Source: Mesostigma viride
Lineage: Eukaryota > Streptophyta > Mesostigmatophyceae > Mesostigmatales > Mesostigmataceae
Direction: 5' to 3'
Length of the DNA: 64,000 nt
NCBI GenBank assembly: GCA_009746045.1
Contig: RPFO01000667.1
Location: 7,217,046-7,281,045 of the forward strand
Part shown: positions 1 to 64,000 of the stretch, in pieces
Layout: each line of letters opens with the position of its first letter
Position numbering within the stretch: position 1 is the first letter of the stretch
The notes under the pieces: model-generated
Database searches by the model: none
What the model was told of the DNA's origin: nothing
What the model saw: the letters and a program-made list of their open reading frames with translations, nothing else
Position numbers and translations under genes: made by a program

Positions 1-273
1 CCATGCTCGTTTTCGATCAAGTCATGAAACCCCACCAGGGACTTCAGCAGCCCGTAATGCTCTGTCGTCAACGCCGACGGGAGCCCGGGCACCAACGCAC
101 TCGCGACGACGTACACATTCGGACCGTGAGGGATGGGCACAGTCCTGTTGCAGTGTTGCTGATGTGATTGTACTACTACTATGAGGTACTATGAGGCACC
201 AAATATGTGCCTACATAATGACACTCACGAATCTCCACCTACATGTACTGCATCGCATTTTGGTCGTAAACAG

Positions 274-372
274 GCTGGTCGGACGCCCTTCCACCTGGCT
301 GCCTACTCAGGGAGCCTGGAGCTGCTGGAGTATTTGGTGGAGCGCTGGGTGTATATCCGGGCAAGGGACAAG
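274..372 (+). CDS. Ankyrin-repeat exon (partial gene)
   Basis: A 99-nt phase-0 exon coding 33 residues, framed by an acceptor (taaacag) and a donor (gtgggt). The peptide carries the ankyrin core G-R-T-P-F-H-L-A-A-Y-S-G followed by L-E-L-L-E-Y-L-V-E, so it is one whole ankyrin repeat, a protein-binding helix-turn-helix module. The same one-repeat-per-exon plan is seen at 2613-2711 and in the 57-64 kb locus. Upstream exons would lie outside the window. The next likely exon is 2613-2711, which has the same phase and nearly the same length. No ATG is assigned. Confidence 0.7.
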
Positions 373-2612
373 GTGGGTTTAAGGTTGGGCCGCCAGGTTC
401 ATTATTAGTGATCAGGTTAACTTGTTGGTGGTTGCTTTGCTTTGTGTGCATGACTGCTTGTGAGTATTTCTATCAATGAGTAAACCACTGAGTGCAGTGA
501 GTATATGTGTGTTTTGTCGCTGTATGCTTCATCGCTAAATTCACAATGACAGACGACGAGACTTGATGGAAGAGTCGTCTCGATCATTTTTATCCTGGGT
601 CTGCCAAGAGCTGTGTATTGGTCTAGCCGGCGGATAATCTCTCGGATGGTGCCTTGTTAATCGACGGGAGGGTGATGGCGCCTTACTAACCAGAAGTAAG
701 CTCGTTGCGGCTGTTGTTAACCTGGGTTAATCAGCCGTCCATCCTAACTTTAGGACTTGGTCCTGAAACGTCCTAAGGTCACTATAACCGAGGTACCGAG
801 CGCGGGGGGTCACTATGTGGTCCATACCCCTAGTGGACCGTGACCTCCGAGTTGTACCCTACCCGCGATACCGGTATATCGTACCCGAATTCCGTACCGG
901 GTACTAGGTAGATGCGCGGGAATGTACGTACCTCGACCAAAAATACAACGATTTGGGGGCAAAAAAGTGGGTGCGGGAATAATGTGCGGCGGATATGGCA
1001 ACCTGACAATGGGTGGCTTTTTCACGTGAGCTTATCGTTTTGGGCGCCCAGTAGCAAGAACGAAAGCTTGATACTTACACGTCAAGGCGCTGAATTTGGC
1101 TGCGAAATTATTTGCGTTTGCATGTGTAGCACGGCTGCTCAACATGAGTAGGTCACAGATCGCCTGCGCCCGGATGGTCGATTTTGACCACAAACATGTC
1201 AGTGCGTGAGAGAACGTTGCCCGCACCAGGCCAGGCAGTTTTTTCGCATGATTTTAATGGTAGTTTAGAGTTTAGAAACGGTATATCTGACAAGGGAGCG
1301 CCCGGGCCTGGATGTTCTTGCCCGAAGTTTACTGTCGACCATTTTGCAGAACGTTAGGGCTGGGCAGCGAGCGCACGTGACAGTACTTGTCTTTCGATCT
1401 ATCTTGGGCCTAGAACAATTCTCCGGCGTGTTTTACATAACTTTCGAACCATTTTGCAAGTTTGGCTGCGTTCTTGTGCCGGAAAGCTGGCTTGCTGCGG
1501 ATATCCGCGATTCTTAATTAATGCATCCACCTGGACGTGGTGACGTAACAAGCAGGTGCGTGCCGGGTTCTCTCTGTGGTTAGGTGTAAGGGATAGCGTA
1601 GTCGTAGCAGTAAGTGTCAGCGGGCTATGCCTGAAAGACAGGACAGTTTCTGTGCATTTACATGGCTTACGTAGTTGGTTTACGGCATGTACTTTCTATC
1701 GTCGCAATCTTCCTTGTTCGCTGCTGCTAAGTTACGCATGCTTCCCAGCGGTGTTACGGTTGCGTTCATGATCAACCATGGGCCCATTGCTCGCAGTTGT
1801 TCTAGCTGTTCTTGTGCTGCTTATATGTGATGCTTTTACAGCTCGCCCCCCCCCTTTAGAATGCATGCGGTGTGTGGCATGTTCGATAGTGCTCTTCAAC
1901 AACTTCATCTGGCTGCTATCCTGTGTAAGTTTCCATACGTGTACATGTGGGGTCCTCTCCTTCCTGGGTGGTGGCCAGCATGCCCTTGACATTAAACAAG
2001 CAATGGGGTATGCTTAGAGAGATTTTGCCGTAAGGGGTGGGTCATATTCAAGCCATGCAACCTCAGCCTTTATACAACCTTATATTGCATGATCTGCCCC
2101 ATCTGTGACACCGTTAGGCACGCGTATACATACGTGCAGCCACAGCACGGCACGGCCTTGTTATACGCTGCCCCACCTCCCCAAGGCCGCGTAGGGTCCC
2201 GTGGGGCCCCGAGGATTGGTAAGAAGCTTAAGGGACTGTGTGGGTGGCGTGGTGATGTGTGATACACATGGTGGTCCTAAAAAGTCCTTGTTACAATTTT
2301 GGGCCATTTTTTTCGTTCGAGGTCTGCCATGGGGCAGGGCCAGTTTTGGTACTAAACTTCGTTATTTGAACTTAGGTCTTTGATAGAAATTAAATAACTA
2401 TATTATTTCTCAGTGGCACAAATGCCAGGGTCAAATATTATTGTTTACTTGATAATTAAATACGCATTCCCCAGCGTCCTAAATGTAGGACTTTTTTTCA
2501 GGCTTTTGGACACTGTGATTCAAGTAACAATAACGATTGTTCCAACTGAGCACTTTTTTACACTGACCGTGTGCCTGGCTTATGTGTTCGTACTGTTTCG
2601 CCCAACATCCAG
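373..2612 (+). other. Probable long intron of the left ankyrin gene
   Basis: About 2.2 kb between two phase-0 ankyrin exons. I see no conserved coding sequence; the short open frames here have no recognisable motif. It may be an intron or may separate two genes; transcript data would decide. Confidence 0.35.
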
Positions 2613-2711
2613 GAAGGCAACAACGCGCTGGCTTTTGTGCGTGGCAACGCCAACGTCGCGACGTTTCTTGGGAGGTGGCTCACAATGGCACGCGAGGACA
2701 GGGTTACACGC
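2613..2711 (+). CDS. Ankyrin-like exon, divergent repeat
   Basis: A 99-nt phase-0 exon after a clean acceptor (catccag) and before a donor (gtaagt). It begins E-G-N-N-A-L-A-F and continues G-N-A-N-V-A-T-F-L-G-R-W-L. The start matches the ankyrin exon at 61134 (E-G-H-N-A-L-H-W), including the cag|GAAGG junction. It looks like a weakly conserved ankyrin repeat, perhaps the capping one, ending in a basic/acidic tail (A-R-E-D-R-V-T-R). Most likely the same gene as the exon at 274-372. Confidence 0.55.
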
Positions 2712-3195
2712 GTAAGTACTTGCATGGAAGTATGCTCAGTGCTCAGGAATAAAATTGAGTGTTCAAGGACACAGGCTTGGTGGATGCCGGGCCGCTCACC
2801 TGATAATAATGAAATGCGCCAACGGCTAGTAATAAAATGAGCCACCGCGTTGTCCCGCTTGGGAGAGTTGGAGCACAGGATGACCTGGGGATTTAGTGCT
2901 TTCAAACCCCCGGATACGTTTCCAGTACGCCTGTACATGTGGGATGGGAGCGGCCACTCACCATTCGTTCACTGCCCCAAGGGCTGGTCCCTTGGTAACC
3001 TGAACGTAGTTCAGAAATATGTGGGCTGAAGGCTGCCAGATATGTGATGGCCGAATGCCCAAACACACTGCATTTGGCAGCCGGGCCGGTAATTTGATTG
3101 TCAATTCAAGGCATCAACTTCCAGAATCGTATAATATACTGGTGTGGTGGAATGCTAATGCTGCATGTGGTATTATGATGGTATTTGTTTTGCAG

Positions 3196-3304
3196 CCGGG
3201 ACCGGTACACAATCTTGTATCGCGCCTTGGCTCATGGACTGAGCTTGGATTGCAGCAACAATCCAGAGCACTGCAGTGGCTCCTGATTACTGGCCTGACG
3301 CTTG
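3196..3304 (+). CDS. Possible further exon of the left ankyrin gene
   Basis: Open in the phase left by the preceding exon, after an acceptor (gttttgcag) and before a donor-like gtaagg at 3305. The 36-residue translation is rich in L, S and Q and matches nothing I recognise. The support is splice signals and frame continuity only. The 37-bp satellite begins about 50 bp downstream. Confidence 0.25.
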
Positions 3305-3356
3305 GTAAGGCACCATTTTGGACGTTTCCGTTTTGATGTGAAAGCCAAGTCATTTA

Positions 3357-4814
3357 GTTAATTAATTAATGAATACCGCGTCACTACGTCATGTGTTATT
3401 AATTAATGAATACTGCGTCAATATACGTCATGTGTTATTAATTAATGAATACCGCGTCACTACGTCATGTGTTATTAATTAATGAATACCGCGTCACTAC
3501 GTCATGTGTTATTAATTAATGAATACCGCGTCAATACGTCATGTGTTATTAATTTATGAATACCGCGTCAATACGTCATGTGTTATTAATTAATGAATAC
3601 CGCGTCAATATACGTCATGTGTTATTAATTAATGAATACCGCGTCACTACGTCATGTGTTATTAATTAACGAATACCGCGTCGCTACGTCATGTGTTATT
3701 AATTAATGAATACCGCGTCACTACGTCATGTGTTATTAATTAATGAATACCGCGTCACTACGTCATGTGTTATTAATTAATGAATACCGCGTCACTACGT
3801 CATGTGTTATTAATTAATGAATACCGCGTCAATACGTCATGTGTTATTAATTAATGAATACCGCGTCACTACGTCATGTGTTATTAATTAATGAATACCG
3901 CGTCACTACGTCATGTGTTATTAATTAATGAATACCGCGTCACTACGTCATGTGTTATTAATTTATGAATACCGCGTGACTACGTCATGTGTTATTAATT
4001 AATGAATACCGCGTCACTACGTCATGTGTTATTAATTAATGAATACCGCGTCACTACGTCATGTGTTATTAATTAATGAATACCGCGTCACTACGTCATG
4101 TGTTATTAATTAATGAATACCGCGTCACTACGTCATGTGTTATTAATTAATGAATACCGCGTCACTACGTCATGTGTTATTAATTAATGAATACCGCGTC
4201 ACTACGTCATGTGTTATTAATTAATGAATACCGCGTCACTACGTCATGTGTTATTAATTAATGAATACCGCGTCACTACGTCATGTGTTATTAATTAATG
4301 AATACCGCGTCACTACGTCATGTGTTATTAATTAATGAATACCGCGTCACTACGTCATGTGTTATTAATTAATGAATACCGCGTCACTACGTCATGTGTT
4401 ATTAATTAATGAATACCGCGTCACTACGTCATGTGTTATTAATTAATGAATACCGCGTCACTACGTCATGTGTTATTAATTAATGAATACCGCGTCACTA
4501 CGTCATGTGTTATTAATTAATGAATACCGCGTCGCTACGTCATGTGTTATTAATTAATGAATACCGCGTCACTACGTCATGTGTTATTAATTAATGAATA
4601 CCGCGTCACTACGTCATGTGTTATTAATTTATGAATACCGCGTCACTACGTCATGTGTTATTAATTAACGAATACCGCGTCACTACGTCATGTGTTATTA
4701 ATTTATGAATACCGCGTCAATATACGTCATGTGTTATTAATTAATGAATACCGCGTGACTCACTACGTCATGTGTTATTAATTAATGAATACCGCGTGAC
4801 TCACTACGTCATGT
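3357..4814. repeat. 37-bp satellite array, about 39 copies
   Basis: Head-to-tail array with a 37-bp period. Each unit holds TTAATTAATGAATACCGCG followed by TCACTACGTCATGTG and TTA. Variants include TCAATACGTC, a two-base insertion (TCAATATACG), TTTATGAAT, TAACGAAT and, at the right end, GTGACTCACTACG. The middle copies are nearly identical while both ends carry most of the variants, as expected from unequal exchange. Each unit contains a TACGTCA, the core bound by CREB/bZIP-type factors; whether this matters is unknown. Confidence 0.95.
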
Positions 4815-7183
4815 GCGCATGTGAAGTCCAACTCAAGCATCAGGTGCGAACTAGCAAGTCTGCATGATTGCAGATCGATCATCGTTGGCCATCCCGACGT
4901 GTTGTGCTGAATTTTAGGCAGCACCATGACTCCACTTAAGGTGAGGGTCCTATGCCAGACCCCCCAAAACCATAATATGGAATAACATGCAAAGCTGGCC
5001 TTGGGGCACCTGCAAACTATGATTTTGCCATGTAAATGGGATGTGTGGGGGTCCATCCCACCCACTGATGGGGGGTATATACCCCTTTTAGTGACCGGTA
5101 TTACGCAAAAACGGACAAAAGACGCTACTCTAGGGGCATATCCCCTAGGACAGTGGGGGCACAATTACTCATGTTTCAATATATTCCCATATAAAATCGT
5201 ATACGGTGAGGTTGCCTACCTAATTGGAGCCCCGGAATGATGAGTATTATTGAAGTTATTAATTTTCCCCTAAAAACCGTACTTTTTAAGGCTGAAAAAA
5301 ATAAATCAAATCAAAAACACATATTTAGAGCCTGGGGAGATATACACAAATACTACACATATCGACAATTAATGCCACAAAATCTGAGCTCATTCTGAGT
5401 ACAAACGTAGAAGTTATAGCGTTTGGCAGTTTGCCACCTGTGCAGACGCTAAGGAAGGCAATAGTGAGTATTAAGGCACACTAACACTTCCTATGCCATC
5501 CAAAAGGCTCCTGACCATGCCCAATTTGACCACAATGTACAAGGAGGTGGCTGGGCACGTCATGTGCCCTTGCCTTACCTCGACACGGGCAACGTGTTGC
5601 GTGTGTGCACAACAATGAGGCAGGTAGCTCTACATGCCTAGCCAACACTTCTTATGCATATTCCAAGTTTATGGTGTGGGCATCATCCCAAAACCAAGCT
5701 GTCCGAATTCAAACACACCCTGGAAAGCCATATCCACTAATTGCCCAACCAAGGGTAACAACAGACAGTCCACAGAGAAAGCATAAGTATCATACATGCT
5801 GCTTGCCAAGGCTTCTTACCATGGTTACCTTGCCTTGCTAGCATATGAATTAGGGCTCTCCCATTTTAGTGGGAGAAAGGCCAACAAGACGACGATAACC
5901 CCTACCTACATGCAGTTCCACCCATGCAGTATGCCCCTCAGAACAACCACTGCCACCTTTCTTTCCAGCGCAATTGTTTGCCAAGAAACAACCTCAAGCT
6001 TGTGAGCCTCTAACCACAATGAAGCCGCTGCTAAGAAAGGCTGCGTCAATATTCACACAAAACTGAGTGCTGTTAGCAATCTCCTTCCAAGAAAGCACTC
6101 AGCAAATCCCTGACAACTTGACGGCATGCCACGGCTCACGCTTTGACACGTCCCAGCCATGCAACGTACATACAAAACACTAAAAGGTGCCAGAAATCTG
6201 GCGATGCGCAGCACGGAATGGCATTCTACCTGGCGCTAACTGCACGGAAAGAAGCCGAAAACTTGCGTTGATAACCCATAAAGGAAGCGAAGCATCCATA
6301 GGGTGACGCTGAGCGCACGATCGTACCATTACCGGCGTTGTCCTTCGATTCGCCCAGCGGCGCCGGAAAGAACAACCTTCCATGGAATAATAAGACGCGC
6401 ATCCCGCGAGCCTGGAGAGTGTCTTACCGATCATGAAGGAAATCTTGCCGAAACCCAGCAATTTTTTTAAAGCTTTACCAATAACAATGTAAACGCATCC
6501 TTGACGCTAGGTAAAGCCCATAAAACCTGACAATCACCGCCGCCAGCGTGCATTCTAATTTATTCCTCTCGACGAAAACTTCAGATCAGACCCCCGTGGC
6601 GATGGTCATCAATAAAATCATCGACACTGCAAAAAACGCGAACTCCGCTACGAAGTAATATCATAAACTTGTCGTCTTTAAGATTAGCACAGTTTCTCTG
6701 CATTCCGCGAGCTATCTTTTTCTACTCTGCCTGAAAGCACGTCGCCATGGCCAGCTCCGGTAGGGGTGCGCGCACCGTGCACCACTTTTTCACGGTACGG
6801 ACGGGTACCGCGAATTTTTTTGGCGCCAAAAAATTCGCGCCGGGACCGTCACCTTAAGGCCTACTTGCAAAACGTGGTCATGTGCCTACAAATCAAAATA
6901 AGGCATGTTTGTGTCTGTTTACCTAGTCGAAAAGCGTACCACAGCACAGACAACGGCTGAAATATGTACTAGCTGGCCTCGTGGGCTTTCAGTGGTTGTC
7001 TCACCTGCAAGAGATTTCTGTTGGCATGCAGGCTTCTGGTGCATGAACTGTGGGTGCATTGAATTGCTTGTTGAGGCAGATTTACTCTTATCAAGGAGAC
7101 AACCACGACTCTCTTATATTCTTTCTTGTCATGCACTGCTGTTGTCTGTTGAAACCATTCATTTTTACAACCACGTGCTGCAG
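4815..7183. other. Intergenic, no gene recognised
   Basis: No ORF with a recognisable domain on either strand. The longest open frames (4778-5164 minus, 6180-6461 minus) lack conserved motifs. At 6815-6842 a short inverted repeat (GCGAATTTTTTTGGCGCC and its complement) can form a hairpin. Confidence 0.5.
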
Positions 7184-7284
7184 GGTGCCTCCGTGCTCTT
7201 GCCCCACGCAAGGTTAGGACATACAAGCTCACAGTTCCTTATACCGTTGTCACGGACGAGACCGACGATGAAGAGACGGCATGA
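7184..7284 (+). CDS. Possible terminal exon, unknown protein
   Basis: After an acceptor (cgtgctgcag) an open frame runs to TGA and encodes a tail containing A-P-R-K-V-R-T-Y-K-L-T-V-P-Y and ending T-D-E-T-D-D-E-E-T-A. The acidic end looks like a protein C-terminus. No upstream exon was found. Low confidence. Confidence 0.2.
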
Positions 7285-8610
7285 GCCGGACTTGATGACT
7301 ATGCCAGTGCTGCTCAGCCGGCCGCGAATGACTAGCTGTGCAGATCGAGATTTAAACTGTGGCCGGCAACACGATAGTATTGGCCTTGACTTTGTCGTGG
7401 GCTTTCCGTGATAGGCTAGGCATGGGCATGTGCTACCCTAGACGGGACGGGCTTACGCCCGGGCAGCCTCCTGGTTTGTCTGTAATATGGAGGCAGATGG
7501 CCCGCAAGGAGAGGTGGCAGGTAGTGATGAAGGAGACCACCCCAAGTCAGTGGGGGCTCCGCGTGTGACGCAGTTTGGCATTCATAGCGATTCGGGCCGT
7601 GGTGCCCACAACCCTGTAACGTACTAGGAACTAGATAGCAATCATAATCCATTCCATCCCATGTTCCCCTCCCACTGAGGACTTATGCTCACGTGACGCA
7701 GTCACGTGTCTATTAATGAATCAATGACCATGGTGATCGACTCTATGTAGCCAACAGTAAAAATGCGATTGCGGCAATCCTAAAGCTTTGCTGCCAGCTT
7801 GGAAATAGAGTGCATGGGAGGCCTTGGTCAGCGCACCGGCCTGCCTGAAGAGGTCGCACTTCAAACCTGGGGGGTTTCAAACTGCCACCTCATGGGCGTC
7901 CTGATGAGTGGGACACTGGCCCGCAATTTTTGGGCTAGAAACGTGTCAGACATCGAAAAGTTTGAATAATGTTTATTCAGCTCCTTGTTTATTACTGCAG
8001 GGGTGTCTTCAATTATTTTCACCCCGAATTAAATATCTACTATCAAATTGAAATCGAAACTATGCCTCTAGATTCAAAATTGCAGCATTCCAGGCCTTTA
8101 CGCACAGAGCCCTGAAATGTCCAAGAGTTCTTGCAAGCTTGCCAAGCACCCGCAGAGCCATGTAGACCCTTTGAAAAAAGATAGCTCGATGGCCTCTCAA
8201 CCAGCCACCTAATGGCGCGGCATTAATTTTTAGACATGGCCAGCTCTGCAGTGGCCAGCGTGCTTCCGGTTGGGCATCCTGTGCTGCATGCCAACCAGAG
8301 CGTTGTCCTTGCACCAGCCCCGTATACCCGGGTTGGTTCCATTTGAGCGGTTTGCACCCCGCGGATCTCCCAACGCAGGCTCGCATGCGCGCAAGGATCA
8401 GAATATCTCCGTGTCACCATGCTCGAAATATCGAGGATCCATGCCACTTGGCCCCGCAGCAGGCAGTACCTGTAGACACGCCCATCGTATACGCCAGCAC
8501 CCGTCTCAATCCCGCGAATTATACCGCCACTGTCAACACAGGCACATGAGCGAATGGATACCCAAGTGCAAGCATGCCGTACATAGACATCCCAAGCCGT
8601 GGTACGCGAA
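7285..8610. other. Intergenic, 3' flank of the kinase gene
   Basis: No gene seen. At 7690-7728 there is a copy of the dispersed motif CACGTGACGCAGTCACGTG followed by ATTAATGAAT. AATAAA on the minus strand (TTTATT at about 7972 and 7988) could serve the kinase transcript but is 600 bp past its stop codon. Confidence 0.4.
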
Positions 8611-11600
8611 TTATACCGCCACTGGTTCTGTCGCCAGCACAGGCCTTAGAGCCACTGGCTCTGCTGCTGCCATTGTCACCGCACCCGACACTGCCGCTGT
8701 GGGTTCCGACGCTGCCTGCGTGGACTCCGAAACAACCGGATTGGAGCCCGATACTGATTCCGCCAACGCGGGCTCTGATGGGCTACTCTTGCCACTCGAC
8801 ACTGGCTCCGCTGCGTCTAACAAATTCAACGCGGCATCCTCTGCCGAGACCATACTGGCATCCGTCCCCGTTGCCTCTGCGGGCTGGACCAGTACCGCCA
8901 CTGCCTCCTGATCGGCCGCCGGCTGTGGTTGGGCCCGCCCCACATGCAGCACATGCTCCATCGCAGCCAGTGACGCGCCTGGCCTGCCCACGGGGCCGTA
9001 CTCGTACGAGAACCCCATGAAGTCGTCGTGGTGGAGCGGGTTGGCCAGCACGGCCGCGTCGCAGGGGGAGTCCCTCGCCAGCTGGCGCGTGTACGCCTCG
9101 TCAAAGTTTCGGAAACACCGCTCGCTCTCGACCGCCGGCAGGAACGGGGGGCTCATCTGCCGGCTCTCGACCTGGGCCCACTTGATCCCCTGGAAGAAGG
9201 GGTGCCGAAGGATCTCGTCCCCCGCGAGCCGCTTCGCAGGGTCCTTGTTTAATAACCCCTTCAGCAGGGATGCCACACGGGGGGACAGGAACGGCGGCAG
9301 CTTGACCTTGTCCTTGACGATGCGTGTCTGGAGCTTTGAGCGGTCCTTGGTCGCAAACGGGGTCGAACCGGTGAGCATCTCAAACAGCAGGATGCCGACC
9401 GACCACCAGTCGGCGGGCTTGGAGTGGCCCTTCCCGAGGACGATCTCGGGGGCCATGTACTCGACGGTACCTGCCATCGAGTTGGTCGCGCGGCCCTCCG
9501 CCATCTGCGGCTTTGCGAGGCCGAAATCGGTGATTTTCACGTGGCCCTCGTGGTCCAGCAGGATGTTCTCCGGCTTGAGGTCGCTGTGATTGTGAGGGGC
9601 GTGAGCACAACCATTACGGCTGATTGTTAGGAGAATGCAAGCCATCCAGGATGTTCTCGGTTTTCCGGTGACTGTGTTCATGAGGGTGAAAATTTGTTGT
9701 GTGGTTAGCGACGGGATTTCTGTGAGTTAATTGCTTTACCTTCATTTGCGTTACTTTATTTTGGCATTGGTAGCATGGGTAGAAGCATAAGCATTAGATA
9801 GGTTCTAATTCTCGGGCTTAAGGCCCATCTTCATTTCCCTGAGGACTTTGGCTCACGTGACGCAGTAACGTGTATATTAATCAAGTCAAGGCCGCTGTGG
9901 TCATAAGGGGTGTAAAACACATACTACCTGGCGGCGTCATCGATAACAAGTCGGGGTGATCAGACGTGGAATGCACGCCAGTCGCCACACAAGACGTTCT
10001 CCGGTTTCAGATCGCAGCGATTGCGACCATGGGGGTGTGGCTACTGAACATGGAAGCTGGCTATGGGATGACAGGATCCGCTTAGGTAGGCATAAGATTA
10101 TTATCATTCGATACATGATAATGATCGATCCTTGCTGACAGAATTGGAAGTGATGGCTTGGAGCATGGCTTGGGAAAACAAGCTATGAGGGGCATGGCTT
10201 GGGAAAACAAGCTATGAGGGTCTCTGGAAAGCATGGCTTGGAAAAACAAGCTATGAGGGTCTTGAGAGGTTTCGTGGTTCCAGATGGGTGCATGTCGTTA
10301 TCACGTTTGATGCAGTTCATGGAAACTGAAAGCAGCAGTAAATGCATGGAGCAGTGCTGTGCCAGCTGTCCATTCCCGTGTGTGAGGGAAAGTAAGAAAA
10401 AGCCTCACAATGGGCTTCCATGATGCTCATACATCCCGCAAGGATGCATCGGGTCACACAAACCTGTAGGCAATAATTCGGGGCAGCGGTGCCACTGTCG
10501 TGGATGTGTTCCCACCTACAGGTAGTAGATACAGTTTTTCTAACCAAAAGGATGGGGTGAGACCCCCTTCTTTCCCTCCCCCCCTGCCCCCCCAGCTCCC
10601 GCCCCAACTAAAAACCAAAACTAACCAGGGAAGAAATACAACATCCAACACACAAGCCAACACCCACCGGTGGATGATGTCGAGCGAGTGCAGGTGCTGC
10701 ACCGCCAGCACGATCTCCGACATATAGAAGCGCGCCAGCTCCTCGCTAAACGTCCCCTGCTGGTACAGCTGGAAGAACAAGTGGCCCCCGTTGATGAAGT
10801 CCAGCACCAGGTACAGCTTGGAGGGCGACTGGAATGAGTAGCGGAGCGTCACGATGTAGGGGTGGCGGACCGCTTTAAGGATGTCGCGCTCTGCGCGCAT
10901 GTAGCTGGTCTGGCGGCGCTCCAGGATGCGGTCCTTGCGCATGACCTTCATTGCGTAGACCTGGGCGTGAGGGATGTGGATGTGGCAGTAGTGGTAGTGG
11001 TGGTGGTGGTGGTGGTGGTGGTGGTGGTGGTGGTGGTGGTGGTGGTGGTGGTGGTGGTGGTGGTGGTGGTGGTGGTGGTGGTGGTGGTGGTGGTGGTGGT
11101 GGTGGTGGTGGTAGTGCTAGTGGTAGTGGTAGTGGTAGTAGTAGTAGTAGTGGGGAGAAGAGAGGCACGCAGTGAGCGTATGAAGGCGGAAAGTGGTGAG
11201 GATGCGGTCCTTGCGCACCACCTTGATTGCGTAGACCAGCGCGGAAGGCATTAGTTAATAGTTAGTAGTCAATTAACAACACGCAAGCGGAATCCGCAGG
11301 TGGGGAAGGCATAAGGAGGTGGCAGTTTGGGGATGGGAGGGGGGAGTGGGCGTGACCGTGTGTTTGCACAGGACCTTCCTTCATCGTGTGGACTTGCATG
11401 TGGGGGTTGGGTGGTAGCGGTGAGGGTGGTGGGTGGGGTGGGGGTGGTGATAGTGATCATGGGTAGTTGTCGTGTGGGTAGGAATGGGGGGTGGGGCATG
11501 TCCAGTGCATGATGAGAGGGAGGAAAGCGGAGGGGAGAGAGATAGCGCTTGGGGGGTTGGGGTTGGGGAGGAAGGGGCACGAATGGGTGTACACTCCTGC

Positions 11601-12757
11601 AGGTATAGACCTGGTTGCGCATAGGCTTCGAAGTTCAGGGAACTGCGTGCGTGAGTTCAGGCCAAGGAGAGAGATGGCTTGGGGCAGTGGGACGGGACCG
11701 AGCATACGGGGGCGGAGGGCAAAAGAGATATGCCGGGGAGGCGAAGAAAAAAGTTTAAGTGGTAAGGAAACACTACAGTAGGGGGCGGGGAAGAAATGGC
11801 ATAAGACACAGTTTTCAAGTTGAACGGTGTGATCTCCTAACAATGGTGAAAGCTAAGCTCCATCTTTAGATCGATAAAGCAAAAGCGACGGTCTCCACTT
11901 CTCGCCTCCTCTCACCTGCTGGTTTGTGCGGTCCACCACGGCAAACACCTTGCCAAAAGCGCCCTGTCCCACCACGCGCAGCAGCTCAAAGTCGTCCGTG
12001 GTCAGCTTGCGACGGGGTGGGTGAGCAGGAGCCGCCGCCACCGCAGCAGAAGGAGGGGCAGGACCAGCGGCAGTAAGGCCAGCAGCAGCAGCATCTTCAC
12101 CCTGGGGAAGGGGAGTAGCAGCGCCATCGTTATTATTACTACTGCTGGTGCCGTCACATGGGCCAGCTACTGCCCATGCTACTGCCTGAGGGTCCTCTTT
12201 CGTCGCCGCATGAGCGTCCTTGCTCCCCTCGCTCGGGCCGCGACTCCTCACGCCCTCGTGGCTGGGTTCTCTATCAGCGGCTGCCACGTGATGGGTGCCC
12301 GACGCTGGGTCACTCGAGTGGGCCGTCGAGTGGTCACCCAGTTCCCTCCCTCCCATAATCCCGTTGGTCACGTCCGCATTACAAGATGCACTGCCGTCCT
12401 GTTGGCTCTGCCCGTCCGCCACGGGTAAAAACGCGGTTGTATTACGGGCGGAAGGCAGGGTGGCCGATAGCGCCCCCCTGACAGCACTGGCATACGCCCC
12501 CTTCTTACTGGCATCTGAACCCCTGTTGCCCGCATTGCCCCCAGAGGCCCCATTGGGCCCCTTGCCCCCATTGGCCTGGTCCCCACTCTCGCTGCCCTCA
12601 TCTCCATCCTCCTCCTCCACCGCCTCAGCGCCGGCCTCTTGCAGCTCTTGCAGCGCGTCCTGGTGGGGGGAAAGGGGGGGTTGATGATGTGTTTGTGGGT
12701 GATCAAGTTCATGATTGTGTGGTGTGGCGACGGTGTTTCAGCTCTTGCTGCGCGTCC

Positions 12758-12794
<37 letters not shown>

Positions 12795-13856
12795 ATTAAG
12801 CGTGTTTGTATGCATGCGTGGTGGTGGTCCAGGGTTGCTGGTGTATGTGCTTGTGGGGGGTGAGCAAGGGTTTGTGTGCGTGTGCGTGTGTACACATGTA
12901 ACTCTCGCAACGTGTCCTGGGGTGGTTGGTTGGTAATGTGCTTGTGGGGATGATCAATGGGTGAGCGTGTATGTCATGGCGGTGATGGGGTAGCACAGTA
13001 CGATAGGGAGTAAGGGTCATCCTATCCTCTATGGTCGTGATGACGCCAGTTTGCCAGGAAAGACATATAACTCGCCAGGCAAGAAAAGTCATTCTCAGGC
13101 ATGACTACTTACACTTCAAGAAATCCAAGACTCACGCCACAGCCACAATGGGCGTCCTAGGAAGGGGACGAAATAAGGCAGGAGGTGGTCAAACCATTTA
13201 ACTTTTCTTGCTTGGCATCCTTAGCTTTTTTATGGTAGTTGTACGGCACTGTCGGCTTTATTTTGCTGATATATACGACAGCAAAATGCTGGCAATCTGC
13301 CACAAGTATCCTCAATAGGTTAAGCTGCTTCCCAATCCTTTATCCTGGTAGGACTGCTTACCTATAGCTTCAACAAACCCGCATATATTTCGCTTCATCA
13401 AGCGACAAAGACGCTTGAGGCACGTCACGATTCACGTCACGACACACGTCACGTCAGCATATCACTCACCAGCACTTGTGCGTTTCCCATTGTTTCCTCT
13501 GCGAAACGCAAGCCACGAAGCTCCGCCAGCATTCCTGGTTTCTCGAATGAGGGCGTCGGACCTACGAAAGAATGCCCTCGTTCCTTCAGGCTGGCGGCTC
13601 CAAGAAAACGAGCGACCGAGGCACTAACCTCTGAACCGCTTCTTTCCGACGCTGATAGTTCTGAAATATTCCGCTCCTCCGTGCCATTTTGATCTGCTTT
13701 GTCCCCTTCGTCATCTCTATGTTTGTGATTAGCACCGTCAAACAATTCATTGAAGTCCAGCTCCAAATCTTCATCCTCGTCGTCTTCAATGGCGGCTAGA
13801 GTCTTCGTCACAGACAGACGAGCCTCCGGCGATAGGCCGCGGCGGTGCGAGGCCAT
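8611..13856 (-). CDS. S6K: AGC-family protein kinase, S6 kinase type
   Basis: Four exons on the minus strand: 13856-13470, 12659-11916, 10960-10668 and 9583-8611. All junctions are GT-AG and keep frame, giving 798 residues. The kinase domain is complete: glycine loop G-Q-G-A-F-G-K-V (360-367), lysine in Y-A-M-K (382), alpha-C Glu 401, H-R-D 474-476 (the Arg codon is split by the last intron), D-F-G 494-496, and A-P-E 519-521. Ser510 in S-M-A-G-T sits at the PDK1 site. The C-terminal extension has the hydrophobic motif F-M-G-F-S-Y (663-668), typical of S6K/AKT targets of TOR. The N-terminus has a candidate TOS-like F-N-E-L-F (35-39) and an H-S-F-V-G-P block as in plant S6Ks. Exon 2 is an acidic, Ala/Gly-rich linker. 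Family role: phosphorylates ribosomal protein S6 downstream of TOR. The start is the first ATG of a long open exon. The tail after 670 is Ala/Ser/Glu-rich, unlike any S6K I recall. Confidence 0.93.
9651..9690 (-). repeat. Decoy copy of kinase exon 4 start (intron 3)
   Basis: Read on the minus strand, this stretch resembles the true exon-4 boundary (9583/9584), with the boundary equivalent at 9671/9672. It still reads CACAGTCACCGG then GAGAACATCCTGG, against CACAGCGACCTC...GAGAACATCCTGC in the real exon. It lies 88 bp upstream of the true acceptor and is not needed for the protein. Confidence 0.6.
9985..10030 (-). repeat. Second decoy copy of kinase exon 4 start
   Basis: On the minus strand this reads (C)GATCTGAAACCGGAGAAC, the codons for D-L-K-P-E-N, then GTCTTG. 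It is a second degraded copy of the catalytic-loop exon start inside intron 3. The acceptor AG is changed (CTG instead of CAG at the boundary 10014/10015). Confidence 0.75.
10150..10262. repeat. Short tandem repeat in kinase intron 3
   Basis: Three copies of GCATGGCTTGGGAAAACAAG followed by CTATGAGGG, at about 10165, 10192 and 10231; the last spacing is longer because of an extra TCTCTGGAAA. Confidence 0.85.
10987..11152. repeat. (GGT)n / (ACC)n microsatellite in kinase intron 2
   Basis: About 165 bp of GGT triplets with GTA/GTAGTG variants at both edges. On the coding (minus) strand it is (ACC)n, so C-rich, and it ends about 25 bp upstream of the acceptor of exon 3. Confidence 0.97.
11196..11240 (-). 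repeat. Decoy copy of kinase exon 3 start (intron 2)
   Basis: On the minus strand it reads GTCTACGCAATCAAGGTG then GTGCGCAAGGACCGCATCCT, coding V-Y-A-I-K-V-V-R-K-D-R-I-L, nearly the same as the true exon start V-Y-A-M-K-V-M-R-K-D-R-I-L at 10960. The acceptor AG has become TG, so it should not splice. The (ACC)n array lies between the decoy and the real exon. Confidence 0.9.
12640..12960 (-). repeat. Triplicated 3' splice-site region, kinase intron 1
   Basis: Boundaries equivalent to the true exon-2 start (12659/12660) recur at 12756/12757 and 12916/12917. The three exon-start copies code D-A-L-Q-E-L, D-A-Q-Q-E-L and D-T-L-R-E-L. The outermost copy keeps a full CAG acceptor, the middle one has AAG. 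The 40-50 bp of intron before the first and third copies also align (a TTGATCA...CACAA...CACAT...CAACC pattern). A 34-bp G run at 12760-12793 (C on the coding strand) abuts the middle copy. Confidence 0.9.
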
Positions 13857-14675
13857 GTCGAGTTCCGCAATAAATATAAACTTTACATCATAATCGTGCT
13901 TTGACGAACATTGCCAAGGCCATACGTCATCAGCTTGGGCACTTTGAGCATGGCCGCCATACCTTGTCGACGCAATAATCCGTCATAGATAGGTAGACCT
14001 AATTCTTCTTGAGTGGCAGCTTTCGTGGCCGTCGTTGCCCCCTTGGCTCGCTAATACTGCCAACGAGCGTGCTCGTGGAGAACAGTGTTTGGACGGCGTG
14101 GGACGGTGGGTCTAATTAACTTGGATAACTTTCACAATGCCACGCCATGCTCAGCGAACTACAGGATCTACAGGATGAATCGGCAACGATCGTGCCGACT
14201 GCCAGTGCTCGTTGTAGAGTGCCGACGGCTCGGATATTATCCGCATCAGTGTTTGCTGGGTCTCAGTCAGGCTGGTGCCACTTGGCTCCAAGATGCGCGC
14301 GAAACGTCGTTCCCGGTGTACTCATCCCAATGACATACAGTAGTGCCAGCAGTGCATCACAACAGGAGCGCTGACAAAATAATGCCCTGTCAACGACTCA
14401 ACGCACGCGTGCGCTACACTGCCTGCACATGATTGCGGGTAATTACGGGAATCTCGGTAAAATATTCCCTTCCCGTTGCCAATCCACCGGAAAACCGTTC
14501 ATATTCAGCTCCAATTTTCGCGATCTACAGCTCTGTGTGAACCATTTAGACATATAGCACTACCACGGCCCTCGGACCTGACGTCCACATTACCTTGGTT
14601 TGATAAGTTGTATTTAGAAGGCTAGGTCTATCTCAAGTAACATAAGCGTCTTGCTCGCAGCCTTTCGGCGCTAAA
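13857..14675. promoter_or_regulatory. Divergent upstream region, kinase and H/SAGC gene 1
   Basis: About 820 bp separate the start codons of the minus-strand kinase and the plus-strand H/SAGC gene, so this stretch probably holds both promoters. I see no convincing TATA box at a sensible distance. No coding sequence is recognised. Confidence 0.4.
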
Positions 14676-20130
<5,455 letters not shown>

Positions 20131-20681
20131 AGCTGGTTGATGGCTTGCGGTTTGTTTTGTCACGGGAACTGGAACACCTGCTATTTGTGCAAGTTGTTTT
20201 GTCTAATGTGGACGATGTTTGCAAGCCGCTATAACAGAAAATCTAATGTGGACAACATTGTCTGCACTACCCAGAGTTGTGTTCACCCGGCTGTCACCGA
20301 GGACATCATACTGGGCAGTCTTGCAGCACCGATGCATGGTGTTGCATGGTTGTGGCCGGTGCAAGCTTGCCATGTGAGAGTGGCACATGCGTGTACATAT
20401 ATATTCATGAGACAACCAACAAACTACGTGTGTGCTGTAGCTAATGAATAGATATGTGTATTTAGATCTCGAGTCATTGACGTCTTTAATTTATTATATT
20501 ATAATGAACCAGTTGTATTCAGTGTAAATACGTACATGTCAAGTGTATGTCTTAGAATTCAGAGGCCCTTAGACTGGGATTCTACACTGCCCTAGATCAG
20601 GATTGAGATCCAACTTAGATCAGAATTCTGTGGATGAATCTAACACAAATTAACGACTTTGCCGTGAGTTGTCCGGTGCGG
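20131..20681. other. 3' flank of H/SAGC gene 1
   Basis: No further gene is seen. A TGTAA (the polyadenylation signal common in green algae) occurs at about 20523. The DNA becomes AT-rich towards the (TTAA)n tract. Confidence 0.4.
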
Positions 20682-20737
20682 CGTATTAATTAATTAATTA
20701 ATTAATTAATTAATTAATTAATTAATTAATTAATTAA
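20682..20737. repeat. (TTAA)n tract at the left end of the TIR element
   Basis: Uninterrupted TTAATTAA repeats of about 55 bp directly abut the left terminal inverted repeat; a shorter version (22560-22580) abuts the right one. Either the element inserted into TTAA-rich DNA, or the tract grew from a TTAA target duplication. Confidence 0.8.
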
Positions 20738-22560
20738 ACTCGTGCTCCCGTTGGGGAGTCACGGAGCACCGAAGTGCTTTTAATCCCTGTGTGTGCACTA
20801 CAGGAGAAAGGGCAGAGACCCCCAGTCTCCTTCATGCCAGAGGCATGCCACAGCTGCATTCGGGCGCGCTAGCTAAGCGGACACGCTAACGATCCGGCAG
20901 TCTGTGGGTGCAATAAGACCCATGTGAGCATATCATAGCAAGGAGCGTGGGCAAGTAATCTGAACATAGCCAGGGCGTAGCATGGCTGTACTAGGACTAG
21001 GCTAAGGCTATGGCTGGTTGTGTACCGTGCGTTGGCGGCACGTGACTAGGTGTGTTGGCACAGCTAGGCAAACATTCTAGGCATGGCTGCCTTAGCGGCA
21101 GTGACGCCAATGGTTACATGCAAGCTAGGGCTATTGCTATTCTAGCCCGCTGGGGGCGTCCACATCTAGTGGTTGATCATCAGGTCCCCGCCCCTCCAGT
21201 ACACCTTGGGCTTCTGGGGGTCCTGCTTATGGCGGAGGTACTCCGGCCACAGGTCGCGTCGCTGCTGTTGCTGAGCGGGGGTGAGGCCCGTTATCCAGCG
21301 TCCAGGTGAGGTCGTGCAACCGCTTGCGACGAGAGAGGAACCGCTGCTTATCCTCAGGGGAGAGGAAGGTGAGCAGGACTGGTGGGGGAGCCGCCTTGTC
21401 CCGTGAGTGGGGAAGGCGGTGGCACCCACGCAGTTCTACCTCACCTACCAGGTCCATGAGGGTAAGAAGCTGGTTCTTGAGCTCGCCAGCAAGGGAGGTT
21501 GACGTCTCACCTGGCTTCTGGGGGAAGCGACGTAGCACCACTCCGGGCACTCGCGGGAGCGCGATCGGTGACCTCCCGTTGCTGGGCCTGGCGGTGGTCC
21601 TCCAGCTCCTGGAGCTTCGTGGCGATGGCGTCGGTGGTGGAGGCGGTCGCTGACCACAGCAGGTCCGCGTACGGAGAGCGGCGGGAGGTCACCAGCATCC
21701 TGCCGGGGTGGCTGGGAGGCAATGGTGGCCGTCTGCTCCGCTAGCTTTGGGACCTGTGTGGCCAGGGCCTCGGTGTGGGCGGTGATGGCCTCAAGCTTCT
21801 TCATGAGCACGCCGGCCGCACTTGCCCTCCACCTGGTTAAGGCGAGAGACAAGTGCAGCATGCGTTTCCGAAGCCTGCGCCGCGGTGTGTAGCGCCGTGA
21901 ACTGTGGTTGTAGCTTGTGGACGACCTTGGTTTCCACGTTGGAGACCCGGGCTTCGACCGTGTTGAGCGTGGTGTTCAGCTAGGTCATCTTCTCGGCCAG
22001 CGGCCAGGTCACGTGCTCCTCCAGCACTGCGCGGATGTCATCCTTGCAGAGCCCTGGAGGAAGCCGATGGGGCTGCCGGCTGTGCGGGGGCTGGGGCGTT
22101 GAGTGCGTTGAGTGCTTTGCTGATTTCGCCGAAGCTGCGCTGGTAGTAGCTGCAGGTCAAGATAACCAGGCGTTGGCGGGATTCTTCAAAGGTGTAGAGC
22201 CAGGACGTGTTGCGGTAGTCGATAGCCTTCCCCCCTCTCCTTACCTAGTCACGTGCACCGCAAACGCACGGTACACAACCAGCCATAGCCCGATAGCTTA
22301 GTCCTTGTACAGCCATGCTACGTCCTGGCTTCGATCAGATTAGTTGCCCACGCTCCTTGTTATGATATGCTCACACGGGTCTTATTGCACCCACAGTATG
22401 CCGGATCGTTAGCGTGTCCGTTTAGCTAGCGCGCCCGAATGCAGCTGTGGCATGCCTTTGGCATGAAGGAGACTGGGGGTCTCTGCCCTTTCTCCTGTTG
22501 TGCACACACAGGGATTAAAAGCACTTCGGTGCTCCGTGACTCCCCAACGGGAGCACGTGT
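20738..22560. mobile_element. 1.8-kb element with about 315-bp terminal inverted repeats
   Basis: Left repeat 20738-21050 and right repeat 22244-22560 are inverted copies with scattered differences; both ends read CGTGCTCCCGTTGGGGAGTC from outside in. Each arm contains a tRNA-like stretch (A-box-like TAGCTAAGCGG at about 20870, inverted near 22440). The core holds a broken minus-strand gene (21166-21861). Flanks are TTAA tracts, which would fit a TTAA target, but the arms are far longer than those of typical piggyBac elements. No transposase is recognised, so it is probably non-autonomous. Confidence 0.85.
21166..21861 (-). pseudogene. L1-ORF1-like protein remnant inside the TIR element
   Basis: On the minus strand an N-terminal part predicts coiled coil (T-K-L-Q-E-L-E-D-H-R-Q-A-Q-Q and neighbours, in shifting frames). 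The C-terminal part reads L-T-F-L-S-P-E-D-K-Q-R-F-L-S-R-R, then L-T-P-A-Q-Q-Q-Q-R-R-D-L-W-P, and ends K-P-K-V-Y-W-R-G-G-D-L-M-I-N-H. That order (phasing helix, L-T-P-x-Q, W-R-G-D-x-L) recalls the RRM/C-terminal region of L1-type ORF1 proteins. A one-base shift at about 21298 splits the frame, and further shifts lie upstream. This assignment is from memory of the motif pattern. Confidence 0.5.
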
Positions 22561-22569
22561 TTTAATTAA

Positions 22570-22887
22570 TTAATTAATTCCCCCCTCTCGCGACCACAAA
22601 GAGCTTCCGCTCCTGTGTGAGGAACTGGAGAACTTCGACGACTTCCTGCGGCGACAGCGCTTCTGCCACTCGAGGAGGGAGAACCGTTGGTCGCCGGGCA
22701 AGAATAGGCTCCATTTGTGGCGATCGTGGCATGGTTTCTTCTTGGGCTCAGGCGAGGCGCTTGGCGATGGGTCTGCTGGCGGTGGGTTGGCGAGCCCAGG
22801 CGGCTGGGCAAGAACGATGGCGAGAGGGTTGGGCTGGGAGCCGGTAAGCTCCTTTTCTAAACCCCGTTTTGCTTTAGGGGTCGTCAT
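22570..22887 (-). other. Open frame next to the TIR element, unknown
   Basis: A 105-codon minus-strand frame, Pro/Ser/Lys-rich (M-T-T-P-K-A-K-R-G at its start), ending in the TTAA tract at the element's right edge. No domain is recognised. It could be the start of a gene interrupted by the element, or chance. Confidence 0.2.
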
Positions 22888-23516
22888 AGCTGCTTGTCAC
22901 GTGATAACTTCGGCAATACTGCGTTTCAGCCGTAACCGATTATACTGGCGGGTGCGTCTCATAAAAGCGCATCGAATGCAAGTGGTCTGACCGCATTTGG
23001 GGCTCAGATGCAAAAGATCTGCATGAACTCCGCCGTCAGCCATACCGCCGTCAGCCATTTTCGTCGCGAGGACAATGCTCGTCATATGTTGCGTAATAGC
23101 TTCGGAAAATTATATCAGCGTGTGCGTCTTAGAAAGACGAAGCGATTGTGATATTCACAGCCGAATTTGGTGCCCAAACGTGATGAAACGGTGCGGCGTA
23201 TATAGTAGAAATTTTCGCTACCCAGTCTGTCCAGTCAGTCAGGCCTGTGCGCTACAAGGTCCGGAATGATTCGAGGAGCGCTGGGGGGGCCAAAGAACGT
23301 TAGGGGAAAAAGGACTTTGAATGGGGCTCCGGCCCACCCGAAATGGGAATCGACTGCGGGTGCCCGATTCCCATTGAAACCGCCCAAGTTTTTTCCCTCC
23401 CTTGGTTCTGACTTCCCCTTGGGTTGGAACGCTTAGCGGGAGCCAAGCACCGTAGGCAAGGCCTTGCCTGTAGAACCGTTTTTGAGTTGCGCGAATACCA
23501 CCGGGTGCATAGATCA
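22888..23516. other. Intergenic
   Basis: No gene recognised. The open frame at 23239-23538 on the minus strand has no motif. Confidence 0.35.
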
Positions 23517-23558
23517 ATGAGACAACCAGCGCAGGCAAGAAATTTGGAGAATCCGGAC

Positions 23559-24336
23559 TGTAACAAGCAAAAATGACTTTGTTGTTACATCCTTTGTTTT
23601 GTGAATGTTTGGCTTTTATTCGAGGACTTTTGGATCAGTATTGAGAAAGTTATGAGGTTTCTAAGACGACGGTACTTGGAGCTGATACTTTGTCAGCCAA
23701 CTGATAGGAACCCTCATTGGTCGTGGCCTGATCCACGTAGGGTTGTAGTTTGTTGGCTGATACTACTGATAGGAGCCCTCATTGGTCGTGGCCTGATCCA
23801 CGTGGGGTTGTAGTTTGTTAGTTGGTACTATTGAGTCTTAAATGCTCCTTTGGGACTTCAGTGCTCACGACAGATTTAGGATCTCATGGAAAGATTCTGC
23901 CAGGCTGTGTGTGGTGTTGTTCTGTTTTGTGTGACTAGGATGGATACGAAGATCTTGTATAGGATTCCATGGTTCTGATTGGTTCTCTTCAGGCTAAGGT
24001 TGGAGCAAGCTCGACAAGCACGTCGATATCAAGGACGTGGGGTCGCCATTGTTGCTACGTTGGTTTTGATTCACCATGGTATAATAAAGCTTGGCTTTGT
24101 TGTCCAATCCATAAGAGCCCCTTGGCTATAGACGTCCTTCAGTTCCACAGAGGTCGTCTATACACGAGCTTGTCTTTGTGTCTACAAGGGGTGTGATTCC
24201 CTAAATCACGTGCTGTGGAATTTCCATCTCAACGTTGCTCGGATACTTGAAGTTCTGCAACTCAGAAAGCAACCCAGGTAAAAGATCTTTCATATTGGAC
24301 TGTGGATGATGATGATGATCATTTTTAGTCGTTACA
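23559..24336 (+). repeat. 5' LTR
   Basis: 778 bp, begins TGTAACAAGC and ends CGTTACA (TG...CA). Compared with the 3' LTR I find one substitution (TCTATACACG against TCTACACACG) and two single-base length differences near 24263 and 24280. Confidence 0.97.
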
Positions 24337-24354
24337 TTGGTATCGGAGGATCTC
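24337..24354 (+). promoter_or_regulatory. Primer-binding site
   Basis: TTGGTATCGGAGGATC directly follows the 5' LTR and resembles the sequence complementary to the 3' end of initiator Met-tRNA (TGGTATCAGAGC) used by many plant and fungal gypsy elements, with one mismatch. Confidence 0.75.
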
Positions 24355-24984
24355 TACTTTGGTGTTTCTCTTGAAGTCGCAACCTTCCGGGTAGTACAAC
24401 GTTGATCAGATGTCTGTCATCCGAGAAGATTCATAGAGTTGCGGAAAACTTACGGTGTTACAGACTGAGACACATCCTGATGTGACTGTCTTGCTCTGTA
24501 ACACTAGAAGTCAGCCGTAACCGTTGTCTCTACTAGGCAGACGATCGCGACTCCATGTGGAAGTATGAGTAGTTCGAAGACACAATCACCTTTACCCCCT
24601 ACTAATCAAGGTTTGGAGATCCGTCATCATCTCTGGAACCCATTGCTAGGGAAGGTGCTGAGACAACTGCTCGTACTCCACGGCGTCAACTTGATTTCAA
24701 CCGTACTTCTATGTCTGAAGTGAGGCGGCCCTCGTTGTCCATAGGGCCCAAGTTTTCCGTCATTGCATCTGGTCTCCAACCAGGCGAACCATCGCTGACA
24801 GGCGTGGGTCGAGGAGCGTCACTGTCGCCCAGGATTCCAAGCGCGCGAACGAGTCCTGTGCGAGTGCATCATCTTCATTTCTTTTCCCGCTAAATACCAC
24901 GCCTGGAAGAGACGGGACCAGACTTGCAGCGGATCGCCTCTCAGCAGCTAAAATCAGATTATACACGATGAACAACACGCAGCG

Positions 24985-26292
24985 ATGTATAGAAAGATGG
25001 TGGAGGAGGTGGAACAGGATGTGGGAAGACTTCGTCAGAGAATTGAGGAGGAGGAGGCGGCCATGCGTGACATGGTTGCTGGATTGGGGAGAGAGGCTCC
25101 TCGGTTGGGTGACGGAAGGGTTTTACCTATAGTACCGCAGTTACTACGAGGAATGAGACGCAGGATAGCGATAGGCAGGATCCAGCGCAGACGACCTCGG
25201 TCACCTTCACCACCCCCGCCAGCGACGTCCCCGTGACCGTCACTATACCACCGCATCAAGGTTCCGCCCCGCCATTTCCAAAAATCGAATCCGTAGACAA
25301 GCTGTCGCTCACCAATCTAACCCACCGCAGTTTCGATCATTTCTCTACTCGATTCCAGGATGTGTTCGCTATCCACTTTGCTAACTACGGCAAACGAGCG
25401 GAAGAACGACTTTCCCTGGACATCCAGAAGAAGATGGTTCGACAGCGAATGAGCGACAGTGCAGCCGACAGGTTTGATGAGTTTTTACGATCCTCAGCAG
25501 GTAATACTTGCAAGGATTTGCCATCTCTCATGCTTTCATTTCGACGTTTTCTCCTTCCCCAGGACCAGCTCCGTCTGGACCGGGACGCGTTGGCCAACTG
25601 TACTCAGTCCGGCCTGACACTACCACAATACGTAGAGACGTTTACCAACCTGAGGGCCAAAATCCCCCAGTGCTCTGATTCTGAAGCTCTTCACAGGTTT
25701 CTGCATGGGCTTCCCCTCAAGTCAGGGTGGATATTGACAAGCATTTCTCCCCTTTCGACTATGTCGAGTGGAAGTGGGATACTGTGCTGTCTTATGCCCT
25801 CACGCTGTGCCGTGTCCCTGACTTTTCCCTCAAGTGGGAGCCTGCTGCAGGCAACCAGGCGCCTGCTGTTAAGAAGCCCCTGAACCAGCTGAACGCTGTG
25901 ATGGAGGAGCTCAGTGCCATGGAGCAGTCCAAAGGAGCCTGTTTCACGTGTGGCCAGCTGGGACACTTTGCACGGGATTGCCCCAAGCGAGACCAGTTCC
26001 CAGCGACACCAAGGGTCCTCAGGGGGTTCTTCCATTCACCAGACCATCCACCTTCCCTCCTGGGGTGAGCCAGAGCGACCACAGGGCACAGCCTGGGTTT
26101 AGACCCAACTTCCAGGCTTCGGGCAAGGGACCTTCCAGCCCAAGGGATTCACAGGCAAGACAGGCGTCGGATGGTCAACGCCCTGTGGCACCTCCTAGCA
26201 GAGGAGGAGGAGGGAGAAGGGGAGGCAGACGGCATAGAGGATCAGCAGGTGCAGCCTTCAGTGGGGAGCTCGTCTTCAGATCATCCTCCTGA
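24985..26292 (+). pseudogene. gag: gag region of the retrotransposon, frameshifted
   Basis: A coiled-coil segment (24985-25236: V-E-Q-D-V-G-R-L-R-Q-R-I-E-E-E-E), then a capsid-like segment (25233-25725, including L-D-I-Q-K-K-M-V and L-H-R-F-L-H-G-L-P), then a nucleocapsid with a CCHC knuckle C-F-T-C-G-Q-L-G-H-F-A-R-D-C (25950-25991), and a basic Gly/Arg tail. Frame changes occur near 25235, 25725 and between 25990 and 26060, and a stop ends the frame at 26292. No intact gag is present. Confidence 0.85.
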
Positions 26293-26307
26293 GCTGCCAA
26301 AAAACTA

Positions 26308-26817
26308 GTGGAGCCCCCAGGACTACGTCCAGCGGTGGAGTTAACTGGTTTGCCTGCTGTGCATGTCCGTCCTGTGAACAACTTGTCTGCCTCTGATTCC
26401 ACCACCCCATTGGGCCCTCCTATTCCCAGTCAACTCTTGAAGTTCCAGGCTAGGCTGTTGAACGTGCCAGTCCCTTTGGCTCAGCCTTTATGTCTCTTCA
26501 TGATTGACTCAGGTGCAGGAAGTAACTACATTTCCACTTCCTTGGTGCAGGAGCTGCATCTACCAGTGCTCCCCCACCCTGTGCCTGTTAAGGTCCAATA
26601 TTCTGATGGTAGGCAGAGTAACTCACCTGGCTACGTGCAACTGCTTTTTCAAGTGTGCTCACGTCAAACCTTGTCTGTCACAGCAGATGTCATTCCACTC
26701 ACTGCTGCTGATGTGATTTGGGGATGCCATGGTTGGAGTCTGCTAATCCTGCCATCTTGTGGTCTGAGAAGGTGGTGCAGTTTCAGGATGGGTCAGTGTG
26801 GGACGCCACCACAGTGA
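26308..26817 (+). pseudogene. Retroviral-type aspartic protease domain
   Basis: Contains the catalytic motif L-F-M-I-D-S-G-A-G-S-N-Y-I (D-S-G-A at about 26504-26515), followed by V-x-x-x-x-L-P...V-I-W-G, the usual second half of a retropepsin. The frame changes near 26718, where M-G-M-P-W-L continues the domain in another frame. It would cleave the Gag-Pol polyprotein. Confidence 0.85.
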
Positions 26818-27208
26818 TTAAGGGGGGAGAAAGACCAGTCACAGAGTGCTGTTCTACTAATGAGGCTGTCAATGATGGGAGAGGGGTTGCAGGTGCCAAG
26901 GAGGACGTCAAGGTGCCTTCACTGGAAGAGAAACGTGCTGCCTTACTTAAGCACGTATGGTCTGCCAATCACACCTTGTCTTACCTGGCTACTTACCCAG
27001 TGGAACACGTCTTTCTCTTACAGTTGGTTCCTAACTCACCCTCTGATGAGACTCATGGCCACACGGTGAATGCTGTGAACCCAGTACCAGCTGTCACAGA
27101 GGAGGAGCAGAAGCTGCATGATGCCCTTTTGGACAGGTTTGCTGCCATTTTTGAGGACAAAATGCCACAGTACCCCCTGAAGGGCCAATCACTCATGTCA
27201 TCAAGCTT

Positions 27209-28738
27209 GTGGATGGTGCCAGGCCTCCCTTTGTTCCCATGTACAGGATGGGGCCAGCTGAGATGGCAGAGCTGAAGGTGATCTTGACAGGCCTGTTGGA
27301 AGCTGGACTCATTCTTCCTGCCAATAGTCCTTTCAGCTCTGGGTGTTTGCTTGTCCCCAAGCATGATGGTGGATGGCGGTTGTGCATTGATCTGAGAGGC
27401 CTGAACAAGGTCACAGTGAAGTCCAAGTATCCCTTGCCACGGATTGATGAGCTGCTAGAGAGGACAGCTGGATCATCTTACTTCACCAAGTTTGACCTTA
27501 GACACGCGTTCTGGCAGATCAGGATAGCTACTGAGGACATTCCAAAAACTGCATTCTCCACACCCTGGGGTCAGTTCCAGTGGACTGTGATGCCCATGGG
27601 GGCCTCCAACAGCCCAGCTACTATGCAGATGTTTGTGAATGCTATCTTTGGCCATCTGACAGGGAACTCTCTGCCTCAGATCTCCCCTGATCTCAGGAAT
27701 CCCAGGTTCAAAGACATTGCCCACCTGTGTGACCCTGCAAGACCCGTGTTCAGGACCTGCGTGGTGGCCTACATGGACGACATCCTGGTGCACTCAAAGA
27801 CGTTCAAGGAGCATCTGGAGAACGTGGAGGAGGTCCTGAAGGTCATCCAGCACTACCACTTGTCTGTCAAGAGGTCTAAGGTGGAGTGGGGGCATGAAGT
27901 GGGGTTCCTAGGGTACAAGTTGAGTTCCTTGGGTATGACACCTGACAATGCTAAGATTGCTGCCATCCTTGAGTGGCCTGTGTTGCAGTCTGCACATGAT
28001 GTCAAGTCCTTCCTGGGCATGGTGGGGTGGTACAGGCGTTTTATCCCTGACATGGCTGCCATCTCCACCCCCTTGCTTGAGTTAATCAAGAAGGATGTTC
28101 AGTTTGAGTGGACAGATAGGTGTCAGCAGGCCTTTGACCTGTTGAAGCAGAAGCTCACATCCACCCCTGTGCTAGTGGGTCCCAACCCAGATCTACCTTA
28201 TCAGGTTAGGTCAGATGCCTCTCAAGGCGCCATAGGTGCTGTGCTGATGCAAGACCATGGCTATGGACCACAGCCAGTGGAGTACATGTCTAAAACCATG
28301 AGCTCAGCTGAACGTAACTACCCTGTACACGAGCAGGAGTTGCTGGGTTTAGTGGTAGCATGTCACAAGTGGGAGCATCTGTTGAAGGGAGCTCAGTTTT
28401 CTGTGGCTAGCAGTGCTACAGATGGGCTAGGGCAAGAGTCTATCACCCTGATGACTGACCACAGGCCCTTGGTGCACGTGCTAGAACAGAGTAGGATGAG
28501 TAAGAGGATGGCTGGGTGGATGGAGTACCTAGGGGGATTCTATCCTTTCTCTGTGCAGTATGTCCCAGGATCACAGAATGTGGTGCCAGACGCCCTCTCT
28601 AGAAGAAGGGATCTGATGGGAGCATTTCACGAGGATCTGGATATTTGTGCTGCCATGGTTTCTGTAGTAGAGTGTGGTGCTGTCACCAGGGCACAGGCAG
28701 CTAACCAGCAAACCTCCAAGCTGAGCCCACCCCTGTAG
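27209..28738 (+). CDS. pol: Reverse transcriptase - RNase H of the retrotransposon
   Basis: The longest intact part of pol, 509 codons. The RT fingers/palm are seen in order: L-V-P-K-H-D-G-G-W-R-L-C-I-D, F-T-K-F-D-L-R-H-A-F-W-Q-I, F-S-T-P-W-G-Q-F-Q-W-T-V-M-P-M-G, and the catalytic Y-M-D-D box (27771-27782) in V-A-Y-M-D-D-I-L-V-H-S. RNase H follows with S-D-A-S-Q-G-A-I-G-A-V, P-V-E-Y-M-S-K, Y-P-V-H-E-Q-E-L-L and M-T-D-H-R-P-L. The first residues belong to an upstream frame, so the listed start is only the first usable codon after a frame change. Ends at TAG 28738; integrase continues further on. Confidence 0.93.
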   Translation: MDGARPPFVPMYRMGPAEMAELKVILTGLLEAGLILPANSPFSSGCLLVPKHDGGWRLCIDLRGLNKVTVKSKYPLPRIDELLERTAGSSYFTKFDLRHAFWQIRIATEDIPKTAFSTPWGQFQWTVMPMGASNSPATMQMFVNAIFGHLTGNSLPQISPDLRNPRFKDIAHLCDPARPVFRTCVVAYMDDILVHSKTFKEHLENVEEVLKVIQHYHLSVKRSKVEWGHEVGFLGYKLSSLGMTPDNAKIAAILEWPVLQSAHDVKSFLGMVGWYRRFIPDMAAISTPLLELIKKDVQFEWTDRCQQAFDLLKQKLTSTPVLVGPNPDLPYQVRSDASQGAIGAVLMQDHGYGPQPVEYMSKTMSSAERNYPVHEQELLGLVVACHKWEHLLKGAQFSVASSATDGLGQESITLMTDHRPLVHVLEQSRMSKRMAGWMEYLGGFYPFSVQYVPGSQNVVPDALSRRRDLMGAFHEDLDICAAMVSVVECGAVTRAQAANQQTSKLSPPL

Positions 28739-28936
28739 AGGCTAGCTTTAGTCACGAGATGCTCATTGACCAGGGCTTGTCCCAGGGTCGACAGGCGTCC
28801 AGGGTGGGGGTCAGTCACTGCAGAGCAGTCTTAGGGAGGGTTCTGCTAGCAGCCAGCCCACTCACACTACACAACCAAGCACAGAGAATCCTAGGAGGGG
28901 AAGGGACGGCCCAGGAAGTGGATACTGGAGCCAGGG

Positions 28937-30291
28937 ATGCTGACCAAGTCTAGAGGATTGGCAGCTGAGATCAAGGGGAAGTCACGTACACCTGTGGCTG
29001 ATGTTCTGTCATCCAAGCATCTAGTCACTAGTCACCTGCAGGAGGGTGAGGTGCTGCAGCTGCAGCCTTTAGGACCTGGCAAACAGCTAGTCCTGCCTAA
29101 CCCTATGAGTATAGCCCTGCTGGACGTGATTAAGGCCTTCACTAAAACTGAGGACCTGGCCACTAAGGCCATTCAGGAAGGAAGCTTTGGTAACAGACCT
29201 GTGGAGTACTGGGAGGGAGTCCTGTATGTCCACACCCAGGATGCAGATCATGTAGTAACCAGGAAGGTCTATGTGCCAGAAATGGCCATTCCCACTGTGT
29301 TGCATTGCTTCCATGACGACGTGACTGCATGTCATCCTGGGTATGCTAAGCTTCTCCATGAAGTACAAGAGAGGTTTTGGTGGCCTGGCATGTTTCGTGA
29401 TATCAAAGCCTATGTGGCTTCCTGTGACTCATGCCAAAGGAATAAGGTTAGGACTCAGGCAGTGCCTATCTTTCCTATGGCCATGCCTATTCCCCTTCGA
29501 CCCTGGATCAGTGTGACCATGGACTTCATTTGTGGCTTGCCTGTTTCTGATGCTGGCAATGACAGGATACTAGTGGTGATGGACAGGCTGTCTAGAATGT
29601 GCCACCTCATCCCCTGCAATGCCCATCTCACAGCTGCCCAGTGTGTAGAGTTGTTCATGAAGGAGTGTACAGATTGCATGGCATGCCACGTGTAATCATC
29701 ACTGACCAGGATCCCTTGTGGATGTCTGGGTTTTGGAAGTCCTTCTTTGACATCCTAGACACTAAGTTGGCCTTTGGAGTAGCATACAGGTGTGCCAGCA
29801 CGGGGGCTGTGGAGAGGCTGAACCGTATTGTACGGGAATGCCAGAAGCACTATTGTACCCATGATAACAAGGAATGGGACAAGAAACTTCCCTTCATAGA
29901 GTTTGCCATCAACAACTCACCCCTGGCTCCTCACCAAATGTCTCCATTTGTCATTTGCCATGGCCAGTGCCCCTTGACTCCATTTGACCTGGAGTTACCT
30001 GATAGGGATGCTGAAGGCCCCTTCAGAAGACGCCTAACCTCTGTCCACCAGTTGATTGCATCCTTCCAGGAAGCTCACAGTATGGTGGCTGCTCAGATGT
30101 TGCATGCACAGGACAAGTATTTAAACAATGCTTGGCAACAGATGTTGGCTACACACACCTTTGTGGCTCCTGGTGACCTGGTGCTCTTGGAGGCTAATCG
30201 TGTGCTACCTGAAAAGGAGCAATGCAGGAAACTGCAACCCTTGTGGTTGGGACCTTACCCTGTCCTGACACCTTCCACTATGGGACTGTAG
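28937..30291 (+). pseudogene. Integrase, frameshifted
   Basis: The zinc-binding H-H-C-C module is intact (H-C-F-H-D-D-V-T-A-C-H-P-G and C-D-S-C-Q-R). The catalytic D, D, E are in V-T-M-D-F-I-C-G-L, I-T-D-Q-D-P and G-A-V-E-R-L-N-R. The first two thirds lie in one frame (to 29695), the rest in another (from about 29680), with a further shift at about 30275. It would insert the cDNA; as read it is broken. Confidence 0.9.
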
Positions 30292-30293
30292 TT

Positions 30294-30637
30294 CAAGTCC
30301 AGGTGCCTTCCCACTGGAGGCTTAAGACTAACGTGTTTCACCTGGCCCAGCTCAAACTGTATAAACGCAATACCTTGCAGGGACGCCTTTCTGCCCATTA
30401 CCATTTGAGCTGGATACTGAGGGGGAGAGGATATATGAAGTGGAGCAGCTGGTGGCTCACAGAGTCAAAGGAAAGGGTAGGACCAAGCAGCTGCAGTTTA
30501 AGGTGCACTGGAAAGGAGAGTTAGAGTCTACTGCCACATGGCTGTGGTTGTCTGACTTGACTCACTGCCATGAGTGGTCCAGGAGTATTGCCAAAAGAAG
30601 GGGCTCACTCTTCCTTCTTGGTATACTGAGTTGGTGA
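30294..30637 (+). pseudogene. Integrase C-terminus with chromodomain
   Basis: H-W-R-L-K-T-N-V-F-H-L-A-Q-L-K-L-Y is the usual end of gypsy integrases. It is followed in another frame by I-Y-E-V-E-Q-L-V-A-H-R and L-Q-F-K-V-H-W-K-G...T-A-T-W, the chromodomain pattern (V-E-x-I-L-x-x-R ... V-K-W-x-G ... T-W-E). Chromodomains steer chromovirus integration towards marked chromatin. Confidence 0.8.
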
Positions 30638-30686
30638 AAACCACTGCTCCCCTTCCTATATCTCAGGACTAACGAATGGTTTCTTC

Positions 30687-31848
30687 GTGCATGCTGTGTG
30701 GTCCCAGATGGAGGAGGAGTTCACGTACCCCAACTTGGGCCTGGGCGCCACCACGGAGGAAGGGGTCACGGGTATGCATCCAGACCCCAACCCCATGAGT
30801 TATGTGGAATCCCTGTTTGACAGTATTGTCAGGCGTGACCTTAGGAGGGGTCAGCAGATGGATACCATTAACAAGCTCTTGCATTCAGTGATCTCCAAGC
30901 AGGATAAGCTACAGGAGCTTCTTCAGGGGTTGTCCTTGTCCCAGCCCCAGATGGGGAGTGGTGTTAACATAGCTCTCAGCTCCAGCAGCACTCCCATCAT
31001 TCAGATTCCTCGTCATGTGGTACCTGTCAAGAATGTGGTGGCCTATGTGGATCACAGGAAGTGCATGGGACCTTGTGAGCATTGTGAGACGCTGGCCAAG
31101 GCAGTGGCTGCCCTTAACAGGGAGGAGGGGGAAGTGAGCCCTGAGGGTTATGTGGAGGAGGTCTTGTCTCAGTTGCACACCAGCCTGTATGAGATTGGCT
31201 CTCCTTTTGTGGGCCACCTGTTGCACAGGATGTTTGCCTTGACTCCAGGACCTGAGATTGACATGAGACCTGCAGAGGGGCAGGATATGTTGACCACCTT
31301 GCCTGAGGCTTTGAAAGGAGCCTTCATGCAGTTCCAGCCAGTGAGCATGGGTGAGGCCTCCTACATGGAGTTGTTGGAGTTTTCAGTCAGCAGGGAGACT
31401 TTGACTTGGCTCCTTCTTCTTCCAGCTCGGTCAAGGGGTGCTTCCCTTTGGAGACATCCAACCTTTTCTGCAGCCCAGGGTTGCCTAAGTTACCATGGAG
31501 CTCAAGGTTCGTCTGACCCCATTGAGGGTGTTGGTGCCTTTGATAGGTGCTAAGTGGTCAGTGGTCAAGACCTTTCTCCAGTTCTGGTGGGCGTACAGGT
31601 CATGGGTGAGCAGGCACAAGACGTCTTCTACTTGGGTGATGGATCCTGAGAGCCAGTCTGTGGTGCTTCTCTCCTACCCAGGGACATGCCTGCGTTATGT
31701 TGCCCAGATGGCAGCAGGGGCTGCAGAGACGTGCATGGTGCTGCAGGTCAGCAGGAACTGGCCAGACTTGGTTCACATGGTGGAGCAGTTTCCCTTGTTT
31801 GGGACCAGGGGCAAGGATGGTGTGAATGGGGATTGGTATAGCCTGTGA
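30687..31848 (+). CDS. Extra ORF between pol and the 3' LTR, unknown
   Basis: An open frame of 288 codons (30687-31553) overlapped by a second of 117 codons (31495-31848) that probably continues it after a frame change. The protein has no hydrophobic segment, so it is not envelope-like. It has M-D-T-I-N-K-L-L-H-S-V-I-S-K-Q-D-K-L-Q-E-L, which looks coiled-coil, and a cysteine cluster C-M-G-P-C-E-H-C. Codon use and G+C are like pol. I recognise no domain. It lies in sense orientation in the position where env or accessory genes occur in other gypsy elements. Its start codon may differ: 30687 is a non-ATG codon in the reading given, and M-E-E-E-F follows 21 bases later. Confidence 0.55.
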
Positions 31849-32220
31849 AGAACAGAGCTGTGCAGGAAGAGGATGGGAAGGATGGGGGAAGAGCATGGAA
31901 GGTGCTTTGGATTGTGGTGTGAGGGGGGGATTCCAGGATGGATGATGGGGGGGGGCTCCAGTCCAGTTCTGATGTTCCAGTCCAGAGTTCCAGGTTCCAG
32001 GATGCTGAATGGAAGACCTTGTATTATGAGATGTGTTTATCTGGCTTTATAGTAGATAAGGTAGTGACTTGTTTGCTGTAGAGACCTGTGACTAGATGTT
32101 ATGAGATAGGAGGCCCTGTTTCAGGGATGTAAAAACCCATCTGCTTTTCCCAAGAGATGGTGGATTTCTGTTCAATGTTCCTCTGCCTTCAAGAGTTGGC
32201 TATTGGACCTGGGAGGTCCA

Positions 32221-32237
32221 GTTTTGAGGGGGAGATA
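32221..32237 (+). promoter_or_regulatory. Polypurine tract
   Basis: TTGAGGGGGAGATA immediately before the 3' LTR is the expected plus-strand primer site. Confidence 0.85.
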
Positions 32238-33017
32238 TGTAACAAGCAAAAATGACTTTGTTGTTACATCCTTTGTTTTGTGAATGTTTGGCTTTTATTC
32301 GAGGACTTTTGGATCAGTATTGAGAAAGTTATGAGGTTTCTAAGACGACGGTACTTGGAGCTGATACTTTGTCAGCCAACTGATAGGAACCCTCATTGGT
32401 CGTGGCCTGATCCACGTAGGGTTGTAGTTTGTTGGCTGATACTACTGATAGGAGCCCTCATTGGTCGTGGCCTGATCCACGTGGGGTTGTAGTTTGTTAG
32501 TTGGTACTATTGAGTCTTAAATGCTCCTTTGGGACTTCAGTGCTCACGACAGATTTAGGATCTCATGGAAAGATTCTGCCAGGCTGTGTGTGGTGTTGTT
32601 CTGTTTTGTGTGACTAGGATGGATACGAAGATCTTGTATAGGATTCCATGGTTCTGATTGGTTCTCTTCAGGCTAAGGTTGGAGCAAGCTCGACAAGCAC
32701 GTCGATATCAAGGACGTGGGGTCGCCATTGTTGCTACGTTGGTTTTGATTCACCATGGTATAATAAAGCTTGGCTTTGTTGTCCAATCCATAAGAGCCCC
32801 TTGGCTATAGACGTCCTTCAGTTCCACAGAGGTCGTCTACACACGAGCTTGTCTTTGTGTCTACAAGGGGTGTGATTCCCTAAATCACGTGCTGTGGAAT
32901 TTCCATCTCAACGTTGCTCGGATACTTGAAGTTCTGCAACTCAAGAAAGCAACCCAGGTAAAAAGATCTTTCATATTGGACTGTGGATGATGATGATGAT
33001 CATTTTTAGTCGTTACA
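32238..33017 (+). repeat. 3' LTR
   Basis: 780 bp, near-identical to the 5' LTR, TG...CA ends, followed by the target duplicate CGGAC. Confidence 0.97.
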
Positions 33018-33203
33018 CGGACCATGGTAGCTCGAGGCTGCCGCGTTAATATTTTCCGCGTTTTGGAGTCGTTCATGAACCTGCAGGACGATGAATATGC
33101 ATGAATGGAGATAGAAATGGGTAGCCTTGTTCATAGGTATATACGCTATAAGCCATACATATATATATTCTCCCGATTTCTGGCCTGCGCTGGTTGTCTC
33201 CTT

Positions 33204-34978
33204 GATACGTTAAGAGCGACTAGATGACCGAGACGGTGGGGCCGGAAACACGTACCTTGCTTGATCAGGGCCTGTGTTAATTCGAGCTCCGGCCGAAAGT
33301 GTCTAGTGATCAGATCGCCTGATCCACATGACAGCATGCGGGCTACTGCGCATATTAAGGCAGTAGCACACCATGACTGTGAGGGGCACAGCAGCTAAGT
33401 TAACATTCTCCTAATACGTCTTATGTCGCATAAATCCTCAATAATGAGTGGATGACATAAACGGGGCGAGTAGAATGCAACTAACTAATTTGATCGAAGG
33501 TGACTCAACGCAGAGATGCGTCTGCCTGTGCCTGATTTCCAGTAGTGTTCAGCAGTTTGATGGACATGCAATAACACCACGTCGAAGTTACTAATTGCAA
33601 TAACTAGTGTGACATCTTTTGTGTAATTTGTCAGACATCCTTATACCTCGCTGGAGCTCAGCTTATAAAAGCAAACTGATGCTCCACTGTTGCCGCAGAT
33701 AATTTATAATCAACAATAGGAAACTCAATGCATCCTCTTCGTTCATGCAGCGTTGCCTGGGGGCACATACGACATGCTCAGAGGTAAGTCGGAAACAGTT
33801 TGGACATCTAGTCGCTCTTAGCGTAAGCCAGCCATAATTTCAATGAACAAGGCTATTTCCATCTCCATTCATATTCATAATCGTGAACGACCCGAAAACG
33901 CCGAAAAGATAACGGCAGGCTCGAGCTACCATGGTCAGGATTCTCCAGATTTCTGGCCTGCGCTGTTCATATTGATAGAAACTGCTCATGCATATTGATA
34001 GAAACTGTAGCGGTTGTTGTTGGAAATCAATCAATCCTAAGGGGTTGCTTCCCCAAGTTCTAGTCTACTGATTAGTGGTGAATTATGTGCATCAAAGCGT
34101 TGTCATCTGCAAGAGGACTTTCAATACCATGCTAGAAGTGGCGCAAATTCTCTGCTAAATCAAATGTACGCCCCGCAATTTCCTTATCACGTCCTCCCAT
34201 TGCTAACGCCTTCCTTTCCTTCAGCTAGCCCCAAGGACAGGGCCAATAGCCGCGGAGACAGTTTTGGGCAATCAAGTGCAGCAAAGGGTAGGGGAAAGGA
34301 GTTTCTTCAAAGAACCTTTACACCCGTCAGCCACTTGCAAGATGACGGCTGCGTCAAGCGCCTCACAAACTTTCGCAAATTCTAATTTCCTGCGCCAGAC
34401 TTGAGGCGTGCCTGCGGCATTGCGGCTGCCGTCGACTTAGCATTGGCGGGGGCTAGTCAATTTCTGCCACTTTTGCTTTCTCAAAACAATTATAATGTCA
34501 TCGGCGTCACGGGCCGGGAAATGTTAGGTCATGGCCACCTTCTCTGTCTGTCGATCTTGGAAACCTCATTGCCGATTCAGTTTGTCCCCGCAAAAACGCA
34601 GGAAAATGCAAACACGAAATAAACTAACAAGCACTATCGAAATCTCTTCAATCCAGCCGCCCTGCACTTTATGGTAACGATCATGGCTTCGCTAGGTTGG
34701 CCATCGGCCCGGCCCGCACATTGCGGCTTCACAAATTAATGTTGCTGCTGTAGCTGGCCTAGTGGGCGGGGTCAAATCAAGGTTAACATGGGTGCCGCAA
34801 AGGAATTTACTTCCTGGGCATGTCTCAACTGGTTCCCGTCCTTTCTGAGGGCTACAAAATACAGGTAGGTTTCCCGCCTATATGTATGTGTGTGCCTGAT
34901 AGCCGTGTTGCCGTTGTTGTTGTTGACTGTTGTTGCCCACGCCGCACATGATGGCCAGCAGGAGGGGTGACATTGAGC
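33204..34978. other. Repeat-derived intergenic DNA
   Basis: Contains an inverted relative of the MITE family (33790-33995) and short stretches shared with 48150-48250 (GAGCGACTAGATGACC, GACGGTGGGGCCGGAAAC). No gene recognised. Confidence 0.5.
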
Positions 34979-35130
34979 CAAGCTAAATAGGGGCCGGATC
35001 CTGCAGCCGCCGGTCCAGAATATCTGGCCCCTATTTCCATATTAGGGGCCAGTGCAGCAACCGGCACCAACTGGAGCTGGCCCCCATGTTTTCGGCCCCT
35101 ATAGGGGAGCGGGGGGCCGACTTTCATGCA
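34979..35130. repeat. Hairpin-forming GGGGCC repeats, left
   Basis: AAATAGGGGCCGGAT (34984) pairs with ATCTGGCCCCTATTT (35023), and AGGGGCC/GGCCCCT recur several times to 35120. Related sequence, again with facing copies (CAGCCCCTAT...ATAGGGGCCGG), lies at 39045-39165 on the other side of the TIR element. Confidence 0.75.
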
Positions 35131-35489
35131 GCCGTCAGCCCATAGAGTCTGGCCCCCAAATGCTACAGCATGGCGGAATTTGCAAGCAAGGCGGCCGAGT
35201 CTGCCCGCACCGCATATTTAGTGTTTTGTTGCGAACAATTCCTTGGGATTTTAGTTTCAGGCTGCCTATATATTAGCGTATTGTCAGATCGTTACCGAGG
35301 AGGGAGCCGCTCATAGTAGCATGTCTGAACCGCCGGACATTGGACCGGAGGAAGGGCCTGGTCTGCAACGCGGCTGGCCAGACTTGTATTATGACCAAGA
35401 CAACCGCCGAGCCACTGCAGAATATTCTTATTTAATTCTGGGTGAGGATGGTCTATCGGTGAAATGCATAGCATGCGGTCATGACAAGC

Positions 35490-38400
35490 GCTTTTGACAG
35501 ATCTGTAAAGTTAGGGCCCGAAAAATACAGATGGCTAGGCGTATATGCAGATCTGTTTTTTTAATACAGATCTGTACGTAAACTCCGACGTAATGCCTTT
35601 ACGTCTTCGGGGGTCGAAGTGCAGGCCGTGCTCAGTACCTGGAAGCAAAATTCAGCCATGGCTACGAAAGCTAATAGAGGAATGTCAGCCGTATGACCTG
35701 CACACGAGGGTAATTAAGAAATCAAGCCGAAGTTAATCCTGCATCTGAGCGAGCAGAATAATTGCAAACACAACAGCAATTGTGCGACAGACCAAACAAT
35801 ATCGCCGCGTGCACTAGGCTCTGTATTCTGGTCACACCCAGATGCATTGGCTACATTGGATTAGGCGCCTTAACGAACTCAGTCGAGGGAAAACGCGAGG
35901 AGCGCCATCTAAGCAGTTGCTTGTCATGTCTATACGCCCGGGCATCTCATGATCTGTCTACCATGCACGCATTTTCCTTGGATGAATCAAACAGCTTTTG
36001 ACATTTTAATGGCGACAATGAAGTCCGGCCACGACAGTATAGCGCTGCTCAGAGCTTCGTTGTCGAGAAAGGTTTAAGAGGTGCTTTTTCCGGGCAGATA
36101 ATTTAACTCTGCCTAGATCCCGGTAGCTTTCAGCACGCGCATATTGCTTGAGGTAAGCGAGCCACGACGCCTGCAGGTGCTCCTGCCGAGGTGGAGACCT
36201 CCGAGAGCACGTGGATTAGGCTCATGCGTCAAAGCAGCATCGACCTTCATTCTCCTGGTGTGGAAGGTCACTTTTCAGGATTAACATATCTGAATGTTGA
36301 TTGCCTGTTCATTTTCCGTCAATTGAGCAGCGATTGAAACCATGAGCCATGCAAGTGTAAGGTGCAGAATTCAGTTGATGAACCCAAGCAGGTAATGTGC
36401 AAAATAGATGAACCCAAGTAATATGTGCAGATGTTTCGTCCCACTGGCTGTGTGCTATTGCATGAACCGTGTAGGCCCTTGGCGTGTACTCACTTGCTGC
36501 AACCGTGCCCACAGCTGCTTGTCAATACACGCGGCAGGCACAACGACTTTTGCCGCGAGGTGAAACATTTAACTCCCCCACGCCTTGCATTTTTCACTCT
36601 TTCTTTTCCCTATCCATCCTACCCCCCAGCACACACACACGCCCACATACATACACATGCACATAAATGTTCACACACACATGCACACACGCACGCATAC
36701 ACACATGCACACATACACACATGCACACACGCACACATGCACACATGCACACACGCACACACGCACACATACACACATGCACACATACACACATGCACAC
36801 ACGCACACATGCACACACGCACACATGCACACATACACACATGCACACACGCACACATGCACACATGCACACATGCACACACGCACGCATACACACATGC
36901 ACACATACACACATGCACACACGCACGCATACACACATGCACACATACACACATGCACACACGCACACATGTACACACGCACACACGCACACACGCACAC
37001 ACGCACACACGCACACACGCACACACGCACACACGCACACACGCACACACGCACACACGCACACACGCACACACGCACACACGCACACACGCACACACGC
37101 ACACTCGCACACTCGCACACACGCACACACGCACGCACACACGCACACACGCATACACGCACACACGCACACACATGCACACTGTGACATACACATGTAT
37201 GCACACAATATCACACACATGCACACACCCACGTGCGCACATGCACGCTAACACATGCATGCACACAAACATGTGCACACACCCACGAGCACACGTGCAC
37301 ATGCATACAAACGCACACAAACACAGGCCGACTTGCACACATGCGCCACACACATCAATCCATCACCAATAAACGGGTTGCTTGGACCCAACGACCTTCT
37401 TACTCGCCTGTCCACCCAATGTTCTGCCCATCCTCCCGCCTGCCCGCCTACAAGTCTGCCACCCGCCTATCTGCCCACCCATCTGTCAACCTGCCTGCCT
37501 GCCTGCTTGTGTGCATGCCTGCGGGCCTGCATGTGCACCTGCGCCCATGCACCTATTATGCCCCCATGGCACATACATGCAGCCTAGCTAGTTGAGTGTC
37601 TCTAGGCACGCGCACATGGGTGGCTACATGGGCATTTGCCTGTGTCTTAGGCTGGGGCGTTGGGCTGATTAGTTCAAGAGTGGGCGGGAAGACGGTGGTA
37701 TAATTGGGTGGGTAGGGACGGAGTGGATGGATGATTGGGGGGGTTGGATGCGGGTGGGACTCAAGTTAGTGTTAAGTCCAATGTTGCCTATAGCATCAAC
37801 AAAAATAAGCGAGAAAGCAGCCTAAATTCAAGGAGCCTACTTCTTGTAACATGTGCCAAACTGCAATTAATGGTTGCAGGCTCACAAGCTGCCAGATTCA
37901 TAACGCACATGGAATGAATTGCATGGTTACAGGACAAGCGTGTGGTTGGAAATCTTACAATGCCTGGCGACGTCTCTTTCATGTGCCCACTGAGAACCGC
38001 TGTTCTTCGACACAAGAAGGCTTTGGCAAGCAACGAGCTTCGGCCAGGGCCTTCATTTCAAGGAACCGTGTGTGAAGCAATAACTCAGGATTTACAAACA
38101 GAAACTATACCTAACTTTGCGACCTTCATGCAGTATGTCATGTGCATGGCTATGTAGTATGTGCCAACAATCACAACGAAAACGTGCGAAATTGCAAACA
38201 TTGCCATGGAAGGGCAGGAGCCACGCACGCAGCAAATTAAAACGGTTCGTGAACCAGATTGTCGGGCATAAAGACAGCAAAGTCTGGCCAGCAATAATGC
38301 AGTGCGATGCGAGACAAACTCGGTAAATATGGGCAGGCAGGCGCAGCTCGTCCTCAGCAGTGCTATCTAACGTGACGGCGCCTTATTTCCGCGTGCACGG

Positions 38401-38835
38401 TGCCGAACATGGCACTGGCCTGATTCCAGTTGCAGCAACGCCAGATGCCTTCCCGTCATAGAGCAGAGGCTTCACGTACGTCGCCATCGTTGGCTACCAA
38501 TCGCTATGCTTCCCGTGATAATGCACTCCGCGTCCGAACAAAATGTCGAGAAAGCAAACAATCTACACGCGAGAGAACTGGGCTGATAGCTTTTCAGTAC
38601 TGGTTTTACCGTGCCTTCAAATTCCATTAGCTTACTTAACCATGGCTGACTAATTTTAGCTAATTTACAGGTATTTGTACCACTGGCCGCACCGCCCGCA
38701 TGCATGGACGAGTCTCGAAGACGTAAGGGCATTACGTCGGAGTTTACGTACAGATCTGTAATAAAAAAACAGATCTGCATATACGCCTAGCCATCTGTAT
38801 TTTTCGGGCCCTAACTTTACAGATCTGTCAAAAGC
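35490..38835. mobile_element. 3.35-kb TIR element, no transposase seen
   Basis: Left end GCTTTTGACAGATCTGTAAA (35490) and its inverted copy at 38816-38835. The strongly conserved arm is about 115 bp and weaker similarity runs to about 200 bp (35490-35690 against 38615-38835). Inside each arm AGATCTGT is repeated. The core has no recognised coding sequence and contains the CA-rich array at 36620-37350. Target duplication is not clear. Probably a non-autonomous DNA transposon. Confidence 0.85.
36620..37350. repeat. (CACACG/CACATG)n array
   Basis: About 730 bp of alternating purine-pyrimidine repeats: CACACG in the right half (36968-37165), mixed CACATG, CATACA and CACACG to the left and right. 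It opens six spurious ORFs (T-H-A-H, C-V-C-A). Such alternation favours Z-DNA. Confidence 0.95.
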
Positions 38836-39164
38836 TCAGCAGGTGCGCAGCCAACAAGATGCCACCATTTTAAGCACCATTTATTTAGGCAGCCTGCACA
38901 CATAACAAAAAAAAACGTGCCGGCATCCTCACGCCGCGCTATTGTACACAGTGTACAGCAGCAGACTTGCCCAGTTGCCTGGCCCTTGTCACCGGGGAGG
39001 CATGCGCATCATGCCACGTGGCGCCGCATCTTGCCACGTAGCGCCGCGCTATTGGGGGCCAGTAATCAGGGGCCACCGCCGCCGACCTTCGTTTTGCTCG
39101 CCAGCCCCTATATCCAAATAGGGGCCGGCGCGTTCCGCAGCAGTCAGGCCCTGGGACGGGCCCC

Positions 39165-39941
39165 TACACCGTCCGCATTGGAAGTTCTAACTAAATAATT
39201 AGCTTCTGGAAAATGTTCTGGCTGAAAACCATAAAAAAAACAAAAGAAAATTAATTAATTAACTCCGGGGGCTGAGGACTGGACTCAACAAACAAACAAA
39301 CAAAATTAATTAATTAACTCATGTGGGCACGGGGTCGTCGCCCTGTGAGAAAACAAACAAACACTTTATATTATACAAAAGTACAAAAAACCTTCGAAAA
39401 TACCTTGGACAGGCGGGGAACATGAAATATCGTGAAAATCGAAAAAAAACCGCGAGACTCAGGCCGAGCGCGGGGTGAGGCGCGAACCAAGTGAACCGCT
39501 TTTGCATCCAGCAATCCACGCTCTACTGCCTCGGCAGGGCACGTCGGTCGGTACTCAGTAGAGGCTGAGGCCTGAGCGTGTCTACAGATGTACATGTAAG
39601 ATGTACTACTCATGTGCGATACTGGGCCTTGAGCAATTAAATAGGGTATCACTGACCTGAGACCTCCACTGACTATAGCCTGTGGCCGCCGAAAGGGGGG
39701 CCGCCGGGCCGGGTTGGGGACGGCGTGTACCATATCTACCAAACAAACAAAAGAAATTTAATTAAATAAGTACCCAAGTGCCTTGAACGGCTGCAGGACA
39801 AACAAACAAACAAAAGGTTTTAATTAAATAATAAAAACCCGGGACTCTAACTGGCTCCCCAACAAACAATCCAGGGTTATTCGTAATGCAAATACGGCAA
39901 AAATTGACCCATAATAACAAACTTCCAATGCGGACGGTGTA
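39165..39941. repeat. Block bounded by a 22-bp perfect inverted repeat
   Basis: A 22-bp sequence containing CCGTCCGCATTGGAAGTT at 39165-39186 recurs inverted at 39920-39941. Between them lie four units of (AAAC)n followed by TTAATTAA or TTTAATTAAAT (about 39230, 39285, 39742, 39799), each followed by about 40-60 unrelated bases. No coding sequence. Confidence 0.8.
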
Positions 39942-41001
39942 TTACCCAGGAAATTTTGCCTGGAGATGTCACCCCTCCTTGGCCAGCTGAGTACTGATAG
40001 TGTAGGTTTCCCGCCAAAATGGTAAGGTACATGTAGCTTCGATCTTGTAGAATCGTGTGCCGATCGAAGCCCTGGCCAGTCAAGCCACAACAGTTTAGGG
40101 CTTAGGGTTTTAGTACAGTAGGATCCACCGTTCTAGACAGTGTACTTGGGTGACTGACTGACTGGTGTCTGCCTGTCTGGTGAGTTGGCAGGGTTCAGTC
40201 ATGGCTGCCCGCAGCCAACCCAGAGTTGCAAATTTGTGCGTGTCAAGTGTCAACCAAAGGTTGCCAATTGGCGGGTGCATGCCCTTTCGTCCTGGCCATC
40301 ATTTATTCAATATTCATCACGCGCCATTGGGATTCGGGAAATTAAACCACATTTTTGAGTAAATTTACCTTGCATCCCTGATTGTGATGCACATCGAGAA
40401 GACGGCTGGGACAACCCCCTTCACTCTTTGCCTTGGAACTTTTTTGTCGTGTTTTTTTAAGAAAAATGAAATTTAAATTAAACTAGAACCTAATATTTTT
40501 AAAAAATGAAAGGCAGGCCACAGGCACCGGGCCCGTCGCCATTGCTAGTCGCCCCTTATCGTCGTTGCTTGCCTCGTTCGCAGTTGCAGGCTGGGATTTG
40601 ATGCACAAATGCATGACTTTCCACTTCTGAGTTACCAGTTACCAAGTATACCTTGGTGGATGGGAGCTAGTTGGAGTCGAGGGTGGAATTAAAAAAGAAA
40701 ATCCCTACAAGTCTGAAAGGGCGGCCTCTTCGGCGCTTATAGACATGACACTGGTGACAGGCGAGAGCGACAACGGCTTGAGTGCATGGCCGCAGTTAAA
40801 ATTAACAGGATCAGGCATTGTATTGGCAGAAGGTCCGCTGCTTGATTGGTAGTATATTACGGAAACAAATACATTTTTTATGCAGCCCCCTACACATCGC
40901 TGAGGTAGATGAGCGGACCTGTTTCTGGTTTGTGAGGCAACGTAAGCCTCACATGTCTTATACAGCGGACCTTCTCACGGCGCATTTCTTATACGGCGTC
41001 A
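39942..41001. other. Upstream region of H/SAGC gene 2
   Basis: No gene recognised. An ATG at 41002 opens a frame with a hydrophobic stretch (V-C-L-V-L-F-L-L-H-L-L-P-L-P) that runs into the exon-1 remnant and could be a signal peptide. Confidence 0.35.
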
Positions 41002-44000
41002 ATGGCGTGCCCCAGATGGCATTTCATATCGGTTTGCCTTGTCCTCTTCCTTCTCCATCTACTCCCGCTTCCATGTGGCATACTTGGCCCGCAGTATTCC
41101 AGCGCTGAAACGGGGAATCCTGTATTACAATGGATAGACCACATCGCTCGCCGAGTATCATGCATATTGTCTAGCACTATCTGGTCAATGACTCACCGAA
41201 TGAGCGGGGCTGAGAAGGAGCCCTTTTTACGAGAAGATAACTCTGGAGAATGTCAAGATAGCATTTGCACGGAAAGGATTTACTTGGTTCGAAGAGGGGA
41301 CGTACAATCTGGTAAGTAGAATGATGTGGTTATGAATGTTTAGTCACATGGGATGTGCATCGTTATTCAAGCGCTCACACATAACATAACAGTTGTTGTA
41401 TGGCCGGCCTCAAAGTTCCCTATAGCACGCTCCTGCATTGAACTGCAACGGGCTTCCTGCCGCGTATACTTGGGAACTTTAATCCTTTGGGCATAGTGGA
41501 GGCTATCTGCTCCATCTCCTTACAATGGACAAACATATCCGTAATCGCCCATCAACCAAGTTCCATGACCACTTGCTGTGGCATGTTTGTCCTTTAATTG
41601 CAAGTGTTATGAACGCCCTGCAGGTTCGACCTGATCCCAACCGTCCACGAAATGATTAGGGCAATAATGAGGCAATGTCGGTGATAATATTTTCAACCGT
41701 GCTGGCTGCCATTTCCGTTTGTAATGCTTTCATGCTTCTCATTGCCCCATGCTCGCGTCAAATGCCGTCTTTAAAAAAAAAAATTAATTGCCCAATTGTG
41801 ATGCATTGGACCAATTTAGAATCTCTGCCACCTGAGGTAACCCTGCTGTATCAGATGTACTGTTATGAATCGCGGTCGCTGGCTGCACAGATCTTGTGTT
41901 CCGTTGCAGCTGCAGATTAAGGCCCGACTCCTTCCCTGAACCTTCTTCTCTGGCCGAGCCCTTCCTGTATGGCTGAAGGGGTAGACCTCTCGCGAAGCCT
42001 GGGATGCCTGCACCCTTGTTACCTTATCTGAGTTTCTCAACCGCGATAGATGGGCCATCGCCTGCTCGTGGAACTTCTTCGGCGTACACGCTGCAACTTC
42101 AACCAACGCTGCACCTTTTTCTTTTTCCCCCCCCTACTCTCCATGAACAGAACATCTTTGGCGTGCGCTTCAACAGCACGACCGTGGACAAGTTTGATGA
42201 CTACATTTGTGTGGCGTTCAGGGACTCGCGCGGCGTCATGGTGCTGAAGCGCTGGAAGGTGAGGGTTGGTGTTCTTGGGTACAGTGCTATTCTTGGGTAC
42301 ATGGCTCCCACTTCATGGTTGTGATTCTAGGTATCCTCTAGGTGCTGGAAGGTAGAGATCGACTCTGTCAGGTACATCACTGCTGCTTTCATTCTTGTTA
42401 TGAGTATACTCTTGGCGTTAGCTATTATCAAGTGCCTGCCAAGGAACCCGGGTATAGCTAAGAAAACATGCCTATTTGGAGAGGTCGCGGAGCGCTCTTG
42501 AGAACGGCATTATGGTGAAGCCCGTGAAGTCTCCTTTTCTCCTCCTAAGTTCTGTGGGGTACATACTAGACTATAGCGCCATGTTGTGAATCGTGAAAAC
42601 TAGGGATGCCTGGGGATGCTTGGATGAGTCGTCCTCCTGGAGGTAAGGTCTGCAACCTGGTCTCCTGGATACGCCTGGGTGAGTCGTCCTCCTGGAATAT
42701 CAAGCCTGTCTTCCTCAGGGCTATCATGCTATTTGTAGTGATCGCTGTATAGCACCATGTTTGTGGATGCTTGGATGTGAATTCGCATCTGGATGACCGG
42801 ACTAGCAGTCACCGGCTGATATTCAAAATGCAGGTGCAATCAATACTGGCTTTTTTCTGTTTGGCCTGTTGCATGGGTTGCTTGGTTCCAGGGTACCACG
42901 GACCCTGGCCTCCACTACTTGATGAGCCCGCTCGAAGCCAAGGTGGGTGGGTGCCTTGATATACACGAGGGCATAAAGAAAACTATAAATAGGGGTAGAA
43001 CGGTTTAAGTCTGGTTCCTCGCTTGCTTGCTGCAGGTGGGTTTCTGTTTAGGGTTGTCCGTGTTCTTTTGCTTGACCTGTGCAATAGCACGCAGCCTTTG
43101 TTAACAAAACGCCAGCTTGAACACGATGCTTTCGTGCAGTTTAAGACCAAGAAAGGCTGCGTTTGCTGCAGAAGTGATGGCAAGCAAGCAAGCTCAGGAA
43201 ATTCGTATCTGATTATGGTGCCATGCTATCACTTGTATCTCCATCGCCCTAGCCGGCATGAGCGGATGTCAGTTTACAGTCGTCCCACGGGAGGAAGCGC
43301 GTACGGGTTTCAGTAGCCTCGCCTCCCCTCTAAACACGCATCCACTCTTTGGCAGGATTATGTTAGTTTTGGAACGCTTGGCAGCACAGACCGTGACGGT
43401 CATGACTGAGCCTGTGCTATGGCATCACCACCCTGGCCCGCTATGCTTGTTGGCCTGCAGCGTAATTACAACTAACGTGGTATCTGCTAACTTTGCCGAT
43501 ATCAGCAACAGTGCCGTGCTTTGTTAGGTGGGAAACACCGCTTGGCTTGATGATTGCCCCACCCAAGTCTTTATCGCCTGTTTCCGCACCGCCTCGTGCA
43601 GGGTACCGCCATCCTCGTCCCCGGCCAGTACCGTGGTGCATATACCGTGGGGATGCATACAAAGCTGTAAGTTTAACTGCATACCATTCCTTGGCCCTAG
43701 GATAAAGTATTAGATTGTCAAATTTTCCCGTCTAAGAACGTGCGGGTCAAGGATGATGCTTGCTATTTCAATGCTTAGATTGACAACGGCAGGCTCCAGA
43801 GAATCATGAGTAGAGTGGAGCATCCACGTCTTCATTCTTGCTTTGACCCCAATCTCTGCTCCTTTCCCTGCCTGCCGCCTTTCCTTCCTCCTTCCTTGGC
43901 CAGTCCCTGCTTTTTCTTCTCCCCTCAACCACTGTTCTCACCACGGGGGCTGCACGTGCTCTAAAAGAATATTTCCCCGTCTCACCCGTTTTCTCTCCTA

Positions 44001-44092
44001 TATACTCGAAATCGTGAAAATGCTAGATGTTTTCTGGGATATACTTCAGCCGCTTGTGATGTATGCAACCATCGTCATTCTAATATCTTCTC

Positions 44093-44398
44093 ATTTCTTC
44101 TCATGCCTTCTAACATCCTCTAATGTCTTTTAACGTCTTCTAACGCCTTCTAACGCCTTCTAACGCCTTCTAACGCCTTCCAACGTCTTCTAACGCCTTC
44201 TAACCTCTTCTAACCTCTTCTAACGTCTTGTAACGACTTCTGACGCCTTCTAACGCCTTCTAACGCCTTCTAACGTCTTCTAACGCCTTCTAGCGTCTTC
44301 TAACGCCTTCTAACGCCTTCTAATGTGTTCTAACGCCTTCTAACGCCTTCTAACGTCTTCTAACGTCTTCTGATGCCTTCTAACATCTTCTAACGCCT
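44093..44398. repeat. 10-bp minisatellite in intron 4 of H/SAGC gene 2
   Basis: About 30 copies of CTTCTAACGC with variants CTTCTAACGT, CTTCTAACCT, CTTCTGATGC. Pyrimidine-rich on the coding strand. Followed at 44455-44530 by a C-rich stretch. Confidence 0.97.
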
Positions 44399-45130
44399 TA
44401 TCTCTAACGCTAATGCCTTCTATAACAAGATGTCTGGGCACACATCTTACGCCCGCCCGCCTACCCCTCCCCCCACCCACGTTCTCCCCCCCCCCCTTCC
44501 CCCACCCACCCCCACCCCCACCCACCCTGGCACCCACCCGCACATCCACACACGCGCGTGCAGATGCCCACATGACAGACACACTCCCTCCCCTATAACT
44601 TAATCAAGCTTTCTCTCATACAACCAATAAGCCCTGATCATCCCTGCCATCCCAACAGCTACGCGGCGCTGACCCAAACCAGACCCGTCAAGGTGTGGCG
44701 GGACAACAACAGGGATGCGGCATTAGACATGGGCGGCAAGGTGGATTTGGGCAAGTATAAAATCAACATTCATCGGAGCGACCCGTATTGCCAAGCCTAC
44801 GCGGTGGGCAAGCATTCTGCCGGATGCCAGGTACAAATGGCCTTGCGTTCAACAACATGGTCCGCGTTGCTGGTCAACGCATCGTGCGTTTCCTTGCCTG
44901 CGATGTTTGTTTTGAGCTCGCTGGAAGATAGTAGTATCTGAACATTTCCCTCCAGCTCTGGTATTGTCTTCAATGTATACACTTGCATATTCTGTGTTTC
45001 ATTGCTGCAATCCATCACCACTTTCCCGTTTCGCTCTCTGTCCTCTCCTGACCATTTCACTCTCCTGACCAAACTCCTCGTAATTTCTGTTTTGCCAGCT
45101 GTCCTGTTCAAAATGCCCCTTCTTCCCATC

Positions 45131-45246
45131 TAGGCTCATGGGCATGCTCATCTAGGCTCATGGGCATGCTCATCTAGGCTCATGGGCATGCTCATCTAGG
45201 CTAATAATGGGCATGCTCATCTAGGCTAATGGGCATGCTCATAGGC
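45131..45246. repeat. 22-bp tandem repeat in intron 5 of H/SAGC gene 2
   Basis: Five copies of a unit reading ATCTAGGCTCATGGGCATGC plus TC, one with an ATA insertion. A second short array (CCTTCACCYCAA-like, period 12) follows at 45323-45385. Confidence 0.93.
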
Positions 45247-45904
45247 TTCCCTACAACGTGTGCCCAAAGTATTGTATTTCTCTCGCCATGAAACAACGTG
45301 ACTTATCCCACCATGGTCTTCACCTCAACCTTCACCCCAACCTTCACCACATCCTTCACCTCATCCTTCACCCCAACGTTCACAGCATGTGACCTCTAGG
45401 ATTTTGCTGACTCTAACAGCCGTTTTGTGGGTGCCGCCCAGAATTCGCTTTGTGTATGCCCATCGCCTGTTGGTGATGGGTTGCAATCCAAGCTCGCTGT
45501 GTCCCATCTTGCACACCCATTAGGGGTAGCCCGTGGAAGCCATCCAGTATCTTTGCTTTCTCTCATCCAAGCATGTTATCAGGTAGGGGAGGAGGTTTCC
45601 CAGCCAGGATTGTGCTGTCACTGTGGCCCTCGCTATGCATTTTTGCATCCCAGTGATCAGATTGTATGTGAATGACTGCAGTGTGCACCCAGCTTTTCAG
45701 GTCATTATGACCTAGCCTAAGTTTCATGCCTTCCTTGCATGGTTGTCCTGGTGGGACCTGTATCACTGGCGCTACGCACGCCCCACTTTGCAGGTGTTTA
45801 TGCGCGTGCTGGACTTCCAGGAGTTAATGACACTCGTCCATGAGGGGTCCAAGTGGGGCAAGACCTACACATACACACTCCTCACCGAGGCAGATCTAAG
45901 CTAA

Positions 45905-46860
45905 GATGGTTGATGGCTTGACGAATCTGATGGCTTGACGAATTATCTTATTGTGGGAAAAGGCCGACCTGTATGTGTGTACGTTGTTTTGTCGAAGGTG
46001 GGCAGAATTGTCTGGACCACCCAGAATTGTAACCGGCTGTCAGTGGGACAGGCTGAGTCTCATCACATTTGGAGACGCCATGCTGCAAGTTTTGCAGTGT
46101 TCCCCGGGTAGGTATTAGCTAGGATGCTTTCCGCGTGGGAGTACCGGTGTGTTCAAGATCATGCGTGCTATAGATAAAGATAGATAAGCGTAAACGAGAG
46201 GGCCTGTATAGAAGTAGCCCGCACTACTCTTGTTGACACGTCCCATGGTGTGGGGCTTCGGTCTGTCCAGCCTGGCCAGCGTCTTGTCACGTGGGGAGGC
46301 CCGGACAAAGCCAAGCGCAGGAAGGGCAATGCCGGCACATCAGTTCAGCAATCACCTAGATGCAGACATGAAGGGCTCTGGCCTTTCAGTTGTGTGGAAA
46401 AACGGTGCAGCACAGTGTTGCATGGCTAATGCCCCCCCAGGTTGGGAACATGCATTTCACGGCTGCATGGCCGCAACCATGCAGGCAAAGGTCTTGCCTC
46501 CTAGACTAGATTAGGCGGACAGAGAGTTAGATAGTACCGGTAGGATAAATGCTTTCATCACCATCACGAAGGTTAATGCTTCACTAATGGCTACCCAATT
46601 TGGGACCACGTGTATACTACTAGAAGTTTATCTATTTGTATTAATAATTTTGTAGCGATTTTTCTGAAACCCACCCAAGGGGGCATGTCTGAAAAAACAA
46701 AACAACGAAGGGGCATGGTTTCTGTTTACTTTCCTGCATTTACCAAAATTTAGTAAGTGTGCGGTAGGGCAGCCACGTACGTCTCACCCTCCATGGACGC
46801 AATTGTGCCCCCTAGATCATGCTAGCTGGGCAACACTTCTCCATTCAGTATTCCATCTCC
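45905..46860. other. 3' flank of H/SAGC gene 2
   Basis: No gene recognised. A TGTAA occurs at about 46027. Confidence 0.35.
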
Positions 46861-47994
46861 ATTAATTAATTAATTAATTACTAATTGATTAATAGACACG
46901 TGACTGTTCCATCAACTATTCAATCTCCATACGTATGAATTCACATGAAGCAGTCACGGGTTAATTAATTTAATTAATTTATGAATGCTAGGCAATATTA
47001 GAATCTATGTTCACATGATGCAGTTACGTATAAATAAATTAGTGTTTTTTTTTATTTGAACGCGATATATCGCGTTGTAAGCTTTTTTTAGAACGCGTAT
47101 AGCACCTAAGAATTTTTTTTTTCATGGTCATGTATATACTTTCCTGAAAGCCCATAAATCAAAGGATTTTTTGAGCTACTCAGACCTACAAAATGCTAAT
47201 TGATTAGAGAGATACACTGGTTTGAATACAGGGGGGTCTGACCATGACCGCGATTTCTTGACCCTAGGTCACAAGTCATGTGCTTATTCACAAACGGTTC
47301 ATGAAAAAAATCTGGCTTCTTGCACGAGCTATGGGCAACATATGCAGGCTCTGTGAAACAAAACTCAGGCCCATTGGGCCACTGGAGCTATTTTTCATTA
47401 GCATCACAATTACAACGCAGTACAACGCAGTGGGAAAAATGAGAGCCCTTCACAACATGACGCAACGACACGAGCCCCATATTAAACGGGGCCATAGTGA
47501 GCTTGGAGGGTCAAAACGTTGTAGGTGTTGTATAAGTTATACAGCATCAAACATGCATCAAACATCATGATCATGATGTTTGGTCATCCAGTCGACTGGA
47601 TGACCTAATATGACTGAATCAGGCAGCCATAGCCAAAGCATCATCCACTCTCACAACGTGTTGAGCACATGCCTCGTGGGAACGGAGGTGCTGGGTTGTC
47701 ATTCCATAACGCGTGCAATACTGAAAGAAAGAGGCACGTGTAATGCAAGGCTTGGATAGGTTGAGTGATCCATGAGCTTACATGCAGGCAAAGATGACGC
47801 TGGAATGCATGCTAGCAAATGGTGGCAAGATGCTAACAACACATGATTATACACCATGATTATGGGCACCTAGCTGATCTTCTTGCACAATCAACGCAGT
47901 ATAAACCATCAATTACATCCAATCCTCACGATATATGCACGGCTTGACAACGTATACAGCACCTAAATACTGCACAACTGCAACCTGCTATCAA

Positions 47995-48250
47995 AGAGAC
48001 AACCAGCGCAGGCCAGAAATCGGGAGAATCCGGACCATGGTAGCTCGAGCCTGCCGTTATCTTTTCCGCGTTTTCGAGTCGTTCAGGATGATGAAGATGA
48101 ATGGTGATGGAAATGTGTATCCTTGTGCATTGAAATTATGGCTGGCTTACGTGTGGAGCGACTAGATGACCTAGACGGTGGGGCCGGAAACAGCATGCTT
48201 GATCAGGGCGTGTGTTTCTAGCCTAACTGGCCGGGAGTGTCTAGTGGTGA
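47995..48250 (+). repeat. MITE-family copy with the empty retrotransposon target
   Basis: GAGACAACCAGCGCAGGCC...GGGAGAATCCGGACCATGGTAGCTCGAG matches, without a gap, the two sequences that flank the retrotransposon at 23517-23558 and 33018 onward. CGGAC is present once here and twice around the element. Confidence 0.85.
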
Positions 48251-48547
48251 GCACCATTGCTGCGATCGCTCTCCCACCATTTACGAGGAAATACCCGCAA
48301 ATGGAAAACCACTGAAAAGGTCTAGCTAGTCAGTCATCACGTTAGCCATGCCATGATTCCAAACGTCCAAGAACTGCACACGGTGCAAAGGCAAAAAGCC
48401 GGAGGACAGCACTTTCAAATGTGCGGCGGGAACCAAAAGCCCGCGGATGCCAGAAAACATCGTGTTGCGGCAGCGACGCGACGATGTGGACAACGAATCC
48501 AGTGCCAAGCTCGGAACGGCCGCAAAGGAGATCTGGCATCACAGGGT

Positions 48548-49256
48548 TCAGATGTGCGGAGATACTATGCGATCCAGCCGGTCCACGACCTGTTTGTAGA
48601 GCTTGTGCCAAGGGGCAGCACCGAACAGATGTGGGTGACGTTGCAAAAAACATCGGACTTGACGGAGCATAATGGCTCGGTCATAGTCTTTGACCAATAA
48701 ACGCTGCAAGAGTTCAACAAGAGTCGTGATGAAATCAACACGATAAGAACAAAGACGGGAAAAAACGATGTAACTGAGAAAGAACAACACCATATTTTGC
48801 TGTGTGGGAAAGGAGACTGTGAATATCGGGGTAACGAATAAAAGGAATTTGCTGGTATTTAGGATCCTTGCGCTTATCATAGATAGCCGTACGCCAGCCC
48901 TTCTTGTTATGGGTAATGTTAAGATCGAGGTAATTGCAATGAGTATCCTCCGACGTGAGCTTTAATGTGAGGGACGCTTGCGGGTAGATGCCAGGCAGAC
49001 CAGCGGTGATATACAAATGGGTTGCGAAATCAGCTATGGCTGACATGCAAGCAACGTCGAGTAGGATGGCGGTCTTAGAGAGGCTGGGCAGAGGTCGGTA
49101 GAAATAAGTGGAAAACTGGCAGAAACTAGGTAGAAACACGATAAACTTACGCCTGCAAGCACTATTGAGCCGGTGGCAGAGGCAATTCCCAGGAAAATAC
49201 AGCATACCGTAGCAATAGCCACGGTCACGCCTTACGCTATTTGCAGGCACCATCAT
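48548..49256 (-). pseudogene. Reverse-transcriptase C-terminal remnant, possibly Penelope-like
   Basis: On the minus strand: L-T-L-K-L-T, then N-Y-L-D-L-N-I-T, A-I-Y-D-K-R-K-D, F-I-R-Y-P-D-I-H-S and K-Y-G-V-V-L-S-Q-L-H-R-F. This order (L-D-L, I-Y-x-K-R, Y-P, and Q-x-x-R-F) recalls the thumb side of Penelope-like and related reverse transcriptases. After a frame change at about 48745, D-F-I-T-T-L-V-E-L-L-Q-R-L-L and V-R-C-F-L-Q-R-H-P continue it. The catalytic palm is missing, so it is a dead fragment. Class assignment is from memory. Confidence 0.55.
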
Positions 49257-50040
49257 GCCCGGAGCTACCCAATAAAAGTCTGCACAAATCTCGGTTTAGC
49301 CGAGAGTCCGGGCGTTCGGAATGAATAAACATGTGTTAAAAAGTCGAAACACCATGGAAATACCAAGCATGGTGCCGCAGCAGACCCGAGTCTTGACGTA
49401 ATTATATGTATGCCGGATCAGAATATGTATGCCGGTTTCCAGGGTTTCCGCATGAAAGTTGGGTGAGAAACTGGAAAAAACTACGTTTCCTTTGCCCCAG
49501 TACCTCAACAAACTCGTAGAAACCAAATTATCAACCTTTGAACGCATCATCATGGTCGTGCTATACCCAACAGCCACTGAAATTCGCGCAAAAACTGGCG
49601 AGATCTACCTGCCGCCATCGCCGTCGTCTTCACCTTCGTCCCGCGAAAATGCCTGATTTCAGTGGTACATATTTGTTTGCAGCTGTCACAAAAAAAATAC
49701 AAAAAATACCAGGATTTTTTCTTGGATTCTATGAGATGTTTCTGACCTATGTTGAAAGTTTCAGACCAAAAATCGCATGTTTAATAGGTTTGCCACGTGT
49801 CAGATTACAACGCGATACATCGCGTTCTAACCCTACAACGCGATGTATCGCGTTGTAAAAAAACACGGGTTAATTAATAAGGATCACTTAGATCAGTTTA
49901 GGCTCCTTCACATCAATCCGAGCGCGATCCCCGTACGGGGTTGAAAGTTCCTTTACTCTGTATTGGCACCCACGTTACGCAGTCACTTGCTTATTAATTA
50001 ATTAATTAATTAATTAATTAATTAATTAATTAATTAATCC

Positions 50041-50600
50041 CCAATGAACGGGACTGTGTGTAATTTAAAAATTAATGGAATGTGAGGATCAGTTGACCAC
50101 GCTACAACGTGATGCTGTGCGCAGCAAACAATGGATTTGTAGTTTCATAGTATCGACATGCAATTAGAAGTTAATTTCATTACCTCGTTTTCATTACCTC
50201 ATTTCTATGAGACAACCAAAATTATGACACGGGGGTTACGTAAGTTGGAGAAATGCCAAGTGTTTCATTAAGTCCTAAGTGCGTGGCAGAAATATTGGAC
50301 ACATATGCATTTACTGTACATGCCTCGTCTCATAAAACAATGTGAAGCGATTCGGGCCCCTTCCCACTTAATCCTAAATTAATTGGTGCATGCCCCCATT
50401 CGGGGGTTAAGAAGTATTCTGTAAGACAAAGTTCTTCCTAAACTTCAGTCATAAATAGACTAACCTCATACTACTATGTCTACCCAAAACGCCTCCGAGA
50501 ATCCAAGAAACCCATAGAACCACGGTGTGGGCATCGCAAAGTTGCCCCATGCAGGCACCATGGTGGTGGCAATGAAATCCAGGCACCAAGCTACACTGCC
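50041..50600. other. 3' flank of the CDCA7-like gene
   Basis: No gene recognised; AT-rich, without arrays. Confidence 0.35.
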
Positions 50601-53397
50601 TCACAAATTGCCAGTCTGCTTGCCCAACGCGGCCACCAACTTCCGCAACCTTGTAGCAACCGGGCTGACACTGCGCACGAATTTGCTTGCCGACTCCTTC
50701 TTGCCAGAAGACTTGATCACATCGGGCCGGCTCCCCTTGACCTTACGCATGGTCTCGTCCAGTGTGCTAGCGCGCGTACGCCCCGAGGTTCTAACCCGTG
50801 CTGGGGCAGCCGCCGCAGAGGACAATGGACTCGATGGCGGCGCCGTGGTCTCTTCCGCACTGTTAACAGCCGGATCTGCGGCGGCGTCAAGGAGGTCGGA
50901 CTGCCTAGACCTGGCAGCAGTCGCACGAAGACTGCTTTCCCTCACAGCTGTTGTAGAGGCGGGCTTGTCAGTGGCAGCGGTCACGCCAGCAGGCTCCGGA
51001 GGCGCAGGGCACGCGGCATCGCTGCCTTGTGCTGGCGCAGGCACTGCATTCTCCGCACCTTCAGCTGGCTGGTCGCGCTGCTTGGTGTGGATCAGGTAGT
51101 GGGCGACCGAGGGGTACCCTGCCGAGAGAGCCTGCAGGATGAGACGGGAAAGATTTTTTTACGTGCAACCCACTCGAGCAAAGCCATGAGCTTGGGGAAG
51201 ATATGGGTGTATGGTGCCAGCTAGGATGAATACGGGTGGGAAAATATACAAGTGCGGCCTTCATAAACGTTTCATGAGGGCAGTGGCAGCATGGCAGGCA
51301 ATGTTTGGTGACAGCAAGGAAGGTAAATGATTTCAGAGGAGGCATATGTAAGGAAATTCTAGCAAGTTTGTAAGGCACATCAATAGCAAGCACTCAGTTC
51401 CAGGAATAAAAAAGAAGCGGCCTTGCGCTGCCTGAGTGGGTGTCCAGATGCCATGGTTCGCCGGAATGACAATGAAAGCCAGGGTCTTAGAGGCACCCCA
51501 TGGTACCCAGATACAAGCTAGCATAAATAACAAATGACAGCTACATCAACACCTGGTATCCTCCACCATATCGGGTTCAGATTTGCCCCCTGACTCACCG
51601 TCTTGTACAGCTGTCCTGTGGCGGGCCAGCCCTTCTTCCTGGGCCGGCAGATGCTGCAGTTGCAGATGTCCCTGCACACGGGGCACACCCACGTGGCGGC
51701 TGCCAGAATCTCCTTCACGTTCTCCCCATACCTGTACACGAGGGCAACAAGATGGCAAGCCAGGAAGCCATTCGTTCATGAGGAGGCCTTTCATCTACAC
51801 AGAGCATTAACATCATTTACAAATAGCAGGGCAAACATGTTCTCCCATGCCTGCATATGAGAGAGTAGCTTCGCCAACAGCAAGGGTGCAGAAGGGAGGT
51901 CATTTTATCAACAAGGAAGCCTTTTATAATACTGCTAAAAACGCAGGGCGATCACGTGCTCCCACTATCTGTATTTTATACCTGCAAAAGTGATCCCAAA
52001 TCCACTGGGGTCACCCCTAAAAACCATTGTACATGTAGGTCAGGATGGACTCAACGCCACCACATCACGAGGGGGGATGCGACGAGGAAACAGCAAGGGG
52101 TTCACCCGCCACACCACGAGGGGGGGCATGATGAGGACGCACCAAGGGGTTTTCCAGCAAGAATGCAGTGAACGGCTTTGAAGGAAAGACTCCCCACCGC
52201 CCCTCCACACATACACCCTAACCTAAGCGACATACTGGACAGCTCACGGTTGAGACAAAGGAAGGGGGCGACATGCTGAGGGCACCCACCTCATGTAGAT
52301 GCAGTCCCCGCAGAAGCACCCCTGCAGGGAGCGGCACTCGGAGCACTCAGTGCGCAGCCCAAGTGTCTTCTGGCTGTTGTCATCGACACAAGTACGCCAG
52401 GACACGTACGGCAGGTTTAGAGACGTAGACATTTGCTTAGGGGTTGCCAAGACAACGCCAGGACAAACACACAAGGACATGCACGCCCGGACAAGCACAC
52501 CAGGAAGAGAGACACAGGCACACAGATTGGCTTAGGGCAGGCAGCCAAGAATCTATCAACCTGGTGAATCTGTAAGTGTTAGGAAAAGGAAACTAGGCCG
52601 TCCCAATGCAGCACCATGTTCGAGACATTACGACATTGTATCACGAGTAGGCGGGCCGTAATGAAAGCTTTCATTAGATAGCGCAGTAACAGGACGAAAG
52701 GGAGCGACGTCTACAAGACGAACATACCGGCATTGGTGGCACGTCTTTCCGTTCACAGGGTCGTAAATGCGCGTGCCGTCGGGGTTATACCCGTCGACCA
52801 TGAGCTCCCACTCCTCCTTGGCGTTGCCCAGCAATGCGATGTGCTCGGGGCCGTACTCTTCCGGCTGCGCGCCGCACGGGACCTGTCGTGGCTGCCATTT
52901 GGACCGGCTCGCCTCGCCCGCGAGAATCTCGCGATCGGATAGCTCAGAATATGATACCGTTGGTTGGCCTTCAAGGCTGGTAATCGAGACAAAGAAGCAA
53001 TGCCGGGATGTAAAGGCATCAGTGGACGACGATGCATGCAAGAACTACGGCATTTCAGCCTGGTTAAGATACGTGGGCATTAGCGGCAGCGGTGGAAGTG
53101 GCATGCGACGCCTGCAAAGCCCGGCCCAGATACTTACCGCCTTGATTTCCTCCGCTCAACAGAGACCGGGATATGGTTGGATACTGCTGCATTGGGACGT
53201 GGGCGTTTGGTTGCCCGCGCTGCAGCTGATAAACGCGCCGATGCCTCCTCTAGGCCCAGCTCCCGCATTCGCTGCAAATTCTCTTGCATTTTAGACTCGC
53301 GCTGCTTTTCATAGTCCGAAACGATTGTAGAGCCCATGGCCATGGTGGCTAAAACACCAAGCGCGCAGCCTCTCAGCGGTCCGTAATTGGTTGGCAC
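50601..53397 (-). CDS. CDCA7: CDCA7-family zinc-finger protein (zf-4CXXC_R1)
   Basis: Five minus-strand exons: 53397-53138, 52976-52728, 52373-52290, 51731-51599, 51131-50601; all GT-AG and in frame, 418 residues. The zinc domain runs from K-T-C-H-Q-C (164-169) through C180, C183, C189, C191, C194, R-Y-G-E-N-V (198-203), W-V-C-P-V-C (212-217) and I-C-N-C-S-I-C (220-226) to P-A-T-G-Q-L, then P-S-V-A-H-Y-L. The Arg after C-H-Q-C, the Gly before C-F-C and the Arg before Y-G-E, which I take to match the human ICF-mutation sites, are kept. The N-terminus has Y-E-K-Q-R...N-L-Q-R-M-R-E-L-G-L, as in plant relatives. Family role: CDCA7 activates the HELLS/LSH/DDM1 remodeller and supports maintenance of CpG methylation. 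The C-terminal 150 residues are Ala/Ser/Pro-rich and basic. C189 is an extra cysteine. M20 or M21 are alternative starts. Confidence 0.93.
51835..51985 (-). repeat. Two decoy copies of CDCA7 exon 4 start (intron 3)
   Basis: The true boundary is 51731/51732. Equivalents lie at 51850/51851 and 51968/51969, spaced 119 and 118 bp. Minus-strand reading: true CAG|GTATGGGGAGAACGTG, first decoy CAG|GCATGGGAGAACATG, second CAG|ATAGTGGGAGCACGTG. All keep the CAG acceptor. The intron before them also aligns (AGGCCTCCTCATGAACG against AGGCTTCCTTGTTGATA). Confidence 0.85.
52050..52155. repeat. 46-bp tandem duplication in CDCA7 intron 3
   Basis: Two adjacent copies: CACATCACGAGGGGGGATGC...CAAGGGGTT and CACACCACGAGGGGGGGCAT...CAAGGGGTT. 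Confidence 0.8.
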
Positions 53398-56300
53398 CGA
53401 GGCGATGGTTTTCTGCGGTGTGGTCAGTTATCTGCTTGAGTCGAGCTCGTCAAGCTACTTTGTACTCGACGCATGCACTGCGGACCTATGGATCACATGC
53501 CGAAGAGGCGCGCGCGCGCGGTCCTAAAATCCTGCATCGGCGTTCCGACTTCCCGCGCAGGAGACCAGGCGCGGGAATTCACTGCGCGCGAAAATGTACA
53601 TGAGCGGGTAAACCTCGGGACGCGACGCGAAGTTCTGGCAGGTTGGCGGTCTGGCCAGCCCGCGCAGAAGCGTGGCAATTGGCACGCGGGCTGTCGATCC
53701 TGGATCACAAGCGCGGGCCAGTTCTTCTGCTAAGGTTTGTCACAATAACGCAAAACACGTGGCAGAGAATAGTGGCTGTCACTTGTCAGAATTGTCAATT
53801 AGACATGGATGGCGTATCTTTTACCGGATAACAACGATCGCAGCTTCTCTGGGAATCAGTGCGCAAGGCTCGTTCACGACTCACAAGAATTCTCGTCGAG
53901 CCCAATTTATGTGTCAGAAATGGCCGCCAGTTCATTGCCGTGGCTCATGGAAGCGGTTACGCAGATATAAATGCATTTTTTCCCATGGCTGACGCGTATT
54001 ATATTTGGCGCACGAGGAAATATACCTTTGGAGGGTCACGCCAAGTGTCACGCAAGCTGTGCTCTGCAAAGCCGGCCGCGATTTCTTAGGTAAATTCACT
54101 TCATTGCACCTTGCAGAAGAAAATTTGTGTAAAAAATACCGGCAAATTTCATAACTGCTCGACGAGCCCAAATGCCTATGTAATTGTCTTCCCCCGAAGT
54201 AGTTCGGTATTTCAGCTATTGTACATATTGCCACGCTATTTAAGGTGTTGCCTGCAAGTGAAAATTAAGAAGTACCGGTGCCTGGTAATCTTTAGCAACT
54301 TGTTAAAATGCTGCGTGACATTATACCTTTCTAACGCGTTGCGTGATATGCGCTAAAGTTGCCGTTTATGATACCACAGAGACAGCAACGGCCTAATGCT
54401 CGATTCGCGTCAAATTATTGGCGCGCGCGCAGGAGAGGAATCGAGCAATGCATACAAGACAGAAAAGGAGAGCAAGGCCAGTTGTCAAACCGCACCAGTA
54501 GGTTTACTACGTAAGTCGTGCAAGGGTTGCAGAGTATTGTCCATGCCTCGCCGATAACTCAACAGCAAACACACGACCGTGGTTTGTTGTCTCAACCCAT
54601 ATATAACGCACGTGTTTTGATTCCCAGCACGTGTTGATTCCCAGCACGTGTGTTGATTCCCAGCACCTGCACGCTAACTTATGGCACAGCAGAAATCAAG
54701 CATCACGCACGTTTGCTTTGCAGTATATGTTTTCTAAGCGGTTGATGCAGCAGCAGCTGCCAACAACTTGGCAGCTATTTACACAGCTTTGCATGCGTAA
54801 TTATATTGAGTTGCGACGTGCCATGGTGGCAAATGCTGAGCCAAGCTGGGCGGTCCGAGAATTTCGGTTTCCTGTTTAATTTTTTCCCCCATGAGTTACG
54901 CCATTTTATGATGACACTAGCCAGTATTCCCATTTTTGTGATTTTCTGGCAAGTTAACTTAGTCAGTATGGTTTTTAGCGAGCCACCGCGGCCGGGTTGT
55001 TTGTCCACCAAGTAAGCACGGTTCTCCTGCGTTGCACTATCTGATTGGTACACTGCTTGTCCGCTAGGCGATGCCAGAATACACATGTCATTTGCTACAC
55101 TCCCATCCAGCACCCCCATAATCCTGGTCGCTAGTATACTGATGACATCGCAGGTGCTGGAATACACCAGCTGATGGTACGGTGTAGTTCCATGTCTCGA
55201 TTCTTTCTTCTCAGATGCAGCGTTTTGACCGAAGTGGTTTTGACCGAAGTGGTCCACTGGTTTACGATTTAAAGGTCTTGAACCAGCTGAGGTCCTGATA
55301 CGCGACTGAAATGCCGCTCCTTCCTTTTTGAATGCAAAGCCTGTCAAAGCGACTTGGAAAAGTGGACTGAAAGGCTAAACGGCTTATTTTTCTGCAATTA
55401 GTCCTTAAAGTCCTGTAAACTTGCTTCTTGTTGTCTGCGCTTTTCCTTCATACACCAGGAGCAGTGAAGGCTGAACCGTACTGGCCATATATAAACAAGA
55501 AGACAGGGCATTAGAAGCAGACACTAGACTCCATATAAAAGTGAGTTGAAGCCACAGCCAGTTGCAGTAAGCATTTGGTCAATGGTTGACAGAAGATTGG
55601 CGGTGGACCCTGGGATGTTGAGGATTTGGGGCCCTTGAATGTTTCTTATGTGCGCCCTTGAGCATATTATGTGTGCACCAGTTTGGGGGGAATAAGTATC
55701 TGACACTCAACGAACCGGTCGAACCCACCCTTTTTTTCCCCGTTCAACAGTTCCAGTGCCTTACAACTGTTCCAGCATGCTTGGCCAGCGCATTTACTCA
55801 GTATGGGCATCGTAGTATCGCACAGTCAAATGCAAAGTGAAGTTAATCCGTGTAAAGTTCTTTAAGGAGACCAATTTAAAAATGAGACTAGGATCCGTGT
55901 ATTATTTGAGCCCCGCTTCATGGATCACATGAACATACTATCTAGTAGTTTCTGATTAAGGCAAGACGGGGGGGTGGGGGGTGGGTAGTCTTTTACCAAA
56001 GTTAGGCATAATTGCTTTCCATCACGTAATGCCGTTACCTCCTCTGTCTACCTTTTTGCTTACACCAGAGCGCTCGCTCTTCACACAAAAATCCTTGACA
56101 GTAGCACACCAGCAGGGAAGTCCTCAAGCTACATGAAAAAGCATGTTGAAAACAGACTGATTATTTTGAGTCGCTGGCTGGCTGGTGGGTGAAATGGTGG
56201 GCAGGCAGGTAGGCTCGTTTCATGGGCTAATCAGTTGATAGGCAATTCAGTTACCAAGGGGTGGCATAGCCAACTTGCATGCTTGACTTGCGTCCCTGCT

Positions 56301-56498
56301 TGGTTGTGTGCAACTTGTTGCCAGTGCCAGCAATGGGATACCTTCACCCCCTCTCGTGTCAAGCTCATCTGCCTTACTCAATTGCCTCCATGTGGTGAAT
56401 GCATGGGTGCCTTGCGTGTTGTGTTCCGCCAGCGATCCAGAGATAGCAGACTGAGAGGAATTTAGATTAACGCCCGATCCGACCGATTCCTCGCCACC
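53398..56498. other. Intergenic, CDCA7-like promoter side
   Basis: No gene recognised in 3.1 kb. The 190-codon minus-strand frame at 54775-55347 has no domain. At 54605-54668 GATTCCCAGCACGTGTGTT-like units of about 20 bp repeat three to four times. The first few hundred bases upstream of 53397 should hold the CDCA7-like promoter; no clear motif. Confidence 0.4.
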
Positions 56499-56894
56499 AT
56501 GACGAAGAGGCACGGGCGCAAGGCCAAACTGAAAGCACAACAACAAGCAATGGAAGAGGCCAAGGGGAGGGCAAAGCAGCAAGTGGCGGAAGAGGCCCAA
56601 GGGAAGGCGGAGCAGCAAGCGGCCGAAGAGGCCCAATTGAAGGAGGAGCAGCAAGCGGCGGAAGAGGCCCAAGGGAAGGCGGAGCAGCAAGCGGCGGAAG
56701 AGGCCCAAGGGAAGGCGGAGCAGCAAGCGGCGGAAGAGGCCCAAGGGAAGGAGGAGCCGCTAGCGGCGGAAGAGGCCCAAGGGAAGGCGGAGCAGCAAGC
56801 GGCGGAAGAGGCCCAAGGGAAGGCGGAGCATCAAGCGGCGGAACAAGCCAAGCAGAACGTGGTGAGGCTGTGTGAAAAGCTTGGCCTCTTCTGA
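56499..56894 (+). CDS. Ala/Glu/Gln-rich 12-residue repeat protein
   Basis: 131 codons. The start has a strong Kozak context (CGCCACCATGA). After a basic start (M-T-K-R-H-G-R-K-A-K-L-K) come about eight units of A-E-E-A-Q-G-K-A-E-Q-Q-A (36 bp each), then N-V-V-R-L-C-E-K-L-G-L-F and stop. It should form a long helix or coiled coil. The same repeat and tail end the ankyrin gene at 63357-63581, and the 3' flanks (56895-57300 and 63582-64000) are also similar. So this is either a small gene or a duplicated last exon of an ankyrin gene whose repeats were lost. Confidence 0.6.
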   Translation: MTKRHGRKAKLKAQQQAMEEAKGRAKQQVAEEAQGKAEQQAAEEAQLKEEQQAAEEAQGKAEQQAAEEAQGKAEQQAAEEAQGKEEPLAAEEAQGKAEQQAAEEAQGKAEHQAAEQAKQNVVRLCEKLGLF

Positions 56895-57613
56895 ACTGTG
56901 CGCGCCGAAAACTGGCAGGAAGACTGGCGCAAATCCGTACCTGGAGGGTTGGTGGCTGTGGAGTGGAGGATATTACACCATTTCTTAGCTGGACCACAAA
57001 TTGGCTGCTCAATTGTCCTGCTTCAATCGATGTGGGTTTATGGCACGTCCTTTAACCGGCCACTCTGCTGCCTCATTGATCAAAGCTGCGCCTGATTCCT
57101 CTGGTCTGATAAAGCAGCCTGCCCGCACCCATCCAGGGGCCTTACTTGTGGAAACGACTGTAACCGGGCTACTCATTAGCACTTAATAGATAGCTTCAGA
57201 CCAGGAAGTAGAATTTCTTTTTCCAAGCTTTTGGCAGGTTTAATATACCTCCAGGTTGTGTTGCTGGTCACTGAGCACCTTCGGTTTACCCTTTGATAAT
57301 ATGAGGGTAAAGCTGCCTAGCGGGGCCTGGATGTCAACCTTGCCGACCCGCTTGGTATGCCCTCATTGTGATGGATGGGCACGGGTGCTGCCATACTGCT
57401 CTTGTGTGGAAAACTTTCGTAGACTGGTGCAGCACCGATCCGGTAGCGTGAAGCACTTTGACGGATGCAAGGCGCCATCAACAAGGCACCCTCAAGGTAA
57501 GCTGATTCGCCTTCCTCTGGATAACGTGCTCCCCTTTTTTCCTTCTACATGTAACTGCTCCGTTTTTTTTTCTTCCTCTGTGGCCTTCCCTTTTCCCCGC
57601 AAATTCATGGCAG
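56895..57613. other. 3' flank duplicated at 63582-64000
   Basis: Similar in order to the right edge of the window (CTTGGCTGGTCCACAAA-like, CTTTCGGCAGGGTT-like, GGTCACTGAGCAC). From 57301 an open frame codes M-R-V-K-L-P-S-G with C-P-H-C...Y-C-S-C and ends at a good donor (CTCAAG|GTAAGC, 57496/57497), but its phase does not fit the next ankyrin exon. It may be an untranslated or alternative first exon. Confidence 0.4.
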
Positions 57614-60600
57614 GAGGAGCTGGTCATTGCTGCTATGATGGGTGACCTGAGGCGGGTCAAGCACCTGGTGGAGGACAAGGGGATGAGCGTGTACACCAAG
57701 GACAAGGAAGGTGTTGGGCTTTTCTTCGGTTTTTACACACTAGATTTAGAACCGATCGACCTGTGCTTGCCTCTCAACTCCCAGCTTATTCCGTACCTTG
57801 GCGCTTAACTTGGGATGCTGTTGGCTGTGGTGCGTTGCTCCTGCTCAAGACAGTGAGGATGTTTGTAGCTTGTACAAGATATCTGCATCAACTGAAGTCT
57901 CATTTACAGATTGTCAGTGTGTAAACTCAGCGGGCTCCATGACTTGGTGATTACCTGCATGCTGCGTGCTGCGGTTTGCATCCCCGGCCCTGCGTGAAAC
58001 AGTATTGCGACGCTCCGCTTCATAGAGCGGCTTTGGAAGGCCGCCTGGAGGTGGTCAAGTACCTGGTGGAGGACAAGGGGATGGATGTCAACACCAAGGG
58101 CCAGGTAAGTGTCCTGCCAGGCTTGAGGAAGCAGATAGAGGATTTTCTCTCCTTCTTGGCTTGGAAATGCTTCTTGGATGCCTTGACACGGCTTTGTGGA
58201 TGCATTCACGGCTATCTATGGTTTCATCCCCATTTTTGTGCAAAAGCAGCTTGGGCGGAATGCGCTCCACTACGCTGCTCTCAACGGCAACCTGCAGCTG
58301 GTCAAGTACCTGGTGGAGGACAAGGGGATGAATGTCAACATTAAGGACAATGTAAGTGCATGGGCATAATTGCAAAGCCCATGGGCAGCTGTCCAGCCGA
58401 CTCTGTGCTTGCTTTGGGTGGCTGACCTCCTGCTGTGTAGGAAGTACATGGCATCGTACCGAGTCATGTGTCTAGCAGTATGCATGGCAAAGGAAAAGTT
58501 GGGAAATCTGGTGCCATGATCTAACCCTGCAACCGCTTTAGATGGGAAATAAGAACAACATGCTCGGCCCATTTGTCCTGTTGATGTCATTTTCTTATCA
58601 CTTTTTTGCATGGTGAAGTCTCTTTTGTTTCATCTGGGTATTTTATGGAGGACAGGAATTGAAACTTTGTCAATCGGGTAAAGAAGCGGATATTCCTGAT
58701 TTCATCACATGGGACCCAAGCGGTATTTCCTTGAAGTGGCATTGTCTGCAGCAGCTCGTGCACAAGTTGCTGTAATGCCATATTGGCGTGTGCAGCGCAT
58801 CCATGAAGCACTTATGTCAGCCAGCTCTTGCATATGCAACTTCTTGAAATCTGCTAACTGTACAACCGCTCTATTCTGTGGCAAGATTGTGACATGAAGG
58901 CAATCTCGCAGGAGTGGCTGAGGGCCACACCATCATCATCATCACTCATCCACATTAGGCTCAAGTGGTCTAAGAAGAAAACGGCAAAGAAGAACACGGC
59001 AACATGCTAGGCAAACTGCAGCTGCTAGAAATAGCTCACATGAAGATAATCTCGCAAGAGTGGCCAGTAAGCGGGCCACACCATCGTCATAGTTACTCAT
59101 CCGCTTTAGGCTCAAGTGGTCCACAAGAAACAGGGCAACATGCTCTGCCAGCCAAATCGCAGCTGCAAGAATTAACTTAATAATAAAGAAAGTGTGTGCA
59201 GATAACCAGGATGCTGAGGAAAAAGCCTAATCGAGTGGCGTGGTAGCTAATCGAGAGATTCCGGAGACTTTTGCCCTTCCCATTGCGCTATGCTGACAGC
59301 CAGTGCTTACAACGGTTTTAACTGGAAACGGCCACCAAACTAAGCGCAATTTCACCAAAATAAGCGCAATACGCTCAAATTCTGCGTTTGGAAGGGCACT
59401 GCGCTAGACTTTTTGCCCTTAGGGGCAGGGAATCTGCGCTTAATGCTACGGCGATCTACCACTGAGGCCGTTTTCATTTTGTAGCCGTGGGCATAACCGT
59501 AGCGCCTTGGAAGTGCAAAGGTCTCCGGAATCTCTCGAGTTCCCTCTGACAGCCATCGTCATGAGCCCCGCTGGAAGAGATGAAACCTATTTTAGTGACA
59601 ACCTTACTGGCTGCAGCCTTCTGGTAAGCCCCACCCAGCAACCACATCATTCCTTGCCTGGACTACGGGCCATACCAGGCCGTGCTGGGATAGTGTAAGA
59701 AGCACGCTGCCCCTATGCCTGCCTGTAGAAGGAACCGAGGAGCGCATTGCCCGGCCTTTGGTGGGGATGACGTTGCTGTTGGGAAAGTGTAACAGGCACG
59801 CTGCCACGGTGAAGCCGCCCTTGTGTCCGCCTGTGTGAGGGACTGGTGGGCGCATCTCCCAGCCTTTGGTGGGGATGGCAACACTGTTGGGATAGTCGAA
59901 GAAGCATGCTGCGGCTGTTAGGCCGCCCTTGTGTCTGCCTGTGTGAGGGATTGGTGGGCATATTGCCCTGTTTGTAGCAGATTATTTGGTGGGGAGCATG
60001 TTTTGCCAAGCAATAACGTCACTTGTGCACGAGGCAGACCCGATGATGTGGCATGCTGTCTATCATTGTACCACACACAGGCAAAGACCCCGCTGTTTCT
60101 GGTGTCAAGACGACCATTTGTTAACCCTAAGTTCCCCAGGCGGCCCTAACATAGCGTATCTCCCTAGCACACAACACATTTCATGCCCCTGATGTGCCTG
60201 CTGCCGCCAATCATCCTACTACCATGACTTGGTGATGACCTGGGCATGCTGTGTGCTGTGATTTGCAATATGTCACGTACCCGGCAGTTTTTGCATCAAT
60301 GTAAGAAAGACTTTTTTGCTTTATCGTCCTTAGCCAGCCTTTCCCTGCGGCATTCAACAAATGATAACATGGTCGCATATTTTTCTGACCGCATTTGTGC
60401 CCCAATCAGTTACATATAAGACACCTGTCAATAAGTGCTGAACACCAAACTACGTACAAAGGTGCACAAAACACGGGGTTGATACTTAGCCCCTGCTCAT
60501 CTTGTCCTTTTAGTAGAATACCGAAAGCCGAAAGGGGCACAGAAGAGGATGACTTGTCACATCCGCAGTGATAGGTACGGGCCGTATGTTGTAGCCAGTC

Positions 60601-63581
60601 CACCAGTGTTAAAATTCTGCCTTCCCACCTCCCCACCTGCCCTTATGGCCAGAAGAAGGTCTCTGCCATTGCAGGGGGGGAGACAAAAGGGGCGGGAGCA
60701 GGAAAGTATGGATGTGGGAAGGGGATAAGGAGATAAGGACATGGGAAGAGGGTGGGAAGGGTGGCAGCGGCAGCATGTGCAGGGGGGGAAAGGGGGCTCT
60801 GACAGCGGCTGGATTACTACTGTTGGCGGTGGTTTTGCATGGTCCGCCATTCTAGTCTGTCAGCTAAGCCAATGGCTGCAGAAATACTTGAGGAGAAGTA
60901 AATAGCACGGAGACGTTACTAGTTGTGTCACCGCCATAGGAAGCTAATTCATGTGCTGGCCAGGGTCTAGGGCCATAAGCCTTCAAGATGCTGGGCCACG
61001 TAATGAACAGCCCTGTCTGGTGATGCAGGTGCATTGACGTTGCATTTGCGGTGTGAGAGGACCATTTCTAGTTGCCTGCATGCCTTCATTGCCACGTGCT
61101 TGGCATTGTGTGCCCTCTGCTGATGGGAAGCAGGAAGGACACAATGCGCTGCACTGGGCCGCCTTTAACGGCCACCTGGAGGTGGTCAAATACCTGGTGG
61201 AGGAGAAGGGGATGGACGTGGACGCCAAGGACGAGGTAGGGTGTTGGGCTGTGCTTTGTTGTTACACACTAGAGTTAGAACCGATGGACCTGTGCTTGCC
61301 TCTCAACTCCCTGCGAATTTCGTACCTTGGCGCTTAACTTGGGATGCTGTTGGCTTTGGAGTGCGTTGCTCTTGCTCAAGGCAGCGAGGATACTTGAAGT
61401 GGTGCAACGGATCTGCATCAACTGAAGTCTCATGTACAACTTGTCAGTGTGTAACCCCAGCGGGCTCCATGACTTGGTGATTACCTGGGCATGCTGCGTG
61501 TTGCGGTTCGGATCCCCGGCCCTGCGTGAAACAGTATTGCGACATGCCGCTTCATAGAGCTGCTGAGTGGGGCCACCTGGAGGTGGTCAAGTACCTGGTG
61601 GAGGACAAGGGGATGGATCTCAACACCAAAGGCCAGGTAAGTGTCCTGCCAGGCTTGAGGAAGCAGATAGAGGACTTTCTCTCCTTCTTGGCTTGGAAAT
61701 GCTTCTTGGATGCCTTGACACGGCTTTGTGGATGCATTCACAGCTATCTGTGGTCTCATCCCCATTTTTATGCAAAAGCAGGTTGGCCAAAATGCGCTCC
61801 ACTACGCTGCCTCTTGCGGCCACCTGGAGCTGGTCAAGTACCTGGTGGAGGACAAGGGGATGAATGTCGACACCAAGGACAATGTACGTTCATGGGCATC
61901 ATTGCAAAGCCCATGGGCAGCTGTCCAGCCGACTCTGTGCTTGCTTTGGGTCACTGTCCTCCTGCTGTGTAGAAAGTACATGGCATCGTACCGAGTCATG
62001 TGTCTAGCAGTATGCATGGCAAAAGGAAAGTAGGAAAATCTGGTGCCATTAGCAAACCCTGCAACCGCTTTAGATGGGAAAGAATCACAGCATGTTCGGT
62101 TCTTTTTTCCTGTTGATGTCATTTTCTTTGCACTTTTTTGCATGGTGAAGTCTCTTTTGTTTCTGCTGTGTATTTTATGGAGGACGGGAGTCGAAACTTT
62201 GTCAAGAGGGTGAAGAAGATGGATATTCCTGATTTCATCACATGGGACCCAAGCGGTATTTCCTTGAAGTGGCTTTGTCTGACGCAGCTCGTGGCACAAG
62301 TTTTTGTAATGTCAGATTGGCCTGTGCAGCATCCATGAAGCATTTCTATCTGGCAGCTCTGGCATACGTAATCTTGAGATGTTCGTTAACCGTACAACCG
62401 CTCTATTCTGTGGCAAGATTGTGGCATGAAGGTAATATCGCAAGAGTGTCCAAGGGCCACACCATCATCATCATTACTCATCCACATTAGGCTCATGTGG
62501 TCTACGAAGAATACGGCAAAGAAGAACACGGCAACATGCTAGGCAAACTGCAGCTGCTAGAAATAGCTGACATGAAGATAATCTCGCAAGAGTGGCCAGT
62601 TAACGGGCCACACCATCATCATAATTACTCATCCGCTTTAGGCTCAGGTGGTCTACAAGCAATACGGCGACATGCTCTGCCAGCCAAATCGCAGCTGCAA
62701 GAGTTTACTTTATTATAAAGAAAGTGTGTTCAAATAACCAGGATGCTAAGGAAAAAGCCTAATGGAGTTGCATGGGAGCAAAGGCCCTCTGACAGCCATC
62801 GTCATGAGCCCCGCTGGAAGAGATGAGACCCATTTTAGTGACAACCGTAGTGGCTGGAACGATGCCATCTGGTTAGCCCCACCCAACAACCGCATCATTC
62901 CTTACCTGGAATACGGCTGTGCTGGGATAGTGCAAGAAGCACGCTGCCCCTATGCCTGCCTGTAGAAGGGAGCGAGGAGCGCATCTCCCGGCCTTTGGTG
63001 GGGATGGCAGCACTGTTGGGATAGTCGAAGAAGCATGCTGCGACTGTTAGGCCGCCCTTGTGTCTGCCTGTGTGAGGGATTGGTGGGCAGATTACCCCGT
63101 CTGGTAGCAGAATATTTGGTGGGGAGCATGTTTTGCCAAGCAATAACACTACTCGTGCACGGGGCAGACCCGATGATGTGGCATGCTGTCTACCACTGTA
63201 GCACGCACAGGCAAAGAGCCCGCTGTTTCTGGTGTCAAGACGATCATTTGTTAACCCTTACTTCTCGAGGTGGCCCTAACACAACATATCTTCTTAGCAC
63301 ACAACACATTTCACCCCTGATGTGCCTGCTGCCGCCAATCATCCTACCACACACAGCTTGGCAGGACACCCCTGGGCCAAGCCGAGGCAAACAAGCATGT
63401 GGACGTGGCGCACTTCTTGCGTGAGGCCAAAGGGAAGGCGGAGCAGCAAGCGGCGGAAGAGGCCACGGCAAAGGCGGAGCAGCAAGCGGCGGAAGAGGCC
63501 ACAACGAAGGCGGAGCAGCAAGCGGCGGAGGATGCCAGGCAGGATGTGGTGAGTCTGGATGCTACGCTTGGCCGCTTCTAG
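57614..63581 (+). CDS. Ankyrin-repeat protein, one repeat per exon (5' end unresolved)
   Basis: Exons: 57614-57706 or 57710, 58003-58104, 58250-58351, 61134-61235, 61535-61636, 61782-61883 and a last exon 63357-63581. The five full ankyrin exons are each 102 nt, phase 0, and code one 34-residue repeat with N-A-L-H-x-A-A...G-x-L-x-x-V-K-Y-L-V-E-[DE]-K-G-M-[DN]-V. The last exon codes a worn repeat (G-R-T-P-L-G-Q-A, V-D-V-A-H-F-L-R-E-A), three 12-residue A/E/Q/K units and the tail L-G-R-F. The block 57.7-60.2 kb is repeated at 61.2-63.35 kb including introns, so the repeats grew by tandem duplication. Ankyrin arrays bind proteins; no partner can be named. Weak points: no start codon assigned, the first exon's donor is altered, and two genes rather than one are possible. 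Confidence 0.65.
58352..61133 (+). other. Duplicated intron block of the ankyrin locus
   Basis: 58352-60225 aligns in order with 61884-63350 (TTTTTTGCATGGTGAAGTC, CATGGGACCCAAGCGGTA, GAACACGGCAACATGCTAGG and other landmarks), with extra sequence in the left copy (59200-59520 and 59700-59990). 60230-61130 has no partner in the window and no recognised gene. Confidence 0.7.
61884..63356 (+). other. Last intron of the ankyrin gene (duplicate block B)
   Basis: Second copy of the block at 58352-60225; in this copy it ends in the acceptor CCACACACAG of the last exon. The left copy lacks that acceptor and exon. Confidence 0.65.
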
Positions 63582-64000
63582 CCTGAGCGTGCAAGGGCGC
63601 AAAGTCGTACCCCAAGTATTGTTTGCTGCGATGAGGAAAGAAAGCGATTTCTTGGCTGGTCCACAAACAGGTTGGATGAATGTGAGTACGCGATGTGTCC
63701 TTGGACCAACCCTCTTTCTGCTGCAAGGCTTGTGGGTGTCGACCATTGGTCAGAGCTTTGTATGATTTCTCTGGCACAGAGTCAGCAGCTGAGCTGCGGT
63801 CGGCCTTTCATGTCCGCATGTATCCAGGGACCTTACTGGCAAATATCCTGTGCCTGGACGCATCATTGCCAGTTTAAGTAGGACTGATAGCTTTAGATCA
63901 GAAAAGAGTACTGGTTATCCCAAGCTTTCGGCAGGGTTGATGTACCTCCAGGTTGAGTTGCTGGTCACTGAGCACTTTGTCATCTACCCCTTGGTGATAT
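63582..64000 (+). other. 3' flank, start of a possible next repeat unit
   Basis: Resembles 56895-57300. No coding feature is supported up to the window end. Confidence 0.5.

Follow-up and report, generated by a model that had tools for sequence, protein, structure and literature searches.

Several introns of Mesostigma viride hold decayed inner copies of their own splice sites and of the exon edges beside them. The decoys described by a first-pass annotation in five introns of three genes are real, repeated and old, and the M. viride case is one of tandem duplication over exon edges at both ends, not of acceptor-based intron growth. The decoys are very probably decayed repeats of exon edge plus splice site, produced by ordinary short tandem duplications that overran the exons at either end.

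The window (the whole stretch of DNA analysed) comprised 64,000 nt of M. viride DNA from assembly GCA_009746045.1, contig RPFO01000667.1, positions 7,217,046-7,281,045 of the forward strand. The assembly containing it spans 439.9 Mb, and the genome was published as 441.8 Mb, with introns averaging 1,142 bp and repeats making up 66% (PMC6947507). The kinase, CDCA7-like and H/SAGC proteins of the window were matched to EukProt entries labelled jgi/Mesvir1. The genes were modelled as follows.

8611..13856, minus strand: S6K/AGC-type protein kinase gene K (exons 13470-13856, 11916-12659, 10668-10960, 8611-9583)
14676..20130, plus strand: H/SAGC gene 1, S1 (exons 14676-14861, 15994-16101, 16909-16959, 17569-17633, 18602-18773, 20020-20130)
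41002..45904, plus strand: H/SAGC gene 2, S2, paralogue of S1 (Mesvir1/24870; exon 1 start and frame uncertain)
50601..53343, minus strand: CDCA7-like gene, zf-4CXXC_R1 (exons 53138-53343, 52728-52976, 52290-52373, 51599-51731, 50601-51131)

The K model was identical to Mesvir1/24868 over all 798 aa, and the CDCA7-like model matched Mesvir1/24871 at 100% identity over 400 aa. The C-terminal end of the S1 model equals all 204 aa of Mesvir1/24869 exactly, the annotated protein starting 26 aa later. A candidate 39-nt S1 exon was dropped, being present neither in Mesvir1/24869 nor in the bacterial relatives. S1 and S2 have five introns per gene. Among the 120 relatives listed of 530, the ones assigned to a named organism are all bacterial (Flavobacterium, Flavobacteriales, Fulvivirga); because the named relatives are bacterial yet the algal copies carry introns, the H/SAGC genes are probably of bacterial origin, with introns gained later. 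Other elements in the window were a young LTR retroelement insertion at 23559-33017 (780-bp ends 99.6% identical, with a reverse transcriptase/RNase H frame by Pfam), an element at 20720-22579 that resembles a DNA transposon (inverted ends of ~337 bp with 93% similarity, next to ATTA repeats), and ankyrin-repeat genes or gene pieces in tandem at 57655-59250 and 61184-62782 (89% alike, 1.6 kb).

Each acceptor query joined the final 15 nt of an intron to the first 60 nt of the exon that follows and was aligned to the remainder of that intron. The null was built from 500 random same-length genomic stretches outside the gene and its paralogue, with a p floor of 0.002. This 15+60 test, run with the corrected S1 model, replaces counts from tests on the older gene model, including an exon-only test (acceptors 5/21, donors 2/21, mid-exon 1/16). 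P values of the unit tests, the 60-nt-tail tests and the tail and flank tests are uncorrected for multiple testing. Acceptors of the window genes matched their own introns at p<=0.05 in 8/20 introns and at p<=0.01 in 5/20 (Fisher combined 5e-7); donors did so in 2/20 and 0/20 (Fisher 0.81). The best matches in kinase introns 1, 2 and 3 and in the S1 last intron reached p=0.002 each and pass Bonferroni correction for 20 introns, so that four of the five introns named earlier lie at the test floor and align better than controls. CDCA7-like intron 3 (p=0.034) fails the correction and is backed by unit-wide homology (p=0.004). The acceptor match in CDCA7-like intron 2 (p=0.010) is a gapped 49/76 alignment and was not relied on, and the gapped donor matches in S2 introns 2 and 3 (p=0.038 and 0.018) were counted and likewise not relied on. 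With a 60-nt intron part, donors matched in kinase intron 1 (0.015), S1 intron 1 (0.010) and S2 intron 2 (0.045), all uncorrected. The decoys are listed below, each positioned by its offset (nt) from the working acceptor of its own intron.

12727..12767, minus strand: -97 decoy of kinase intron 1; covers the acceptor and ~22-32 nt of exon 2, identity 35/43, p=0.002
12811..12868, minus strand: kinase intron 1 third copy at -161; mainly intron tail, p=0.015, tail test p=0.005 (uncorrected)
12897..12925, minus strand: -257 decoy of kinase intron 1; covers the acceptor and ~20 nt of exon 2
11199..11251, minus strand: -276 decoy of kinase intron 2; covers 15 nt of tail and 38 nt of exon 3, identity 45/53, AG lost, p=0.002
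11364..11406, minus strand: kinase intron 2 weaker decoy at -433; p=0.052
9647..9686, minus strand: -88 decoy of kinase intron 3; covers 15 nt of tail and 25 nt of exon 4, p=0.006
9990..10026, minus strand: -431 decoy of kinase intron 3; includes 25 nt of exon 4, AG lost, p=0.002
9889..9915, minus strand: kinase intron 3 relic at -311, putative former acceptor, opposite the working acceptor of the paralogue K'; standalone p=0.088
19911..19939, plus strand: -95 decoy of the S1 last intron; covers the acceptor and 15 nt of the final exon, 24/29, p=0.002
15222..15302, plus strand: S1 first intron old decoy at ~-759; <=57 nt of exon 2, gapped, p=0.022
45687..45715, plus strand: S2 last intron, copy at ~-93 that corresponds to the S1 decoy by alignment; standalone p=0.144
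42071..42114, plus strand: S2 first intron decoy at -79; AG lost, p=0.018
51836..51861, minus strand: -119 decoy of CDCA7-like intron 3; covers the acceptor and ~16 nt of exon 4, p=0.034, unit homology p=0.004
51952..51973, minus strand: CDCA7-like intron 3 decoy at -237; p=0.034, post-exon flank common with the -119 copy, p=0.04

The kinase intron 1 decoy at -257 gave p=0.082 with the 15+60 query versus p=0.005 with the 60-nt tail (uncorrected), and its tail p=0.002. The exon part of the decoys measures ~10-57 nt, with one splice site each, and a complete second exon with both splice sites was found among none of the window decoys. Significant window decoys sit 79-759 nt upstream of the acceptor, none of them at the donor end. 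In the S1 first intron, a (TCC)n array lies between the ~-759 decoy and the acceptor. The first-pass annotation gave no coordinates for individual decoys, but its five introns and their spacings are matched by eight of these copies: -97 and -257 in kinase intron 1, -276 in kinase intron 2, -88 and -431 in kinase intron 3, -119 and -237 in CDCA7-like intron 3, and -95 in the S1 last intron. Their reported spacing of 88-343 bp was recovered in kinase intron 3, with decoys 88 and 343 apart, and the regular case in CDCA7-like intron 3, with copies 119 and 118 apart. That copies span the acceptor and the exon start is seen, for example, in kinase intron 2, where the match includes 38 nt of exon 3. 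The protein annotation (Mesvir1/24868, 24869 and 24871) places the working acceptor at the outermost copy in each of the five introns.

Paralogues bear on the age of the decoys. The S1 last-intron decoy aligns with its S2 counterpart, which is not significant alone, and because of this alignment it seems to predate the S1/S2 duplication. The kinase paralogue K' (L004) holds a decoy at -101 (p=0.006), which aligns with the K intron 3 decoy at -431 with a score of 65 against a null maximum of 38. In the K/K' alignment the working acceptor of K' lies opposite the AG at -311 in K intron 3, and the working acceptor of K therefore seems to have moved ~311 bp downstream since the K/K' split. The number of copies in intron 3 differs between the two paralogues: they stand at -431 and -88 in K (plus the weak relic at -311), and one was found in K', at -101. 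Kinase introns 2 and 3 are present in both genes; K intron 1 is absent from K'. The last exon of K (8611-9583) is unbroken where K' has three introns (K' introns 3-5), a pattern at the 3' end that suggests cDNA-mediated loss of introns. Derivation of the kinase intron 3 exon copies from another kinase was considered on account of synonymous-looking differences and rejected, as the K' comparison points to an old common duplicate.

Persistence in paralogues (S1/S2 and K/K') could also mean that selection keeps the copies as splicing decoys or as regulated alternative acceptors. This is improbable, although the AG is kept in 11/14 decoys and the acceptor scores of CDCA7-like intron 3 -119 and S1 -95 fall in the range of real acceptors. 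Use of a decoy would shift the frame or bring a stop in 10/10 of those readable in frame, and the AG is lost in three. The aligned K and K' decoys differ at 5/25 sites (manual count from the alignment), not clearly below the 19/52 differences at four-fold sites.

Acceptor-specific intron growth, in which a feature of the 3' splice site such as a C-rich tract provokes duplication, would account for the 8/20 acceptors versus 2/20 donors in the window genes and for the C-rich tracts seen at several acceptors. That excess of acceptors is found in the window genes only, and elsewhere donors were at least as common. In the K' introns, donors matched in 3/5 (offsets +83, +101 and +49) and acceptors in 1/5. 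A further kinase sample was obtained by a Pfam kinase search, with exons predicted ab initio in 24/34 loci chosen regardless of decoys. Near-identical kinase families were left out, and only exons with a coding score >=20 and a length >=75 were kept; the exon predictor recovered 17/17 acceptors and 16/17 donors in genes that were its own training set. The sample gave donors 13/37, acceptors 5/35 and mid-exon queries 3/55 (1/27 + 2/28), and clear cases by reading were L005, L034, L046, L049 and L050. L005 has donor-side copies at +82, +184 and +247 and an acceptor copy at -98. The unrelated kinase locus L046 has donor copies at +89, +178 and +267, with a 30/30 junction match, in a fresh 89-bp array (3.8 copies, 96% matches) starting 15 nt before the predicted donor/exon end. 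A matched test was then run using matched flanks and a complexity filter, which 49 edge queries failed, and gave acceptors 9/41 versus donors 11/48 (p=1). No acceptor-specific process is indicated, because the two rates are equal in this test, and the growth mode tied to the 3' splice site that was first proposed is supported by none of the three comparisons. Such a process is thus very unlikely, and the mutational link to the C-rich tract was dropped, donors being equally affected.

Duplication over either exon edge was also compared with duplication elsewhere. Interior 75-mers were repeated in their own intron in 35/276 cases at p<=0.05, against 20/89 exon edges in the matched test (Fisher p=0.04; p=0.22 at the 0.01 cut), and an earlier unmatched run gave interiors 28/207. 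Without the window genes and K', edges gave 11/57 and interiors 18/192 (p=0.058; 0.15 at the 0.01 cut). The distinction from short tandem duplications at any intron position, on which the first-pass annotation depended, thus stands narrowly at the 0.05 cut and is lost at 0.01. The excess of edges over interiors is slight and could be chance. Mid-exon controls pooled over the older window model, the large gene below and the kinase sample gave 4/98. A large gene next to K' was tested as well.

G000:C1934:807512-844163: large multi-exon gene (L014-L017), presumably of inositol trisphosphate receptor type, going by motifs of the predicted protein

Among its 28 predicted exons, acceptors matched in 0/26, donors in 1/26 (gapped) and mid-exon queries in 0/27, and its intron interiors in 5/40 and 1/40. 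Before counting, 10 predicted exons were left out, mostly for low coding score; one scored 13.3. This gene is nearly without edge copies though some interiors match, and the rate therefore differs between genes, so that the genome-level mode originally suggested is not uniform. The flanks L006-L013 served as control background and not as test genes; by reading, they contain mainly ankyrin-like and mobile-element-like frames.

The decoys look like old tandem duplications because repeat units are common to the copies beyond the junction in CDCA7-like intron 3 and kinase introns 1 and 3. In CDCA7-like intron 3, the units that precede the -119 decoy and the acceptor align with each other (p=0.004), and tails or post-decoy flanks gave p=0.03-0.055 (uncorrected). 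In kinase intron 1, tails or post-decoy flanks are common to copies at p=0.002-0.015 for significant pairs (uncorrected), and in kinase intron 3 the post-decoy flank gave p=0.005 (uncorrected), the tails being not significant. Several decoys of one intron end at roughly the same exon position (+25 in kinase intron 3, +16/+17 in CDCA7-like intron 3), as expected of an array. Direct tandem repeats across the splice junction were found in these three introns and in L046 (predicted donor). The description of the decoys as tandem copies therefore holds for CDCA7-like intron 3 and kinase introns 1 and 3; in kinase intron 2 and the H/SAGC introns the arrangement is presumably tandem. A 20/20 direct repeat lies over the kinase stop codon (8605-8624) and again 92 bp into the 3' flank (8513-8532), and is an edge duplication of like kind at the end of the CDS. 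Large arrays in the window, three of the five in S1 introns, were as follows.

3361-4801: 37-bp x 39
15331-15968: TCC x 215
16356-16490: ACTT x 34
19041-19791: 25-bp x 30
36672-37174: 8-bp x 63

With such arrays present, tandem repeat growth is vigorous here. Short exon parts (~10-57 nt) would also be produced by dispersed re-insertion of exon-edge fragments, for instance by template switching or an RNA-templated route. For most decoys unit homology was undetected in the fixed-offset test: whole-unit global alignment was not significant for 8/9 decoys, only CDCA7-like intron 3 -119 being significant and kinase intron 1 -97 giving p=0.064. Tail tests were not significant for kinase intron 3 (both decoys), S1 last and first introns, S2 first intron and kinase intron 2 -276, nor for kinase intron 1 -97 against shuffles. 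Re-insertion is nonetheless given little probability, as regular spacing or common unit boundaries are seen in CDCA7-like intron 3, kinase introns 1 and 3, and L046. Chance similarity aided by low-complexity, GC-rich introns may explain the gapped, GC-rich and possibly compositional matches of L019, L024, L028, L030, L035 and L042, and the complexity filter lowers the kinase counts to donors 7/19 and acceptors 3/16, but as a general explanation it is most improbable given 3/55 for mid-exon queries against the same flanks, matches of 45/53 (kinase intron 2) and 30/30 (L046) far beyond controls, and decoys common to paralogues.

Under the favoured reading, overrunning tandem duplication, short duplications with offsets of ~50-430 bp, frequent in introns of this genome, would extend into exons. 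After each, a complete edge would flank the exon, and the intron would contain a truncated copy. The spliceosome would continue to splice at the copy closest to the exon, in line with exon definition of long introns; in an alternative splice site database, the sites of long introns are paired over the exon, with preference for the nearest ones (PMC9225289). Given the mean intron length of this genome and exon definition, outer copies would therefore win and truncated inner copies would be ignored. With the outer copy kept in use, the protein would be unchanged and the intron longer by one unit. Purifying selection would freeze the exonic part of the outer copy and leave the inner copy to drift, and edge duplications would therefore stay recognisable longer than intron-intron ones; the modest edge excess is what such freezing predicts. 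Arrays seem to grow in rounds. On a further and more tentative reading, straddling duplications in a genome with long introns and exon definition may be tolerated one way only, with the outer site used, the inner one left as a fossil and the working site stepping outward by one unit each time, giving a measurable, two-ended ratchet of intron growth.

Related processes are known. In human segmental duplications, internal tandem repeats at exon-intron boundaries lengthen introns, with 27 intron modifications (PMC2812944, which also cites Zhuo et al. 2007 on tandem arrays). As there, minisatellite-size repeats in M. viride span the splice junction and lengthen introns in paralogues; in M. viride, however, the arrays are mostly old and decayed, belong to a streptophyte alga and are known here from genome and annotation. 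A human precedent thus exists; for algae, no description of exon-edge copies was seen among the papers listed by the literature searches, which lacked most subscription journals. Introns gained when an exon segment carrying AGGT is duplicated in tandem in the genome have been reviewed (PMC3443670), and one intron gain by tandem duplication was noted in Drosophila (PMC2809761). That process, as outlined in the review, shares the tandem duplication of sequence around splice signals, whereas in M. viride the unit already has a splice site and an existing intron lengthens. An AGGT gain would give an intron absent in relatives whose 5' end copies the downstream exon start; this was not found for kinase introns 2 and 3, which occur in K', as K intron 1 does not, nor were significant window decoys placed at the donor end. 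Introner elements (PMC9860276) are likewise repeated sequence tied to introns; unlike them, each M. viride copy probably comes from its own exon edge, and with strong window queries the intron of origin outscored random windows. The copying of exon sequence inside an intron recalls tandem exon duplication and mutually exclusive exons, except that only a short exon piece and one splice site are copied.

Equal donor and acceptor rates remove the claim of an acceptor-specific process. Long introns are usually attributed to transposons, and exon-edge duplicates would make it possible to study what tandem duplication contributes to intron length, as well as how the spliceosome ignores intact-looking sites. 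Since the exon fixes one half of each duplicate, they would provide a record that can be dated. If the two-ended ratchet were true, introns would grow from their ends in datable layers, of which the acceptor shift of ~311 bp in kinase intron 3 would be an example.
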